From contig NZ_AKKU01000015.1 in NCBI RefSeq assembly GCF_000272005.1, positions 248,001 to 312,000 on the forward strand: DNA of 64,000 bases, written 5' to 3'. This document shows, piece after piece, positions 1 through 64,000 of the stretch; within the stretch, counting starts at the first letter, position 1, and the number at the start of each line of letters is the position of its first letter. The notes below the pieces were generated by a model, which worked only from the letters and a program-made list of their open reading frames with translations, was not told where the DNA came from and did not search any database. This DNA is from Alishewanella agri BL06. Its GTDB lineage: Bacteria > Pseudomonadota > Gammaproteobacteria > Enterobacterales > Alteromonadaceae. The translations under genes were made by a program, and so were the position numbers.

Positions 1-479
1 TTATGCAAAGCTTTAGCAGTGGTGAGCTGGATTTATTGGTCGCCACTACCGTGATTGAGGTGGGTGTCGATGTGCCCAACGCCAGTCTGATGATTATCGA
101 AAACCCGGAGCGGCTGGGCCTGGCGCAGCTGCATCAGCTGCGCGGCCGGGTTGGCCGGGGTAGCGCCGTGTCGCATTGTGTGCTGTTATACCATGCACCG
201 CTGTCGCGCACAGCACTGGCACGCTTGTCAGTGCTGCGCGAAAGTAACGACGGCTTTGTTATTGCACAGCGCGATTTGGAAATTCGCGGTCCCGGTGAGC
301 TATTGGGCACCCGGCAAACCGGTTTAATGCAGTTTAAAATTGCTGACCTAACCCGCGATAGCGAGTTACTGCCACAAGCTCGGCAACTCGCAGCGATAAT
401 GTGGCAACAACACCGGCCCGCCAGCCTGCAACTGATTAAACGCTGGCTCGCCAACAAAGAAATTTACGGCCACGCCTAA
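1..479 (+). CDS. recG: ATP-dependent DNA helicase RecG, C-terminal part (5' end outside window)
   Basis: The reading frame is open from the first base, so the gene starts upstream. The visible ~158 residues are the second helicase lobe and C-terminal wedge-side tail of RecG. They include the motif-VI-like QLRGRVGRG stretch at about residues 42-50 of the visible part, and the family's RDLEIRGPGELLGTRQ segment. RecG remodels stalled replication forks and Holliday junctions in the cytoplasm. The gene ends in TAA one base before a 34-bp DnaA-box-containing repeat (480-513). Assignment is firm; only the C-terminal quarter or so is present. Confidence 0.95.
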   Translation, partial: MQSFSSGELDLLVATTVIEVGVDVPNASLMIIENPERLGLAQLHQLRGRVGRGSAVSHCVLLYHAPLSRTALARLSVLRESNDGFVIAQRDLEIRGPGELLGTRQTGLMQFKIADLTRDSELLPQARQLAAIMWQQHRPASLQLIKRWLANKEIYGHA

Positions 480-513
480 CTTATCCACACGTCTCCGGTA
501 CCGGTCTGACCAG
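480..513 (+). repeat. 34-bp repeat with DnaA box, left copy of an inverted pair
   Basis: These 34 bases begin at the base after the recG stop codon. They are exactly reverse-complementary to 2083-2116. The repeat starts with TTATCCACA (481-489), a perfect match to the DnaA box consensus, and has an internal GGTACC palindrome (497-502). The two copies enclose about 1.57 kb holding a DUF1445 gene and a toxin-antitoxin pair. Each copy sits directly behind the stop codon of the flanking gene (recG, and the GGDEF gene on the other strand). Confidence 0.85.
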
Positions 514-569
514 TTTATCCACAGCACTCCGGTACAAAGCTAACACTGAACCGGAGTGTTGTGGATAAA
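514..569. repeat. Imperfect stem-loop with a DnaA box in each arm
   Basis: Left arm 514-533 and right arm 550-569 are complementary at 19 of 20 positions, with a 16-nt loop. Each arm contains TTATCCACA (515-523 on plus, 560-568 on minus). It lies between recG and the DUF1445 gene, so it could act as a recG terminator, although no T-run follows, or as a protein-binding site. Together with 481-489 it gives three perfect DnaA boxes in under 90 bp. Confidence 0.7.
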
Positions 570-604
570 AATGTGGCAGATCATGACGAACCAAGAGGTA
601 TGCT

Positions 605-1399
605 ATGCAAGATCTTACTGCTCTGTCGCCCTATCAAATCCGCCAGCTGTGTCGCAGCGGTGAATTTGCCAGCAATACCTCGGGCCTGGCGCCGGGTTTT
701 GTGCAGGCCAATATGGCGATTATCCCTGCCGCCTATGCCGCCGACTTCCTGCAGTTTTGTCACTTTAACCCCAAGCCCTGCCCGCTGCTGGGTATGGCGG
801 CTCGTCCCGGTGCTGTTGCGCTGCCGGCACTGGCACAAGATTTAGATATTCGCACCGACTTACCGCGTTACCGCATTTTTCGCCATGGCGAACTGGTGGA
901 TGAAGTGACTGATCTGACTACCGTCTGGCGCGATGATCTGGTGACCTTTTTAATCGGCTGTTCTTTTTCATTTGAAGAAGCATTACTGGCTGATGGCCTG
1001 GAAATTCGCAATATAACCGAACAGGTCAATGTACCGATGTATCGCACTAACCTGGCCTGTCAGAGTGCCAGGGTGTTTAGCGGCAATATGGTGGTCAGTA
1101 TGCGACCAATGAAACCAGCCGATGCGATCCGCGCCATTCAGATTTGCTCGCGCTTCCCGCAAGTACATGGCGCGCCGGTGCATTTTGGCGATCCGGCGGC
1201 TATCGGTATTCGAGATATCAATCAGCCTGATTATGGCGATGCGGTAACGATTAAACCCGGTGAAGTGCCGGTATTCTGGGCCTGTGGTGTCACACCGCAG
1301 GTGGCGATTGCCAATGCCAAGCTAGATTTTTGTATTAGCCATGCGCCCGGGCATATGCTGGTTACCGACTTAACCAACAGTAAACTGGCGGTGTTGTAA
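605..1399 (+). CDS. DUF1445 / YcsI-family putative hydro-lyase (D-glutamate cyclase N-domain family)
   Basis: 264-residue cytoplasmic protein with the full-length YcsI/DUF1445 architecture and no signal peptide. Conserved family blocks are visible: the start with residues like [14 protein letters not shown] (about 28-41), the Phe-rich [10 protein letters not shown] block (about 119-128) and the C-terminal [13 protein letters not shown] (about 243-255). Family members often neighbour pxpABC. Mammalian D-glutamate cyclase carries this domain at its N-terminus. Here the pxp operon lies 2 kb downstream, separated by a toxin-antitoxin pair and a GGDEF gene. The start is supported by AGAGG seven bases upstream of ATG. 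The biochemical reaction is not proven for stand-alone members. Confidence 0.85.
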
Positions 1400-1487
1400 A
1401 CCGGCTAAACTCGAGCCTGGCAACTTGTGATAGGCATGCTTAAACGCTAGAATGACCTAAATAGAGACTGCATTAAGGACCTAATAA

Positions 1488-1736
1488 ATGACCTCTAGAA
1501 TTTTAGCTGATGTAGCAGCAAGCATTACTGAATTAAAAGCCAACCCGATGAAAGTTGCGACAAGTGCATATGGTGCACCTGTCGCGGTTCTTAATCGAAA
1601 CGAGCCTGCATTTTACTGTGTACCCGCTAAAGCATACGAAGACATAATGGATCGTCTCGAGGATCTCGAACTGCTTGCAATTGCAAGAGAACGGGAATCA
1701 GAAGAAAGCATCTCGGTTAACATCGATGACCTATAA
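1488..1736 (+). CDS. Type II antitoxin, Phd/YefM family
   Basis: 82-residue protein with the Phd/YefM N-terminal DNA-binding fold: an ILADVAASITELKANP start, the motif pattern of a short strand plus helix, then a PVAVLNRNEPAFYCVPAKAYE core at about residues 30-50. The acidic C-terminal tail (about 60-82) is the usual toxin-neutralising part. The last codons overlap the toxin start by 11 bases, implying translational coupling. As in this family it probably represses its own promoter in the 1400-1487 gap. Base composition is more AT-rich than the neighbouring genes, which is typical of acquired toxin-antitoxin cassettes. Confidence 0.85.
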   Translation: MTSRILADVAASITELKANPMKVATSAYGAPVAVLNRNEPAFYCVPAKAYEDIMDRLEDLELLAIARERESEESISVNIDDL

Positions 1737-2016
1737 ACTTGATTTTAAAAAGAGCGCCTGGAAAGAATGGCAAAAACTTGGCTCGACATTACAGCAACAG
1801 TTTAAAAAGAAACTGGTTGAGCGCTTAGAAAACCCACACGTTCCCGCCTCCAAACTCTCTGGCGCTGAAAATATGTATAAAATCAAATTGCGCCAGTCAG
1901 GGTACCGCCTCGTTTACCAGGTAAAAGATGATGTCATTGTCGTAACGGTTTTAGCGGTAGGAAAACGAGAGCGAACTGATGTTTACCTTAGTGCAATAAA
2001 GCGATTGCATGACTGA
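1726..2016 (+). CDS. RelE/ParE-superfamily toxin
   Basis: 96-residue basic protein beginning MTYKLDFKKSAWKEW. It has the RelE fold signature: an N-terminal strand and long helix, the LSGAENMYKIKLRQSGYRLVY core (about residues 45-65), and VLAVGKRER near 80-88. RelE members cleave mRNA in the ribosomal A site, and ParE-like relatives target gyrase. The R-x-G-Y-R-L-V-Y and G-K-R-E-R elements favour the RelE side. The ATG at 1726 was chosen because it overlaps the antitoxin's end and matches family starts. An in-frame upstream codon at 1675 would add 17 unrelated residues. Confidence 0.85.
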   Translation: MTYKLDFKKSAWKEWQKLGSTLQQQFKKKLVERLENPHVPASKLSGAENMYKIKLRQSGYRLVYQVKDDVIVVTVLAVGKRERTDVYLSAIKRLHD

Positions 2017-2082
2017 TTAATCACACCGAAACCGCAGCTGACCCACACCTTGAGAACATATGGATAAACTGTACCGGCTTGA

Positions 2083-2135
2083 CTGGTCAGACCGGTACCG
2101 GAGACGTGTGGATAAGTCAGAGACGTGTGGATAAA
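2083..2135 (-). repeat. 34-bp repeat with DnaA boxes, right copy, plus an extra partial unit
   Basis: 2083-2116 is the exact reverse complement of 480-513. It is followed by a second partial copy (2121-2134) repeating the segment AGACGTGTGGATAA. DnaA box consensus matches on the minus strand are at 2107-2115 and 2126-2134. A near-match (TATGGATAA) lies at 2059-2067. Read on the minus strand, the block starts right after the stop codon of the GGDEF gene, just as the left copy follows recG. Confidence 0.85.
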
Positions 2136-3149
2136 TCAGGCGCGCAGCGTTCTGCAGACGATGTGACCGCGACCGCTGTTTTTAGCCTGATACAGCGCCT
2201 TGTCGGCCAGTAACAGCAAATCATCGTTCGCGCCCTGCCCGGTCACAGCGATACCAATACTGATACCGTGTTTATCACCAAAAGGGCTGGCCTGATAACT
2301 TTGCTGAATGCGACTGGCAACGTCTTGCGCTTCCAGACGCTGACAGCCGGGCAACACCAGTAAAAATTCATCACCCCCTAAACGCGCGGCAAAGTCATAA
2401 TCGCGGGTATGTTGCTGTAAAATTGCCCCCAACGCCTGCAAAGCTTCATCGCCCGCCTGATGCCCAAAGTTATCATTCAGTTGTTTAAAGTTATCAAAGT
2501 CCAGCGTAATCACCGCTATCTGCTTTTGATCGGTGTCGACTTCGGTGCAGCGCTGCCAGAAATCCGCAAAACCACGCCGGTTTAATAAGCCGGTTAAGGG
2601 GTCACGTTCGGCCAGGGCTTTTAACGAATCACGGTCCTGATAGGCAAGTTGTAAACGCTGGCGGGTAAACTGGAGCCGCTGCTGCAATTTAAATAAACGC
2701 TGCCATTGTGCCAAGGTCCAGGATACGGCTTCGGCAATCAGCTGCAGTTGTTCATGCTGCTCTGCACTAAGGTATTGCTCACGAGTACTGGCACCACACA
2801 CAGTACCAATGATTTTCTCCTGATGCTGCACCGGCACGGCAAAAAAGGTATTCATGCCCAGGGCCGCACCAGCGCTTAGCGGATAATGCTGTTTAATCTC
2901 GTTGTCTTGCCAGTGTTCGTCATTAAACAGCAGCCGGCACATCGAGTCTTGCCAGTCGATTTCACTGCCCTCGACAATGCCAATTTCACCAGTTCCCACC
3001 ACTACGGCCACTTGTTGGCGCGCCAAAACAGGATCGATATAGGTTACGAAAGCGGTTTCCAGCCCGGTGATTTTGCATACCAGTTGCATCAGCGGCATTA
3101 ACGCCTGCTTTAAATCTTTTATTCTGCTATCAAACCGCGCATTGCTCAT
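2136..3149 (-). CDS. GAF-domain diguanylate cyclase
   Basis: 337 residues with no membrane segment. An N-terminal GAF-like sensory domain (about 10-155) and a short coiled coil (about 150-180) precede a GGDEF domain (about 180-335). The catalytic signature is intact (RLGGDEFLLVLP, about 260-271), as is the DPLTGLLNRRGF entry motif (about 184-195). It should make cyclic di-GMP from GTP. No RxxD inhibitory site was obvious just ahead of GGDEF. It is transcribed away from pxpA, and the gap between them carries a candidate 15-bp operator at 3240-3254. Confidence 0.9.
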   Translation of the reverse strand: MSNARFDSRIKDLKQALMPLMQLVCKITGLETAFVTYIDPVLARQQVAVVVGTGEIGIVEGSEIDWQDSMCRLLFNDEHWQDNEIKQHYPLSAGAALGMNTFFAVPVQHQEKIIGTVCGASTREQYLSAEQHEQLQLIAEAVSWTLAQWQRLFKLQQRLQFTRQRLQLAYQDRDSLKALAERDPLTGLLNRRGFADFWQRCTEVDTDQKQIAVITLDFDNFKQLNDNFGHQAGDEALQALGAILQQHTRDYDFAARLGGDEFLLVLPGCQRLEAQDVASRIQQSYQASPFGDKHGISIGIAVTGQGANDDLLLLADKALYQAKNSGRGHIVCRTLRA

Positions 3150-3239
3150 ACTGCCTCTAAGCTCCTGCCGTAGCGTCTACCTATTAAAGCACAACTTGTT
3201 ACTTACTGTTCAGATATTTTCAACAAAGGCAAAGTTCAT

Positions 3240-3254
3240 GGAATACTTTATTCC
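3240..3254. promoter_or_regulatory. Candidate operator palindrome, site A (pxp operon)
   Basis: GGAATA-CTT-TATTCC is a perfect 6+3+6 inverted repeat in the non-coding gap between the divergent GGDEF gene and pxpA. It lies 149 bp upstream of the pxpA start. The same motif appears near the RpiR-family gene (39243-39257) and upstream of the NlpC/P60 gene (42682-42696). The size and symmetry suit an RpiR-family dimer site. Assignment to that regulator is inference. Confidence 0.5.
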
Positions 3255-3403
3255 GCTATGAAATGCATAAAGAATTTTTTATTAGAACAGCGCTACCAAC
3301 CTCTGGACAAGGCGGGGCCAGTCGCGCAAACTAGCAGCAATCTGTGTTGCTGCCCTGAAGCCTGCTTTGGGTTTAGCACTCAAACGCCAGTAAGGAGAAC
3401 CCC

Positions 3404-4150
3404 ATGCCCGCCCGCTTATTACTCAACTGTGATCTCGGTGAAAGCTTCGGTAGCTGGACTATGGGGTTAGATGAGCAGGCCATGCCCCATATCGACCTGG
3501 CTAATATTGCTTGCGGTTTTCACGGCGGCGATCCTGATGTGATGGCGCGCACCCTTAAGCTGGCCAAACAACATCATGTTACCATCGGCGCCCATCCGTC
3601 TTACCCAGACTTACAGGGTTTTGGCCGGCGCAGTATGCAATGCTCCGCCAGCGAAATCATTAATCTTATTCACTATCAGGTCGCCGCGCTGGATGGCATG
3701 GCGCAAAACCAGGGCCTAGCGCTAAGCTACATTAAACCGCACGGCGCCCTGTATAACGATATGATGGCCAAAGCTGAGGTTTGGCAAGCGGTACTGCAAG
3801 CGGTTGCCAGTTACCATAAACCCCTGAAGCTGATGATTTTAGCCACCGCCAATTCCGCCGATTATCAGCAACAAGCGGCGGCTGCCGGGGTAAGCTTATT
3901 ACTGGAAGCCTTTGCTGACCGCCGCTATACCGACGCCGGCAAACTGACACCACGCAGCCAACCCGGCGCGGTGCTGCACGGTGCCGAGGTGCTGACGCAG
4001 GTACGACAACTGCTGGAGCAGGGCACTGTTACCACCGACAGCGGTAAGGCGCTGCCACTGACTGCCGACACCCTCTGCGTGCATGGCGACAATATCGCAG
4101 CCATCACCCAGCTGACGGAAATCCGGGAGTTACTGCGCCAATGGCCATAA
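3404..4150 (+). CDS. pxpA: 5-oxoprolinase subunit A (LamB/YcsF family)
   Basis: 248 residues, the standard length. The YcsF hallmarks are present: LLLNCDLGESFG (about 5-16), ANIACGFHGGDP (about 33-44), GAHPSYPD (62-69) and KPHGALYN (about 111-118). The PxpABC complex hydrolyses 5-oxoproline to glutamate with ATP in the cytoplasm. This is the first gene of a tight five-gene operon. It overlaps pxpB by 10 bases and is preceded by AAGGAG. Family knowledge is for 5-oxo-L-proline; activity on the D-form is not established. Confidence 0.93.
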   Translation: MPARLLLNCDLGESFGSWTMGLDEQAMPHIDLANIACGFHGGDPDVMARTLKLAKQHHVTIGAHPSYPDLQGFGRRSMQCSASEIINLIHYQVAALDGMAQNQGLALSYIKPHGALYNDMMAKAEVWQAVLQAVASYHKPLKLMILATANSADYQQQAAAAGVSLLLEAFADRRYTDAGKLTPRSQPGAVLHGAEVLTQVRQLLEQGTVTTDSGKALPLTADTLCVHGDNIAAITQLTEIRELLRQWP

Positions 4151-4854
4151 CACAACCACAACTAAGGCTGGAGCTGGCCGGCGAAAACGCTTTTATCCTG
4201 TATCTGGAGCCGCAACAAATCAGCCCGGCTACGGCCGCTGCCGTACAGTATTACTGTTCGCTGCTAACGCCCCTGTTGGGGCAGCACCTCACTGAACTGC
4301 TGCCGTCTTATGCCTCGGTATTAGTGCAATTTAATCCGCTAACCCACAGCCACCTTAGCTTGCTACCCTTGCTAAACCAGGTGTTACAGGCGAAAGCCGC
4401 TAGTGCTGGCCAACTGGCGCAGCAAAGCAGCAAAATTGTCGAACTGCCGGTTTGGTACAGTGCGCAAAGCGGCGCGGATTTGCTTAGCGTTGCCAAAGCG
4501 AAAAACCTCACCCCCGATGAAGTAATACAACTGCACAGCAGCCAAAGCTACCAGGTGTATGCCATTGGTTTTGCGCCGGGTTTTGCCTACTTGGGTGAAC
4601 TGCCGGCCGAACTGGCTATGCCGCGCCTTAGCAGCCCAAGAGCCAAAGTGCCGGCCGGTGCCGTCGCCATAGCCGATCGGCAAACCGCGGTCTATCCGGC
4701 GGCCTCACCGGGTGGCTGGCATTTACTCGGCTTGTGTCCGATCCGGATGTTTAATCCGCAGCAACAACCGGCGATGCCGGTCGCGGTCGGCGATCAGGTC
4801 CGCTTTATACCGGTTAGTGAGCGGGAGTTTCAGCTACTCGGAGGCGCCTTATGA
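4141..4854 (+). CDS. pxpB: 5-oxoprolinase subunit B (KipI / allophanate hydrolase subunit 1 family)
   Basis: 237 residues. The N-terminal part (to about 80) matches the KipI N-domain. The C-terminal part is a cyclophilin-like allophanate-hydrolase-subunit-1 domain with the family block YAIGFAPGFAYLGELP (about 140-155) and SPGGWHLLG (about 189-197). It forms the complex with PxpC. It overlaps pxpA by 10 bases and pxpC by 4 bases, indicating translational coupling. Confidence 0.92.
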   Translation: MAITQPQLRLELAGENAFILYLEPQQISPATAAAVQYYCSLLTPLLGQHLTELLPSYASVLVQFNPLTHSHLSLLPLLNQVLQAKAASAGQLAQQSSKIVELPVWYSAQSGADLLSVAKAKNLTPDEVIQLHSSQSYQVYAIGFAPGFAYLGELPAELAMPRLSSPRAKVPAGAVAIADRQTAVYPAASPGGWHLLGLCPIRMFNPQQQPAMPVAVGDQVRFIPVSEREFQLLGGAL

Positions 4855-5903
4855 CTCAGCCAAACCACAGCGCCTGCCTGAAAATCATTAGTCCCGGCAC
4901 CTTAAGCCTGTTACAGGATGCCGGCCGCTTTGGCATGACGGCCCTGGGCCTGACCCAGGGCGGCCCCTTGGATGTCCATAGTTTTGCCTGGGCTAATGCC
5001 TTAGTCGGTAACCCACTACACAGCACTGTTATTGAACACAGCATTGGCGGTTTAATCGTGCAGGCGACTGCCGACTGTACCGTCGCCGTTACCGGTGCCG
5101 TGCTGCCACTGCTGCTAAATGGTAAAGCCGTCGCCTGCTGGCAAGCCATTAGGTTAAAAGCCGGCGATGAACTGGAGCTGGGTTATATGACGCAGGGCTT
5201 GCGCGCTTATCTGGCCGTTAGCGGCGGTTTTGCGGTAGCATTGCAATTTGGTAGCAGCGCCACCGTAATGCGGGAAGGCGTAGGCGGCCTGCATCAGGAC
5301 GGCAGCAAACTGGCAGCTGGCGATCAGATCCCGCTGGCCGGGCAAGCCATACTGCCTGCGCTAACCACACCGGATCCACAAGTACAACAATTTAGCCTGC
5401 CGCCACTTGCCAGCGCAGCAGCGCTTACCAAGGCAGAGCAAAAGCAATCCGGCGCCAGCACAGTGCTAAGCCTGCGCTTACTGGAAGGCTATCAGCACCA
5501 TTTATTTAGCGCCGTTGAGCGCGCCCGTTTTTACCTTAACCCATATCAGGTAAGCACCAATTGTGATCGGATGGGCTATAAACTCAGTGGCAGTGCTATT
5601 AGTTGTAGTAGTCGCGCTTTATTGTCTGAGGGTATTAGTCTGGGTGCAGTACAAATTCCACCCGATGGCCAACCGATAGTGCTGCTCAATGATCGCCAAA
5701 CCCTCGGTGGCTATCCGAAAATAGGCACTGTGCTGAGTCTGGACTGCTGGCGACTGGCACAAACGCCACCCGGCAGCCTGGTGCAATTTAGCCCGCTGGA
5801 TAGTTATCAGGTGCATAATGCTCTGGCCCTCTATCGGGCCGGGTTTTCGCCTGCAGCCAAAGCAGCCCACCCGCAGCATGCCGCTACGCAGGAACCGTTA
5901 TGA
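4851..5903 (+). CDS. pxpC: 5-oxoprolinase subunit C (KipA / allophanate hydrolase subunit 2 family)
   Basis: 350 residues, slightly longer than many homologues because of a ~20-residue tail. It starts with the typical SPGTLSLLQDAGRFG block (about 14-28) and keeps GGPLD (about 37-41), AYLAVSGGF (about 118-126) and the C-terminal SLGAVQIPPDGQPIVLLNDRQ-type motif near 263-283. It partners with PxpB in 5-oxoproline hydrolysis. The ATGA overlaps on both sides place it firmly in the operon. Confidence 0.92.
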   Translation: MTQPNHSACLKIISPGTLSLLQDAGRFGMTALGLTQGGPLDVHSFAWANALVGNPLHSTVIEHSIGGLIVQATADCTVAVTGAVLPLLLNGKAVACWQAIRLKAGDELELGYMTQGLRAYLAVSGGFAVALQFGSSATVMREGVGGLHQDGSKLAAGDQIPLAGQAILPALTTPDPQVQQFSLPPLASAAALTKAEQKQSGASTVLSLRLLEGYQHHLFSAVERARFYLNPYQVSTNCDRMGYKLSGSAISCSSRALLSEGISLGAVQIPPDGQPIVLLNDRQTLGGYPKIGTVLSLDCWRLAQTPPGSLVQFSPLDSYQVHNALALYRAGFSPAAKAAHPQHAATQEPL

Positions 5904-6808
5904 CGCCATCCCAACCTACCGCACCCGCAAGTAAAGTGGCAGATTTTTTCGCCCTCAGCCGGCAAATTGAGCTGCTGCTTACCGCCCGTAACCTGCGAGG
6001 TATGCAGCAGGTACAGCAACAGCTACGCCCCGGCTATATATTGCGCGCGGCGCGGCTGTTTAACCTGCCGGCCGGCAGTACCCTGTTAATCGGCACCGGC
6101 TTTCCGGTGCTGGATACCTTTGAAACCGACGGCCCGGTGGGTGCCATTGCGCTGTACCAGGCAGCCCAGGCACTTAATTTAAACCCTTATCTGGTATGCG
6201 GCAAACCGCTGTTCTCGTTATTAGCGCAGCATTATCAATGTGCCGAGCTACCGGTAAATCAACTGCAGGGGCGGGTAGCGCAGGCCCGGCAACTACTGCA
6301 GCAACTCAAGCCGGCACTGGTGTTATCGATTGAGCGGCCGGGGCTGAGTGCAGCCGGTATTTATGTGAATATGCGCGGTGAAGATATCTCGGCGCGCTGC
6401 GCCAGCTTTGATGAGCTGCTGAATCAGGCGCCCTGCCCCACGCTGGCTATTGGCGATGGCGGTAACGAAATTGGCATGGGCAATGTGCAAGCGGCACTGG
6501 CCGGCTTAAATATTACCCCCAGCATTACCGAATGCGACGAATTAGTGGTAGCTGATGTGTCAAACTGGGCGGCCTGGGGTATTATTGCCATGCTAAGTGT
6601 GCTGCAGGGCCGCGATTTACTGGCCAACGCCAATTTACTGCCTTTGCTACAGTTTTTAACCGCTAATGGCTGTATCGATGGTGTAACACGGCAAAGCACC
6701 TTAACCGAAGATGGCCTGCCCTATCAGGCCGGCGAACAGTTAATTCAGCAATTACAGGCGCTGGTGCAACCTTATATTAGTGAGCCAGACAACGTGGCGC
6801 CTGACTAA
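5900..6808 (+). CDS. DUF4392 protein (D-glutamate cyclase C-domain family)
   Basis: 302 residues, no signal peptide. It carries the DUF4392 signatures: GTGFPVLDTFETDGPVGA (about 66-83), the central ISIERPG-like segment and the diagnostic GDGGNEIGMGN (about 186-196). In the mammalian mitochondrial D-glutamate cyclase this domain is fused behind DUF1445. Here both exist in the same neighbourhood as separate genes. The likely role is interconversion of D-glutamate and 5-oxo-D-proline, feeding the adjacent 5-oxoprolinase. The gene overlaps pxpC by 4 bases. The domain call is firm; substrate and direction are inferred. Confidence 0.85.
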   Translation: MTPSQPTAPASKVADFFALSRQIELLLTARNLRGMQQVQQQLRPGYILRAARLFNLPAGSTLLIGTGFPVLDTFETDGPVGAIALYQAAQALNLNPYLVCGKPLFSLLAQHYQCAELPVNQLQGRVAQARQLLQQLKPALVLSIERPGLSAAGIYVNMRGEDISARCASFDELLNQAPCPTLAIGDGGNEIGMGNVQAALAGLNITPSITECDELVVADVSNWAAWGIIAMLSVLQGRDLLANANLLPLLQFLTANGCIDGVTRQSTLTEDGLPYQAGEQLIQQLQALVQPYISEPDNVAPD

Positions 6809-6839
6809 CAGCAGATCCAACATCCGACACGAGAGCCTT

Positions 6840-7706
6840 ATGAGTACAGTATTTTTAAACGGCCAGTTTCTGCCGGCCAACGAAGCCCGCATCTCACCGA
6901 TGGACCGTGGCTTTCTATTTGGTGATGGTATCTACGAAGTTATCCCCTCTTATCAGGGCCGCTTTGTTGGCTTTGGCCCGCATATCCGCCGCCTGCACGA
7001 AGGCTTGGCAGCGCTGAGCATTCAGCACGGCATGACTGAAGCACACTGGCGCGAGCTATGTGATCAACTGCTTGAGCTAAACCGCCCGGCACTGGGTGAT
7101 AACCTGGCCGTCTATATTCAGGTTAGCCGCGGTGCCGATACCAAACGCAATCATGCCTTTCCCAGCGGTATTAGCCCGACTATTTTTGCTTATGCCTTTG
7201 CCATTGCCGCCGAGCCAGTGCCGGATAAAGCCAAAGTGCATACTTACTCGGTTATTACCGGTAACGACCTGCGCTGGCAGCGCTGCCATATTAAATCCAC
7301 CTCGTTACTGGGCAATGTGCTGCACTATCAGCAAGGGGTTGAGCAGGGCGCGCAGGAAATACTGCTGTTTGATCGCGACGCCAACCTGACTGAAGGCGCG
7401 GCAGTAAATGTATTTGTGGTAAAAAACGGCGAAATTGCTACCCCGCCGCTAAGTAATAAGCTGCTGCCGGGCGTTACCCGCTTATTATTACTGGAAATTC
7501 TGCGCCAGCATTCGGATTTAAACGTGGTGGAGCGCGAGATTAGTTACGACCAAGTACTCTCTGCCGATGAAATCTGGCTGACCAGCTCCAGTAAAGAAAT
7601 TGCGCCGGTACTCAGCGTGAATGGCCGGCCAGTGGGCAATGGGCAGGTAGGCGATATCTGGCTGGCTGCGCAGCAGCTATTTAGCCAGTATAAGTATCAG
7701 TCTTAA
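6840..7706 (+). CDS. D-amino acid transaminase (class IV PLP aminotransferase)
   Basis: 288 residues of the fold-type IV family. Landmarks are DRGFLFGDGIYEV (about 22-34), the Schiff-base lysine in CHIKSTSLLGN (K152) and NLTEGAAVNVFVV (about 182-194). The length and the SRGADTKRNHAFP region match D-alanine aminotransferases rather than BCAT or ADC lyase. It would transfer amino groups between D-Ala, 2-oxoglutarate, D-Glu and pyruvate. The start at 6840 gives the canonical N-terminus; an in-frame extension to 6780 has no support. It sits 31 bases after the DUF4392 gene and is probably cotranscribed. Confidence 0.88.
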   Translation: MSTVFLNGQFLPANEARISPMDRGFLFGDGIYEVIPSYQGRFVGFGPHIRRLHEGLAALSIQHGMTEAHWRELCDQLLELNRPALGDNLAVYIQVSRGADTKRNHAFPSGISPTIFAYAFAIAAEPVPDKAKVHTYSVITGNDLRWQRCHIKSTSLLGNVLHYQQGVEQGAQEILLFDRDANLTEGAAVNVFVVKNGEIATPPLSNKLLPGVTRLLLLEILRQHSDLNVVEREISYDQVLSADEIWLTSSSKEIAPVLSVNGRPVGNGQVGDIWLAAQQLFSQYKYQS

Positions 7707-7738
7707 TCACCAAGCAAATAGTACTTTATGGCTATACT

Positions 7739-7790
7739 TATTGCTGACAATAATCGTAACTAACGCAGGAAAAACCTGCGCTACAGCAAT
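7739..7790 (+). terminator. Nested hairpin after the pxp-transaminase operon
   Basis: An inner perfect stem CGCAGG-AAAAA-CCTGCG (7764-7780) lies inside an outer pair ATTGCTG (7739-7745) and CAGCAAT (7784-7790). There is no strong T-run, so termination is plausible but not certain. It lies between the transaminase and pilA. Confidence 0.4.
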
Positions 7791-7898
7791 AAATTAGTAA
7801 ATAACGTTAAAAGCCTTGAAAATTTGCTTGCGCTTTAACAAAAAGCATCCAGAATGGATATTAGCCTTCGCGGCTATTCAAACTCAGGAGATGATAAA

Positions 7899-8303
7899 AT
7901 GAAACGTACACAACAGGGTTTTACCCTTATTGAATTAATGATTGTAGTTGCGATTATCGGTATTTTGGCTGCAGTGGCTATCCCAGCCTACAGAGAATAT
8001 GTTGCGACTGCCTACGGTGGTCAAGCTATGAAAGGTGTTGCCGGATATGTGTCAAAAGCGCAAGCCTGCATTCAAACTGGTATTGCGTGTGACTCATTAA
8101 ATACCGAAATTGGTGCTGATGGTAAAATTGCTTCAACACCTGCTACTATATTGCAAAATACCTCAGCTTCATTAGCTTACACTACTACAGGTTGCGTTAT
8201 TACTGCAGCAATCACCGCTGACGGAGGCTTGAGTTACAGTATTGTAGCAGCAGCTGGTGGAGCTGCTACGGAAGCACAGTGCCGTAAAGGCGCAGGGTTG
8301 TAA
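7899..8303 (+). CDS. pilA: Type IV pilin, major-pilin-like
   Basis: 134 residues with a six-residue basic leader and the prepilin peptidase site [19 protein letters not shown] (cleavage after Gly7, Glu at mature position 5). This is followed by a pilin helix and an Ala/Gly-rich globular head with four cysteines, two of which probably form the D-loop disulfide. The ATG at 7899 follows AGGAG at 7886-7890; an upstream in-frame start at 7854 would spoil the leader. PilD encoded at 14901 should process it. Unusually, pilA is separated from pilBCD by about 3.6 kb, and the 3' flank is filled with hairpin repeats. Confidence 0.9.
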
Positions 8304-8350
8304 TCTCCCTAAGCATATAATTCAACCTGAACGTGTAAGTTCAAGTAGTA

Positions 8351-8380
8351 AACAAACCAGCCTAGCGCTGGTTTGTTCTC
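8351..8380 (+). terminator. Intrinsic terminator of pilA
   Basis: An 11-bp perfect stem (8351-8361 with 8367-8377), 5-nt loop CTAGC, followed by a pyrimidine-rich TCTCTT tail. Its 3' arm context (AACCAGCCTAGCG, 8355-8367) is repeated exactly at 8969-8981. Confidence 0.7.
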
Positions 8381-8435
8381 TTATTAAAAAGCAATGCTCT
8401 ACTCTAAAACCTTCGATGGCAGATCTCGAAACAGG

Positions 8436-8802
8436 AACCTTCGGGGTCAGATACCGAAAACCTTCGGGGTCAGATACCGAAGAAGAACCTTCCAACCTTC
8501 GGGGTCAGATACTAACCTTCGGCAAACCTTCGGGGTCAGATACCGAATCAACAAGCCCGCCTCGTGCGGGTTTGTTTTTGCGAAAACCTTCGGGAAAACC
8601 TTCGGGGTCAGATACCCAAACCTTCCAAACCTTCGGGGTCAGATACCGAACCACAAGCCCGCCTCGTGCGGGTTTGTTTTTTAAGAACCTTCGAACCTTC
8701 GGGGTCAGATACCGAACCACAAGCCCGCCTCGTGCGGGTTTGTTTTCAACCTTCGGGGTCAGATACCGAACAACAAGCCCGCCTCGTGCGGGTTTGTTTT
8801 TT
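8436..8802 (+). repeat. Tandem array of two alternating hairpin units (A: 23 bp, B: terminator-like ~28-31 bp)
   Basis: Unit A reads AACCTTCGGGGTCAGATACC and then GAA, with an internal TTCGG/CCGAA stem. Copies begin at 8436, 8459, 8494 (3' end altered), 8525, 8597 (3' end altered), 8628, 8694 and 8748. Fragments AACCTTCC or AACCTTCGG occur at 8486, 8514, 8585, 8619 and 8686. Unit B is an intrinsic-terminator hairpin ACAAGCCCGC-CTCGT-GCGGGTTTGT plus T-run, starting near 8550, 8653, 8719 and 8772. The last three B units each directly follow an A unit. The open frames running through the array are translated repeats, not genes. Confidence 0.9.
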
Positions 8803-8879
8803 CTGGCGCGTTAAATTGGCTAACCCTACCGCTAATGCGGTGTGTTAATAGCTATCAGGCATAGTATAAGCAAGCGTGG

Positions 8880-9000
8880 TAAGGGGGCATAATACCGCTG
8901 GGACATAGGGTCAGGTCTTGCCTCTTGCCCCAACGACCAAACCGCGATACTGCGCTCTCCAACTCACGAACCAGCCTAGCGTTTTTGTGAGTTGGGGCTT
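8880..9000. mobile_element. Possible remnant of a REP-associated (Y1-type) transposon end
   Basis: GGGTCAGGTCTTGCCTCTTGCC (about 8907-8928, in two shorter matching parts) resembles the conserved end sequence often found beside REP-associated tyrosine transposases in gammaproteobacteria. It is followed by a 9-bp inverted repeat (8959-8967 with 8987-8995). No transposase reading frame remains. This rests on recalled pattern similarity only. Confidence 0.35.
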
Positions 9001-9030
9001 AGGGTCATTTCATTAACACTAGCTGTGCCA

Positions 9031-9207
9031 TTACAGCAGGCAGCCAGTGGCAAAGGCTAAAGGTAGATTACCTGACCAATGCGACTGATATGCTCGAGCA
9101 ACCCGGATTCTGAATATCGCCTCGCGCAATAAAGCAAAGGCGCGCTGAAAGTTTTGAAAACGTTGCTGCCAGCGGATATCCTGCATCGTTATTTTTCGTT
9201 CAAACAT
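9031..9207 (-). pseudogene. Truncated nucleotidyltransferase substrate-binding (HI0074/HEPN-like) gene
   Basis: A 58-codon frame on the minus strand. The first ~30 residues (including MQDIRWQQRFQNFQRAF, about 8-24, and ALLREA, 25-30) look like the start of HI0074-type four-helix proteins, the partners of minimal nucleotidyltransferases in MNT-HEPN toxin-antitoxin pairs. After residue 30 similarity stops, and the frame runs out 28 codons later; full proteins are about 130-140 residues. No partner nucleotidyltransferase is next to it. It lies within the repeat-rich stretch behind pilA. Confidence 0.5.
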
Positions 9208-9279
9208 TATCAGCAGAGTATAGCTGAGCCTTTGGGGTCAGCTCTAACCAGGGCCAGCTCCTGTGGGCTCCCCAGGTTA

Positions 9280-9756
9280 TTATGGCTTAATATTAATACC
9301 CAAATCAGATAAATCATTATCGCGCCAGGGTTCGGGCAAACTCGACTGCGGACAATAATAACCTTGATAGAAAACGTCTGTATCGATTGGTTGGCTTAAT
9401 ACTGGCTGTTCGGCACTAACCCGGCTCAGTTTAAAACTTACTGCATCAATAATATGGTAGCGCACCAACCGCTGTTCAGCTTCGGAAGCTTGAAAGTCGG
9501 CACAGGATTCGGTAACTAAAAAGTCCCGGGCGTTAAGCTGCCGGATACTGAGAAACTGGCAAAAATCTCTGGCGCCACCTATGCCATTGGCTCGCAATAG
9601 CAATAGCGTCGCATTAGAGGCGTTAGCACAGGGCGTATCCGCAGCGACATAAAAACCCAGCCGTAACGGCAGCTGGTTTTTTGCCGGTGCTACCCCGCAG
9701 GCGGTTAATAGCGGCAGTAATATTAGCGCGGCGGTCAAACTAAGCAGGCTTTTCAT
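9280..9756 (-). CDS. Hypothetical lipoprotein
   Basis: 158 residues. It starts with a signal peptide and lipobox LLTAC (Cys20), so it is predicted to be lipid-anchored. The mature part has several cysteines (about 43, 66, 85, 134) that could form disulfides, and no family I recognise. It is a single gene on the minus strand between the repeat zone and the PilZ gene. Function unknown; secretion signal and lipidation are the only supported statements. Confidence 0.7.
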   Translation of the reverse strand: MKSLLSLTAALILLPLLTACGVAPAKNQLPLRLGFYVAADTPCANASNATLLLLRANGIGGARDFCQFLSIRQLNARDFLVTESCADFQASEAEQRLVRYHIIDAVSFKLSRVSAEQPVLSQPIDTDVFYQGYYCPQSSLPEPWRDNDLSDLGINIKP

Positions 9757-10011
9757 AGCACAGACTGAGTTAAATAGTCGTGCTTAAGTATCGGCTAAGG
9801 TCAGGCATTTAGAAAGCGGCTGGGTCAGATCCCCAACACCAAACTCGGCTGAGTATTGGTATTCGCGGCCAGCTCAGGCTAAGTTTAACGGCTTGTTTAA
9901 CCGCTTAATGGTAGCTAAGGCTATCATATTACTCGCAAATTATTCCGTTGACCTTTACCAGCAGATGTTTCATAGTACTTTAGATTTTATTTTTATAACC
10001 AAGGATGAGTT

Positions 10012-10722
10012 ATGCCTGTTCCACCTTCTGGGTTGCTGTATGAAGAGAGCCCGGCGCCTAGTGGCGACAATAATGACTGGCTAAACTATATCAAGATCGG
10101 CCAGCGTTTTGATTTGGAGCTGTTAAGTCAGCGCAAAATTCGCTGTAGTTGCGAGTTGCTGGGCTTTAGGCCAGGTAAATATGTGTTACTGCGACTGGAC
10201 GATGATGCGATCCCGGATAGTCAGCTACTCGTTGGCCTGCCATTAATCTGCCGCTTTCTGGTAGAAGATGCGTTGGGTGAATGCTTTGCCTTTCGTAGTG
10301 AATTACTGCATATCGTCCGCTTCCCCGATAAAATTATTATGGTTAATTTTCCACCACTGGTGCAGCGACGGGCGCTTCGTAACGAAAAACGCAATAGTAT
10401 TTACCTGCCGGCCCGCTTGCGCTTGTCGATGGAGAAACTGGACAAACCGGTACAGGTAGATGGTCACCTGGTGGATATTTCTGCGAATGGCTGTCGCTTT
10501 TTATTTAAAACCCCGTACAAGCCTGATTTAATCCGGCTGGCGACGGTTTTAGTCCATATTGCACATGATGTTGCCGAGTTTAATGTCATGCTGCATGGCA
10601 CTATCCGTAATGCCCGTATTGACGAATATGGCTTAACAGCGGGTATTCAATTTGCAACTCCAGAACCGGCATTAGCCCGTTTGGTTAATGCTGAACTACC
10701 GCAGCAAGAAGTTGAGCGTTAA
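10012..10722 (+). CDS. YcgR-like PilZ-domain protein (cyclic di-GMP receptor)
   Basis: 236 residues, cytoplasmic. The N-terminal half (about 25-115) resembles the YcgR/PilZN flagellar-brake beta domain. The C-terminal half is PilZ with the ligand motif split as QRRALRNEKR (about 118-127) and DISANGCRF (about 156-164), i.e. the RxxxR and (D/N)xSxxG elements. It should bind c-di-GMP and modulate surface motility. It sits between pilA and pilB, which suggests pilus control, but YcgR-type action on the flagellum is equally possible. AAGGATG precedes the start. Confidence 0.8.
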   Translation: MPVPPSGLLYEESPAPSGDNNDWLNYIKIGQRFDLELLSQRKIRCSCELLGFRPGKYVLLRLDDDAIPDSQLLVGLPLICRFLVEDALGECFAFRSELLHIVRFPDKIIMVNFPPLVQRRALRNEKRNSIYLPARLRLSMEKLDKPVQVDGHLVDISANGCRFLFKTPYKPDLIRLATVLVHIAHDVAEFNVMLHGTIRNARIDEYGLTAGIQFATPEPALARLVNAELPQQEVER

Positions 10723-10851
10723 GCTGCTATCTTTGTTTTAGCGTCTGTTGCGTCGCGATGAATATTAGCCATAAGCGGTGAAACTTAACTGGCGGTTTAA
10801 AGGCTGCCAGCTACACTTAACGAGACGCTAAAACCTGTAAGGAGCTTTGCC

Positions 10852-11658
10852 ATGCGCAGCTTTCCTCTACTGTTGGTTATGTTGTTATCTTTACCCCTTC
10901 TCGCCTGTAAACCGGCTGCTAACTCTGGCCCGGCCGCTGACGTAACGCCCGTTGCGACCGAAAATCCCCCAGCTTGTGTGTTACGCGCTGGCTTTGATGC
11001 CTGGGAACCATACCACTACCTGGGGCAGGGTCAGCAGCCTCAGGGCTTGGATATTGAAATTTTGCAAACCCTGGCCGCCGAATTAAATTGTGAGCTAAGT
11101 CTGGAGCAAGACACCTGGGCTGCGTTGCTGCGCAAACTGCAAAGCGGCGAGCTGGATATCTTGCCCGGCGCCTCGATTAGCAGCGAACGTGAGCGTTATG
11201 CCTGGTTTTCCCGGCCCTACCGGCAAGAACAGTTTGTGTTGTATCAACGTCAGGATGCTCAGCTTAATTTCCCCAATTTAGCGGCAATGCTGTCGGCCGG
11301 GCATAAGATCGGTTTAGTTAGTGGCTATTTTTATGGCACTGAGGTTGACGAGTTACTGGGGCAGATGCCGGAGTCTTTTGTTAGTGCCCAGCTTAGCGAG
11401 CTAAATATGGCACGGTTGTTAGATGAAGAAATCAGTGCGCTGCTGGAAGACAGTATGGTTGCCACCGCCATTTTGCGCCGCAAAGGTCTGGATCGTTATA
11501 TTAGTGCCAGCAGCTTACGCCTGCCCGAGTCGGAGGTTTATCTGATGTTAAGTAAAGGCAGTGTCGGCGAACAGCAACTGCAGCAAATTAATGCGGTGCT
11601 GGATAAGTTACAGCAGGATGGCCGGTTAGCGAAAATGATTGCTAAATATCAATCCTGA
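10852..11658 (+). CDS. Periplasmic solute-binding lipoprotein, amino-acid type (SBP_bac_3)
   Basis: 268 residues. A lipobox LLLAC-like segment ends at Cys19, followed by a low-complexity linker. The family-3 binding fold then starts at about residue 43 (LRAGFDAWEPYHYLG), with GLDIEILQTLAAELN (about 63-77) and LQSGELDILPG (about 95-105). Such proteins bind amino acids for ABC uptake or act as sensors. No permease or ATPase gene is adjacent, so it may be an orphan binding protein or part of signalling. Ligand cannot be told from sequence. Good ribosome site AAGGAG. Confidence 0.8.
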   Translation: MRSFPLLLVMLLSLPLLACKPAANSGPAADVTPVATENPPACVLRAGFDAWEPYHYLGQGQQPQGLDIEILQTLAAELNCELSLEQDTWAALLRKLQSGELDILPGASISSERERYAWFSRPYRQEQFVLYQRQDAQLNFPNLAAMLSAGHKIGLVSGYFYGTEVDELLGQMPESFVSAQLSELNMARLLDEEISALLEDSMVATAILRRKGLDRYISASSLRLPESEVYLMLSKGSVGEQQLQQINAVLDKLQQDGRLAKMIAKYQS

Positions 11659-11884
11659 TATTTAGCTTAGCAACGCAGGCGGGGTAGCGTGGCAGCAAGG
11701 ACTGGCCAAGCTAAGCCAAGGATTTATGGGTTGCGGGTCAGTTAGTTTGCACGGTTCTGCCGCTGTTAAATTAGACCTTGGTCGCTTTTCGCAGCATTCT
11801 GGTGTTAAACCTTGAATATATAAGGGATACTGGCATAATCTGAGTACTATAGATTATGGATAATTTCCGGGGCCTGCAGCCATT

Positions 11885-13588
11885 ATGGCGGTGAATACCA
11901 ACTCCACGCTTCTCAAACGTTTGATTCAGCAAAGTTTTATCGACGGTGATAAAGCTCAGCGCGTCATTCTGGAAAAATCCCGTCAATATCGTACCCTACC
12001 CGAATTACTGATCAACGAAAAGCTGATTAATGCCAATACCCTGCATGAAGTGGCAGCCAGTATCAGCAACCATCTGACACTGGATCTGGAATTCTTTAAC
12101 CCCGCCTCCATTCCGGAAGATTTACGCAACGAAAAGCTGACCCGTAAAAGCGATATGCTGCCGCTAAGTAAACGCGGCCGCACTATGTATTTGGCGGTAG
12201 TGGATCCGACCAATATTGCTGCTATTGAAGACTTTGAATTTAACGCCGGCATGAACGCTGAAGTCGTGGTTGTGCACTACGACAAATTACACAAGTTGCT
12301 CGATAAACTGTTTGAAAATGCCTACGACAGTCTGGGCGGTAGTGAGGCCGATTGGGACCTCTCTGCCATGGGCGTGGTGGAAGAAGATGAACAGGCTGAT
12401 ATTGTTTCGGTTACGCCAGATAAAGATGATCAGCCGATTATTGCCTTTATTAATAAAATATTACTGGATGCCATCCGCAAAGGCGCCTCCGATTTGCACT
12501 TTGAGCCATACGAAAAAAGCTATCGCATCCGCTTTCGGATTGACGGCATTCTAAACGAAATTGCCAGCCCGCCAGTCGCGCTATCAACCCGCTTATCGGC
12601 GCGTTTAAAGGTGATGTCGCGGCTTGATATTGCCGAAAAACGCATTCCGCAAGATGGCCGGATTAAACTTAAACTGTCAGCGAAAAAATCGATCGATTTC
12701 CGGGTTAGTACCCTGCCCACCCTGTGGGGCGAAAAAATTGTGATGCGGATCCTCGACTCCGACAGTGCCATGCTGGGGATCGATGTATTAGGTTATGAGC
12801 CGGAGCAAAAACAACGTTATCTGTATGCTTTAGCACAGCCGCAAGGTATGATTCTGGTTACCGGCCCGACTGGTAGCGGGAAAACGGTCTCGCTGTATAC
12901 CGGCTTAAACATTTTAAATACCGAAGAAACCAATATTTCTACCGCTGAAGATCCGGTGGAAATTAACTTACCCGGTATTAATCAGGTACAGGTTAATCCG
13001 CGCGCCGGTTTAACTTTTGCCTCAGCATTAAAAGCCTTTTTACGCCAGGATCCGGACGTGGTTATGGTCGGTGAAATCCGCGATCTGGAAACCGCTGAAA
13101 TAGCGATAAAAGCGGCGCAAACCGGCCACTTAGTACTATCAACCTTACACACCAACTCGGCGCCGGAAACCTTAACCCGCCTACTGAATATGGGCGTACC
13201 AGCCTATAACGTCGCCAGTTCAGTATCGTTAATTATTGCCCAGCGTCTGGCGCGACGTTTATGCCCAAAATGCAAACAAGCCGAACAGATTCCGGCTGCC
13301 GAATTATTGCGCCAGGGCTTTCGTGAAGACCAGCTGGATAAAATCACTATCTTTAAACCGGTGGGTTGTGATTATTGCACCAATGGCTATAAAGGCCGGG
13401 TCGGTATTTATGAAGTGATGCCGATTAGCCCCAAGATGGCCGATATTATTATGGATAATGGTAACTCCTTAGATATTGCGACTCAGGCCCAACGCGAAGG
13501 AATTAATAATTTGCGACAATCGGGCCTGATTAAAGCCGCCGCCGGTATTACCAGCCTGGCGGAAGTCAACCGGGTAACCAAAGGTTAA
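11885..13588 (+). CDS. pilB: Type IV pilus extension ATPase PilB
   Basis: 567 residues, usual length. It has an N-terminal GspE/MshEN domain (about 1-160) and a secretion ATPase core. The Walker A GPTGSGKT is at about 326-333, followed by the Asp box and the Walker B region with [17 protein letters not shown] (about 391-407). A zinc site is formed by CPKC and CDYC (about 460 and 497). It powers pilus polymerisation at the inner membrane. It is first of pilB-pilC-pilD. TTGAAT (11813) and a downstream ATAATC may be a promoter, weakly supported. Confidence 0.95.
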
Positions 13589-13671
13589 GCTATTGGCTTA
13601 CATAAGACTTTTTGAAAACAAGAGCTATACTGTTGCAAAGTAGCACACAGAGCTGATAAGGATCCTTGCTG

Positions 13672-14901
13672 ATGGCTCAAAATATAAAATTTAAAATAAA
13701 AGAGCTGCAAACCTTTAACTATAAAGGTGTAAATCGTAAAGGTGATAAAAAAAGCGGTGAAATTAAAGCCACCAGTATCGCCGAAGCCAAGGCGCTGCTA
13801 CGCCAGCAAGGCGTTACGCCATCAGCGGTAAAAAAGAAACCGAAATCTCTATTTGGCGATGAAAAGCGCATTAGTGCAATGGATATTGCTGTGGTCACCC
13901 GGCAAATCGCAACTATGCTTGGCGCCGGTGTACCGCTGGTGCAATCTATCGATTTGATTGCCAACGGCTCCGATAATAAAAGCCTGCGTACGCTGATGCA
14001 AAAAATCTCGGTAAAAATTCAGGCGGGTTTACCGCTATCCGATACGCTGCGTGAACATCCCAAGTATTTTGATGATCTCTATTGTGACCTGGTCAAATCC
14101 GGCGAACAGTCGGGTGCCCTGGATAAAATCTTTGATCGGATTGCGATATATAAAGAAAAAGCCGAAGCCTTAAAATCGAAAATTAAAAAAGCCATGTTTT
14201 ACCCTGCTGCCGTTGTCGTTGTCGCCGGTATTGTAACCTCCATATTGCTAATCTTTGTGGTGCCGCAATTTGCGGAAATTTTTGGCAGCTTTGGTGCTGA
14301 ACTGCCGGGTTTTACCCTTTTTGTACTCGGTATTTCCGAGTTAATGCAAAAATATTGGTGGGTGGTGTTGGGCGCTATTATTGTTGCTGGCTATCTCACA
14401 GGCAAAGGCTATAACAATAACCTCAAGTTTCGCACCGCCTGTGATGCGATGCTACTTAAAGCCCCGGTATTTGGCATGATTTTAAATAAGGCCGCGGTAG
14501 CGCGTTACGCCCGCACCTTGTCGACCACCTTTGCCGCCGGGGTGCCGCTAATTGAAGCGCTGGAATCGGCGGCCGGCGCTTCTGGTAATGAAATTTACAA
14601 AAAGGCGATTCTTGATGTGCGTGACGAGGTTTCGTCAGGTAATCAAATGCATTTTGCGATGAAACAAACCGACCGTTTTCCGGAAATGGTCATTCAAATG
14701 GTATCGATTGGCGAAGAGTCCGGCTCGCTGGATAGTATGCTGGCCAAAGTCGCCAATATCTATGAGCAGGAAGTCGACGATGCCGTCGATGGCTTAACCG
14801 CGCTGTTAGAGCCGATGATTATGGCAGTATTGGGGGTAGTGATTGGTGGCCTGATTATCGCTATGTATCTGCCAATTTTCCAGATGGGTAATATTGTTTA
14901 A
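13672..14901 (+). CDS. pilC: Type IV pilus inner-membrane platform protein PilC
   Basis: 409 residues with two GspF domains (about 70-195 and 275-398) and three membrane segments (about 170-195, 222-245, 380-400). Near the start an Arg/Lys-rich ARLR-type segment fits the family. It anchors the PilB motor to the pilus base. The ATG at 13672 is preferred over an upstream TTG at 13666 because AAGGA (13658-13662) is then spaced nine bases away. It shares one base with pilD (TAATG). Confidence 0.94.
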   Translation: MAQNIKFKIKELQTFNYKGVNRKGDKKSGEIKATSIAEAKALLRQQGVTPSAVKKKPKSLFGDEKRISAMDIAVVTRQIATMLGAGVPLVQSIDLIANGSDNKSLRTLMQKISVKIQAGLPLSDTLREHPKYFDDLYCDLVKSGEQSGALDKIFDRIAIYKEKAEALKSKIKKAMFYPAAVVVVAGIVTSILLIFVVPQFAEIFGSFGAELPGFTLFVLGISELMQKYWWVVLGAIIVAGYLTGKGYNNNLKFRTACDAMLLKAPVFGMILNKAAVARYARTLSTTFAAGVPLIEALESAAGASGNEIYKKAILDVRDEVSSGNQMHFAMKQTDRFPEMVIQMVSIGEESGSLDSMLAKVANIYEQEVDDAVDGLTALLEPMIMAVLGVVIGGLIIAMYLPIFQMGNIV

Positions 14902-15779
14902 TGTCAGAGTTTATCCTGTTATTACAACAACATAGCTGGTTATATCTGCTGTTGGTGTTTGTATTTAGCCTGGTCATTGGTAGCTTTCTAAATGTGGTGA
15001 TTTACCGTTTGCCTATTATGATGGAACGCGAGTGGCAGGCCGAGTTTCAGGCCTATTTTCAGCAAGCGCCCGCCAGTGCAGTAACTGAGCGTTTTAACCT
15101 GGCCGTGCCACGCTCCGCCTGCCCCAGTTGCCATACACCTATTACAGCCCTTGATAATATCCCGCTTTTAAGCTGGTTATGGCTAAAGGGCCGCTGCCGG
15201 CATTGTCATACCAGGATTAGTGTCCGCTATCCGGCGGTGGAGGTACTGACAGCGGTATTAGCCACCACTGTTGCCTGGCAGTTTGGCGTCACTACCACAA
15301 CCGCGGTCTTGTTACTGATTACCTTTGGTTTGATTGCCCTTAGTTTTATCGATATTGATAAGATGCTGCTGCCAGACCAGATTACCTTGCCACTGCTATG
15401 GCTGGCGTTAGTATTTAGTTTAAGCGAGCATGCCCTGGTCGATCCGGCGACGGCGATCTTAGGTGCGGCTTGCGGTTATTTAAGCCTGTGGGCGGTATAT
15501 TGGGGCTTTAAGCTGCTAACCGGCAAAGAGGGCATGGGTTACGGTGATTTTAAGCTGTTGGCCATTTTTGGTGCCTTACTGGGCTGGCAACAACTCCCCT
15601 TGATTATTCTGTTATCGTCGCTGGTGGGTGCAATCATCGGGGCAACACTGCTGAGTATTCAGGGTAAAGATAAAGCCACACCGATCCCCTTTGGCCCCTA
15701 TATCGCCGCCGCAGGCTGGATTGCTATCTTGTGGGGCGAACAACTTACCGGCGCTTATTTGTCTTACCTTGGCCTATGA
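14901..15779 (+). CDS. pilD: Prepilin leader peptidase / N-methyltransferase PilD
   Basis: 292 residues and about seven to eight membrane helices. The N-terminal cytoplasmic domain has the two CxxC pairs (CPSC at about 71-74 and CRHC at about 97-100). The aspartyl protease signatures are present: a first Asp in FIDIDKMLLPD (about 148-158) and GMGYGDFK (about 211-218). It cleaves and methylates PilA-type pilins and type II secretion pseudopilins. ATGA overlap with coaE. Confidence 0.95.
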   Translation: MSEFILLLQQHSWLYLLLVFVFSLVIGSFLNVVIYRLPIMMEREWQAEFQAYFQQAPASAVTERFNLAVPRSACPSCHTPITALDNIPLLSWLWLKGRCRHCHTRISVRYPAVEVLTAVLATTVAWQFGVTTTTAVLLLITFGLIALSFIDIDKMLLPDQITLPLLWLALVFSLSEHALVDPATAILGAACGYLSLWAVYWGFKLLTGKEGMGYGDFKLLAIFGALLGWQQLPLIILLSSLVGAIIGATLLSIQGKDKATPIPFGPYIAAAGWIAILWGEQLTGAYLSYLGL

Positions 15780-16408
15780 GTGCGCTAACCGGCAAATTAT
15801 TGATTGGCTTAACCGGTGGCATTGGCAGCGGTAAAAGCACAGTAGCCGAGCAGTTTCGTGTTTTGGGTGCTGGTTATGTTGATGCCGATATCGTGGCACG
15901 CGAAATAGTCGCACCCGGCACACCCGCGTTAGCGGCTATTAGCGAGCACTTTGGTGCGGAGTTATTGCAGGCCGATGGCAGCTTAAACCGCGCTGCGCTG
16001 CGCCAGCGCATCTTTAGTGACCAGACCGCCAAACTCTGGCTGGAACAGTTACTGCATCCGGCGATCCGTGAGCAGCTGTTTGCCCAGTTAACCGCTCTGC
16101 CTACACCCTATGCGCTGCTGGTTGCCCCCTTGCTATTGGAGAACGGTCTGGATACATTCTGCGACCGGGTATTGCTGGTCGATGTTAGCGAGCAAACCCA
16201 GTTAAAACGCACCATAGCACGCGATCAGAATAATGCTGAGCAGGTAAAAGCCATTATGGCAGCGCAACTGGGCCGGCAACAAAAACGGGCCCGGGCTGAT
16301 GATATCATTGACAATAATGGCAGTTTGGCGCAACTCACTGAACAAATTACGCATTTACATAAAAAATATCTTGAACTTAGCCGAAAAATAAGACACAAAG
16401 AGCAGTGA
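15776..16408 (+). CDS. coaE: Dephospho-CoA kinase
   Basis: 210 residues. P-loop GGIGSGKST (about 13-21) near the N-terminus, then DADIVAREIV (about 36-45), and the family lid and C-terminal region. It catalyses the last step of coenzyme A synthesis. The ATG overlapping the pilD stop was chosen; it gives the typical LIGLTGGIG beginning. The pilD-coaE-zapD-yacG order is the classic gammaproteobacterial arrangement. Confidence 0.94.
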   Translation: MSALTGKLLIGLTGGIGSGKSTVAEQFRVLGAGYVDADIVAREIVAPGTPALAAISEHFGAELLQADGSLNRAALRQRIFSDQTAKLWLEQLLHPAIREQLFAQLTALPTPYALLVAPLLLENGLDTFCDRVLLVDVSEQTQLKRTIARDQNNAEQVKAIMAAQLGRQQKRARADDIIDNNGSLAQLTEQITHLHKKYLELSRKIRHKEQ

Positions 16409-17157
16409 TGACTGCTGAAATAGTATACGAACACCCGCTTAACACCAAAATCCGCACCTATCTGCGGATCGAGCACCTGTTTACCCAACTTTCCGGCTTG
16501 CGCGCGACTCAGGATGAGGCACTACAGCTGAGCTTTTTTAGTACCTTATTCAGCCTGCTGGATGTGCTGGATCGTACTGATATTAAACCAGACCTGCTAA
16601 AAGATTTAGAACGCTGCGAGAGCCAATTGGTGCAATGGTCGCGGCATCCGGCTGTCTCTGATCAGAAATTACAACCGTTACTGCAACAAGCACTACATTA
16701 TCAAACCGACCTACTACGCTGTGGTAAACTGGCGGTGCCGTTAAAAGATGACAAATTTTTAGCCCCCTTACGCCAGCGGTTTGCGTTGCCCGGCGGCTGC
16801 TGCTTCTTTGATGTGCCGCAACTGCAGTATTGGCTAAAGTTACCGGCCACTGAGCAGCAGCAACAAATCAGCGACTGGCTGGCACAATTGGCACTTACTG
16901 AACAAACGTTGGCTTTTGTGCTGAATTTTATTCGCCAACGCGGTGAATTTACTGAAATGCAGGCAGAAAACGGTTTTTATCAGCAAAATGCCGAACAGTA
17001 TGAATTACTGCGGATTAAATACTCGCAGGCTTGCTGCTCTTTCCCTACCGTCAGTGGCAACCGCTACCGTTATGCCATTCGTTTTATGCAACTGTCAGAA
17101 CAGGATGGCCGCAGTGCCTGCAGTAACGATATCGCTTTCCAACTGGCGTGCTGCTAA
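16408..17157 (+). CDS. zapD: Cell division protein ZapD
   Basis: 249 residues, normal for the DUF1342/ZapD family. Typical N-terminus with YEHPLNTKIRTYLRIEHLF (about 6-24), an alpha-helical first domain and a beta-rich C-terminal domain with GGCCFFD (about 130-136). ZapD bundles FtsZ filaments at the Z-ring. A GTG at 16405 directly before the ATG is an alternative start. The gene is coupled to coaE. Confidence 0.93.
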   Translation: MTAEIVYEHPLNTKIRTYLRIEHLFTQLSGLRATQDEALQLSFFSTLFSLLDVLDRTDIKPDLLKDLERCESQLVQWSRHPAVSDQKLQPLLQQALHYQTDLLRCGKLAVPLKDDKFLAPLRQRFALPGGCCFFDVPQLQYWLKLPATEQQQQISDWLAQLALTEQTLAFVLNFIRQRGEFTEMQAENGFYQQNAEQYELLRIKYSQACCSFPTVSGNRYRYAIRFMQLSEQDGRSACSNDIAFQLACC

Positions 17158-17212
17158 CTACTTTCTACTCTGCTAAACTGCCACCCTGATTTTAGCTGTT
17201 GCAGGAAGAACT

Positions 17213-17446
17213 ATGACCACCACTGTAAAATGCCCAACTTGTGAAAAGACCGTTGTCTGGGCTGCTGAATCGCCGTTCCGGCCATTTTGTTCTGAGCGCT
17301 GTAAGCTGATTGACTTGGGTGATTGGGCGGCTGAAAACCACCGTATTGCTGATAAACAGCCGATTGACGCCGCACTGTCCGAAGAGTTTCTGGCTGAGTT
17401 AGAACAGGAATTTCTGGCGAAAGACAACCAATTCTTTAAAGAGTGA
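17213..17446 (+). CDS. yacG: DNA gyrase inhibitor YacG
   Basis: 77 residues. The zinc knuckle is formed by CPTC (about 7-10) and CSERC (about 26-30), with a [12 protein letters not shown] block (about 34-45) and an acidic C-terminus. Small zinc proteins of this family bind GyrB and inhibit gyrase in E. coli. It is separated by 55 bases from zapD with its own ribosome site AGGAAG. Confidence 0.93.
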
Positions 17447-17494
17447 CCAGGGATTAGAGAGTATCCAGGGCTGGTTGGCGGTTATTGGCAGCGG

Positions 17495-17911
17495 CTAAGC
17501 ACTAACCAGAAAAGCCGCCTGCAGTTTTTCAACGATAGGTTGGTTAGCATCGGGCAGCGATAACCGGTCCAGCTCACTCAGCTCTGCCCAATATAAAGGC
17601 TGCCCCTCAGCGCCATGCGGTTCGCCGCTAAAATCAGTAACCAGATAAATATCCAGCAACACACAACGCTCCGGATATTCATGTTGCAGCTGCATAAAAG
17701 GTTCGGCCTCTAACACGGTAATGCCGATTTCTTCGGCGAGTTCGCGCTTTAACGCCGCCACTACCGTCTCGCCCTGCTCCAACTTACCGCCGGGAAACTC
17801 CCAGCGGTTCGCCTGATGCTTACCTGCAGCCCGCTTAGCCAGCAGCACCTGCTGTTGGTGCAAAATCACGCCAACAGCGACATGCAGTAACGGCTTAACT
17901 AAGCTGGCCAT
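17495..17911 (-). CDS. mutT: 8-oxo-dGTP diphosphatase MutT (Nudix)
   Basis: 138 residues. The Nudix box is complete (G-x5-E-x7-REL-x-EE-x-GI, about residues 38-60). The protein opens with [20 protein letters not shown], as in MutT. It removes oxidised guanine nucleotides. The ATG at 17911 overlaps the secA end by 17 bases; a farther in-frame codon at 17941 would add ten non-family residues. The secA-mutT order is as in E. coli. One frame, no disruption. Confidence 0.92.
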
Positions 17912-20615
17912 GGCACTGCTTATACTTTTTGCCAGAACCACAAGGGCAAGGATCGTTACGGCCTACTTTGGCACCGTCACGATACACCGGCGTTGCGCCG
18001 CGTCCCCCTTCCGGTAACTCACCACCGACGTGCTCCGCTTCGGCGTGCTGATACTGATGTGGTACCTGATCGGCTTTACGGCGTTGTTCTTCTACCGCTT
18101 CCACATCTTCAGACGCCCGTACCTGTACCCGGCTTAAAATGCCGATCACATCCAGCTTCAGGTTTTCCAGCATAGTGGTAAACAGCTCAAAAGCTTCGCG
18201 CTTATATTCCTGTTTCGGGTTCTTCTGCGCATAGCCACGCAGGTTAATGCCCTGCCGCAGGTGGTCCATCGCCGCCAGATGCTCTTTCCAGTGGCTATCG
18301 AGGCTTTGCAACATAATGGCTTTTTCAAACTGGCGTAACACCTGTGGCCCCACCATTTGCTCTTTCAGCGCATAGGCGGCGCCGACATCTTGCTGAATGC
18401 GCTCACGCAGTTTTTCTTCAAACAGTTTCTTATCGTCTTTCAACCACTGACCAATCGGCAGCTCAACCCCAAAGTCGGCTTGCAAGCGTTGCTCCAGACC
18501 CGGAATATCCCACATTTCGTCCAGCGATTGTGGCGGAATATATTCGTTAATCACCCGTTCGACCACATCTTCACGGATGGCGTGAATGGTTTCACTGATA
18601 TCGGCGGTGTCTAACAGGTCGTTACGTTGCTCATACACCACTTTACGCTGATCGTTGGCAACATCATCGAATTCCAGTAATTGCTTACGGATATCAAAGT
18701 TTCGGGCTTCTACCTTACGCTGGGCGTTTTCAATAGCACGGCTAACCCAAGGGTGCTCAATAGCTTCGCCCGGTGCCATACCGAGCTTACGCATCATGCC
18801 GGCCATCCGATCCGATGCGAAAATCCGCATTAGCGCATCTTCTAACGACAGATAAAAACGTGACGAGCCAGGGTCACCCTGACGACCGGCACGACCGCGG
18901 AGCTGGTTATCAATACGGCGGGATTCATGGCGCTCGGTACCGATAATATGCAAGCCACCTGCCGCGATCACCGCATCGTGGCGCTGCTGCCAGTCTGCTT
19001 TAGCGGCAGCGATTTGCTCGTCTGTGGCATCCGCGCCCAAGGCTTTTAATTCAGCCTGTAAGCTACCGCCCAGCACGATGTCGGTACCCCGACCGGCCAT
19101 ATTAGTGGCAATAGTAACAGTACCGGCACGGCCGGCATCGGCAATAATCTGCGCTTCGTTAGCGTGGAACTTGGCGTTTAATACCTGGTGGGTAATTTTC
19201 GCTTTGTGTAGCAGGCTGGATAAGTACTCTGAGCTTTCAATCGAAGCGGTACCGACTAACACCGGGCGCTTGGCATCGCGTGCTTGTTTGATGTCCTCGA
19301 TGATGGCATTGTATTTATCTTCTGCCGTCAGGTACACCAAATCAGCCATATCGTTACGCACCATCGGCTTATTGGTTGGTACAACTATGGTTTCCAGGCC
19401 ATAAATTTGCTGGAATTCAAAGGCTTCGGTATCGGCGGTACCGGTCATACCGGCCAGTTTGTCGTATAAACGGAAGTAGTTCTGGAACGTAATCGAAGCC
19501 AGCGTCTGGTTCTCGTTCTGGATCCGTACACCCTCTTTGGCTTCCACCGCCTGGTGTAAGCCTTCTGACCAGCGACGGCCTTCCATAGTCCGGCCGGTGT
19601 GCTCATCAACAATCACGATTTCGCCGTCTTTAATCACATAATCGACGTCGCGCTTAAACAGCTGGTGCGCCCGTAAGGCCGCATAAACATGGTGCAGTAA
19701 GGTGATATTCGCAGCGGAGAATAAGGTGTCATGCTCGCCAATCATGCCCTGCTCGCGCAGCATCTCTTCAACTTTGATCTGGCCTTGCTCGGTCAGATAA
19801 ACCTGCCGCGCTTTTTCGTCCACGGTAAAGTGACCATCACCGTGCTTGCCTTCTTCGTCTTCTTTTTCCTGTTTTTCCAACAGCGGTACCAGCTTATTAA
19901 TTTGCTTGTACAGCTCAGAGCTGTCTTCGGCCGGGCCAGAGATAATCAGTGGGGTACGGGCTTCGTCGATTAAAATCGAGTCGACTTCGTCGATAATGGC
20001 GTAGGCCAGGTCACGTTGTACCCGGTCCTGCGGTGAGAACGCCATATTGTCGCGCAGATAGTCAAAGCCAAACTCGTTGTTAGTACCATAGGTAATATCG
20101 GCAGCATAAGCTTTTTGCTTTTCCGGATGTGGCATGCCCGGTACGTTAACGCCAACCGTTAAACCGAGGAAACTAAACAGCGGCTCGTTAGTTTGCGCAT
20201 CGCGTTTTGCCAGGTAGTCGTTAACGGTAATCACATGTACAGACTTGCCGCTAAGCGCGTTCAGATAGGCCGGCAGCGTAGCGGTCAGGGTTTTACCTTC
20301 ACCGGTGCGCATTTCAGAAATCTTACCCTGATGCAGCACCATACCGCCGAGCAGCTGCACATCAAAGTGCCGCATGCCGAACACCCTTTTACTGGCTTCA
20401 CGCACTGTGGCAAAGGCTTCCGGCAGAATATCATCCAGACTGGTACCGTTTTGCACCCGTTGTTTGAATTCGCTGGTTTTACTTTTTAATTGTTCGTCAC
20501 TCAGCTTTTCGTATTCGGCTTCCAGCGCGTTAATTTGCGCCACGGATTTTTTCAGTTTCTTCAGAAAACGGTCGTTGCGGCTGCCAATTATTTTGGCGAA
20601 AAGATTTCCAAACAT
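17895..20615 (-). CDS. secA: Preprotein translocase ATPase SecA
   Basis: 906 residues, full length. It starts with the usual [11 protein letters not shown] segment. The nucleotide sites include MRTGEGKT (about 102-109) and the DEVD motif (about 209-212). There is a helical scaffold, and the C-terminal SEC-C zinc tail [14 protein letters not shown] binds SecB. It drives protein export with SecYEG. No secM-like gene lies upstream; instead a divergent dciA is found, and the 20616-20855 gap must hold both promoters. Confidence 0.97.
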
Positions 20616-20855
20616 TATCCCAATACCATATTAAGTTTAAACTGCATGCCCTACGCCGCTTGCTGAGGCAACTAAGGTGATTGCAGCCCTGGCGACGCCA
20701 GTATTAATTTTTGCTGTTACCTGCGCACCAGGCCAGTTGTTGGCAGATGTTAGCAGGATATGGCGCTAAAGACAGTGCCTTTCAAGGCTTAAGCTATGGC
20801 TGTATGCAAAAAACTGCTACAATTTTGCCGATATCTGTCTGTGGTACCTTGCCTG

Positions 20856-21317
20856 ATGAAACGCTATAACCATAAACCTGAAGATCTGAGCCGGCTGTTA
20901 AGCCACGGTCAGCTATCGGGTATTCAACAGCAGTTTAGCGTGCTCAGCCAGTTTAATCAGGTGCTGGCCGAGCTGTTGCAAACGCCACAACTGGGCTTTT
21001 GTCAGGTTGCCAATATCAAAGATGGCCGGGCTGTCATTTTATGCAGCTCAGCGGCCTGGGCCACCCGCCTTAAAATGCAACGCGACGCCATTTTAGCCAA
21101 TTTCCGGCAGAAAATCTTGCCTGATTTAGCGGGTCTCGACATCGAAGTTTCGCCCAATGGTCAGAATAAACCGTTCAGTGTGCAGGAAAAGGCAGCAGCA
21201 GCCTATCAGGTGAAAAAAGGTGGTCTAAGCGAACAGAATCGTCAGCAACTGGCCGCGTTAGCCGCCAGCAGTGATGGCCCGGTACAACAAGCTTTGCAGC
21301 GTTTACTGAAACCCTGA
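20856..21317 (+). CDS. dciA: DciA-type replicative helicase loader (DUF721)
   Basis: 153 residues, the length of gammaproteobacterial DciA. The N-terminal DUF721 domain starts near residue 5. The LAELLQTPQLGFCQVANIKDG and SAAWATRLK segments (about 36-75) are typical, followed by a flexible Gln/Ala-rich tail. DciA loads DnaB in bacteria lacking DnaC. The ATG at 20856 gives MKRYNHKPEDLSRLL; 20 further in-frame upstream residues look non-coding. It lies between lpxC and secA on the opposite strand. Confidence 0.88.
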   Translation: MKRYNHKPEDLSRLLSHGQLSGIQQQFSVLSQFNQVLAELLQTPQLGFCQVANIKDGRAVILCSSAAWATRLKMQRDAILANFRQKILPDLAGLDIEVSPNGQNKPFSVQEKAAAAYQVKKGGLSEQNRQQLAALAASSDGPVQQALQRLLKP

Positions 21318-21326
21318 AAACGAATC

Positions 21327-21343
21327 GGGCCGCAGAGCGGCCC
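21327..21343. terminator. Bidirectional hairpin between dciA and lpxC
   Basis: A perfect 7-bp GC stem GGGCCGC-AGA-GCGGCCC sits between the convergent ends of dciA and lpxC. It is followed on the plus strand by three tandem copies of ATTCAAC (21345-21365). There is no long T-run, so efficiency is uncertain. Confidence 0.55.
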
Positions 21344-21366
21344 AATTCAACATTCAACATTCAACT

Positions 21367-22278
21367 TTATGCCAACTGCGGCGCCAAAAACGAAATCGGC
21401 ATCTCGGCTTTGTCTTCAAAGGTCACAAATTCCCAGTTTTCCTGGTTAGCTAACACGGCGCTTAACAGCTGGTTATTCAGGGCGTGACCGGTCTTGTAAG
21501 AGCGGAATTCACCCAGAATGCTGTAACCAGCCATATACAGGTCGCCAATGGCATCCAGAATTTTGTGCTTGATAAACTCATCGTCGTAACGCAGGCCGTC
21601 CTGGTTTAATACCCGGTATTCGTCCAGCACGACCGCGTTATCCATGCTGCCACCTAACGCCAGGTTGTTAGCGCGCAGGTATTCCACTTCATGCAGGAAA
21701 CCAAAGGTGCGGGCACGGCTAATTTCTTTGATAAAGGCCGCAGCAGAGAAATCCATCACCAGATGCTGGGTGGTTTCAGAAATGACCGGGTGGTTAAAGC
21801 TGATGGCAAAGTCCAGTTTAAAACCATTGTAAGGCTTAAACTCGGCCCACTTATCGCCATCTTCTACCCGCACAGTCTGCTTAATACGGATAAACTTTTT
21901 CGCCAGCCGCTGTTCGCTGATACCCGCTTCCAGCAACAGATAGACGAAAGGATTGGCGCTACCATCCATAATCGGGATTTCCGGCGCATCGACATCAATC
22001 ACCAGATTGTCGATGCCCAGACCGGCGATAGCGGCCATCAGGTGTTCGGTAGTAGAGAGGCGCACGCCTTGCTCATTAATTAAACAGGTACACATCACCG
22101 TATCACCGACCAGTGATGGCGTGATCTTAAAGTCAATTACCGGGTCCAGGTCTACACGCCGGAAAATAATTCCGGTGTTATCGGGTGCAGGCCGGAGAGT
22201 AAGCGTAACCTTTTCCCCTTTGTGTAACCCGACGCCGACAGAACTGACTGTTTGGCTGATGGTACGTTGTTTAATCAT
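21367..22278 (-). CDS. lpxC: UDP-3-O-acyl-N-acetylglucosamine deacetylase LpxC
   Basis: 303 residues, standard. Start [19 protein letters not shown]. Zinc and catalytic parts are STTEHLMAA (about 75-83), DNAVVLDE and the [10 protein letters not shown] block (about 237-246). It makes the first committed step of lipid A synthesis. The ATG at 22278 follows AGGATAAAATT; an in-frame extension to 22341 is not family-like. It is the last gene of the dcw run, 164 bases after ftsZ, so it may also have its own promoter. Confidence 0.95.
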
Positions 22279-22442
22279 AATTTTATCCTGCTCATTTACT
22301 AAGCAAACAAAATGGGCGCGAAGCATAGCACATGACCGCAACTATGCCAAATATTGGCTGAACAGCAAATGAACTCCATTAACTGCTAAGCTTAAATCGC
22401 CACTACCTGTTACCGCATACTGCTACCGCATAATTTTCGGTA

Positions 22443-23612
22443 TTAGTCAGCCTGTTTGCGTAAAAAGGCCGGGATATCAAAAATATCAATACCGCCGCCT
22501 TTTGGCTCAGGTTGCACCTTGGTTTGTAATACTTCTTCACGCTGTACTACTGGCTGCGGTGCGCTCTGACGCATGGTATTACCATGCTGTACATAGCTGT
22601 GGCTGACCGGCTCGGCACGGTGATGCGTTGGTACCAGGCTGATATCTGGTTTGCGATCCGCACCAATACCAGTGGCAACGACGGTCACCCGCAGCTCGTC
22701 ACGCATTTCCGGATCAATAACAGCACCGACGACAACGGTCGCGTTCTCAGAAGCGAAGGCTTTTACTGCGTTACCAACAGTTTCAAACTCTTCGATACTG
22801 ATATCCAGACCAGCAGTGATATTCACCAGAATGCCACGCGCGCCGGATAAATCGATATCTTCCAGCAGCGGGCTGGAGATAGCCTGCTCGGCTGCTTCTT
22901 CAGCACGGTCCGGGCCGGTAGCACGACCGGTACCCATCATCGCAGTACCCATTTCTGACATCACAGTACGTACGTCAGCAAAGTCCACGTTGATCAGACC
23001 CGGGCGGGTAATTAATTCGGCGATACCCTGCACCGCACCTAACAACACATTATTGGCCGCTTTAAACGCATCCAGCAGGCTGGTGCCTTTACCCAGCACC
23101 TTTAACAGTTTGTCGTTCGGGATAGTGATCAGCGAGTCAACATGCTTGCTCAGCTCTGCAATACCTTCATCGGCAAAGGCGGTGCGCTTTTTACCTTCGA
23201 ACGGGAACGGTTTAGTCACCACGGCAACAGTCAGAATGCCCAGCTCTTTCGCCACTTCTGCTACGATTGGCGCAGCACCGGTACCGGTACCGCCACCCAT
23301 ACCCGCAGCAATAAACACCATGTCAGCGCCTTGCAGCGTTTTCTTGATGGTTTCGCGATCTTCTTCCGCTGAGCGGCGACCAATCTCCGGATTGGCGCCG
23401 GCACCTAAACCTTTGGTTACGGCAGCACCCAGTTGTAAGGTCACATTGGCTGACGAATTACGCAGCGCCTGCGCATCGGTATTTGCCGCAATAAACTCTA
23501 CACCTTCGATATTGCTGGCGACCATATACTCGACAGCGTTACCGCCACCACCGCCAACCCCGACAACTTTAATGACAGCTTCTTCGCTGTGGTTTTCCAT
23601 TAACTCAAACAT
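22443..23612 (-). CDS. ftsZ: Cell division GTPase FtsZ
   Basis: 389 residues. The tubulin signature GGGTGTGAAP is at 106-115, with the N-terminal GGGGNA nucleotide loop (about 20-26). A variable linker (about 320-372) is followed by the conserved C-terminal peptide DIFDIPAFLRKQ, which binds FtsA and ZipA. It forms the Z-ring. It follows ftsA closely (28 bases). Confidence 0.97.
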   Translation of the reverse strand: MFELMENHSEEAVIKVVGVGGGGGNAVEYMVASNIEGVEFIAANTDAQALRNSSANVTLQLGAAVTKGLGAGANPEIGRRSAEEDRETIKKTLQGADMVFIAAGMGGGTGTGAAPIVAEVAKELGILTVAVVTKPFPFEGKKRTAFADEGIAELSKHVDSLITIPNDKLLKVLGKGTSLLDAFKAANNVLLGAVQGIAELITRPGLINVDFADVRTVMSEMGTAMMGTGRATGPDRAEEAAEQAISSPLLEDIDLSGARGILVNITAGLDISIEEFETVGNAVKAFASENATVVVGAVIDPEMRDELRVTVVATGIGADRKPDISLVPTHHRAEPVSHSYVQHGNTMRQSAPQPVVQREEVLQTKVQPEPKGGGIDIFDIPAFLRKQAD

Positions 23613-23640
23613 AGCTCTCTCTCCGTTTTATTACGCTTAC

Positions 23641-24876
23641 TCAAAACTGACCGTTAAACCAGCTGCTGATTTTTTTAAACAGCCCGCTGACTGTATCGCG
23701 GCTCTGACCGGCAGCTTTTTGTTGGCTGCGTACGTCTTTGCCGTATAGTAATAAGCCAATGACACTGGCATAAGCCGGATCACTGACATAATCCCGTAAA
23801 CCTGTGACATGCATCGGATACCCGAGCCGCACCGGCATCTGAAAAATATCTTCAGCAAATTCGACCGCGCCTTCCATCTTGGCAGTGCCACCGGTTAACA
23901 CCAGACCAGCCGCAATTTGCTCTTCTAAACCACTGGAGCGGATTTCCTCCTGCACCAGTTCAAATAATTCCTGATAACGTGGCTCTACCACTTCCGCTAG
24001 CGTATGCCGCGACATCGAACGCGCCGGCCGGCCACCAACACTGGGTACTTCGATGCTTTCTTCTTTACCCACCATACTGCGCAAGGCACAGGCGTACTGC
24101 ACCTTAATGTCTTCGGCATGGCTGATTGGAGTGCGGAAGATTTTGGCGATATCACTGGTCACCTGATTACCGGCAACCGGGATCACGGCGGTGTGGCGCA
24201 AAGCACCATTGGTAAAAATGGCAATATCAATAGTACCACCACCAATATCGACGACACAGACACCCAGCTCTTTTTCATCATCGGTTAATACCGCATAGCT
24301 GGAGGCCAGCGCACTGAAGATTAACTGGTCGACATGCAGACCACAACGCTCGACACATTTTTCGATATTTTTTGCCATATCATTGGCGCAGGTAATGATA
24401 TGGGCACGGGCTTCCATGCGTACGCCAGACATACCGACCGGACTTTTAATCCCTTCCTGCATATCGACTGAAAACTCCTGCGGCAGTACATGCAGCATCC
24501 GGCGCTCAGCCGAAATCGGCACCGACTTAGCGGCGTGAATCACACTGGCGACATCCTCGGCGGTCACTTCGGTATCGTTAATCGGTACCATGCCGCTTTC
24601 ATTCTGGCAGCGAATATGTTTACCGGTAATGCCCAGATACACCGACGACACCTGACAATCGGCCATCAGTTCGGCCTCATTCACTGCCCGCTGCACTGCC
24701 TGCACCACCAGGTTCAGATCGTTAACGCCACCTTTGTCCATGCCGCGCGACGCATGCGTCCCTACGCCTACAATGCTAAGCTGGTTATCTGCGGTGATCT
24801 CGCCCACCACCGCTTTAATCTGCGAGGTGCCGATATCCAGACCGACTATCAAATCCCGTTCTGCTGACTTTGTCAT
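23641..24876 (-). CDS. ftsA: Cell division protein FtsA
   Basis: 411 residues of the actin-like fold. The start LIVGLDIGTSQIKAVVGEI (about 9-27) holds phosphate loop 1. GVCVVDIGGGTIDIAIF (about 204-220) is the second, and LVLTGGTAKMEGA (about 325-337) the adenosine motif. The C-terminal amphipathic helix with SGLFKKISSWFNGQF is the membrane anchor. It tethers FtsZ to the membrane. 4-base overlap with ftsQ. Confidence 0.96.
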   Translation of the reverse strand: MTKSAERDLIVGLDIGTSQIKAVVGEITADNQLSIVGVGTHASRGMDKGGVNDLNLVVQAVQRAVNEAELMADCQVSSVYLGITGKHIRCQNESGMVPINDTEVTAEDVASVIHAAKSVPISAERRMLHVLPQEFSVDMQEGIKSPVGMSGVRMEARAHIITCANDMAKNIEKCVERCGLHVDQLIFSALASSYAVLTDDEKELGVCVVDIGGGTIDIAIFTNGALRHTAVIPVAGNQVTSDIAKIFRTPISHAEDIKVQYACALRSMVGKEESIEVPSVGGRPARSMSRHTLAEVVEPRYQELFELVQEEIRSSGLEEQIAAGLVLTGGTAKMEGAVEFAEDIFQMPVRLGYPMHVTGLRDYVSDPAYASVIGLLLYGKDVRSQQKAAGQSRDTVSGLFKKISSWFNGQF

Positions 24877-25625
24877 GTTTTTCTCTTAGTGTCTGTTACT
24901 GCATAGCGCACGGCAATACCCGTGTCATAACGTAAATCAACTTCGGCCATCCCGGCCTGATGTTGTTGCATCTGTGGATACAGCTCAATAAAGCGCTGTA
25001 GCCGTTTTAAGGTGTCTTCCCGCCCAAGCTGCAAGCTAAGGCCATCGGCCAATTCCAACCGCCAGGCAAAGCGTTCAGTTAACCACACCTTGCGCACCTG
25101 AAATTGATGCAGTGTTAATAACTGCTGCATCTTACTGAACATGTTCAGGGCATCCTGCTCGGCCCCTTGCGGGCCATGCAACCAGGGTAAGGTTGTAGCC
25201 AGCTGTTGAATTGGCGCAGTAAATACCTGGCCTTTATCGTTTAATAGCTGGTCACCATTCCATACCGCTACCGGTTGCTGCTCTGTCACTACCACCACCA
25301 GCGTATCAGGCCAAAGTTTGCGCACGGCGCTCTGATACACCCAGGGCTGGAGTTGCAGGAACTGCTGCACCTGATCCACATTCACCCGAAAAAAGTTACC
25401 TACATACTCTTGTTGTAAGCGTTGTTGTAATTCGGCAGCATCCAGCTGCTGAAACTTACCATAGAGCTTGACCTGCGAAATCGGCGCACTTTGCTGATCC
25501 TGCACCCAGTTTTTCAGCGTCGCGATCAGGTACATTAAAAAAATCAGTGAGCAGGCAAAAAACACCACACCGGCGATAAATTCCGCCCGGCTTTTAGTTG
25601 GTGCTGCACTAACCTGCTCTGCCAT
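24873..25625 (-). CDS. ftsQ: Cell division protein FtsQ
   Basis: 250 residues. Short cytoplasmic tail, one membrane helix (about 16-40, AGVVFFACSLIFLMYLIATL), then a periplasmic POTRA domain (about 48-120) and the beta domain ending near 240. FtsQ links early and late division proteins through FtsB/FtsL. It overlaps ftsA by four bases and follows ddl by six. Confidence 0.93.
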   Translation of the reverse strand: MAEQVSAAPTKSRAEFIAGVVFFACSLIFLMYLIATLKNWVQDQQSAPISQVKLYGKFQQLDAAELQQRLQQEYVGNFFRVNVDQVQQFLQLQPWVYQSAVRKLWPDTLVVVVTEQQPVAVWNGDQLLNDKGQVFTAPIQQLATTLPWLHGPQGAEQDALNMFSKMQQLLTLHQFQVRKVWLTERFAWRLELADGLSLQLGREDTLKRLQRFIELYPQMQQHQAGMAEVDLRYDTGIAVRYAVTDTKRKT

Positions 25626-25631
25626 TTCGAC

Positions 25632-26543
25632 TTAGCCCCTTGCACTTTGCGCTTGCTGTAAAATCGCCAATACCAACTGCTGGAAGCTGTAACCGGCGGC
25701 TTTGGCCGCCATCGGCACCAGCGACTTTTCGGTCATGCCTGGCACCGTATTCACCTCTAGTAAATAATGCTGTCCGTTTTGATCCAGCATCAGGTCGACA
25801 CGGCCCCAGCCACTGGCACCCACAGCGTTAAACGCTGCCAGCGCACTTTGTTGCATCGCTGCGGTAAGCTCTGCCGTGAGCGGCGCCGGGCACAGATACT
25901 CAGTGCTATTGGCCTGATATTTAGCCTCGTAATCATAAAACGCCCGCGGGGTGCGCATTTCCACGATCGGCAATACCTGCCCGTTTAAAATCGCGATGGT
26001 AAATTCGCGGCCGTTAATCCAGCGCTCAACCAGCACTTCCTGATCATATTGATGGGCGGTAGCTATTGCCGTGGCCAGTTCATCAGCGGTACTGGCGGCA
26101 CTCATACCAATGCTGGAGCCTTCGTTCGCTGGCTTTACCATCACTTTGCCACCCAGTTGCTGTAGCATGGTGGCATAGTCGGTGTCACCTGGCCGCACGA
26201 CTAAAAATGGCGCTGTTGGTAAGCCTTGCGCCTGAAACAACCATTTGCAGCGGATCTTGTCCATCGCCAGCGCTGAACCCAGCACGCCACTGCCGGTGTA
26301 GGGTAAACCCAGCTGCTGCAAAGCCCCTTGCATGGTGCCATCTTCACCACCGCGACCATGCAATACAATAAACACTTGATCCGCCTGCAAGCTGGATAAC
26401 GGCTGCTCTTTCGGATCAAAAGCAAAGGCATTAATGCCTGCATCTAATAATGCTGCTAACACTGCCTTACCGGAACGTAAAGACACCTCTCGCTCAGCTG
26501 AGCGGCCACCAAACATCACGGCAACTCTTGCGTTAGGGTTCAT
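25632..26543 (-). CDS. ddl: D-alanine--D-alanine ligase
   Basis: 303 residues, DdlB-like short form. It begins [20 protein letters not shown] (about 6-25), has the ATP-grasp core with [14 protein letters not shown] (about 144-157) and the metal site [23 protein letters not shown] (two blocks near 253-275). It joins two D-alanines for the peptidoglycan stem. ATGA overlap with murC. Confidence 0.95.
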
Positions 26544-27994
26544 AGCGCAGCTCCCTTGGTTGCTTTTAATTGTTCTATATTCAGCTGCATGGCGGCTAAC
26601 TGTTTCACCAAGGCGCCGATATTGCCGGCGCCCTGAGTCAGTACCACATCACCATCCTGTAATACTTCCGCCAGGCTGGCAGCCAGATCGGCCGGCTGAG
26701 CGACATAAATGGGTTCTAACTGGCCACGGGCGCGGATCGAGCGCGCCAGACTGCGACTGTCAGCGCCCGGAATCGGCGCTTCACCAGCGGCATAAACCTC
26801 GAGCAGTAACAGCGTATCAACTTCGGACAATACCCGGGCAAAGTCATCATACAGATCGCGGGTACGGGTATAACGGTGTGGCTGATAACACATCACTAAG
26901 CGCCGCTCTGGCCAGGCGCTACGCACCGCTGCAACAGTAGCGGCCACTTCAGTTGGGTGATGGCCATAATCATCCAGTAACAGCACCTTGCCACGGCCAG
27001 TGTCAAATTCGCCATATTGCTGGAAGCGCCGGCCAATGCCTTCAAATTTACTGAGCGCCGCCAATATTGCCTGCTCGGCAATCCCCTCATCTTGAGCTAA
27101 GGCAAACACAGCAGTGGCATTTAAGGCATTATGCCGGCCCGGTAAATTCAGGCTGATCTCGCGTTGATTGCCTGCCGGGTCGGTAATGACAAACTGGCTG
27201 ACGGTGCCGCTTTGACTAAAATCGCTAATTTGATAGTCGGCATCCTCGCTAAAGCCATAGGTCAGCACGGTACGGCCAATACAGGGAATGAGCTGCCGCA
27301 GCACCGGATCGTCGAGGCAAACCACCGCTAAACCGTAGAAAGGTAAGTTATGTAAAAACTCCAGATAGGTGGCTTTGAGTTTTTCAAAGTCGCCCTGATA
27401 GGTGTCCATATGATCGGCTTCGATATTCGTGATCACTGTCGCCATTGGCTGCAGATGTAAAAACGAGGCGTCACTTTCATCGGCTTCGGCAATCAGATAG
27501 CGGCCGGCACCTAAGCGGGCATTGGAGCCGGCTGAATTTAATAGACCACCAATGACAAAAGTGGGATCGGCGCCGGCTTCGGCAAATACCGAGGCCATCA
27601 GGCTGGTGGTCGTGGTTTTGCCATGGGTACCGGCAATGGCAATACCATGGCGAAAGCGCATCAGCTCACCCAGCATTTCGGCACGACGCACCACCGGAAT
27701 GCGCAATTCCCGCGCACTGCTCACCTCTGGATTGTCGGCTTTAATGGCACTGGATACCACCACAACACTGGCACCTTGAATATTTGCCGCGCTGTGGCCG
27801 ATAAAAATCTCCGCCCCAAGCCCGGCCAGCCGCTCCGTTACCGCACCGCTGGCGATATCGGAACCGCTAACTTTGTAGCCCTCATTCAGCAAAACTTCGG
27901 CAATACCGCCCATACCGGCACCGCCGATACCGACAAAATGAATGCGCTCGACCCGGCGCATAGCCTGTTTTTTCTGCTGAAGTGTCGTAATCAT
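26540..27994 (-). CDS. murC: UDP-N-acetylmuramate--L-alanine ligase MurC
   Basis: 484 residues. N-terminal Rossmann motif [17 protein letters not shown] (about 19-35), ATP loop [11 protein letters not shown] (about 120-130) and the Mur ligase centre. It adds the first residue of the stem peptide. The ATG at 27994 overlaps the murG stop (ATGA); an in-frame codon at 28021 would add nine residues without support. Confidence 0.95.
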
Positions 27995-29076
27995 ACTGCT
28001 TGTCCTGTTACTTGCTGACACAACGCCACCACTTGCGTGGTGGCATTATCCAGTGCCAATGCTCTGGCTTTGTTAGCGCGCTCGGTTAACAGCGCTCGGT
28101 TTTGCATTAATTCCGCGATAATTGGCACCACACCCGGTGTTGCAAGCTGCGCCTGAGGTACCAGCCAGCCACCACCTTGCTCGGTCAAACTGCGGGCATT
28201 GGCAGTTTGGTGATCATCAATCGCTGTTGGCAGCGGCACAAAGATTGCGGCGATACCGGCTGCGGCAACTTCGCTAACGGTTAGGGCACCCGCGCGGCAA
28301 ATCACCAGATCAGCCCAACGATAGGCCGCCGCCATATCTTTAATAAAAGCACTGACTTCAACCGTCACGCCTTGCTCAGTCAGCGGCTGATAGGCAGCGG
28401 TGACCTGCTGCAACATGGCTTCGCCAGTCTGATGTTTAACCGCCAGTGGCCCTTGTTGTGCCAGGGCGATTAACTGCGCTGGCAATTGTTCGTTTAGCGC
28501 TTTCGCCCCTAAGCTGCCGCCCACAATCAGGATGCGCAATTCCGGCGCTGCAGCGCGGTTTTCCCGACAGCCAATCAGGTCACGTCGAACCGGATTGCCG
28601 ACTAACTGTTGCTTGACCGAGCTGGCAAAAGCCTGCGGGAACGCCACCATAATTTTTTGCGCAAAACGCGCCAGCAATTTATTGGTGCTACCCGGCACCG
28701 CGTTTTGCTCATGGATCAACAGCGGCACCCCAGTTAACCAGGCGGCAACGCCTCCCGGGCCACTGGCATAGCCACCAAAACCAACCACCAGCTGCGGCTG
28801 TAACTGCTTGATCAATCTCCGGGCTTGCCACACAGAGCGCAGCAGCATTAACGGCGCTTTGAATAACGAAGCCAGACCTTTGCCACGCAAGCCTGCTACC
28901 TGAATGCTATAAAACGGATAGCCAAACTCCGGCACCAGTTTCGCTTCCATCCGTTCTGCCGTGCCCAGCCAGGCGATATCCCAGCCGGCTTGCTGTAATG
29001 CCTGCGCTACTGCCTGCGCCGGGAAAATATGTCCGCCGGTACCGCCGGCCATAATCAATGCCAGCGGCTTACTCAT
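27991..29076 (-). CDS. murG: Lipid II synthase MurG
   Basis: 361 residues. [12 protein letters not shown] (about 8-19) is the glycine-rich lipid-side loop, and the UDP-GlcNAc site includes [14 protein letters not shown] (about 190-203) and the [10 protein letters not shown] region (about 262-271). It transfers GlcNAc to lipid I on the cytoplasmic face. Start at 29076 overlaps the ftsW end by eight bases; a longer frame to 29127 reads through ftsW and is not favoured. Confidence 0.95.
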
Positions 29077-30268
29077 GCTTGCCTCCACTGACGGCTTGCT
29101 TACCCTGTAAACGCACTTCAAAGTCAATCCGCAGTAACAAGGCGGCTGCCATCAGCATAATAATCAGGCTACTGCCACCATAGCTGACAAAGGGTAACGT
29201 CATACCCTTGGTTGGCATCATCCCGCTGGCCATACCGGCGTTAACGGCGGTTTGAAAACCAATCCAGATTGCCAGGGCATAGGCCAGAAAGCCGTGAAAG
29301 CTCATGCCTTTTTGCAGTGCTCTGTTCCCCATCATCAAGGCGCGGAACACTATGATAAACAGCAAGCCCAATAAAACCGCGACACCAAAAAAGCCGGTCT
29401 CTTCGCCTATCACTGAAATAATAAAATCGGTATGGGCTTCCGGCAGATACTCCAGCTTCTGAATACTATTGCCCAGCCCCTGCCCGGACCAGCCACCACG
29501 GCCAAAGGCCATCAATGACTGTGTCAGCTGATAACCGCTACCAAAAGGATCAGCCCAGGGATCAAGAAAAGCCGTAACCCGGCGCCAGCGATACTCACTG
29601 TAGAAAATCAACACCGCAATGGCCGCCAGACCGGTTAGGATCAGCGCGATAAACTGCCATAATTTGGCGCCGGCCAAAAACAGCAATACCACCGCAGTGG
29701 CAAACATCACTATCACGGTGCCAAGGTCTGGCTGCATCAACAGCAACACCGCGACCACAAATAGCATAATCAGCGGCTTCAGGAAGCCCATCAGGTTTTC
29801 CCGCACCTCTTCATGGCGCCGCACCAGATAACTGGCCAGATAGGTAAAGAAGAACAGCTTAGCCGGCTCAGCACCCTGCACGTTGATCGGCCCCAGCGCC
29901 AGCCAGCGCGTCGAACCATTCACGTTCTTACCAAAGATTAATACCGCCACCAGCAGCGCCAGCGCCGCAAACAATAATTGCATATTGTAGTTATGCCAGA
30001 AGCTGACTGGCAGCCGGGTCACGGTATAGGCTGCCACCAATCCCATGCCCATATAGATCAGATGGCGCAGGGTAAAATGCAGCGGGTTGCCATATAAACG
30101 CTCGGCCACCGGAATAGAGGCGCTGGTGACCATCACCAGGCTAAAGGCCAGCACCAATAACAGCGCCGTCAGGAAAATATTGTCAAAGGTGCCCTGATCC
30201 TTGCTTTGCCACCAGCTATCCAAGCGGGGCAAGGGATTAAAGCGACCACCTAATAACATGGCTTTCAT
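29069..30268 (-). CDS. ftsW: SEDS peptidoglycan polymerase FtsW
   Basis: 399 residues and ten predicted membrane helices. SEDS signatures include DPWADPFGSGYQLTQSLMA (about 230-248), SVIGEETGFFG (about 281-291) and the terminal LPFVSYGGSSLI block (about 354-365). It polymerises septal glycan together with FtsI. ATGA-type overlap with murD. Confidence 0.95.
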   Translation of the reverse strand: MKAMLLGGRFNPLPRLDSWWQSKDQGTFDNIFLTALLLVLAFSLVMVTSASIPVAERLYGNPLHFTLRHLIYMGMGLVAAYTVTRLPVSFWHNYNMQLLFAALALLVAVLIFGKNVNGSTRWLALGPINVQGAEPAKLFFFTYLASYLVRRHEEVRENLMGFLKPLIMLFVVAVLLLMQPDLGTVIVMFATAVVLLFLAGAKLWQFIALILTGLAAIAVLIFYSEYRWRRVTAFLDPWADPFGSGYQLTQSLMAFGRGGWSGQGLGNSIQKLEYLPEAHTDFIISVIGEETGFFGVAVLLGLLFIIVFRALMMGNRALQKGMSFHGFLAYALAIWIGFQTAVNAGMASGMMPTKGMTLPFVSYGGSSLIIMLMAAALLLRIDFEVRLQGKQAVSGGKHE

Positions 30269-31596
30269 GGCTTTAACTCCCGAACAGCTGCAGCAAACTG
30301 TTCACCGCGGTCGGCATAGCTTTTAAACATATCCAGGCTGGCACAAGCCGGCGACAGCAATACCATATCACCGGGCTGAGCCAGCGAAGCCGCGGTTTTA
30401 ACCGCCTGTTGTATCGTTTTAACCTGAATACTGTCCGGCAGTAAGGCGGCAATGGCTGGCCCATCCTGGCCTAAGGTAATCAATTGCTGTACATCGCGCT
30501 GCAATGCCGGTTGCAGTTCAGTCAGATCGGCGCCCTTGGCGTCACCGCCGGCAATCAGGATCAACTTACCAGCCACGCTGCTGCGTAAACCTGCCAGCGC
30601 AGCCAGCGTGGCGCCAATATTGGTGCCCTTAGAATCGTTAACCCAGCGCACACCATGGCGCTCTGCGACCAGCTCACAGCGATGGGCCAGACCACGGAAA
30701 CTGCGTAACGTGCTGGCAATAGCCTGGCGACTGGCACCTGCTGCCAGTGCTAACGCCGCGGCGGCCAGCGCATTAAACTGATTGTGTTTACCAAATAAGC
30801 TCATTTCGGTGACGGGCAATAAAGGCTCACCGGCCACCAGCAGGTAGTCCTGTCCCTGATGTTGCACGATACCGTAACCGCTGCTGTTATCCGTTAAACT
30901 CAGGGCTAAGACCTGTGTCGCCACTGCGGGTATAGTTAGCGCATCATCGGCGTTATATACCGCCAGCGCACTATGTTGATAAATGCGTTGTTTTGCCGCC
31001 GCATAGTCGGCCAGATCCTGATAGCGATCTAAATGGTCAGCACTGACATTCAGATTGGCCGCGGCAACTAACCGCAGGCTATCCGTGGTTTCCAGTTGAA
31101 AGCTGGACAACTCCAGCACATAAATCTCAGTCTCAGTTTTAGCCAGCGCATCCAAAACCGGTAAACCGATATTACCGGCCGCCAGCGCTTGAATGCCGCT
31201 GTGCTGCAACATCGCTTCGGTGAGCTTAGTTACGGTCGACTTACCATTAGAGCCGGTAATAGCCACCACCGGCTTAGTGTTGTAGCAGGCAAACAGCTCA
31301 ACATCGCCGATCACCTTCGCGCCCTGTAATTTGGCAAAACGCAGTGCCGGATGTTTTACCGACAAGCCGGGGCTGACAATAATCAGTTCCATCTGCGCCA
31401 GGCGGTTGGCATCCAGTTCACCAAGATAAATACCATCGACTTTTTCGGCGGCGATCTGCTCCAGACCTGCCGGTTGCTTGCGGGTGTCCATCAAGACCGG
31501 TTTAATGCCTTTTGACAGCAAAAAACGCACCGTAGCCAGACCTGACTGGCCCAGCCCAACGACGGCGATGCGTTTTGCGGTCAATAAATCCTGCAT
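30265..31596 (-). CDS. murD: UDP-N-acetylmuramoylalanine--D-glutamate ligase MurD
   Basis: 443 residues. N-terminal VVGLGQSGLATVRFLL (about 12-27), ATP loop ITGSNGKSTVTKL (about 112-124) and the C-terminal SPACASLDMFKSYADRGEQF signature (about 411-430). It adds D-glutamate to the stem. This ties the dcw cluster to the D-Glu pool discussed for the pxp region. Four bases separate it from mraY. Confidence 0.95.
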   Translation of the reverse strand: MQDLLTAKRIAVVGLGQSGLATVRFLLSKGIKPVLMDTRKQPAGLEQIAAEKVDGIYLGELDANRLAQMELIIVSPGLSVKHPALRFAKLQGAKVIGDVELFACYNTKPVVAITGSNGKSTVTKLTEAMLQHSGIQALAAGNIGLPVLDALAKTETEIYVLELSSFQLETTDSLRLVAAANLNVSADHLDRYQDLADYAAAKQRIYQHSALAVYNADDALTIPAVATQVLALSLTDNSSGYGIVQHQGQDYLLVAGEPLLPVTEMSLFGKHNQFNALAAAALALAAGASRQAIASTLRSFRGLAHRCELVAERHGVRWVNDSKGTNIGATLAALAGLRSSVAGKLILIAGGDAKGADLTELQPALQRDVQQLITLGQDGPAIAALLPDSIQVKTIQQAVKTAASLAQPGDMVLLSPACASLDMFKSYADRGEQFAAAVRELKP

Positions 31597-31600
31597 AACC

Positions 31601-32683
31601 TTATCTCAGTTTCAGGGTGGCTAAACCCACCAGCACAAAGATGATGGAAAGGATCCAGAAGCGCACGATAACCCGTGGCTCTGGCCAGCCTTTTAATTCG
31701 TAATGGTGATGGATCGGTGCCATCCGGAAAATCCGTTGTTTGCGCAGCTTGTATGAGCCAACCTGTAAAATCACCGACAGCGTTTCCATCACAAAGATGC
31801 CGCCCATAATAAACAGCACAATTTCCTGGCGGACTAAAATGGCAATAACCCCCAGCACCGCGCCCAGTGCCAGCGAGCCGACATCGCCCATAAACACCAG
31901 CGCCGGGTAAGTGTTAAACCACAGAAAGCCTAAACCGGCACCAATTAAGGCTGCGCAGAACACCACCAGCTCACCGGCATAGGGTAAGAACGGAATATTC
32001 AGATAACTGGCAAAATTCACGTTACCACTGGCGTAAGCAATAATGGCAAAGGCACCGGCCACCATAATAGTGGGCACTATCGCCAGGCCGTCCAGACCAT
32101 CTGTCAGGTTCACTGCATTGCTGGTGCCGACAATCACAAAATAGCTCAGCGCGATAAACAGCAGGCCCAGCTGCGGCATCACATCCTTCAAGAACGGAAC
32201 CAATAAGGCCGTTTCAGCTGGCCGCTCAGCGGTGGCATACAGGAAAAAAGCGGTAAGGATGGCAAACAATGACTGCCAGAAGTACTTCCAGCGCGCAATC
32301 AAACCTTTGGGATCTTTGCGGATCACTTTGCGGTAATCATCGACAAAACCGATAGCACCAAAACTAACCAGTACAAACAGCACCACCCAGACGTATTTGT
32401 TCTCGAGGTTGGCCCATAACAGGGTCGATACCAGAATGGAGCCGAGGATCAGCAAGCCACCCATGGTTGGCGTGCCTTTTTTCGAGAAATGGCTTTCCGG
32501 ACCATCATTACGGACTACCTGGCCAATCTGCATCCGCTGCAAAGCAGCAATCAGCTTAGGACCAAAATACAGGCTTAGCAGTAAGGAGGTGAGCACGCCG
32601 AGAATGGCGCGGAACGTCAAATAACTAAAGACGTTAAAGGCACTGATATATTGGGTTAAATATTCTGCTAACCACACTAACAT
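31601..32683 (-). CDS. mraY: Phospho-MurNAc-pentapeptide transferase MraY
   Basis: 360 residues, ten membrane segments. Family motifs [11 protein letters not shown] (about 70-80), FVDDYRK (about 112-118), [11 protein letters not shown] (about 194-204) and the metal/uridine site GDVGSLALG (about 265-273). It makes lipid I at the inner membrane. It overlaps murF by seven bases. Confidence 0.96.
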
Positions 32684-34056
32684 GGGCTGGTCTCCTGCTG
32701 ACTACGCTCTAGCAAGTCTTGTACTACTAATTCCATCCGCGCACTGCGTGAACCCTTCACCAGCAGCGTGACATCCGATTTGCCAGCCAACAGTGGCATT
32801 AATTGCTCGAGCAGGTTCTGGCGCTGACTAAAATGCGCCCCTGCCGGCCCGAAGCTATCGCTGGCGCTCTGTGATAACACGCCAACAGTGAATAACAGAT
32901 TAATACCGGCCTTTTTCGCGTAATCACCAATCTGTTCGTGGTATAAACGCGCATTGGCACCCAGCTCGCCCATATCGCCAAGTAACAAGCCACGAAAGCC
33001 GGAGTAGCTGGCCAATAAATCTATGGCAGCTTTTACCGATTCAACATTGGCATTGTAGGTATCATCAATCAGCCGGAAACCAGGTTTAACCTGCACGATG
33101 TTTGTACGGCCTTTTACCGCTTGCATCTGCAGTAAACCCTGCTGCACCTGCGGTAAACTTAAGCCCAGCTCCAGCGCCGCTGCTGCGGCCGCCAGCGCAT
33201 TGGCCACGTTATGCCGACCCGGGATCCGCAGCTGAATCTGTTGCTGCGCACCGGCGTGATGTAAAACAAAGTGGGCACAACCTACTTCATCTAACCGAAT
33301 GGCAGTGGCATAAAAATCGGCTGCCGGATTTTCGATACTAAAAGTGCGGTATGGATGGGCAACGACCTGCGCCAGCCAGTAGTCGCTGTAATCACTGTCC
33401 AGTGACACAATGGCGACACCACTGGCGGTTAAGCCATGGTAAATTTCGGCTTTCGCCCGGGCCACACCGTAAATATCACCAAAACCCTCCAGATGTGAGG
33501 CCGCGGCATTGGTGATCAGTGCCACATCGGGTTTAACCAGGGCTGTGGTATAAGCAATTTCACCCGGATGGTTGGCGCCCAGTTCCAGCACGGCAAAGCG
33601 GTGCTGTTCAGTAAGCCGTAACAGTGTCAGTGGCACACCGATATCGTTGTTAAAATTACCTGCAGTAGCCAGCACCGGACCTTGTTGCTGCAGGATAGCC
33701 GCCAGCATTTCTTTAACCGTGGTTTTGCCGGCACTGCCGGTGATGGCGACAGTTTTCGGGGCTAAGCGGTGCTTTAACGCAGCGCCAAGCTGCCCCAGTG
33801 CCCGACGACCATCCGGCACCAGAATGTATGGGATATCCAGTGGCGGTACCTGGTTACAAATCAGGGCGACTGCACCTTTAGCAGCCACCTCGGCTAAAAA
33901 CTGGTTGCCGTCAAAATTAGCCCCTTTTAGCGCCAGAAATACCGCCGCGCCTTCCAGAGTACGGCTATCGGTGCTAATACTGTCGATCACCGGATCTGCA
34001 CCGACTAACGGGGCTTGTAATATGGCTGCCAACTCAGATAACCGCATACGAATCAT
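32677..34056 (-). CDS. murF: UDP-MurNAc-tripeptide--D-Ala-D-Ala ligase MurF
   Basis: 459 residues. ATP loop [15 protein letters not shown] (about 104-118), [10 protein letters not shown] (about 157-166), and [16 protein letters not shown] (about 328-343). It completes the pentapeptide precursor. A second methionine four residues in is an alternative start. Coupled to murE by a four-base overlap. Confidence 0.95.
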
Positions 34057-35507
34057 GATGCCATCTCCTGTTGTAGTTGGCGGACATAAGCGCGCTCGTC
34101 ATAGTGGTGTGCTACCGACCCAATAATTTGTTCAGTTTCATGGCCTTTGCCGGCAATCAGCACGATGTCATCCGGTTGTGCCTGCAGCAGGGCCAGTTTG
34201 ATCGCCAACTGGCGGTCAGGTTCTAACGTATAGCTGCAGTTTTCACTGAGCCCGGCGGCAATATCCTGCAGGATCTGCAGCGGGTCTTCGCTGCGCGGAT
34301 TATCAGAAGTGAGGATCAGATGGTCCGCTAGCTGTTCGGCAATCTGCCCCATCAGCGGCCGCTTGCCCTTATCGCGGTCTCCACCACAACCAAATACGCA
34401 CCACAGATGATTTAAACAATGCGCCCGCAACGCTAATAAGGTTTGTTGCAGCGCATCCGGGGTATGGGCGTAGTCCACCACGACCGTCGCACCGGTTACC
34501 AACGGATATTGTTCCATCCGTCCGGCAACAGGTTGCAGTTGGGCAGCAGCCGTGAGCAATGCCGTTAACGGCTGACCCAACGCCTGTAAACAACGGATGG
34601 CCGCCAGCGCATTTTGCACGTTAAATTCACCGAGTAACGGTAACTGTAGGTTGTACTCGGCGCCACCCTGCTGTAACTCGCAGAATACGCCTTGTGGATT
34701 GGGTGCGGCGCAGCGATAACTTAAGGCGTCAGCTTCGGGGCAGTCTGCGGTCTTACCATAGGCAAATACCGGTAAGGTAGTGGTTGCAGCATAGCTGCGG
34801 CCGGTTGCATCAGACAGGTTTAGCACTGCCAGCTCACTTTGTGTCGCCTGAAACAATAACGCTTTGGCCGCCGCATAAGCGTCCATCGAACCGTGATAGT
34901 CCAGATGGTCGCGACTCAGATTGGTAAATACTGCCACTTTAAATGTCAGACCAGCTACTCGTTGTTGCACCAACGCATGCGATGACACTTCCATCGCCAC
35001 CAGCTTAATGCCAGCAGAGACAAAGCCAGCGAAAATGCGTTGCAGATCGACAAAGTGCGGCGTGGTATTGGCCAGCGGTGTTAACTGATCCCAGGGCCCA
35101 TAACCCAAGGTACCAATCACCGCACTGGGGATGCCGAGCTGGCCCGCCAGCTGGGCAATAAAACTGCTAACAGAGGATTTACCGTTGGTGCCGGTTACGC
35201 CCACCAGCGTTAATTGTTGCTGTGGATGACCATAGAAAGCAGCAGCCAATTCCGGCAGTAATTCAACCAGGCGCGGCATCACCAGAACACGCGGATCAGC
35301 AAAGCTGCCGCTGGCGGTGAGAACTAAGGCGGCGCCCTGTGCCAGCGCCGCAGTAATAAACTGTTGGCCGTCGGTTTTACTGCCTGCTAGGGCAATAAAC
35401 ACATCACCGGCCTGTACCTGGCGGCTGTCAATGCGCAGCTGCTGTAACGCCACGGCAGGTACTTCAGGGTGATAGGCTGTTAACCAGTGTTGACTGTTAA
35501 CCGGCAT
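34053..35507 (-). CDS. murE: UDP-MurNAc-tripeptide synthetase MurE
   Basis: 484 residues. ATP loop GVTGTNGKSSVSSFIAQ (about 103-119), TTPHFVDLQ (about 148-156). The DNPRSEDP motif (about 402-409) typifies meso-diaminopimelate-adding enzymes. It adds mDAP to the stem. The ATG at 35507 overlaps the ftsI end by 11 bases; an in-frame extension to 35552 lies inside ftsI and is not family-like. Confidence 0.95.
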   Translation of the reverse strand: MPVNSQHWLTAYHPEVPAVALQQLRIDSRQVQAGDVFIALAGSKTDGQQFITAALAQGAALVLTASGSFADPRVLVMPRLVELLPELAAAFYGHPQQQLTLVGVTGTNGKSSVSSFIAQLAGQLGIPSAVIGTLGYGPWDQLTPLANTTPHFVDLQRIFAGFVSAGIKLVAMEVSSHALVQQRVAGLTFKVAVFTNLSRDHLDYHGSMDAYAAAKALLFQATQSELAVLNLSDATGRSYAATTTLPVFAYGKTADCPEADALSYRCAAPNPQGVFCELQQGGAEYNLQLPLLGEFNVQNALAAIRCLQALGQPLTALLTAAAQLQPVAGRMEQYPLVTGATVVVDYAHTPDALQQTLLALRAHCLNHLWCVFGCGGDRDKGKRPLMGQIAEQLADHLILTSDNPRSEDPLQILQDIAAGLSENCSYTLEPDRQLAIKLALLQAQPDDIVLIAGKGHETEQIIGSVAHHYDERAYVRQLQQEMAS

Positions 35508-37248
35508 TTTGCCCCCTTGGTACTGCAGTGATTTTCGGCCGGGTCTGTGCATCCGGCGGCAAGTTTAATAGTTGCATCGACGCGCCCATAATTTGCGCAA
35601 ATACAGGCGCTGCAATTTCACCACCATGATAGAAATCACCGGCTGGTTCGTTGATGACCACCACAGTAACCAGACGCGGATTACTAATGGGGCCAACGCC
35701 GGCAAAGGAGGCGATATAGTCATCACCATAACCGCCGGCCACTGCTTTACGGGCAGTACCAGTCTTACCGCCGACCCGATAACCGGGGATCTGGGCGCGG
35801 GTGGCAGTGCCGCCCGGGGCAATACTGGCTTCCATCATTTCCAGCATGGCGCCGGCATATTCCGGTTTTAGTACCTGCTCGCCGGTTTCGGGTTCGGCAG
35901 TTTTCAGAATAGTCAAAGGCCGGCTGATGCCACCGTTGCCGATAGCGGCGTATGCGCGGGCTAACTGCACAGCAGTAACTGATAAGCCATAGCCGTAAGA
36001 GAAGGTAGCGCGTTCAAAGTCAGACCAGCGCTGGCGGAAGCTAAAGATGCCGCTGCTCTCACCGGTTAAACCGGTGCCGGTATCCTGCCCCAGTCCCAGG
36101 TTATGATAAAGACCAACGACATGCTGATGGGGAATTTGCAACACCAAACGGGCGACGCCCATATTGCTGGATTTCTGAATAATGCCACCCAGGCTCAGAC
36201 TGCCGTAGTTATTCGGATCACGGACCCAGCTGCCGCCGATACGCATCACGCCGGGACTGACATCAACCATCGTATCAAGCTCCGCGGTACCAAATTCCAG
36301 CGCACTCAATACCGCCAGTGGCTTCATGGTCGAGCCCGGCTCAAAGGTGTCGGTAATGGCGCGGTTGCGGAAGCGGTGCACCGGCGTATTGCGGCGATTA
36401 TTCGGGTTAAACGACGGGCTATTGACCATCGCCAGAATTTCACCGGTATGCACATCGACCACCACTGCGGAGCCTGAGGCGGCACCGTGTGACAGCACCG
36501 CCTTTTTCAACTCACGATAGGCCACCGCCTGAATCCGCTGATCAATACTCAATACCACATTGGCTGGCTCTTGCGAGGCCTCGCGCTCCAGTACTTCAAT
36601 TTCGCGGCCCTTGGCGTCTTTGCGGAACACCTTGCGACCAGCGGTTCCGGTCAAGACTTCGTTAAAGCGTTTTTCAATGCCTTCGACGCCGACATCGTCG
36701 ACATTGGTAAAACCAATCAGTTGAGCAGCAACTTCACCTGCTGGGTAATAACGCCGCGACTCCTGCCGGAAATGGATACCAGGTACTTTTAATTTGCGTA
36801 CATAATCCACCACAGCCGGGTTGACCTGACGTTGCAGATACACAAAACGGCGGCTCGGATTATCGCCAATGCGTTGCAGTAATTGTTGTGGTGTCATTTG
36901 CAGTATATCGGCCAGTGCATGCCAGCGCCGTTCATCGGCAGCCGCATTGCGCTCGATCACTTCTTTCGGATCGGCCCAGATGGCCTCTACCGGGACACTG
37001 ACTGCCATGGCTTCCCCGTGGCGATCGAGAATCATGCCGCGCAACACTTTGTCGGATTCCACCCGCAGTGTGCGTAAATCACCCTGGGTCACCAGCATAT
37101 CCGGCTCAACCACCTGCAGCCAGGCGGCTCTGGCCACCAATGCCACGAAGACCGTGCTGATACTCAGCAGCACAAAGGCAAAGCGCCAGCCCAACACCGC
37201 AGGGTGCTTTCTGGTTTTCGCTTGTGCTTTCATGGCCGGTTTTTTCAT
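35497..37248 (-). CDS. ftsI: Septal peptidoglycan transpeptidase FtsI (PBP3)
   Basis: 583 residues. A basic N-terminus and one membrane helix (about 20-45), then a pedestal domain. The transpeptidase domain has active-site Ser306 in STMK, SSN at 360-362 and the KTGTARK box near 490. It crosslinks septal wall with FtsW. It overlaps ftsL by four bases. Confidence 0.95.
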   Translation of the reverse strand: MKKPAMKAQAKTRKHPAVLGWRFAFVLLSISTVFVALVARAAWLQVVEPDMLVTQGDLRTLRVESDKVLRGMILDRHGEAMAVSVPVEAIWADPKEVIERNAAADERRWHALADILQMTPQQLLQRIGDNPSRRFVYLQRQVNPAVVDYVRKLKVPGIHFRQESRRYYPAGEVAAQLIGFTNVDDVGVEGIEKRFNEVLTGTAGRKVFRKDAKGREIEVLEREASQEPANVVLSIDQRIQAVAYRELKKAVLSHGAASGSAVVVDVHTGEILAMVNSPSFNPNNRRNTPVHRFRNRAITDTFEPGSTMKPLAVLSALEFGTAELDTMVDVSPGVMRIGGSWVRDPNNYGSLSLGGIIQKSSNMGVARLVLQIPHQHVVGLYHNLGLGQDTGTGLTGESSGIFSFRQRWSDFERATFSYGYGLSVTAVQLARAYAAIGNGGISRPLTILKTAEPETGEQVLKPEYAGAMLEMMEASIAPGGTATRAQIPGYRVGGKTGTARKAVAGGYGDDYIASFAGVGPISNPRLVTVVVINEPAGDFYHGGEIAAPVFAQIMGASMQLLNLPPDAQTRPKITAVPRGQNAG

Positions 37249-37553
37249 GGCTGTTGCACCCTGATATCACGGTCGCCGCTGGGACGTTGCATATTCAGCT
37301 GCCGGCGGGCAATTTCTTCCACCCGGCTATGTTCAGCGAGAGCGCGCTGCTCTAATAACAGGTTGCGCCACTCGGTATCCAGCTGATCCCGCTGTTGATA
37401 ATTTAAATCCTGTTGAATAGTCAGTTGTCGGTTCAGATGCGCCATCTGTACCACTGCCAGCGCCGATAACACACAACAGACCAATAACAGCAACACCAGC
37501 TTACGCTGGCGCCATTGTTGGATAATCTGACTGGAGAGGCGGATCTGGCTCAT
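37245..37553 (-). CDS. ftsL: Cell division protein FtsL
   Basis: 102 residues. Short cytoplasmic N-terminus, a membrane helix (about 17-37, [20 protein letters not shown]) and a heptad-like periplasmic coiled coil (about 40-90). It forms the FtsQLB complex that activates FtsWI. Position between rsmH and ftsI is canonical, with four-base overlaps on both sides. Confidence 0.92.
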
Positions 37554-38491
37554 AGCGCTGTCCTCTCTGCTATCCGCAGCACTGCGCTGCGCGCTCTGGG
37601 ATTTTCAGCCAGCTCGGCGTCCGACGGCATAATGGCTTTGCCAATCAGCTTTAACGGTACTGCCTGCTGTAATTGCGCATTCGTCAGCGGTAAGCCACGT
37701 GGCAGCGCTGCTGGCTTAGAATGGCGGCGCATAAACTGTTTTACCAGCCGATCTTCTAACGAGTGAAAGCTGATCACACAAAGCCGGCCGCCCGGTTTTA
37801 ATACCGCTAACGCGCCTTGCAGCGCCTGATTGACTTGCTCCAGCTCACTGTTGATATAAATGCGAATCGCCTGAAAACTCCGGGTCGCCGGATGCTTTTT
37901 CTCTTTCGCGCTTTTGGGCACTGAACGGCTGATTAACTCCGCCAGCTGGGCAGTGCGGGTCAGAGGCTGCTCGGCACGGCTGCTGACAATGCTATTGGCT
38001 ATGCGCCAGGCAAATTTTTCTTCACCGTATTCACGCAGCACAAAGCTGATGTCCTCTACGTCAGCACTGGCCAGCCAGTCTGCGGCCGACACACCACTGG
38101 TTGGGTCCATCCGCATATCCAGCGGGCCGTCACGCATAAAACTAAAACCCCGTTCGGCTTCATCCAGTTGTGGGGAGGAGACGCCTAAATCGAGTAAAAT
38201 ACCGTCTATTTTGCCAACAATCTGTTGTTGTTCGGCAATCTGTGCCAGGGCGGCAAAGGGGCTATGGGTGATGTGAAAACGCGCATCGGCTTGCAGTGGG
38301 GCTGCAGCAGCAATGGCGGCGGGATCGCGATCAATCGCGTATAAACGGCCGTTAGGCCCAAGTTGTTGCAATATCTCCCGGCTATGACCACCACGGCCGA
38401 AAGTACCATCCAGATAGATGCCATCAGCCTTGATTGCCAGTCCTGCCAGGGTTTCCGCCAGCAGTACCGAGATATGCGAAGTCTTGGTCAT
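37550..38491 (-). CDS. rsmH: 16S rRNA (cytosine-1402-N4)-methyltransferase RsmH
   Basis: 313 residues. SAM site [14 protein letters not shown] (about 28-41), [20 protein letters not shown] (about 99-118) and the C-terminal [19 protein letters not shown] (about 235-253). It methylates C1402 in the ribosomal P site. It immediately follows mraZ. Confidence 0.96.
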
Positions 38492-38956
38492 TTACAGTAC
38501 AAAATCCTGTAAGCGTTCGGATAACTCAACCGATCCAGCCTGCGCCTGTTCCAGCTCAATATCAGCGGTCAGACGGTCTTGCCAGGCGGCCTCGTCCCAA
38601 ATCTCAAACTTATTTAATTGACCCACCAAACGGATATTTTTATTCAGGCCTGCGTGCTGCCGTAAGAAAGCCGGCAGCAAAATACGGCCGCTCTTGTCCA
38701 TATCGCATTCAGTGGCATTACCCAGCAGAATCCGCTGTAAGCGGCGCTCCTGCGGGTTCAGGCTGGAGAGTGATTGTAGTTTTTCTTCGATTTCTTCCCA
38801 CTCAGCCAGCGGAAACAGCAATAAACACGGGTCGTGCAAATCAATGGTGCAGATCAATTGCCCCTGATTTTCAGACAACAGGCGGTCGCGGTAACGCGCG
38901 GGTAGCGCTAACCGTCCTTTGTCATCTAATGTCAGAGTGAATGATCCACGAAACAT
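38492..38956 (-). CDS. mraZ: Transcriptional regulator MraZ
   Basis: 154 residues with two AbrB-like half domains, each with its signature: [14 protein letters not shown] (about 10-23) and [14 protein letters not shown] (about 83-96). In E. coli MraZ binds TGGGN repeats ahead of mraZ and represses the dcw operon. Matching repeats are found here at 39060-39084. First gene of the cluster. Confidence 0.95.
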
Positions 38957-39059
38957 CGTTCAGTGCCTGTTTTTAAGTGTTATCTCTGTACCAGCAGATC
39001 AGCGGCGTCGATTTCCCTGTCGTGAGCTCCCCACCGACAGCAACATCTTTTCCAAAATG

Positions 39060-39084
39060 ATCCACAATTACCCACTTATCCCCA
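39060..39084 (-). promoter_or_regulatory. MraZ box: three direct repeats upstream of mraZ
   Basis: On the minus strand the order is TGGGG (39080-39084), TGGGT (39070-39074) and TGGAT (39060-39064), each 10 bp apart, i.e. one helical turn. This is the known TGGGN-N5 arrangement of MraZ operators; the last repeat has one mismatch. They lie about 100 bp ahead of the mraZ start. Confidence 0.75.
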
Positions 39085-39093
39085 CAATGAGAC

Positions 39094-39123
39094 AGTTTAG
39101 GGTGCTACTTCAGCGACTGTCAA
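39094..39123 (-). promoter_or_regulatory. Candidate sigma-70 promoter of the mra/dcw operon
   Basis: On the minus strand, TTGACA (39118-39123) and TAAACT (39094-39099) are separated by 18 bp. The MraZ boxes begin 9 bp after the -10 hexamer, so bound MraZ would cover the start site, consistent with repression. The -35 is perfect and the -10 matches at four positions. The rest of 38957-39303 holds no gene. Confidence 0.6.
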
Positions 39124-39242
39124 GGTAAAAACGGTAGCAAAGATCGAATAAGATCCTGTCTCGATCAGGCCTGCAGCGAAGTGGATGATTTAGCGGTTAA
39201 ATTAGCGAAAAACACAGTAGGAATAAGCAAACTTGCTATTAG

Positions 39243-39257
39243 GGAATAATTTATTCA
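39243..39257. promoter_or_regulatory. Candidate operator palindrome, site B (rpiR promoter)
   Basis: GGAATA-ATT-TATTCA, matching site A except for the final base; the inner 13 bases form a perfect palindrome. It lies 46 bp ahead of the RpiR-family gene, where an autoregulatory site would be expected. Confidence 0.5.
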
Positions 39258-39303
39258 ATATAAAGTCTCAACAGCCGACCAGACTCTTACAGGGATCTTA
39301 GCT

Positions 39304-40149
39304 ATGCTCAGTCTGCTGAAAATCAAAGGCATGCTCGACCAACTCTCAGCCAGCGAACGCAAACTGGCTGACTTTATTCTGGATAACTCGCACCTGCTCC
39401 GCGATTACTCTTCGCAGCAGCTGGCGGATGCCGTGGGTATTAGTCAGTCCAGTGTGGTGAAATTTTGCCAGAAACTGGGCTACAAAGGCTACCCTGATTT
39501 AAAACTGGCGATTACTGAGGCTGTCGTTACGGCGTCAACCTTGCAACGCGAGCCGGCGGAAAGTCCGAGTGAGCTCAGCAACCTGGGCCAACTGGCCGAA
39601 CAATTACAACAAAGTCTGTGGCAAAGTTTGCGTGGTTTGTTAAGCATTAATCCGGATGCCAAACTGCAACAAGCCGCCCAGCTATTGCATCAAGCAGGGC
39701 AGATTTTACTGGCTGGCAGTGCCCATTCCGCAGTCGTTGCCGCCGATATGCAAAACCGGCTACTGGAGTTAGGTAAGTTAGCGTTATTTCACAGTGATCC
39801 GGCATTAAGCCTGCAGTTAGCGCGTACTTTACCCGCCGGCAGTGTTGTGATGTTAATTTCTGATAGTGGTGAGAATGCTGACTTACTGAAATTAGAGCTG
39901 TATGCCAGAAAGCGGCAGCTGAAAATTATCTCACTGACCCGTTTTCAAACCAGCGCCCAGAGTGCGGTGGCCGATATCACGCTGTTTACGCTGGATACCG
40001 AAACCGATGAGCGTCTGGCGAGGCTAATCACCCAGCAATCACAACAACACCTGTGTCATCTGTTGTTTTTATTACTCTGTCAATGTACCGCTTATCGGCA
40101 ACAATTAACCGAGCATAATAAATTGCTGGGCTTGCTGGAAAAAAATTAA
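39304..40149 (+). CDS. MurR/RpiR-family transcriptional regulator
   Basis: 281 residues. The N-terminal HTH_6 domain (about 1-77) includes the recognition part SQQLADAVGISQSSVVKFCQ. A C-terminal SIS domain (about 115-255) with GSAHSAVVAADM would sense a phosphosugar or a sugar-like ligand. The family includes MurR, the MurNAc-6-P repressor. It is convergent with the epimerase/endopeptidase genes (6 bases between stops) and has its own candidate operator. The neighbours suggest control of murein-peptide use; the ligand is unknown. Confidence 0.88.
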   Translation: MLSLLKIKGMLDQLSASERKLADFILDNSHLLRDYSSQQLADAVGISQSSVVKFCQKLGYKGYPDLKLAITEAVVTASTLQREPAESPSELSNLGQLAEQLQQSLWQSLRGLLSINPDAKLQQAAQLLHQAGQILLAGSAHSAVVAADMQNRLLELGKLALFHSDPALSLQLARTLPAGSVVMLISDSGENADLLKLELYARKRQLKIISLTRFQTSAQSAVADITLFTLDTETDERLARLITQQSQQHLCHLLFLLLCQCTAYRQQLTEHNKLLGLLEKN

Positions 40150-40155
40150 TACTGG

Positions 40156-41250
40156 CTAAGCCAGCATCTCCAGCCCTTCAATAGCGGTCACGCCTAAACC
40201 CGGTGCATCACCGATAGTGATATCCGGGCCATTAAAGCTAACACTGCAACTGACCGGATTAACTGCACACAAGGACGGACCGTCCAGATCGATCTTGGTA
40301 ATCACATCTGCCTTAGCCACTGCCACATGTACTGCAGCTGCGACACTGATGCTGCTTTCCAGCATACAACCAATCATGCACTGCATATCATAGAACGAGC
40401 AAATATCGGCAATCTTAATGGCGTTAGAGATGCCGCCGGTTTTCATCAACTTGATATTGATGATATCTGCGGCGCGCATCTTAATCAGCTCGATCACTTC
40501 GCGCGGGCCAAAGCTGCTTTCATCCGCCATCACCGGCGTATGTACACGCTCAGTAATATATTTTAAGCCTTCCAGATCGTAATATTTTACCGGTTGTTCC
40601 ACCAGTTCCAGTCTGACGCCGGCATCTTCCAGTTTATGTAACGCGTAGACGGCTTCTTTGGCCGTCCAGCCCTGATTAGCATCGAGCCGGATTAAGGCTT
40701 TACCGGCCACGGCATTGTAAATGGCTTTGACTCTTTCTATATCGACACCGATATCTTTGCCTACCTTCACTTTCAGGGTTTCGAAACCATTGGCTACTGC
40801 ATCCAAAGAGTCGGCGACCATTTTATCGATATAGTCGACACTAATGGTAATATCGGTGGTCAGCCGCGGTACGCCACCGCCCAGCATCTTGTAGAGCGGT
40901 GCCTGATAGTACTGGGCGAACAAATCATAGACAGCGATTTCAACGGCGGCTTTGGCACTGTAGTTTTTCATAATACAGCCCTGAATCAGCCGTAAGATAT
41001 GATTCAGATCAGCAATATCCTGCCCCAGCAGCTTGGGTTTTATCACCGTGCGGATAGCCTCGATAATAGAACCATGAATATCGCCGGTAATCACCGCCGT
41101 AGCGGGCGCTTCGCCATAACCGCGATGGCCGGTATCAGTTTCGATAATCACCACCACGTCTTCAATTTGATTGACCGTGCGCAATGCGGTTTTAAACGGG
41201 GTTTTCAGCGGCACCCGCAGCATGCCCAGCCGGATATCGGTAATTTTCAT
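40156..41250 (-). CDS. Dipeptide epimerase (L-Ala-D/L-Glu epimerase family, enolase superfamily)
   Basis: 364 residues. N-terminal capping domain, then the barrel with the catalytic KVKVG (about 161-165), metal ligands in RLDANQGW (about 191-198), LVEQPV (about 217-222) and MADESS (about 242-247), and the second base lysine in NIKLMKTGG (about 267-275). The set fits the AE-epimerase branch that converts L-Ala-D-Glu to L-Ala-L-Glu in murein-peptide recycling. The adjacent YkfC-like gene mirrors the B. subtilis ykfBC pair. Exact dipeptide preference cannot be told by eye. Confidence 0.85.
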   Translation of the reverse strand: MKITDIRLGMLRVPLKTPFKTALRTVNQIEDVVVIIETDTGHRGYGEAPATAVITGDIHGSIIEAIRTVIKPKLLGQDIADLNHILRLIQGCIMKNYSAKAAVEIAVYDLFAQYYQAPLYKMLGGGVPRLTTDITISVDYIDKMVADSLDAVANGFETLKVKVGKDIGVDIERVKAIYNAVAGKALIRLDANQGWTAKEAVYALHKLEDAGVRLELVEQPVKYYDLEGLKYITERVHTPVMADESSFGPREVIELIKMRAADIINIKLMKTGGISNAIKIADICSFYDMQCMIGCMLESSISVAAAVHVAVAKADVITKIDLDGPSLCAVNPVSCSVSFNGPDITIGDAPGLGVTAIEGLEMLA

Positions 41251-41261
41251 GCTAACCTCAG

Positions 41262-42668
41262 TTAACGCAAGGATTTAATATTATAGAGCCGCTGCAGATA
41301 GCTTTGCTCCTCGCTCAAATAGAGCGGTGTTAGTGGTGTCACGGCGACACCGTTCAGAGTACCGCGGTAAAACTGGCCGTCAGCCTGGTAATACGCTAAA
41401 TCGTAGACGGCATGGATCACAAAGGGTTCGCCCTGACTTTGCCCCAGATACAACATCACATGACCAGGCCGGTAAATAAAATCCCCGACTTTGGCATTGT
41501 GGACTTTGGCCAGCTTGTCGGCGACCGGCAGACTCTCATCAAAGCGTTGATTCTGGCCAAAGCCACCATAGCCCTGTTCACCGGAGTTACGCGGCATTAA
41601 CAGCCCAAAAGTACGAAAGATATCCACTAAAAAGCCGGTACAATCCACACTATTGTAATCGTAGCCCCAGCCATAGCGCTGCCCCAGATACTTAAAGGCC
41701 TGCTGTACCACATTGCGCGTGGTGTAAGGCAAATAGCCGATTGATACATCCTGATTGCGGCCAATTAATGCTGGCACTAGCACTAATTGCCCATTAGCAT
41801 CGCGTACCGGTAATTGCACGATATGGCTGGCATGCGGATTCTGGCCATGAATATTGTGTCCCAGCACGGCGGCATCCAACAGTGGCAACCGTACGCCCAT
41901 ATCCAGTTGTAACTCGGAAATCGCCGCCTGCCCGGGTACAAAATTGGTTTTCGCCCGCGCACCGGTCACCACCAGAAAGGGTTTGGCGTCGGCGTACGCT
42001 AGTACTTGTTCGCGGCGGCCCAGCGCTATCGCTGTTGTCGGCACCCAACCAGTATAATGATAGTTTTGTACCAACAACCAATTGCCATCCAGACTTTGAT
42101 GCAGTACCGCCACCGGCTCACCGACAAAGACCGCCGTTTCCTGAAAGCGATTCAGATCCAGCGCCATTGCCTCATTAAATACCCTGAGCTCCGATGGCAC
42201 GGCGCGCATTAAGGCTCTTTGCGTCACCAGACCAAAGCGGGTCGGATTATCCGCTTGTATCGCCTCTGGATTAAGTTGTTGCAGCAGTGGCACCCAATCA
42301 GCGGCACCCAGTTGCCGGCCATCGGCAAAAAAGCGGGCGGAACCGGGAGGTGCACTGACTTTTTGCAGCACAGCGCTGAGTTCGCTCGCGCTGCGACTCA
42401 TTGGGATCTCGGAGATGGCCAGCATTTCTGGTTGCTGCAAGAAAGTCTGCCGGTTGAACTCGTTGATTTGTTCTACACTTAACAACACTTGATCAGCATC
42501 GGCAACTTTGGCCAGCCAGTATTCGGCTGTCAGATGCTGCGGCTGCAGCAATGGAATATCTGAGCTGAACGTTTGACTATAGGCTTTGCTCAGCAACAGG
42601 ATGCAGCACAGTGTCATCAACTGTAAAGCGCGACTGAGCAGAGAGTTTAAGCGCTGCTTTTGCTTCAA
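41262..42668 (-). CDS. NlpC/P60 gamma-D-glutamyl-L-diamino acid endopeptidase, YkfC-like
   Basis: 468 residues, exported. It has a signal-type N-terminus (basic KQKQRLNSLLSR then a hydrophobic run ending near SKAYSQ), SH3b-like domains in the middle (about 165-290) and a C-terminal NlpC/P60 domain. The latter has catalytic Cys in SVDCTGFLVDIF, His in RPGHVMLYLG and a third His in FVIHAVYD. Such enzymes cut between D-Glu and diaminopimelate. Start: TTG at 42668 is chosen because CGGAG sits seven bases ahead; a longer frame from TTG 42698 would place the candidate operator inside the gene. It is 11 bases from the epimerase gene. Confidence 0.85.
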   Translation of the reverse strand: MKQKQRLNSLLSRALQLMTLCCILLLSKAYSQTFSSDIPLLQPQHLTAEYWLAKVADADQVLLSVEQINEFNRQTFLQQPEMLAISEIPMSRSASELSAVLQKVSAPPGSARFFADGRQLGAADWVPLLQQLNPEAIQADNPTRFGLVTQRALMRAVPSELRVFNEAMALDLNRFQETAVFVGEPVAVLHQSLDGNWLLVQNYHYTGWVPTTAIALGRREQVLAYADAKPFLVVTGARAKTNFVPGQAAISELQLDMGVRLPLLDAAVLGHNIHGQNPHASHIVQLPVRDANGQLVLVPALIGRNQDVSIGYLPYTTRNVVQQAFKYLGQRYGWGYDYNSVDCTGFLVDIFRTFGLLMPRNSGEQGYGGFGQNQRFDESLPVADKLAKVHNAKVGDFIYRPGHVMLYLGQSQGEPFVIHAVYDLAYYQADGQFYRGTLNGVAVTPLTPLYLSEEQSYLQRLYNIKSLR

Positions 42669-42681
42669 AACAGACTCCGTC

Positions 42682-42696
42682 GGAATGAAATATTCC
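42682..42696. promoter_or_regulatory. Candidate operator palindrome, site C (endopeptidase / TonB receptor)
   Basis: On the minus strand GGAATA-TTT-CATTCC, one mismatch from symmetry. It lies just ahead of the ribosome site of the NlpC/P60 gene and 157 bp upstream of the divergent TonB receptor start, nearly the same distance as site A to pxpA. Confidence 0.5.
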
Positions 42697-42853
42697 AAAA
42701 TTTAATGATTTTTAGCATAAATTATTTTCAAAACCAACAAAAGATTGCTATGTTAATTTTGTGCAGAAATTCTACATCCCTGCACAGCGCCGCACGGCTA
42801 GCAGCGTAACGATGTAATAATTATAAAGGGTGTAATATCCAGGAGAGATTGCA

Positions 42854-45697
42854 ATGAAGTTGAACAGGCTCATTCAGTCCATTGCCCTTGCCGGCTTGGG
42901 CTCAACAGTCGTAATGGCGCAGGACACCGCAGTACCGGACGCCGAAGATGCAAAAGTAGAACGCATCCGGGTTACCGGTTCCAATATCAAAAGAACCAAT
43001 ATTGAAGGTTCACTCCCATTAACCGTGTTTAGCAAAGCAGAGATTGATGCACAGGGTATTACCTCAGCTGAACAATTATTAATGCAACTGAATATTGCCG
43101 GTAACTCCTCGGATAACCTGGCCAGTAATGGCGGTATCGTATCAGAAGAGCAACGTGGTAATAACGGCGTATCAGGCGCTAACCTGCGCGGCCAGGGGGC
43201 TGATGCGACGCTGGTATTATTAAACGGCCGCCGCGTAGCAACCCATGGTCTGAAGGGGCGAGCAGTTGACTTAAACTCGATTCCCTTCGCTGCCCTGGAA
43301 CGGGTTGAAGTACTGCGGGATGGCGCCTCAGCTATGTATGGTACTGACGCCATCGGTGGTGTTATCAACTTTATTACCAAAAAAGATTATACCGGTGCTG
43401 AGGCTTCGGCCTTCACTGATACCACCGAAGCCGGTGGGGGTAATATCTATCGTGCTAACCTGTTACTGGGTGCCGGTGATATTAACCAGGATGGCTGGAA
43501 CATCTTTGGTACTCTGACGTATAAAAAGAACGAGACATTGGACGGCAACGATCGGGCGTTCTCCAATACTTTCCAACCCGAGCGCGGTTTATCACCGGAT
43601 ACCCGCGGTACACCTTTTGCCACCGTCTTTAACCGCCCCGCCAGTCAGCCTAACTTAATTGGTACTGGCCTGTTGGATCCTCGGGATGGTTTAAATCTTA
43701 TCGCAATAAATATTCTGGATTTACCGGGCGGTGCCGGCTGTGCAGCCGGTGGCGATAATATGGGCCCCTATGATGAGCGCCTATGGAGTTCATTATCTTC
43801 GCGCTATGCCTGTGCCTGGGACTATCCGGCCGCAGCGCGCATCCAGCAGCCACAGGATAGCCTGGATTTTATCAGCCGCGCGTCCTTTAAGCTTAGCGAT
43901 AACCATAGCGCCTATGTCGAACTGGTTGCCTCTAAAGTTGAAGTTAGTAAAGCTTTTGAGCCTAACCAAATTTCTCCGGGCACCGTGTTTGGTCCTGATA
44001 CCTGGTATCCGAGTACCGGCGCCTCTTATGACCGCGTCTATAATGCGCTGGCCAATTATTTTGGCGCCGATCAGCTCAACTACGGTGAGCGTATTGCCTA
44101 CCGCTGGCGTTGTATGGCTTGTGGTCCGCGTGAAATTGATACTGAAACCACCTCTTATCGGATGATGGCCGCTTTTGAAGGCATTATCACCGCCTTCGAT
44201 TGGGACTACAGCGTTGGCCTTTCCCGCGCTTCCAGTGAGTCAGACTCCGTATTAGGTAGCGGTTATCACTACCAGGATGCCTTACAGCAAGTGCTGGGCA
44301 GCGGTTTGATTGACCCTTTCCTGTTACCAGGGCAACGCCAGTCTGAAGCCGGCATGGCGGCGTTAAACGCGGCTTCTGCCAGCGGCGTTAAGTTGTACGG
44401 CGGCGAATCCATCATGACGCAAATCGATGCTACCTTAACCGGCGGCTTGGGTTTTGAATTACCGGGTGGTGAAATTCAGGCGGCAATTGGTGCTGATCTG
44501 CGCCGTGAAGAGTTTAAATTTAACGGCGATGAACGCGCGGAAATGCGGCCGATCTTTAACGCGCCTTTCGATAACGCTAACGTGCTGGATAAAGTGAGTC
44601 GCGATATCAAGGCGGTGTTCGTTGAGCTCTATGTACCACTGCACGATACCCTGGATGTCAGCCTGGCCGGTCGTTACGATAAATACGATGGCTTTGGTAG
44701 TACTACTAACCCGAAAGTCAGCTTTAATTACCGGCCAATGGAAGAGTTAATGTTCCGGGGTGCGTTTAGCACTGGTTTTAAAGTCCCTTCCTTTAACCAA
44801 CTGTTCAACGGCAATACCGAATCGCAGTACACTGGTTTGGATTTAGCCGATCCGGCAACCTGTCCAAGCGGTGTCGCCAGTGAAACTGTGCCTGGCTGTG
44901 CCTCAATCCGGCCGGTTGAAATCTTTGGTGGTAAAGAAGATCTGAAGCCGGAAGAGTCTGAGCAGAAGAGCTTCGGGGTAGTCGTTGCACCATTCGATAA
45001 CTTTAACTTTAGTATCGACTGGTGGGAAATTGAACGTACCGATACCATTCGCTCTGCGCCACGCGATGTGTTGATTGAGAACTATGACGTGTTCCAGGCT
45101 AACTGGATCCGCGACAGCAGTGGCCAGGTGATTGCGATTGACCGCCGCTTTATCAACTCTGGCGGTACCCTGACCCGTGGTATTGAGGTCGATGCCAACC
45201 TGACAGGTGAATTTGCTGGTGGTAACTGGCGCTTGAATCTGAACGGTAGCTATATTGATTCGTTCAAAACCAAAGGCCTGGAAATACTGCCGTACAGCGA
45301 CAACCTGGTAGGCGAATACGTACGTTACTATAACCTGCCGATTAAATGGAAACATACGCTGAACCTGAGCTATGTCAAAGGTGACTGGAGCCATAACCTG
45401 ACTCAGGTGTTCCGTGACGGTTACAAAGATGAGCTACCGGTCAGTGTGCGTAATGGCAGTTATATTCCAAGTGGCTGGAATCCGGATGTCACCAGTTATA
45501 CCACCTATAACTACAGCCTGAGCTACAGCGGTTTTGATAATCTGAAGTTTACCTTCGGCATCAAAAACCTGTTTGACCAGGATCCGCCGTTTACCGCGCA
45601 CCAGAACGACTTTGCAGCCGGTGCCGCCTGGGAACCACGGATTGCCGATCCTCGTGGTCGCGCTTACACCCTGTTACTGGAATACAAGTTCCTGTAA
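42854..45697 (+). CDS. TonB-dependent outer-membrane receptor
   Basis: 947 residues. Signal peptide to about residue 22 (VVMAQ), then the plug domain with VERIRVTGSNIKR (about 35-47), SAEQLLMQL, LRGQGADATLVLLNGRR (about 111-127) and GASAMYGTDAIGGVINFI (about 157-174). A 22-strand type barrel ends in LLLEYKFL. The large barrel and the loop cysteines (CAAGG, CMACG) resemble receptors of unknown or peptide-like substrates in Alteromonadales. Divergent from the endopeptidase, so a wall-peptide or peptide ligand is a reasonable guess. AGGAGA precedes the ATG. Confidence 0.88.
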   Translation: MKLNRLIQSIALAGLGSTVVMAQDTAVPDAEDAKVERIRVTGSNIKRTNIEGSLPLTVFSKAEIDAQGITSAEQLLMQLNIAGNSSDNLASNGGIVSEEQRGNNGVSGANLRGQGADATLVLLNGRRVATHGLKGRAVDLNSIPFAALERVEVLRDGASAMYGTDAIGGVINFITKKDYTGAEASAFTDTTEAGGGNIYRANLLLGAGDINQDGWNIFGTLTYKKNETLDGNDRAFSNTFQPERGLSPDTRGTPFATVFNRPASQPNLIGTGLLDPRDGLNLIAINILDLPGGAGCAAGGDNMGPYDERLWSSLSSRYACAWDYPAAARIQQPQDSLDFISRASFKLSDNHSAYVELVASKVEVSKAFEPNQISPGTVFGPDTWYPSTGASYDRVYNALANYFGADQLNYGERIAYRWRCMACGPREIDTETTSYRMMAAFEGIITAFDWDYSVGLSRASSESDSVLGSGYHYQDALQQVLGSGLIDPFLLPGQRQSEAGMAALNAASASGVKLYGGESIMTQIDATLTGGLGFELPGGEIQAAIGADLRREEFKFNGDERAEMRPIFNAPFDNANVLDKVSRDIKAVFVELYVPLHDTLDVSLAGRYDKYDGFGSTTNPKVSFNYRPMEELMFRGAFSTGFKVPSFNQLFNGNTESQYTGLDLADPATCPSGVASETVPGCASIRPVEIFGGKEDLKPEESEQKSFGVVVAPFDNFNFSIDWWEIERTDTIRSAPRDVLIENYDVFQANWIRDSSGQVIAIDRRFINSGGTLTRGIEVDANLTGEFAGGNWRLNLNGSYIDSFKTKGLEILPYSDNLVGEYVRYYNLPIKWKHTLNLSYVKGDWSHNLTQVFRDGYKDELPVSVRNGSYIPSGWNPDVTSYTTYNYSLSYSGFDNLKFTFGIKNLFDQDPPFTAHQNDFAAGAAWEPRIADPRGRAYTLLLEYKFL

Positions 45698-45707
45698 CAC
45701 CTCGAAA

Positions 45708-45743
45708 GCAAAAAGCCCGCGCAATTTGCGCGGGCTTTTTTTT
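45708..45743. terminator. Bidirectional intrinsic terminator between TonB receptor and rnpB
   Basis: GC-rich stem AAAGCCCGCGC-AATT-GCGCGGGCTTT with a T8 run on the plus strand and an A-run giving a U-tract on the minus strand. It ends the receptor transcript and, from the other side, rnpB. Confidence 0.85.
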
Positions 45744-45749
45744 AGATGT

Positions 45750-46122
<373 letters not shown>

Positions 46123-46159
46123 GGCGGATTATACGCGAGAATCGCGTTAAGGGCTAACG

Positions 46160-47008
46160 CTAATCTGTTTGCCAACTTAGCGCCAGCTGATAGAGCGCGT
46201 TTTTCTTTTCATTATGAATTTGTGCCGCCAGCGCTGCCGCTTGCTTCAGTGGTAATTCGGCCAACAGAATTTTTAGCGTACGCTGTACTTCCTCACTGAC
46301 CGCCTCGTCGGCTTTGGTTGGTGCCGGGGCAATCATCAACACCATTTCACCCTGACAACGCTGCGGGTCTTCTGTTAACCAGGTTGTAATGTCTGCGGCA
46401 GTACCACAGGCAAAATGTTCAAAGGTTTTGGTGAGTTCTTTTGCTAGCACCAGCTGCCGTTCTGGCCCAAACACCGCCACAACATCTTGCAGCGTATCCA
46501 GAATCCGCCGTGCGGTGTCATAACAAATAATAGTTCCCGCTGCTGCCGGTACTGCAGCCAATTGCGTTTGCCGTTGATTCGACTTTGGCGCCAGAAAGCC
46601 AATAAACTGGAATTTGTCGGTGGGTAGGCCGGCGGCACACAACGCAGTAATCAGCGCACAGGGGCCTGGGATCGGAATGACCGGCACGCCGGCTTCCCGA
46701 CACAGCCTGACCAGGCTGTAACCAGGGTCACTGATCAAGGGCGTACCGGCGTCAGAAATTAATGCGACATCTTCGCCAGCCAGACATTTTTCAATAATAC
46801 TGGCCGCGCGCTGCTTTTCATTATGGTCGTGTAACGCGAACAGACGATTACTGATCCCAAGGTGTTGTAATAACTTACCACTGTGTCGGGTATCTTCAGC
46901 TGCGATACAGCTAACTTGCTGTAAGGTACGGATGGCACGCTGGCTAATATCGTCCAGATTGCCAATAGGGGTGGCCACCACAAAGAGGGCGCCGCTTTGT
47001 TTAGTCAT
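46160..47008 (-). CDS. rsmI: 16S rRNA (cytidine-1402-2'-O)-methyltransferase RsmI
   Basis: 282 residues. SAM-binding motifs of the tetrapyrrole-methylase fold: LFVVATPIGNLDDISQRA (about 8-25), AAEDTRHSGKLL (about 36-47), ISDAGTPLISDPGY (about 82-95) and the CALITALCAAGLP block. It methylates the same 16S position as RsmH. Divergent from lpoA, the usual gammaproteobacterial arrangement. Confidence 0.95.
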   Translation of the reverse strand: MTKQSGALFVVATPIGNLDDISQRAIRTLQQVSCIAAEDTRHSGKLLQHLGISNRLFALHDHNEKQRAASIIEKCLAGEDVALISDAGTPLISDPGYSLVRLCREAGVPVIPIPGPCALITALCAAGLPTDKFQFIGFLAPKSNQRQTQLAAVPAAAGTIICYDTARRILDTLQDVVAVFGPERQLVLAKELTKTFEHFACGTAADITTWLTEDPQRCQGEMVLMIAPAPTKADEAVSEEVQRTLKILLAELPLKQAAALAAQIHNEKKNALYQLALSWQTD

Positions 47009-47068
47009 AAGTCGCTATTTATTTGAGCTTAACCGGTAGTGTCAGTAAGATAACACCATTAACAGCCT

Positions 47069-48943
47069 ATGGTACTGTGCATTGTGAAAACCAGCAAATT
47101 TAAGCCTCTTTTTTTGTTAGCCTTAGCCGGCCTGCTCAGCAGTTGCTCGCAAACCCCTGCGCCAACCCAGGTCACACCGGTAACAGCCAGTGAAATTACG
47201 CCACCGCCGGCAAGCGCTGAGCCGGAAACTGTCAGCGCCCAGCTGTTATTTCAGCGCGCACGCCAGCTGCAGGGCTCGGCACGCGAACAACAGTTGTTAG
47301 CAGCTGCACAACAGGCGCTGATTGAACAAGACAACAGTCTGGCTCTGGCTATTGCTGACACTCTGCAATTGAGTGATTCGGCGCAAATCCGCGCAGCTAA
47401 CCATCTGGTGCTGTTACAAGCTTATTTGCAAAATAATGAGCTGGCGCTGGCAGAGCAACTGCTGCAACAAACCCCGCTGACGCAAATTCCCCTTGCTGAT
47501 CGCCCCGCGTTTTTATGGGCCAGCGCTGCACTGCAGCAACGACAACAACGCGGCTATGCTGCCGCACGGGCAATGTTGCAGCTGGATGAACTGCTTGCCA
47601 ACCAGCGTCAGGTGGTTGCCAGTTATCCGGAATTACCCGACCATCTTTGGCAGCAACTCAGCGTACTGGATAATACTGAGCTGGCTAACCTGAAAGTCGG
47701 TGCCGGACAACGGACACTGGGTTGGCTTAACTTGTTAGAGCTGGTGCGGGCGAATCTGGGCCAACCGGCGCAACTGGAACAAGCCCTCGCCGACTGGCGG
47801 CAACGTTACCCAACCTTAGCGGCATTAGCGGACTTACCCGCCAGCTTGCAACAACAGCTGGCGTTACAGCCATACCAACCGCGCAAGATCGCGGTATTAC
47901 TGCCATTGAGCGGGCAGTTCCGGCAACACGCCAGAGCGATACAATATGGTTTATTGGCTGCCGCTGCCGCCGATCAAACCTCAGGCCGGCAACTGATTTT
48001 TCTCGACAGTCAGCAGCCAGTACCACTGTTGCAACAACAGCTGGCCAGCCAGCAGGCCGACTTTGTTATCGGGCCCTTGTTACGGGAACAAGTGGAAGCG
48101 ATCAGCCAGTTAACTGATTGGTCCTACCCGACCTTGTTTTTAAATAGCCGCGATACCAACCGGGCTGCACAGCCAGATCGCTTTTACTTCGCGTTAAATA
48201 TGGAAGATGAAGCGACACAAATGGCACAGCTCTTTGCCCGCAAAAATTATCAAAGGCCAGTGGTCATCAGTGCCCGCAACACAATTAGCCAACGCATGAC
48301 GCAGCAATTTAGCCGGCAGTGGCAGCAACTGGGCTTTGAGGCACCGGAGAGCTATCAGTTTGACGCGCGGGACGAACTAGAAGCTCTGGTTACCCGGTTA
48401 TTGGAAACCGATAACAGCCGGGAGCGCATCCGCCTGATTTCAGGTCTGATCCCCGGTAAGGTGGAGACGGAACCGCACAGCCGCAAAGATATTGACGCAA
48501 TTTATCTGATTGCAGATCCAATTCAAACCCGGATGTTTAAGCCTTTTATCGATGTCTCTGTCAGCCAACACGGCCCACGCTTACCGGTTTATGCCAGCTC
48601 ACGCAGTTTTAGCGTGGGTGGCGATGCCAATGATCTGCGCGATTTAAATGGCCTGACCTTTACGGAAACGCCCTGGTTATTGGGCGAGCAACATATTCAG
48701 GCGGTGCGTGAGCAATACTTGCAGCTGTTCCAGGATCAAGACGAGACGTTACAACGACTATTTGCGATGGGCTACGATGCGTTTCAACTTATCGGCAGTT
48801 TAAAACAACAACGCCAGCTGCCGTCACTAAGCTATCCGGGCTTTACCGGCCGCTTAACCGTCAGTGCCCAAGGCGATATTCAACGCCAGCTCAGTTGGGC
48901 CAGTTATCAGACTAACCGGCTGGTTTCGGTGCAGGAACCTTAA
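47069..48943 (+). CDS. lpoA: Penicillin-binding protein 1A activator LpoA
   Basis: 624 residues. Signal peptide and lipobox LLSSC (Cys26 with this start), a TPR-like helical N-domain (about 55-260) and a C-terminal periplasmic-binding-like domain that starts at RKIAVLLPLSGQFRQHARAI (about 272-291). LpoA is an outer-membrane lipoprotein that stimulates PBP1A. A GTG at 47084 gives a shorter, cleaner signal peptide and may be the true start. Confidence 0.93.
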   Translation: MVLCIVKTSKFKPLFLLALAGLLSSCSQTPAPTQVTPVTASEITPPPASAEPETVSAQLLFQRARQLQGSAREQQLLAAAQQALIEQDNSLALAIADTLQLSDSAQIRAANHLVLLQAYLQNNELALAEQLLQQTPLTQIPLADRPAFLWASAALQQRQQRGYAAARAMLQLDELLANQRQVVASYPELPDHLWQQLSVLDNTELANLKVGAGQRTLGWLNLLELVRANLGQPAQLEQALADWRQRYPTLAALADLPASLQQQLALQPYQPRKIAVLLPLSGQFRQHARAIQYGLLAAAAADQTSGRQLIFLDSQQPVPLLQQQLASQQADFVIGPLLREQVEAISQLTDWSYPTLFLNSRDTNRAAQPDRFYFALNMEDEATQMAQLFARKNYQRPVVISARNTISQRMTQQFSRQWQQLGFEAPESYQFDARDELEALVTRLLETDNSRERIRLISGLIPGKVETEPHSRKDIDAIYLIADPIQTRMFKPFIDVSVSQHGPRLPVYASSRSFSVGGDANDLRDLNGLTFTETPWLLGEQHIQAVREQYLQLFQDQDETLQRLFAMGYDAFQLIGSLKQQRQLPSLSYPGFTGRLTVSAQGDIQRQLSWASYQTNRLVSVQEP

Positions 48944-48950
48944 TACTGCG

Positions 48951-49295
48951 ATGAATACCCAGGGCGAGCTTTATGAACAACTGGCCGCAGACTATCTCGC
49001 GGCCCAGGGGCTGCAGTTGGTCAGCCGTAACTTTCAGTGTAAAGCCGGCGAAATTGATTTAATTATGCGTCAGGGTCAGTATTGGGTATTTGTTGAGGTA
49101 AAATATCGGGCCAGTAACGCTTATGGCGGCGCTCTGGCCGCGGTTACCCGTAGTAAACAGCTTAAAGTGATTAGGGCGGTGCAACTTTACCGCCAGCTGC
49201 ACCGGCTTGGCGACCAACCATGTCGTATTGATGTACTGGCAATTGAGGGCCGTGGCCCCTACCAGTACAACTGGCTAACCAACGCCTTCAGTTAA
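48951..49295 (+). CDS. yraN: YraN-family endonuclease-like protein (UPF0102)
   Basis: 114 residues. Family pattern GELYEQLAADYL (about 5-16), NFQCKAGEIDLIM (about 27-39) and WVFVEVKYR (about 45-53), the last being the PD-(D/E)xK-type core. Role in cells unclear. The ATG at 48951 gives the usual N-terminus; an extension upstream would overlap lpoA. Between lpoA and diaA as in E. coli. Confidence 0.93.
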   Translation: MNTQGELYEQLAADYLAAQGLQLVSRNFQCKAGEIDLIMRQGQYWVFVEVKYRASNAYGGALAAVTRSKQLKVIRAVQLYRQLHRLGDQPCRIDVLAIEGRGPYQYNWLTNAFS

Positions 49296-49306
49296 CAGGA
49301 CTCAGG

Positions 49307-49894
49307 ATGCAGGAACATATCAGACATCTGTTTAGCGAAAATATTCAAACCATGATCGCCACCAGCGAAGCGTTGGCCGGTCCGATCGAAAGCAGCGCCC
49401 TGTTGATTGTTGAGGCGCTGATTAACGGTGGTAAAGTCATCTGCTGTGGTGAGGGTGCTACTGCCAGTCTGGCTGGACATTTTGCCCAATTGCTGCTGGA
49501 CCAGTTTGAAACCGAGCGGCCCTGTTTACCCGCTTTTGCGCTGCAGGCCGATGCCTCCAGCCTGCAACCCGCTAATCAGCCCAATTATGATTATCTGGCC
49601 CGCCAGGTTCGGGCGCTGGGACAACCTGCAGATATTCTGTTAGTGATTTCACTAAATGGTGCAGAACAGAGTTTACTGCGCGCTACGGAAGCGGCACTGA
49701 CTAACGATATGAAAGTGATAGCGCTTACGGTTGACAACAGTAGCGAATTATCCGGCTTGTTAAATCAGCAGGATGTCGAACTCAAGGTGCCAGCACACCG
49801 GCCAGCCCGGGTAGTAGAGTGCTATACCTTTTTACTACATTGTTTATGTGAGTTAATTGATATGACGCTGTTTCCGCAGCAAGGAGAGTTTTAA
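49307..49894 (+). CDS. diaA: DnaA initiator-associating protein DiaA (SIS domain)
   Basis: 195 residues, single SIS domain. Conserved parts are ALINGGKVICCGEGATASLAGHFAQLLL (two blocks, about 37-64), DILLVISLNG (about 108-117) and a C-terminal helix. DiaA tetramers bind DnaA and help oriC initiation. GmhA is a paralogue, but the context with yraN and dolP favours DiaA. It shares one base with dolP's start (TAATG). Confidence 0.93.
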   Translation: MQEHIRHLFSENIQTMIATSEALAGPIESSALLIVEALINGGKVICCGEGATASLAGHFAQLLLDQFETERPCLPAFALQADASSLQPANQPNYDYLARQVRALGQPADILLVISLNGAEQSLLRATEAALTNDMKVIALTVDNSSELSGLLNQQDVELKVPAHRPARVVECYTFLLHCLCELIDMTLFPQQGEF

Positions 49895-50457
49895 TGAGTA
49901 AACTGATTCCCGTTCTCGCCGCCCTGATGTTGCTGCAAGGCTGTGCGGCAGCAGTGGTTGCCGGTGGTGCGACAGCGGTGACTGCCGCCAATGACCGTCG
50001 CACCCTTGGCTCGCAAATTGACGACAATGGTATCGTAATCAAGGCCAGACGCGCGCTGAGCCAGGACGGCTTAACCGCCAAGGGCAGCAATATTAACGTC
50101 ACCAGCTATAACGGTGTGGTGCTGCTAACCGGGCAAACCGCCAGCGAGCAGGTCAAAGATCAAGCACAGCGGCTGGTACAGGATATTCCAAGCGTCAAAC
50201 AAGTACATAACCAGATTCGGCTCGGTAATAATACCTCGCTGACCACCCGCACCCGCGACAGCTGGATCAGTACCAAGGTAAAAAGCCAGCTGCTTGCTGA
50301 TGAACAAGTCAGCGGCTTAAACATTAGAGTGATCACCGAAAACCAGGAAGTGTTTTTAATGGGCCTGGTCGGCGGCCCCGAGGCAGATAAAGCCGTTGAT
50401 ATCGCCCGTAATGTGGAAGGCGTAGTGCGCGTAATTAAGGCGTTTGAACAGCCTTAA
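49894..50457 (+). CDS. dolP: BON-domain outer-membrane lipoprotein DolP
   Basis: 187 residues. Lipobox LLQGC (Cys17), then two BON domains: about 45-112 (INVTSYNGVVLLTGQT) and about 120-187 (VFLMGLVGG). DolP (YraP) supports outer-membrane integrity and binds anionic phospholipid near division sites. Cotranscribed with yraN and diaA. Confidence 0.92.
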   Translation: MSKLIPVLAALMLLQGCAAAVVAGGATAVTAANDRRTLGSQIDDNGIVIKARRALSQDGLTAKGSNINVTSYNGVVLLTGQTASEQVKDQAQRLVQDIPSVKQVHNQIRLGNNTSLTTRTRDSWISTKVKSQLLADEQVSGLNIRVITENQEVFLMGLVGGPEADKAVDIARNVEGVVRVIKAFEQP

Positions 50458-50477
50458 GTCCGGGCGTTGGCTTTGTA

Positions 50478-50506
50478 CTGATAACCGGCTGATTACCGGT
50501 TATCAG
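50478..50506. terminator. Hairpin between dolP and DUF599 gene
   Basis: An 11-bp perfect stem CTGATAACCGG-CTGATTA-CCGGTTATCAG lies at the convergent ends of dolP and the DUF599 gene and overlaps the latter's stop codon. No long T-run. Confidence 0.55.
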
Positions 50507-51180
50507 CATTCCTGTAAGGCTTTCAAAATTTTAGAGTGAAATTCCCGCTGTTTCAGGATCAGCACTACCAGCACCGTCACCACCATAAAGATCCAGGCAT
50601 CAATAAACCAGGTCAAAGCGGCCAGCGAAAAGTATATAGCTCTTAAGCCATAGTTGAACGAGTGACCGGCCTGATCAATGACTTTAGCCGTGCGGTTAGC
50701 GTACAACAGTTGTTCTTCGTCAGTCAGGGCTTTACCGTCCGGCGCAGCGCCGATTAACACACCGCCAAAGCCATACTGGCGTAACGACCAGGTAAACTGA
50801 AAAAAACCAAACACATAAATAAAGGCTAACAGCAGAATTTTTACCTGAATTTGCGTTTCCGACTGCACACTCCACGGGATCAAGCCGCTGAGTACATGAC
50901 TTAGCCGCTCACTGGAGGTTAATACCGTCAACAAACCGGCCAGAATCAGCAAACAGCTGGAGGCGAAAAACGACACATTGCGTTCCAGTGTGGAAATCAA
51001 GCCGACGTCGGCCATTTTATTATCGCGGCGCAGCATCTGTTGCATCCAGTGATTGCGTTTACGGCGCATTTCAAAGGATAAACAACTCACTACCTTAGCC
51101 TTGCGCTTGGCATACAGCGTATAACCACTCCATACCAGACTAAACCAGCCCAAGGCCAGAATATCGACCCAACTTAACAT
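50503..51180 (-). CDS. DUF599-family membrane protein
   Basis: 225 residues with four to five membrane helices (about 3-20, 65-88, 110-135, 185-220). Family features are the N-terminal DILALGWFSLVWSGYTLY (about 5-22) and the RNHWMQQMLRRDNKMADVGLI stretch (blocks about 42-62). Function is unknown for the family. ATG at 51180 has a G-rich ribosome site; a GTG four codons upstream is possible. Stands alone between dolP and recQ. Confidence 0.85.
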   Translation of the reverse strand: MLSWVDILALGWFSLVWSGYTLYAKRKAKVVSCLSFEMRRKRNHWMQQMLRRDNKMADVGLISTLERNVSFFASSCLLILAGLLTVLTSSERLSHVLSGLIPWSVQSETQIQVKILLLAFIYVFGFFQFTWSLRQYGFGGVLIGAAPDGKALTDEEQLLYANRTAKVIDQAGHSFNYGLRAIYFSLAALTWFIDAWIFMVVTVLVVLILKQREFHSKILKALQEC

Positions 51181-51442
51181 ATGCGCCCCCACTGCTGCTA
51201 TTGAACTCTAGTGTACACCTAAACGCAAAGGTTAGACATAACATACAGTTAAGACGAGTCTCGTGCCAAGCACGATCGGTACGCCTTAATCTTTATGTCC
51301 TTACTCCGGAGTCATAATTCCCTCACTGCTAAGCCAATTGCTTGCAGTGTTATGGCTTAATCGTCTCCGGCAAAGTAAGCGGGACTGTAAACCGTCGGCT
51401 TTTCTGCATACAATAGCGGTTTTGCAAACAGGTGGAGTCCGG

Positions 51443-53263
51443 GTGCCCGAGCAACTGCTTACAGCGTTAAAACAGATCTTCGGTTACAGCAGTTGGCGAG
51501 ATGGTCAGGCTGAGATCATTGCTGCTGCTCTGGCCGGACGGGACTGTTTTGTGCTGTTACCGACTGGCGGCGGCAAGTCACTCTGTTATCAGTTACCCGC
51601 GCTGCAATTACCCAAAGTCACTGTCGTGGTTTCCCCATTGATGTCACTGATGAAAGATCAGGTCGACACCTTGCAGGCCAATGGTATCGCAGCGGCCTAT
51701 GTTAACAGCAGCCTGAGCCGCGAAGCGGTGCTGGAGGTACTGAATCAGCTGCGTTATGACGAGTTAAAGTTACTGTATGTCGCGCCAGAGCGCTTGTTAC
51801 AGCCGCAGTTTATTGAGCGCTTGCAGGAAGTCGGCGTTAGCCTGTTCGCCATTGATGAAGCCCATTGTGTCTCTCAGTGGGGCCATGATTTCCGGCCAGA
51901 CTATATGGCACTGGCGCAGCTGCGGCAACATTTCCCCGGCGTACCGGTAATGGCGTTAACCGCTACGGCCGATCCGGCGACCCAGCAGGATATCGTGCAG
52001 CAGCTGGCGTTACAGCAACCCTTTATCCATCGCGGCAGCTTTGACCGCCCGAATATCCGCTATACGGTACAGGAAAAATTCCGGCCGCTGGAGCAGTTGC
52101 TGGCGTACCTGAAGCAACAAGAAAACCACAGCGGCATTATTTACTGTAGCTCGCGGCGTAAAGTCGATGAGCTGACGGCCCAGCTACAGGAAAAAGGCTT
52201 TAAAGCCGCCGCTTATCATGCTGGGCATGATGCCACGCACCGGCAGCAGGTACAGGATGCCTTTAAACGTGACGATCTGGCGCTGATTGTTGCCACTGTT
52301 GCTTTTGGTATGGGGGTTGATAAACCTAATATCCGCTTTGTGGTGCATTTTGAATTGCCACGTACCATCGAGGCGTATTATCAGGAAACCGGCCGCGCCG
52401 GTCGCGACGGCGTCGCGGCAGAAGCTTTGCTGTTGTTCGATCCGGCCGACATTGGCCGGATGAAACGTTGGTTGCAAACCGAAGAGAACAACCTTCGGGC
52501 TGAAGTGACCTGGCAGCGCTTTTTATCGATGGCCGCTTTCGCTGAAGCTCAGACTTGCCGGCGTTTAGTGTTACTGAACTATTTTGGTGAAGCCCGGCAA
52601 CAGCCGTGTGGTAACTGCGATATTTGCCTGAATCCGCCACAACGTTTTGATGGCACTGAACTGGCGCAAAAGGCACTGTCTTGTGTGTACCGGGTTAATC
52701 AAAACTTTGGTTTGCATCATGTGATTGAAGTATTGCGCGGCAGCCAGAGCCAAAAGGTACTGGATTTAGGCCACGATAAACTTTCCACCTGGGGTCTGGG
52801 CAAGGAGCTGAGTCACGATTACTGGTTAAGTATCTTCCGGCAATTGATTCACCATGGCTTATTGCAACAGGATATCAGTCATCACTCGGTATTACGCTTG
52901 CTGCCGGTGGCACGGCCTATCTTGCGCGGTGAACAACGGCTACAACTTGCGGTACCGCGCTTACAAAGCGCACCCAAAATGGCCAGCAGCAAACTGGCTG
53001 TGCAACACTATGATCGGGTGTTATTTGCCCGGTTACGGGCGCTACGCAAAGCCATCGCCGAGCGGGATGATGTGCCACCCTTTGTGGTATTCAGTGATGC
53101 CACCCTGATTGATATGTGCCAGAAACTGCCAACAGATCAACCAACCATGCTCAGTGTCAGCGGTGTCGGACAGACGAAACTCAGCCGCTATGGCGATGAT
53201 TTTATGACAGAAATTTGCCGTTATTTAGATGAAGATGTCCCTGCTGGGGGTAAACTGGCATAA
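51443..53263 (+). CDS. recQ: ATP-dependent DNA helicase RecQ
   Basis: 606 residues, typical. Walker A LLPTGGGKSLCYQLPAL (about 44-60), DEAH (about 140-143), QETGRAGRDG (about 320-329). The zinc-binding cysteines of the RQC region include CGNCDIC (about 376-382), and an HRDC domain follows at about 525-600. It unwinds recombination intermediates. The GTG at 51443, with GGAG five bases ahead, gives the normal length; an upstream ATG at 51338 would add 35 unlikely residues. The 3' end overlaps the cytochrome gene on the other strand by 43 bases. Confidence 0.94.
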   Translation: MPEQLLTALKQIFGYSSWRDGQAEIIAAALAGRDCFVLLPTGGGKSLCYQLPALQLPKVTVVVSPLMSLMKDQVDTLQANGIAAAYVNSSLSREAVLEVLNQLRYDELKLLYVAPERLLQPQFIERLQEVGVSLFAIDEAHCVSQWGHDFRPDYMALAQLRQHFPGVPVMALTATADPATQQDIVQQLALQQPFIHRGSFDRPNIRYTVQEKFRPLEQLLAYLKQQENHSGIIYCSSRRKVDELTAQLQEKGFKAAAYHAGHDATHRQQVQDAFKRDDLALIVATVAFGMGVDKPNIRFVVHFELPRTIEAYYQETGRAGRDGVAAEALLLFDPADIGRMKRWLQTEENNLRAEVTWQRFLSMAAFAEAQTCRRLVLLNYFGEARQQPCGNCDICLNPPQRFDGTELAQKALSCVYRVNQNFGLHHVIEVLRGSQSQKVLDLGHDKLSTWGLGKELSHDYWLSIFRQLIHHGLLQQDISHHSVLRLLPVARPILRGEQRLQLAVPRLQSAPKMASSKLAVQHYDRVLFARLRALRKAIAERDDVPPFVVFSDATLIDMCQKLPTDQPTMLSVSGVGQTKLSRYGDDFMTEICRYLDEDVPAGGKLA

Positions 53264-53541
53264 AAGGCCGCGATATCAGCAATATCTTGTTCAGATAATC
53301 CTGCCGCCATCGGTGACATCACCGCATGACGGCGCTCACCGTCGCGATAGGCTTTAATCGCTAACTGCAGGTATTTCACTTTTTGACCGGCCAGATTTGG
53401 GTATTCGGCGATAACCGCTATACCATCCGCGCCATGGCAGGCAACACAGACGGCGGCTTTCTGCCGGCCACGCTCCGCATCAGTAGCCGAAACCAATCCT
53501 GATAACGCAAGCAGCAAGGCTGCAACAACAAACTTGTACAT
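53221..53541 (-). CDS. Periplasmic c-type cytochrome, class I monoheme
   Basis: 106 residues. Signal peptide ending near SATDA (about 19-22), heme motif CVACH (32-36), PNLAGQ (about 49-54) and the Met axial ligand in VMSPMAAGL (about 74-82), the pattern of cytochrome c4/c5-like domains. It would carry electrons in the periplasm. Single gene, tail to tail with recQ and divergent from the 7TM-DISM gene. Confidence 0.9.
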   Translation of the reverse strand: MYKFVVAALLLALSGLVSATDAERGRQKAAVCVACHGADGIAVIAEYPNLAGQKVKYLQLAIKAYRDGERRHAVMSPMAAGLSEQDIADIAAFYASLPPAGTSSSK

Positions 53542-53635
53542 GACGATCCCTCTGTTCTATTATCATGCTTCTATTTATCCGCTAAAGCGGGTGTCGCATC
53601 AAGCCATCTGCACGTCTAAACTGGAGAATCTTAAT

Positions 53636-54805
53636 TTGTTGTCGCTGCGAGCAGTTTGGCTGTATCTGGCACTGTTATGCCTTCCCTGTTTGGCTCAGGA
53701 GCAACCGGCACCGCAAGCTGAACAATTATTACAACAGGCATTACTGCTTGGTAATCTGCAATATCAGATCACACCGGCAAGCACGACCGCCGAACAATTG
53801 GTACGCGATCCGGCACAGTTTCATAGCTTCCGGCCACTGAGCGGACGGCAAGCCACCTTACGTCTCAATGAGCAACAAGTACTATGGCTATTGATTAAGG
53901 TCAGCAATCCTTATCCGGAAAGCTGGCAAGCCATGCTGTATTACCCGTTTTTGCCGGCTGACCGCATTAGCTTTTATCAACTGCAGCCTGAAATTCCCAG
54001 TGTCAAACTGCTGGGCAAAAGTGGCAGCCTGCTGCCCTACAGTGAAAGGGCGTTGCCGTTACGCGGCTACAGCCAGCCGATCCAGTTCAAAGCTAACGAA
54101 CAGCACAGCTATTTGCTACAGATCCAGGACGCCGCTCTGCTCGGTACCCAGGTAAAACTGGGGACCTTGCCCATCCTGATGGCCGAAGAGCAGCAGCAAT
54201 TAGTAGGTGAGGCGCTGCTCACTGGCGCCTTACTGCTGCTGGTTATATTTACCCTCGCCATTGCCAGAGCGCATCGTAACCCGGCCTATATCAGCCTGGC
54301 ATTATTCTACCTGTGTTTTGCCCTGGTACTGAGTGTGCTAAACGGCTTAGGGTTCAGCTTGTTATGGCCAACCTATCCGGAGTTAAACCCGGTGTTGCTT
54401 TATATCAGTGTCGGGCTGTGTTTATTGGCCTTGACCCATTACTGTCGTCTGACTTTACTGCGCCAGTCTGGCAGCTGGGCCAGGTTGCTTAATGCGCTGG
54501 CCACCGCCAGCGCATTGTTACTGCTGTTTAGCCCGCTGTATGCCGATGGCGAATTGAAACTCAAATTACTGTTTAGCTGTGTTAGCCTGACCTTAAGTTT
54601 ATGCATTATTCAAGCTTTACTGGTTAGCCTGACCACTAACCTGGCCGGCGCACCGCGTTATGCGCTGCTAAGCACCCTGGCAACGCTCTGTTTGCTACTG
54701 GTACAAGCCAGGCATTTAGCCGGCTTTGCCGACTGGCTTAATCCTGGCTTACTGCTGTTAGTCGCCATTACCGCCTTAGCATTACCGCAACCCCGCCCGA
54801 ACTGA
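53636..54805 (+). CDS. 7TM-DISM sensor-like protein without an output domain
   Basis: 389 residues. Signal peptide ending near CLAQ, an extracellular 7TMR-DISMED2-type beta domain (about 25-175, with DPAQFHSFRPL and LNEQQVLWLLIKVSNPYPESW as marks), then seven closely spaced membrane helices (about 185-385). The protein ends after the last helix, whereas most family members continue into a kinase or GGDEF domain. The TTG at 53636 has GGAG nine bases upstream; an ATG frame start at 53534 would lack a sensible signal peptide. Signal unknown. Confidence 0.75.
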   Translation: MLSLRAVWLYLALLCLPCLAQEQPAPQAEQLLQQALLLGNLQYQITPASTTAEQLVRDPAQFHSFRPLSGRQATLRLNEQQVLWLLIKVSNPYPESWQAMLYYPFLPADRISFYQLQPEIPSVKLLGKSGSLLPYSERALPLRGYSQPIQFKANEQHSYLLQIQDAALLGTQVKLGTLPILMAEEQQQLVGEALLTGALLLLVIFTLAIARAHRNPAYISLALFYLCFALVLSVLNGLGFSLLWPTYPELNPVLLYISVGLCLLALTHYCRLTLLRQSGSWARLLNALATASALLLLFSPLYADGELKLKLLFSCVSLTLSLCIIQALLVSLTTNLAGAPRYALLSTLATLCLLLVQARHLAGFADWLNPGLLLLVAITALALPQPRPN

Positions 54806-54840
54806 CTATATTTTCGCCCCCCTCTTGCGCAGGTAATAAA

Positions 54841-54859
54841 GCGCCATTTAAAATGGCGC
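54841..54859. terminator. Hairpin before the YkgJ-type gene
   Basis: GCGCCATT-TAA-AATGGCGC, a perfect 8-bp stem, in the gap after the 7TM-DISM gene. It could end that transcript; no clear T-run follows. Confidence 0.45.
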
Positions 54860-54920
54860 AGCGGCAATTCCGCCGTTTCTATTTGACTATTCATTTACAG
54901 TTATTTCGTTCGGAGTCTGT

Positions 54921-55526
54921 ATGCAACGACTGCGTGAATTATCGCGTCGTGTTGAGGCTGTGTATGGCGAAATGGCGGACACCTTTTCCAGTTATCAGCA
55001 AGCTAGCGGCCTAACCTGCCGCAGTGGTTGTGGTGAGTGTTGTACTCAAACCACCATTGAAGCGACCGTGCTGGAAATGTTGCCGCTGGCATTACACCTG
55101 TTTGATCAGGGTAAGGCAGAGCAGACACTGACACAACTCGAAGAGTTACCAGAGGTTTCTGGCTGCTTTTTTTATCAACGGCTGTCTTTCGATGGCAAGC
55201 AAGGGCATTGCACCGTCTATCAGCAGCGGCCGAGCATTTGTCGGGTATTTGGCGCTGCCGGCTACCGCGACAAGCAACAACAAAAGTCGCTTTCAGTGTG
55301 TAAAGTGATCAAAAACGATAAGGCAGAACGTTATCAGCAGCACCTTATTATGCTGACTGAACAACCACCGCCGCTAATGATGCATGCTAAAGAGCAGGTC
55401 AGTCAGTTGGATTATGAATTAGGTAATAAACATTACCCAATCAATCTGGCGATGCGAATGGCGCTGGAAAAGGTACTGTTTAAAGCTTACTACAGTAGCT
55501 TTGATAACGATCAGCAAATTGCCTGA
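54921..55526 (+). CDS. YkgJ-family cysteine cluster protein
   Basis: 201 residues, cytoplasmic. The zinc/iron-chelating CxBxxCxxCC-like cluster is visible as CRSGCGECC (about 33-41). A second set is C-x-V-Y-x-x-R-P-x-x-C-R-x-F (about 92-105) with a later Cys near 122. These proteins are thought to hold a metal centre; the reaction is unknown. No operon partner; a good ribosome site CGGAG precedes the ATG. Confidence 0.85.
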   Translation: MQRLRELSRRVEAVYGEMADTFSSYQQASGLTCRSGCGECCTQTTIEATVLEMLPLALHLFDQGKAEQTLTQLEELPEVSGCFFYQRLSFDGKQGHCTVYQQRPSICRVFGAAGYRDKQQQKSLSVCKVIKNDKAERYQQHLIMLTEQPPPLMMHAKEQVSQLDYELGNKHYPINLAMRMALEKVLFKAYYSSFDNDQQIA

Positions 55527-55573
55527 GACTGACATTATGCTGGCTGCGATATGAACCGCAGCCAGCGATGCCG

Positions 55574-56593
55574 CTAGAACCCGCTTAATACGATTTTACC
55601 TACCGCCTTACCCGATTCGAGTAACGCATGAGCTTGTTTTAAATTGCTGGCATTAATGGTGCCATAGCTCTGCTTCAGCGTCGTTTTAATTTGGCCTTGC
55701 TCAATCAGCCGGCTTAAATCGTTGAGAATTTGTTGCTGCACCACCATATCGGCCGTACTAAACAGCGAGCGGGTAAACATAAACTCCCAATGCACTGAAA
55801 TACTCTTTTGTTTCAGCGGCATAATATCGATGCCATTTGCCGGATCGTCGATCAGTGCCAATTTGCCTTGTGGCGCTAACAGCTGCACCAGTTCCGCATA
55901 ATGCAGATCGGTTTGCGTCAGGCTGGCAACATGACTCACCGCAGCAATACCCAGTTGCTGTAATTGCGGGATCAATGGCTGGCTGTGATCTACCACATAA
56001 TGCGCGCCCAATTCTTTCACCCATTGCTGGGTTTCCGGCCGCGAAGCGGTAGCAACCAGAGTCACCGTGGTCAGCTGTCGAGCCAGTTGCACCAGAATCG
56101 AACCCACACCGCCGGCCGCGCCGGTAACCAGTAATACCGGCTTAGGGTGCTTTAAGCTGGGCGTGGCTAATTCCAGACGATCAAACAATAACTCCCAGGC
56201 CGTCAACGCTGTTAACGGCAGGGCGGCGGCCTGCTCAAAATTCAGGTTGGCCGGCATTTTACCGACAATCCGCTCATCGACTAACTGATACTCGGCATTC
56301 GAGCCCTGCCGCTGCAAAGCACCGGCATAGTAAACCCGATCGCCGACCTGAAAATTGCTAACCTCCGGCCCGACCGCGACCACTTCACCTGCCGCGTCCC
56401 AGCCCAGCACCTTATATTCACCCGCTGGTGGCGCTGCCCGTTTCCTAACCTTAGTATCGACCGGATTCACAGAAATCGCTGCGACCTTTACCAGCAGATC
56501 GCGTCCGGTAGCAACCGGTTGCGGCAGTTCTATGTCTAACAAAGCAGCTGGTTCAGTAATAGCTAGCGATTGTTGATACCCTACAGCTTTCAT
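55574..56593 (-). CDS. Zinc-type alcohol dehydrogenase-like / quinone oxidoreductase (MDR family)
   Basis: 339 residues. N-terminal GroES-like domain with VAAISVNPVDTKVRKR (about 37-52) and VLGWDAAGEVVAVG (about 62-75), a Rossmann domain with VTGAAGGVGSILVQLA (about 155-170) and the catalytic fold of ZADH1/QOR proteins. It lacks the classic structural zinc cysteines, so it is likely an NADPH-dependent reductase. It overlaps the upstream DUF4862 gene by four bases, so the two form an operon. Confidence 0.85.
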   Translation of the reverse strand: MKAVGYQQSLAITEPAALLDIELPQPVATGRDLLVKVAAISVNPVDTKVRKRAAPPAGEYKVLGWDAAGEVVAVGPEVSNFQVGDRVYYAGALQRQGSNAEYQLVDERIVGKMPANLNFEQAAALPLTALTAWELLFDRLELATPSLKHPKPVLLVTGAAGGVGSILVQLARQLTTVTLVATASRPETQQWVKELGAHYVVDHSQPLIPQLQQLGIAAVSHVASLTQTDLHYAELVQLLAPQGKLALIDDPANGIDIMPLKQKSISVHWEFMFTRSLFSTADMVVQQQILNDLSRLIEQGQIKTTLKQSYGTINASNLKQAHALLESGKAVGKIVLSGF

Positions 56594-57579
56594 GCTTGCT
56601 CCCCTTGTTCAGTTATCGCGGTATGTTGTTGCTGCAAAATGTTTAGCTGCGCCTGTAATAATGCCAAGCGCTCGGCCAGATTAGCAGTATGTGGTCGTAC
56701 GCCTATTTTCAACCCCAATACGGTCAATGCCTGCAGTGGCGCGGCTGCCGCCAGGGCAGCGGCTACTTGCTGCTCCGTTAACCAGGACACTGGCGAGCCC
56801 AGCTCTGGCTGCAAGGCGTTGCGGATCGGCTGATGACTATCACGCCAGGCGCCATACTCACTCTCTGTATCGGATACGCCGGAAAACATTAATCCGGCCA
56901 ATAAACCAGCTGTTTTTGCGGCTTGCAGATGTTGCACAGCAGTGGTGGGATCCCGGCCTTCAAAGACCGAACGTCCCCAGTTAATTACCACACCCAGGTT
57001 CGCCGCGCCTTGCTGTTTTAATTGGCTAAGTACCACCAGTTCATCCTGCAGGCTAAGAAAGCCTTTCGACGGTACTTGCGGTGGTAAGTACGCATCACAA
57101 TGCTCAACCAGTAGGCGAGCACCTTGCCAATCCCAGCTAAGTAGCTCTTGTAGCGATGCGGCGAAACACTCGGCGTTACCAGCCACTTTGTTACGGGCCG
57201 GGGCGCTGTGCAGCATAATGGCGGTGACTGCCCGACGGCCAAGGTGTTGATTAAGTTTATGCACAGCTTGCTGCGCTGCGCGCATAAATTGCAGCGCTGC
57301 CTGGCGGCCTGCTTCGTCGGTTGAGGCCAAGCCAAAACCAGGCTGCTGCGCTAATGCATTCATTACCCCGGGAATGGTAGTAAAAACATAGTCCCAATGT
57401 GGCGCTAACTGTTGTAAGAACCAATTGTCATCGTATTGATGCAGTTGCCCCAGAAATGGATGCTCCAAACCTTTTACACTATCCAGTGTGGCCAAACTAC
57501 GGTAATACGCAGCTTCGAGATCCGGGTCCCAGCCAGTGGTATTCGGAGAGGCGGCATAAGCGCCGAGAAAATATTGCAT
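56590..57579 (-). CDS. DUF4862-family protein (TIM-barrel-like)
   Basis: 329 residues without signal peptide. The opening GAYAASPN (about 6-13), the barrel-like blocks FTTIPGVM (about 66-73) and ARLLVEHCDAY (about 153-163) and NWGRSVFEGRD (about 204-214) fit DUF4862, a family with a xylose-isomerase-like barrel and no firm function. Coupled to the oxidoreductase gene, hinting at a shared small-molecule pathway; substrate unknown. Confidence 0.7.
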   Translation of the reverse strand: MQYFLGAYAASPNTTGWDPDLEAAYYRSLATLDSVKGLEHPFLGQLHQYDDNWFLQQLAPHWDYVFTTIPGVMNALAQQPGFGLASTDEAGRQAALQFMRAAQQAVHKLNQHLGRRAVTAIMLHSAPARNKVAGNAECFAASLQELLSWDWQGARLLVEHCDAYLPPQVPSKGFLSLQDELVVLSQLKQQGAANLGVVINWGRSVFEGRDPTTAVQHLQAAKTAGLLAGLMFSGVSDTESEYGAWRDSHQPIRNALQPELGSPVSWLTEQQVAAALAAAAPLQALTVLGLKIGVRPHTANLAERLALLQAQLNILQQQHTAITEQGEQA

Positions 57580-57742
57580 GCTCTATCCATTTGTCGCTGA
57601 TAATCAGCCTATCATAACCTGATTTTACCGAGTGTGCTGTGTACTGCGTCGCGCGCCATCTGCCACAGCATTGTCACGGCCGGCTAAAGTTACTACACTG
57701 CGACAGCTCATCCACCCTGCTGCTTAGATTTTAAGGATTATT

Positions 57743-58405
57743 ATGAAGTTTGTTGCTCTGTTATGCCTTAGCCTGTTACTCAGCGCCTGCTCGCCACAGC
57801 AAAATACCCCAGAGCCTGAAGCGGCTGTCAGTACTGTGCCAAGTCGTGTCTTTACTGCAGGTAAACACTATCAAGTCATGAGCGCCCCGTTAACAGATCC
57901 GGCTGCGCAGCAAGGCTTAACCGAATATTTCTGGCTTGGCTGCCCGCATTGTCAGAATTTTGAACCACTGTTAAAAGCCTATCTGGCTGAGCGGCCGCAA
58001 GTCTCGCTGCTACGCCGCCATCCTGCTTTAGGCGAGCGCTGGGCTTTTGATGCCAGCGTGTTCTACGCCCTGCAACTGGCCGGTCAAAGTGCGCATTTTG
58101 ATGACTTGTTTGCGCTGTATCGTCAACAGCGCACCGAGAAAAATGCGCTGCCCGATCTGGCGGCTATCAATAGCTTTTTGGCAAAGCATCAGCTGGATGC
58201 CGGCCAATTCAGCGAACTGGCTAACTCAGAGCAGTCCAGAGCCATGATGGAGCAAGCTAACCGCGAAATGCTGGATAACCGTATTCAGGGTGTGCCGGCG
58301 ATTGTGGTAAAGGGTAAGTATCTGGTCGGTACTGAGTTACCGGATGATATTCAGTCAAACGAAGATTATTTTCAGTTACTGGATTATCTGCTGCAAAAAG
58401 ACTAA
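57743..58405 (+). CDS. DsbA-like thiol:disulfide interchange lipoprotein
   Basis: 220 residues. Lipobox LLSAC (Cys16) points to membrane anchoring. The thioredoxin-like domain has the active site CPHC at 67-70, a helical insertion, and cis-Pro in QGVPAIVVKG (about 181-190). DsbA oxidises secreted cysteines; soluble DsbA lacks the lipobox, so this may be a paralogue. Single gene with AAGGA upstream. Confidence 0.88.
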   Translation: MKFVALLCLSLLLSACSPQQNTPEPEAAVSTVPSRVFTAGKHYQVMSAPLTDPAAQQGLTEYFWLGCPHCQNFEPLLKAYLAERPQVSLLRRHPALGERWAFDASVFYALQLAGQSAHFDDLFALYRQQRTEKNALPDLAAINSFLAKHQLDAGQFSELANSEQSRAMMEQANREMLDNRIQGVPAIVVKGKYLVGTELPDDIQSNEDYFQLLDYLLQKD

Positions 58406-58462
58406 CGCAGCGCACCTGAGCTGAAACCTCTGCAGCTTAGGCTGTCGCGCCAGAGCAAAACA

Positions 58463-58483
58463 GGCCGGATTAATCCTCCGGCC
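58463..58483 (-). terminator. Hairpin at the end of the waaA-kdkA operon
   Basis: GGCCGGA-GGATTAA-TCCGGCC on the minus strand followed by TGTTTTGC. It overlaps the stop codon of the last gene of that operon and lies opposite the dsbA-like gene end. Confidence 0.55.
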
Positions 58484-58778
58484 CGCTTAGTGTAAACACC
58501 AGATGTTTACGCAAATCTTTTAGCACATAACCCTTTTTCAGCATTAACGCACTCAGCCGCTTTTGCCACAGCAATAACTGTGGCTGCGCGGCTTCTAACT
58601 GTGCCTGCTCGGCAAATTGCAGCCGCACCAGCAACGAACCCGGAAAGGCTTCATATTCCATACTAAACCAGGCCTGCACGACACCGGCTAATTCCGCCAG
58701 CGCCTGCTGCTCCAGACTGGTCACCGCCGCCATCACGGCGGCCTGTTGTTTAAGTTGTACTTTAGAAAGTTTTTTCAT
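58470..58778 (-). CDS. Hypothetical protein
   Basis: 102 residues, no signal peptide. Basic N-terminus rich in Lys/Gln, then a helix-strand pattern with two predicted long helices (about 5-35 and 60-95). I recognise no family. It is 12 bases downstream of the flavoprotein gene, so it is likely cotranscribed with it and with the WaaA-KdkA gene. Confidence 0.6.
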   Translation of the reverse strand: MKKLSKVQLKQQAAVMAAVTSLEQQALAELAGVVQAWFSMEYEAFPGSLLVRLQFAEQAQLEAAQPQLLLWQKRLSALMLKKGYVLKDLRKHLVFTLSGPED

Positions 58779-58790
58779 CTTGCTTCTTAT

Positions 58791-59972
58791 TCAACAATAC
58801 TGCCCGGCGACCCAGCCGGAGCTCCAGGCCCATTGGAAATTGTAGCCACCGAGCCAACCGGTAACATCGACTACCTCGCCGATAAAATACAGACCCGGCT
58901 GTTTTTTGGTCTCCATGGTTTTGGACGATAGCTCATCGGTATCGACACCACCTAGGGTCACTTCAGCTGTGCGGTAGCCCTCAGTGCCGTTCGGTTTAAA
59001 AATATAGTGCTGCAGGCTGTCGACCAGCCGCTCAATACTTTTTGGATTTAGCGCTTTCAGCGGCTGATTTTGAAACAGCTTTAGCTCTAATAATTTCTCC
59101 ACCAACCGCTTGGGTAGCACCCGTGCCAATGCGGTTTTTAGCTCCTGCGCCGGATGCTGTTGCTGCAACTCGGTGAGCAGCGCGGTTAAGTCTTGGCCTG
59201 CCAGCAGGTTAATCGTCAGCGCATCGCCAGGTTGCCAATAGTTGGAGATTTGCAAAATTGCCGGGCCGCTTAAGCCGCGATGGGTAAACAGCATATCTTC
59301 CGGAAACAGCACCTCATTGGCCTCGGCGGTCACCGGCAGCGATACGCCGCTGATTTCTTCAAACACGGCTTTATCGGCCGGTTGCCAGGTTAGCGGGACC
59401 AAGCCGGCGCGCAGTGGCAGCACCTTTAAGCCAAATTGCTCAGCCAGTTGGTAACCAAAGGCGGTAGCACCGAGATTGGGCAGGCTTAGGCCGCCGCTGG
59501 CAATCACCAGGCTTTGGCACTGCCGGCTGAGCTGTGGCGTAACAACCTGATACTGACCATCCTGATAGCTAACCGCCGTGATCTCCTGCTGTAGTGCAAT
59601 CTGCACCCCGGCTTTATCACACTCCTGTTGCAGCATCTCAACGATATCTTTGGCGCTGTCATCACAAAACAGCTGGCCCAGCGTTTTCTCGTGGTAGGCA
59701 ATGCCATATTGCTGCACCAGCGCAATAAAATCCCACTGCGTGTAGCGACTGAGTGCCGATTTACAGAAATGGCGGTTTTGCGATAAATAATTTGCCGGGC
59801 TGGCATAGATATTGGTGAAATTACAACGGCCGCCGCCCGACATCAGAATTTTGCGGCCGATACGTTTGCCATTATCCAGTACCAGGGTTTTACGGCCACG
59901 CTTCGCCGCTTCAATGGCGCAAAATAAGCCGGCCGCACCCGCGCCGACCACAATCACATCCCACTGCTGCAT
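58791..59972 (-). CDS. HI0933/YhiN-family flavoprotein
   Basis: 393 residues. FAD site VVGAGAAGLFCAIEAAKRG (about 8-26), then LMSGGGRCNFTN (about 44-55), the family's signature, and the C-terminal GEVVDVTGWLGGYNFQWAWSSG segment (blocks about 364-386). It is a NAD(P)/FAD-dependent oxidoreductase with unknown substrate. It lies one base from the WaaA-KdkA gene on the same strand. Confidence 0.9.
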   Translation of the reverse strand: MQQWDVIVVGAGAAGLFCAIEAAKRGRKTLVLDNGKRIGRKILMSGGGRCNFTNIYASPANYLSQNRHFCKSALSRYTQWDFIALVQQYGIAYHEKTLGQLFCDDSAKDIVEMLQQECDKAGVQIALQQEITAVSYQDGQYQVVTPQLSRQCQSLVIASGGLSLPNLGATAFGYQLAEQFGLKVLPLRAGLVPLTWQPADKAVFEEISGVSLPVTAEANEVLFPEDMLFTHRGLSGPAILQISNYWQPGDALTINLLAGQDLTALLTELQQQHPAQELKTALARVLPKRLVEKLLELKLFQNQPLKALNPKSIERLVDSLQHYIFKPNGTEGYRTAEVTLGGVDTDELSSKTMETKKQPGLYFIGEVVDVTGWLGGYNFQWAWSSGWVAGQYC

Positions 59973-59973
59973 T

Positions 59974-62025
59974 TTAGTTGCGCTCCGCTACGGCGCTAAG
60001 CGACTGCTGATAGCCGGCTAGCTGATAACCGGCTAACAGCGCTGCCCAGTCCGTATCCTGCCAGTGGAACACGGCGAGTTTACCGCGCTCTTTATTGAAG
60101 GAGCGCAGCAGACGCGCTAAATTCTGCTCTGTCCACGGTCCCGGCTCACGGCGCTCGCATTTATCAAAATCAATCAGCCAGACCTTACCAGCGCTATCCA
60201 GCATAATATTGCGACAATTCAGATCCGAATGATAAACCCCCAGCCGGTGCATCTGTGCGATCGCCTGGCCCACGGCCTGCCATTCCTCAGCAGTCATGGC
60301 CCTTTGCTGCAAAATCGCCGCCAGATCTTTACTGTCCGGGATCAGCTCAATCAGTAAGTCAGCGCGATAAATTAAACCACTACGCTGATACCTTGCGGCT
60401 ACCGGTCTTGGCACCGCCAGGCCCTGCGCACGCATCCAGCTTAATAACTGGTATTCCTGCATCGCCCGGCTTTGTGCCACCGGCTGCAGCCAGAATTGAT
60501 CATGCAGCAGCTTACCGACCAGACCACCACGGTAATAATGCCGCAGCACCAGTTTATGCCCGCCATGTTGGACAAAATAGGCGGTATTGCGGCCGCTGGA
60601 GCTGCCAATCACCGCTTGCTGCTGTTGCCACCAGGCACTTTGAAACTGCTCAGCGGCGATCTCAGTAAAAAACGCCGGGTCGTACCAATAGCTGGCGTTA
60701 CCGGCTTGCTTAGTCTGATAGGCTGAGGTGTGCGCTAAAGGCTGGCTTGGCATAAGGGTTCCTGCAACAATAAGGTTGATAGCATCCAGGGTACGCGCCG
60801 TGGCACCCTGCTGCCGGGAAAAAAACTGTTGGGCACGTTGCCCGAACTGTTGGCGTAAGGTGATATCGCTAAGCAGCTGACAACAGCTGGCAAACAGCTG
60901 CTCACTATCGGCCACCAGCACCACGGCCTGCTGTTGCTGCAGCTGCCGGTACGCCTCATTAAAATTAAAAATATGCGGCCCGCTTTGCACGGCCTTGCCA
61001 AAGCAAATGGCTTCCAGCGGATTATGGCCGCCGCGCTCGATTAAACTACCACCGATAAACACCAGATCGGCCAGCTGATACCAGGCCAGCAGCTCGCCCA
61101 TCGAATCGCCGACCGCAATCTCGGTATCTGCCCCGGGTAACTGCCCGCTACTGCGGCGCCAGACGTGACACCCCTGGGCTTGCGCCAGCTGTGCGACCTT
61201 GTCAAAACGCTCCGGATGGCGTGGTACCAATAACAGTAATAACGCAGGGAAGCGCTGTTTTAAGCGTGGATAAAGCGCCAGTAACTGCTCATCCTCACCG
61301 GCATGGGTACTGGCAGCGACCCATACCAGCCGCGTTGTTAATAGCGGCGCAAATTCCGTTACCAGCTGCGCGGTTTGCGCTGGGATCGCCAGTTCAAACT
61401 TTAGATTACCCGTTACTTGCAGGGTATTGCCAAAACCCAGCGCCCGAAAGCGGCGGGCACTGGCGCGATCCTGGGTTAATAACAGGCTGATATTATTCAG
61501 TAACGGCCGGGTTAAGGCACTAAAACGACGATACCCCTTAGCTGAGCGGGCCGATAAACGGGCATTAACGACCACCACCGGAATGTGTCGTTTCCGGCAG
61601 GCGGCGAGTAAATTAGGCCACAGCTCTGTTTCCACAATCACCAGCAGCTTTGGCTGAAGCGCGTCTAAAAAGCGCCGGACACTGCCAGGGTAATCCAGTG
61701 GTAAATAGCAATGCTTTACAGTGTTGCCAAAGCGGCTACTGATGGTCGCCGAACCGGTTGGGGTAGTGCCGGTGACGGTCAGCGGCAGGGTCGGATATTG
61801 CTGCTGTAGCTGCTTAATCAAAGGTGTAGCGGCAATAGTTTCGCCCACTGAGACCGCATGCACCACTATGCCACCTGCTTGCAGCCCACGTTTTTTTAAA
61901 CCCAAGCTAAAACGCTCAAGCAGACGCTGCCGGTACGCCGGATCCTTGCGTGAGCGCCAAACAAAATACAGCAGCAGCAACGGCAGCGTTAAATACAGCA
62001 ATGCAGAATACAGATGCCTGAGCAA
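59974..62025 (-). CDS. waaA: Fused Kdo transferase-Kdo kinase (WaaA-KdkA)
   Basis: 683 residues in one frame. Residues 1-424 are a full WaaA: N-terminal membrane anchor, HAVSVGETIAATPL (about 56-69), IVETELWPNLLAAC (about 129-142) and GGHNPLEAICFGKAV (about 312-326). Residues about 425-683 match KdkA: IGSSSGR, LRHYYRGGLVGKL, the kinase catalytic loop HSDLNCRNIMLD (about 590-601) and LIDFDKC. The two activities are normally separate proteins. TTG start with AAGGA seven bases upstream, as the E. coli-like N-terminus requires. An internal ATG (60753) with AGGAA ahead could also make free KdkA. The kinase implies a single phosphorylated Kdo. Confidence 0.9.
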   Translation of the reverse strand: MLRHLYSALLYLTLPLLLLYFVWRSRKDPAYRQRLLERFSLGLKKRGLQAGGIVVHAVSVGETIAATPLIKQLQQQYPTLPLTVTGTTPTGSATISSRFGNTVKHCYLPLDYPGSVRRFLDALQPKLLVIVETELWPNLLAACRKRHIPVVVVNARLSARSAKGYRRFSALTRPLLNNISLLLTQDRASARRFRALGFGNTLQVTGNLKFELAIPAQTAQLVTEFAPLLTTRLVWVAASTHAGEDEQLLALYPRLKQRFPALLLLLVPRHPERFDKVAQLAQAQGCHVWRRSSGQLPGADTEIAVGDSMGELLAWYQLADLVFIGGSLIERGGHNPLEAICFGKAVQSGPHIFNFNEAYRQLQQQQAVVLVADSEQLFASCCQLLSDITLRQQFGQRAQQFFSRQQGATARTLDAINLIVAGTLMPSQPLAHTSAYQTKQAGNASYWYDPAFFTEIAAEQFQSAWWQQQQAVIGSSSGRNTAYFVQHGGHKLVLRHYYRGGLVGKLLHDQFWLQPVAQSRAMQEYQLLSWMRAQGLAVPRPVAARYQRSGLIYRADLLIELIPDSKDLAAILQQRAMTAEEWQAVGQAIAQMHRLGVYHSDLNCRNIMLDSAGKVWLIDFDKCERREPGPWTEQNLARLLRSFNKERGKLAVFHWQDTDWAALLAGYQLAGYQQSLSAVAERN

Positions 62026-62135
62026 CAGCCTATCCTTTTATCGAACCGGCCAGCAAGCCGGGCTTTAGCGAAAATGGCAATTAGTATAACATGGGCAGCC
62101 AAAGTCTGCGCAGCGGCGGAAACTGCAAAAAGCCT

Positions 62136-63152
62136 ATGAAAATTGTCCATATTATCCTGACCCACAGCTTTGCCGGCAGCGAACGCTATGCCGTTGAGCT
62201 GGCCAATCTGCAAGCCGAGCAACAACATGATGTCACCTTGATTTTGCATCAGCGCGGCGCGGAACAGCGGCCCAATGCCATTGCCCACCGGGTATCGCCC
62301 AAGGTTAAAGTGCTGCTGGTTGGTGGCTTTAAACTGCTGGCGATCTATCGCACCCGTCGCCTGCTGCGCCAGTTAAAACCCGATGTTGCCCATGCACATT
62401 TAAGCGCTGCGTGCCGGGTATTACAAGGCGTAAAGGGTTTGTGCCTGCGGGTAGCAACCCTGCATATTCACTATAAAAAACAGCAGCATGCCAAGTTAGA
62501 TGCACTTATTGCCATCGCCCCCTGGCAGTTGGCGGCGATCCCGGAGCCGCTGCGCCAGCACAGTGTGCAGCTGGATAACTGGTCAGCTGCGCGCCCTGCC
62601 AATGCTGATGCCCGGCAACGCCTGCGCGCCGAATATCAGATCCCAGCGGATGCCATCGTGATCGGCACTTTGGGCCGGGTTGAACAGAGTAAAGGCCAGG
62701 ACGTGTTACTGGACGCCTTTAAACAGGCGGCGATCCCTAACAGCTATCTGGTGATTGTCGGTGAGGGGAAAAACTGGCAGGCGCTGCGCGAGAAAGCGCC
62801 GGCACAGGTTATTATGCCAGGCTTTAGCACCACGCCACAGGACTGGCTGGCTTGCTTCGATTGCTTTGTCAGTGCCGCCCGTACCGAGCCCTTTGGCCTG
62901 GTGTTTCTGGAAGCGATGCATGCCGGTTTACCGATTGTTGCCACCGCCACTGAGGGGGCGAAATACCTGCGACCACTGTTTAACAATGAGCTGGTGGGCA
63001 TTGATAATGCCGCACATTTGGCAAAACGCTTACAGCAGCAAAGCCAGGATTTAGCACGCCGGCAATACCCGATGCAACGCTTTGAACCGAGCGCCAAAGC
63101 CGCCGAGGTATTGGCGTTTTATCAGCAGCAACTGGCAGCGCAACGCCTTTAA
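62136..63152 (+). CDS. GT4-type glycosyltransferase
   Basis: 338 residues, GT-B fold. Starts MKIVHIILTHSFAGSERYAVELA; UDP-sugar binding half has IGTLGRVEQSKGQDVLLDAF (about 179-198) and the E-x7-E motif EPFGLVFLEA (about 250-259). Divergent from the WaaA-KdkA gene, so probably LPS core assembly. The ATG at 62136 is chosen over a frame start at 62091, which adds 15 residues without family likeness. Confidence 0.85.
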   Translation: MKIVHIILTHSFAGSERYAVELANLQAEQQHDVTLILHQRGAEQRPNAIAHRVSPKVKVLLVGGFKLLAIYRTRRLLRQLKPDVAHAHLSAACRVLQGVKGLCLRVATLHIHYKKQQHAKLDALIAIAPWQLAAIPEPLRQHSVQLDNWSAARPANADARQRLRAEYQIPADAIVIGTLGRVEQSKGQDVLLDAFKQAAIPNSYLVIVGEGKNWQALREKAPAQVIMPGFSTTPQDWLACFDCFVSAARTEPFGLVFLEAMHAGLPIVATATEGAKYLRPLFNNELVGIDNAAHLAKRLQQQSQDLARRQYPMQRFEPSAKAAEVLAFYQQQLAAQRL

Positions 63153-63197
63153 GTATCCTGCAAGCACTGCGTAAAAATACCGGAAAAACAAGGTGTC

Positions 63198-63216
63198 AGG
63201 GCGTGTTACACGCCCT
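63198..63216. terminator. Hairpin between the two convergent glycosyltransferase genes
   Basis: AGGGCGTGT-T-ACACGCCCT, a perfect 9-bp stem, at the convergent ends of the GT4 and GT25 genes. It overlaps the GT25 stop codon. Confidence 0.6.
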
Positions 63217-64000
63217 AATTGGAGAGCCGGGTGCGTCCGGTTGGGTTAGGCCACTTTCGGGCCTGCAGCAAGGCCACTAAGCCATAGTGACGCAGGTTAT
63301 GCCAAAGGTTTGCCAGGCTAAACTCCAGCCGCCGCCAGTAAAACACCCGGCGATTAACCTGCTCATTTTGCTTACCTGAAATAGTGCTTTCAAAGCCCAG
63401 ATCGGGTTTAAAAATCAACGGCCACATCCCCATCGCCTGAAAGCCCAGCTGCCAGCTATATTGCATTGAGACATCCACTGGCCGGCCAAAAGGCAGCTCC
63501 CGTGCCAGCAAGAGTTTGGCACCGTCCAGGCTAACGGCTTGTGCCACCGCAGAAATCGGGTTCTTCTTAAAATGGATTAACGAAAAAGCTGGCTGCGGAT
63601 TGCCGGCGATAATTTTCTGCTGCTTATTCGGCATCGCCAGTTTTAGCAAATGCCAGGGCTGCGTCAGCTCAGTAATGGCTTTAAGCAGCGCCGGCAGATC
63701 GCCATCAACCAGAAAATCATCTTCCAGAATCAGCGCAAAATCGAGTTGCTGCTCAACAATTTGCTGCCAGCAGCGGATATGGCTGATAAAGGCGCCCTTT
63801 TCACCAGGCTTGAGGATTTTATGATGCAGGCGCTGATTCAGAGCGGCGGAATAATACTGATTGATCTCAGCCTCACTCAGCGCGCGGCCATCGGCAGCAT
63901 CAATTCTTTCTACTGGTAAATCAGGCCAGGCTGCCAATTGTGCCAGAGCCTGCTGGTAGCGCTCTGGAGAGCGCGCCAGATTGATAATAAAGATTTTATA
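63215..64000 (-). CDS. Glycosyltransferase family 25 (LPS), 5' end outside window
   Basis: 262 visible codons; the frame stays open to the window edge, so only the first few residues are missing. N-terminal IINLARSPERYQQ (about 5-17), KGAFISHIRCWQQIV, and the DxD-like metal site ALILEDDFLVDGD mark GT25 enzymes such as LpsA/Lex2B, which add galactose or glucose to LPS. An internal TTG at 63937 is not the start because upstream residues are family-like. Confidence 0.88.
   Translation of the reverse strand, partial: YKIFIINLARSPERYQQALAQLAAWPDLPVERIDAADGRALSEAEINQYYSAALNQRLHHKILKPGEKGAFISHIRCWQQIVEQQLDFALILEDDFLVDGDLPALLKAITELTQPWHLLKLAMPNKQQKIIAGNPQPAFSLIHFKKNPISAVAQAVSLDGAKLLLARELPFGRPVDVSMQYSWQLGFQAMGMWPLIFKPDLGFESTISGKQNEQVNRRVFYWRRLEFSLANLWHNLRHYGLVALLQARKWPNPTGRTRLSN

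Follow-up and report, generated by a model that had tools for sequence, protein, structure and literature searches.

Upstream of pxpA, upstream of an rpiR gene and between the NlpC/P60 and TonB receptor genes of Alishewanella agri BL06 lie copies of a 15-bp palindrome, all within the 64,000-nucleotide stretch of DNA analysed here (the window). This raises the question of whether a single regulator controls the uptake and breakdown of wall peptides together with D-Glu/5-oxoproline metabolism, as a first-pass annotation had proposed. The proposal is supported by conservation of the sites, by a further site before an LD-carboxypeptidase gene (ldcA) and by a gene cluster in a relative (G035). The palindromes very probably serve as operators for the window's own RpiR/MurR-type regulator, which would govern murein-fragment uptake and breakdown including the disposal of D-Glu.

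Palindromes in the window, the genome and relatives

The palindrome is present with 0, 1 and 1 mismatches at pxpA, rpiR and nlpC/TonB, respectively (Table 1), which bears out the at most one deviation per site of the first-pass annotation. The promoter-proximal placement it described also fits, the sites lying 149 bp before pxpA (3404), 46 bp before rpiR (39304) and 157 bp before the TonB receptor gene (42854). Promoter scans called no sigma-70-like promoter at pxpA or TonB and a single site at rpiR, on the opposite strand and directed towards mraZ.

Table 1 Features of the proposed regulon in the window.
Feature	Position	Strand	Basis
Operator 1 of pxp operon, GGAATACTTTATTCC	3240..3254	.	Perfect palindrome, 0 mismatches; member of the sole spacing-31 bipartite match in the genome
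Operator 2 of pxp operon, GAATTTTTTATTA	3272..3284	.	31 bp from operator 1; bipartite match
pxpA, 5-oxoprolinase subunit A	3404..4150	+	PF03746 2.7e-92; NCBIfam PxpA subfamily over cut-off
pxpB, 5-oxoprolinase subunit B	4141..4854	+	PF02682; TIGR00370 over cut-off
pxpC, 5-oxoprolinase subunit C type	4851..5903	+	PF02626; TIGR00724 over cut-off; PxpC equivalog below cut-off
D-glutamate cyclase-like protein (GLUCM-like C-terminal)	5900..6808	+	PF14336 3.3e-61
Class IV aminotransferase, probable D-amino-acid transaminase	6780..7706	+	PF01063; TIGR01121 217 bits, below cut-off 277
Operator before rpiR, GGAATAATTTATTCA	39243..39257	.	1 mismatch; same place in 28/28 relatives
RpiR/MurR-family regulator (HTH_6 + SIS), proposed regulator of all sites	39304..40149	+	PF01418, PF01380; alignment with E. 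coli MurR and relatives
L-Ala-D/L-Glu epimerase-type enzyme	40156..41250	-	PF13378/PF02746; NF041118 5.4e-75, below its cut-off
NlpC/P60 peptidase with SH3 domain	41262..42698	-	PF00877, PF12913
Operator 1 of nlpC/TonB gap, GGAATGAAATATTCC	42682..42696	.	1 mismatch; bipartite match
Operator 2 of nlpC/TonB gap, GCATAAATTATTT	42715..42727	.	Score 14.9; 32 bp from operator 1; bipartite match
Candidate extended -10 (TGCTATGTT), TonB receptor promoter	42746..42754	+	Read from sequence; scan did not call
TonB-dependent receptor	42854..45697	+	PF00593 2.9e-39, PF07715

The statement that no equally good copy exists elsewhere holds for the window, where no other copy has one mismatch or fewer, but fails for the genome (3.49 Mb), where such copies occur at 13 places, compared with 6 for the motif read backwards. 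With up to two mismatches the window contains six copies against 1.72 expected, a number reached by 1 of 100 shuffles. On the ORF map, 8 of the 13 genomic copies lie inside long, unrelated genes; the first-pass annotation had named many copies without a link to these genes as evidence against its reading, and to this extent they exist. Five are counted as gene-flanking, at pxpA, rpiR, nlpC/TonB, the LD-carboxypeptidase gene (where a spurious-looking 83-codon ORF overlaps the copy) and a cysD/wecB-type gap. A single palindrome is therefore modestly specific, and the argument is carried by conservation and paired architecture. Looser single-site scans, with the core at one mismatch or fewer (115 genome places, 58 reversed) or the consensus GAATAAWTTATTC at two or fewer (117 and 81), were rejected as too loose to define a regulon. 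About 50 places were listed of each set; among the matches listed, the further places examined were mostly coding DNA, and a member with one weak site could be missed.

Conservation was examined in 28 Rheinheimera/Alishewanella/Arsukibacterium-type loci for rpiR and nlpC/TonB and in 30 regions each for pxpA and ldcA. The core (one mismatch or fewer) is kept in 28/28 rpiR loci, 28/28 nlpC/TonB gaps, 25/30 pxpA regions (it is absent from the other five) and 30/30 ldcA upstream regions, compared with means of 0.26, 0.16, 0.89 and 0.00, respectively, for 19 permuted half-site controls. All three loci of the first-pass annotation thus passed its check that sites be kept at orthologous genes of close relatives. 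Around rpiR the site forms a conserved island, with a core identity of 1.00 against 0.45-0.57 in three flanking stretches; the TonB downstream flank, which contains the candidate -10, is itself 0.91 identical. The fourth gene with a site, encoding the LD-carboxypeptidase, a murein-peptide enzyme, had not been predicted.

The candidate regulator

The window protein is a member of the RpiR superfamily, with PF01418 (83.4 bits, 1.1e-23) and PF01380 (40.2 bits, 3.5e-10) both over cut-off. It falls below the NCBIfam cut-offs for MurR (NF012026; 102.2 bits vs 408) and HexR (NF008451; 87.5 vs 296) and is 28% identical to E. coli MurR. Like the E. coli murR-murQP divergon, the system combines an RpiR-family protein (HTH_6 + SIS) with predicted control of murQ, and the stretch SQSSVVKFCQKLGYKGYPDLK, presumably the recognition helix region, is near identical among relatives and similar in E. 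coli MurR in the alignment. The window protein retains both SIS serine motifs (HSA, SDSG); degeneracy of the second in Kangiella-type relatives means that the ligand there may differ.

In E. coli MG1655 the two best matrix matches of the murR-murQ gap (L174:4684, 4716) are exactly 32 bp apart. This fits the MurR operator as Jaeger and Mayer are said to have described it in 2008, as 'two adjacent inverted repeats', a feature also seen in the 31-32 bp pairing of the present sites, except at the window's own rpiR. The E. coli sites are, however, poor matches (3 and 2 mismatches in the 10 core positions, scores 8.3 and 10.3). Unlike in E. coli, rpiR (contig 15) is neither adjacent to nor divergent from murQ (contig 25), a sodium-solute symporter and kinase are used in place of the PTS, and the regulon would also take in genes for peptide, D-Glu and 5-oxoproline metabolism, spread over several operons.

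The sites could instead be real, conserved operators of another regulator, an RpiR paralogue or an unrelated factor, with the window rpiR merely a target. At least one more RpiR-family gene is present in the genome (L127, HTH_6 + SIS), HexR-like judging by its neighbour. This explanation is nevertheless unlikely, as the site precedes rpiR in all 28 relatives, distant rpiR genes (L041, L042, L043, L045, L050) have a copy with one mismatch or fewer in front, and Fusibacter (L047), where the neighbours are a MurQ-like and a PTS gene, has a 32-bp pair; together these form an autoregulation signature. The signature is weakened by L044, L046 and L048, where rpiR is not directly preceded by such a copy; L044 has only a weaker one (score 12.3), and in L046 and L048 sites scoring 16 are found instead before nlpC at the head of the gene run.

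The pxp operon and gene linkage

In G035 (locus L168) a single stretch encodes rpiR, NamZ, MurQ, a symporter, GH3, an acyltransferase, a D-Glu cyclase, pxpA, pxpB and pxpC, a link between murein catabolism and the 5-oxoproline/D-Glu genes that does not depend on the motif. In this cluster no 31-32 bp pair was found; two copies lie 34 bp apart in its symporter/GH3 gap. A Kangiella locus joins GH3, symporter, kinase, MurQ, NamZ, rpiR, epimerase, NlpC/P60 and TonB genes. rpiR and murQ share one cluster in Kangiella-type loci and in G035, and face each other in Fusibacter.

It appears highly unlikely that the divergent diguanylate cyclase gene (2136-3149) is the one served by the pxpA-side site. 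That gene, too, has the site 90 bp upstream, and such a gene is the upstream neighbour in 5 of the 30 pxpA regions; most others, however, have a different neighbour (amidase-, ATPase-, transposase-like or other ORFs, as read from the sequence) and still a strong site near pxpA, which persists as the neighbour changes, and in G035 the pxp genes lie inside the murQ cluster. Assignment of the site to the pxp operon is preferred. A nearby PF07286 D-Glu cyclase gene (605-1399) is not counted as regulated, since no matrix match over 9 was found near its start.

Upstream of the MurNAc genes, in the divergent gap between symporter-kinase-murQ-namZ and GH3, the window's genome has a 32-bp pair (L156:6170/6202). 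Among the same-genus murQ/GH3 gaps, 11/15 have a pair at 32 or 33 bp and 4/15 have none. This branch (murQ, namZ, kinase, symporter, GH3) and the 31-32 bp pairing were missed by the first-pass annotation. A FAD-oxidase gene has the core with one mismatch or fewer in 13/28 same-genus genomes (permuted controls: mean 0.53, maximum 6); its operator is absent from the window's genome, and membership of this gene in the regulon is confined to some relatives.

We take ybbC of Bacillus subtilis to be of the namZ family. In that organism murQRP-amiE-nagZ-ybbC places a MurR-like regulator with murQ, nagZ and ybbC for shed muropeptides; it is described as one six-gene cluster with a PTS transporter, and pxp, D-Glu cyclase and TonB receptor genes do not figure in that account (PMC5061867). 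Corynebacterium glutamicum has dedicated 5-oxoprolinase gene regulation, with PxpR controlling pxpTABC; this is described as serving growth on 5-oxo-L-proline, whereas pxp of the window appears wired to murein catabolism (PMC13274462). Among the literature matches listed, out of many more for several searches, none connected pxp or D-glutamate cyclase genes with a regulator of the RpiR/MurR type.

Paired operators and the proposed regulon

The operator is usually a pair: three helical turns (31-32 bp) from the first palindrome lies another, in many cases a weaker one. With a weight matrix trained on primary sites only, the best offset beyond 6 bp was +31 at rpiR, +32 at TonB, -32 at pxpA (25 regions) and -32 at ldcA; partners at pxpA and ldcA score low in absolute terms (means of -5.4 and -6.2, respectively) yet top their spectra. 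Over 28 loci there were 23 qualifying pairs at 31 bp (23/23 at rpiR) and 28 at 32 bp (28/28 at TonB). The remaining spacings from 14 to 60 gave 0-6 pairs each, apart from 20 and 52 (28 each, of which the TonB gap holds 26 and 24). A third operator at the +52 element of that gap was rejected in favour of a promoter element, the more likely reading given its overlap with a conserved TATGTT. At the window's own rpiR site the matrix scan found the partner to be missing or very weak. Operator 2 of the pxp operon scores 11.7, second best within 3151-3410.

In the window's own genome the pair search returned two matches at 32 bp (the TonB and murQ/GH3 gaps), one at 31 (pxpA) and none at the off-phase spacing of 37. 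Twenty same-genus genomes, this one included, gave 46 matches at 32, 22 at 31 and 1 at 37, against 4, 2 and 3 for reversed-motif controls. On the basis of sequence and position of the sites, 45 of the 46 were sorted to TonB (20), murQ/GH3 (11), pxpA (9) and the FAD-oxidase gene (5); 4 of the 22 share a GGGTCAGAGTGAAT-type repeat and lie at non-murein loci. In all, 63/68 matches were sorted to murein loci, the FAD-oxidase gene counted in. In 12 other-family genomes the search (4 and 3 matches) did no better than controls (11 and 3).

That the palindromes arose by chance in AT-rich intergenic DNA and were kept by shared ancestry is hardly credible despite the only twofold excess of single sites (13 vs 6 reversed), given that they are conserved islands, that permuted motifs fail in the same regions and that same-genus pairs vanish off phase.

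Under the preferred reading, the full operator would be two 13-bp palindromes of the consensus above, the second often degenerate. Centres 31-32 bp apart place them on the same side of the helix, where one tetramer (two DNA-binding dimers) could hold both. Streptococcus pneumoniae NanR, also of the RpiR family, has a SIS phosphosugar sensor, a dimer-tetramer arrangement and a palindrome accompanied by a further, degenerate site that the tetramer is proposed to hold; it is described as an activator of sialic acid genes whose second element is a half palindrome at 23 bp, unlike the full palindrome at 31-32 bp found here (PMC12713135, preprint). Operator 2 of the TonB gap would reach just to the edge of a candidate -35 hexamer, consistent with repression; the candidate -10 was present in all 7 relatives inspected of the 28. 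The TTG start of nlpC at 42698 overlaps operator 42682-42696, so the true start is probably further inside the ORF.

Murein fragments would enter via the TonB receptor, and the sugar would be cut from the peptide outside the cytoplasm by NlpC/P60, NamZ, GH3 and LD-carboxypeptidase. MurNAc would be converted to MurNAc-6-P by the kinase and to GlcNAc-6-P and D-lactate by MurQ, while stem-peptide D-Glu may be epimerised, transaminated and cyclised, the resulting 5-oxoproline then being opened by PxpABC. The regulator most likely represses until a phosphosugar, probably MurNAc-6-P, binds the SIS domain.

A wider reading is put forward tentatively, as something short of probable: the 32-bp pair would be an old MurR-type operator code, extending from Gammaproteobacteria to a Firmicute, that exposes a complete murein-eating regulon, with 5-oxoprolinase and D-glutamate cyclase as the D-Glu branch and the FAD/4Fe-4S oxidase (lactate/2-hydroxyacid type) disposing of MurQ-freed D-lactate. 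The age of the code is its weaker half, as outside the genus the 31-32 bp pair occurs in only 7/22 loci examined.

Within the genus, whole-genome searches with the two-part operator lead to murein genes and give few false matches. The gene content of these loci suggests a MurR-like regulon extended to cover stem-peptide and D-Glu/5-oxoproline genes as well, and names the TonB receptor as a candidate muropeptide importer. 5-Oxoprolinase and D-glutamate cyclases are usually discussed as glutathione or damage-control enzymes; this reading would give them a concrete role in physiology, that of finishing the breakdown of cell-wall stem peptides.

Copies of the palindrome in the window and genome

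The palindrome GGAATA-N3-TATTCC was present where the first-pass annotation had placed it, upstream of pxpA, upstream of the RpiR/MurR-family gene rpiR and between nlpC and the TonB receptor gene (the TonB gap), with 0, 1 and 1 mismatches, respectively, and the gene names given there were upheld by domain searches. The pxp run encodes PxpA, PxpB and PxpC types, a GLUCM-like D-glutamate cyclase and a class IV aminotransferase in overlapping genes, and the murein-peptide locus an HTH_6/SIS regulator, an L-Ala-D/L-Glu epimerase-type enzyme, an NlpC/P60 peptidase and a TonB receptor. The supposed rarity of the motif held in the window, where no further copy was found at ≤1 mismatch, but not in the 3.49 Mb genome (G000), where such copies occur in 13 places (6 for the reversed motif), eight of them within long genes on the ORF map. 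A single palindrome is too unspecific to define a regulon. The other five copies lie at pxpA, rpiR, the TonB gap, a cysD/wecB-type gap and the start of an LD-carboxypeptidase gene (ldcA), whose product matches both domains of that family (PF02016 and PF17676); the substrates of the family are murein tetrapeptides. The ldcA copy, unforeseen in the first-pass annotation, is an independent success of its hypothesis.

The palindrome between the cysD-like and UDP-GlcNAc 2-epimerase genes is of the GGAATAAGATATTTC type and has no partner copy scoring >6 within 150 bp; a similar one occurs in G003. In three further genomes, GGAATA-type palindromes in or near a gap between FadR-like and cysteine-desulfurase-like genes (named from sequence) are perhaps the site of another regulator.

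Positions of sites, pairs and neighbouring genes (G, genome; C, contig; L, locus)
Feature	Position	Spacing	Basis
pxpA pair	3241 and 3272	31 bp apart	weight matrix, window
TonB pair	42683 and 42715	32 bp apart	weight matrix, window
murQ/GH3 pair, G000	C25:188669-188713	32 bp	pair search
Dipeptidase pair, G038	C3:49886-49929 (L247:5887-5930)	31 bp	pair search
NhaC-like pair	L042:10116-10159	31 bp	
NhaC-like single site	L167:4929		
cysD-like gap site, G000	C11:65172-65186 (L205:5173-5187)		
Similar site, G003	L238:3272		
FadR-like gap sites, G006, G015, G013	L236:3599; L241:3366 and 3767; L242:3145		
GGGTCAGAGTGAAT-type elements	G007:C15:139598 and 157085; G009:C13:223481; G009:C17:61976		
PF07286 gene, window	605-1399		
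ParE-like toxin gene, window	1675-2016		
Neighbour of rpiR (mraZ/mraW-type genes), window	38492-38956		
rpiR, window	39304-40149		

Conservation and pairing of the sites

Relatives of rpiR, sought in named genomes, gave 37 loci, the nearest being those of Alishewanella aestuarii and A. jeotgali (86% identity). Twenty-eight are of the Rheinheimera/Alishewanella/Arsukibacterium type (57-86% identity), and in all 28 a palindrome with ≤2 mismatches begins 52-92 bp upstream of rpiR and another lies in the TonB gap. Among the other nine, L041, L042, L043, L045 and L050 have a copy upstream of rpiR with ≤1 mismatch and L047 has two with 2 mismatches; none was found upstream of rpiR in L044, L046 and L048 at ≤2 mismatches, and in L044, where rpiR lies elsewhere in the locus, a recheck gave a weaker match only. 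For pxpA and ldcA, the comparison took in 30 loci each, drawn from the 44 and 39 genomes (of 60) that had a match. The 10-base core (≤1 mismatch) was kept at the orthologous genes, as proposed for close relatives, at rpiR in 28/28, TonB in 28/28, pxpA in 25/30 and ldcA in 30/30, with means of 0.26, 0.16, 0.89 and 0.00 (maximum 6) for 19 half-site-permuted palindromes in the same sequences; these sequences are related, such that the counts are not independent trials, and the permuted control has the same relatedness. Of the conserved sites, that at pxpA is the most informative. Its distance and upstream neighbour vary among the 30 regions, and the strong site persists in 25 despite the changing neighbour, which argues against the very improbable alternative that its true target is the divergent diguanylate cyclase gene.

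A weight matrix trained solely on the 13 distinct primary sites was scored at each offset ≤70 bp from the primary site, the nearest 6 omitted. The best partner offsets were +31 at rpiR (mean 1.2), +32 at TonB (14.9), -32 at pxpA (-5.4) and -32 at ldcA (-6.2), with spectrum means of -15 to -20. The TonB partner is GCATAAATTATTT, which scores almost as high as the primary site and lies in a stretch with a conservation of 0.99; the rpiR site of the window has no good partner by the matrix. In the 28 loci, the 23 qualifying pairs spaced by 31 bp are all at rpiR, and the 28 spaced by 32 bp are all at TonB. Between 14 and 60 bp, the remaining spacings gave 0-6, apart from 20 and 52 with 28 apiece; 26 and 24 of these are TonB-gap pairs that involve a +52 element, and this element overlaps a conserved TATGTT that is probably the -10. 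These results support an operator that would mostly be a pair of palindromes.

The murQ branch and the reach of the pair

Pairs were then defined as two cores 32 (or 31, 37) bp apart with ≤3 mismatches over 20 specified bases. G000 has two at 32 bp (the TonB gap and the divergent murQ/GH3 gap in contig 25), one at 31 bp (pxpA) and none at the off-phase 37 bp. Twenty same-genus genomes, G000 included, gave 46, 22 and 1 matches at 32, 31 and 37 bp (reversed controls 4, 2 and 3). Classified by the sequence and location of the sites, the 46 fall at TonB (20), murQ/GH3 (11), pxpA (9), an FAD-oxidase gene (5) and elsewhere (1), and the 22 at rpiR (14), pxpA (4) and a GGGTCAGAGTGAAT-type repeat (4). 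The latter element recurs beside AT-rich palindromes and is probably a mobile or repeat sequence from which the four stray matches originate.

The murQ/GH3 gap is flanked on one side by genes for a sodium-solute symporter, then a BadF-type kinase, MurQ and NamZ, and on the other by a GH3 glycosidase and then a NagX-like acyltransferase. Among the 15 same-genus gaps compared, 11 contain a pair spaced by 32 or 33 bp and those of L158, L170 and L172 contain none, with no call either way for L166. In the Kangiella locus L041, murQ-branch gene kinds adjoin the rpiR, epimerase, NlpC/P60 and TonB genes. A single stretch of G035 (another genus of the same family) carries rpiR, NamZ, MurQ, symporter, GH3, acyltransferase, PF07286 D-Glu cyclase, pxpA, pxpB and pxpC genes; this linkage is motif-independent evidence for the pxp connection. 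The window also has a PF07286 gene ('putative hydro-lyase'), which lies near the pxp operon and lacks the operator, and a ParE-like toxin gene (PF05016) separates it from the diguanylate cyclase gene.

The five oxidase matches lead to an FAD/4Fe-4S protein of ~916 residues (PF01565, PF02913, PF13183), nearest to the NCBIfam models GlcD and YdiJ, both under cut-off. Its site occurs in 13/28 same-genus genomes and is absent from G000. The MurQ reaction frees D-lactate, so a D-lactate oxidase would be a logical regulon member, and we infer that D-lactate is the substrate. A gene with a similar start (first 188 residues seen, PF01565) adjoins rpiR in G035, and G038 has a full-length oxidase gene near its murQ cluster.

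In 12 genomes of other families, pair matches (4, 3 and 2) did not exceed the reversed controls (11, 3 and 3), and the pattern therefore has no general use as a search tool across the order. One match, in G044, lies upstream of murQ and another, in a murein cluster of G038, before a membrane dipeptidase gene (PF01244), a candidate regulon member. By the matrix, a 31-32 bp pair is present in 7/22 loci outside the genus (L138, L153, L042, L043, L045, L047 and L174) and absent from 15, among them L041, L046, L048, L050 and L168 of G035. In L042 a pair precedes an NhaC-like transporter gene followed by beta-lactamase-like and alanine-racemase-like ORFs, and in L167 a single site precedes an NhaC-like gene (both named from sequence); these are possibly further murein-peptide genes. 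The Fusibacter rpiR gene faces two others, encoding a MurQ-like SIS-domain protein and a PTS EIIBC component, and the two palindrome copies there have a spacing of 32 bp. The two best matrix matches in the E. coli MG1655 murR-murQ gap are likewise 32 bp apart, the chance of the top two lying 31 or 32 bp apart in one ~160-bp gap being, by our estimate, ~2 in 100.

The proposed regulator and its putative regulon

A distance of 31-32 bp is three turns of B-DNA, and both palindromes are therefore on the same face, where one RpiR tetramer could span them. A preprint describes RpiR regulator crystal structures as tetrameric and proposes that, in pneumococcal NanR, a tetramer covers a palindrome together with a further, degenerate site (PMC12713135). 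At the TonB promoter, as read from sequence, the second palindrome would extend just to the candidate -35 hexamer that goes with a conserved TGCTATGTT element, an arrangement suited to repression. Relatives with solved structures include entries named MurR (7en5, 7en6 and 7en7). The window protein retains the SIS serine motifs HSA and SDSG; in the Kangiella type (L041, L043, L046 and L048) the second is degenerate or lost and the DNA-reading stretch nearly identical, which suggests that its ligand is different or lost. A phosphosugar ligand such as MurNAc-6-P is consequently likely, though not certain. The rpiR gene adjoins mraZ and mraW-type genes, which we take to be the start of the division/cell-wall cluster, and a regulator of murein scavenging would thus adjoin murein synthesis genes.

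The conserved sites and the G035 linkage support, and extend, the earlier proposal of one regulator for wall-peptide and D-Glu/5-oxoproline genes. They support a MurR-like regulator, not the E. coli equivalog, with a mostly paired operator, and a putative regulon for the import and trimming of murein and for catabolism of its sugars and stem peptides, in which gene functions are assigned by domain alone and conservation counts are ancestry-linked. 5-Oxoprolinase and D-glutamate cyclase would form its D-Glu branch. Because the pair occurs in only seven of the 22 loci outside the genus, our confidence in the wider reading was lowered from evenly balanced to slightly below; tentatively, the paired palindrome may be an old MurR-type operator code that exposes a murein regulon with a D-Glu branch and a D-lactate oxidase.
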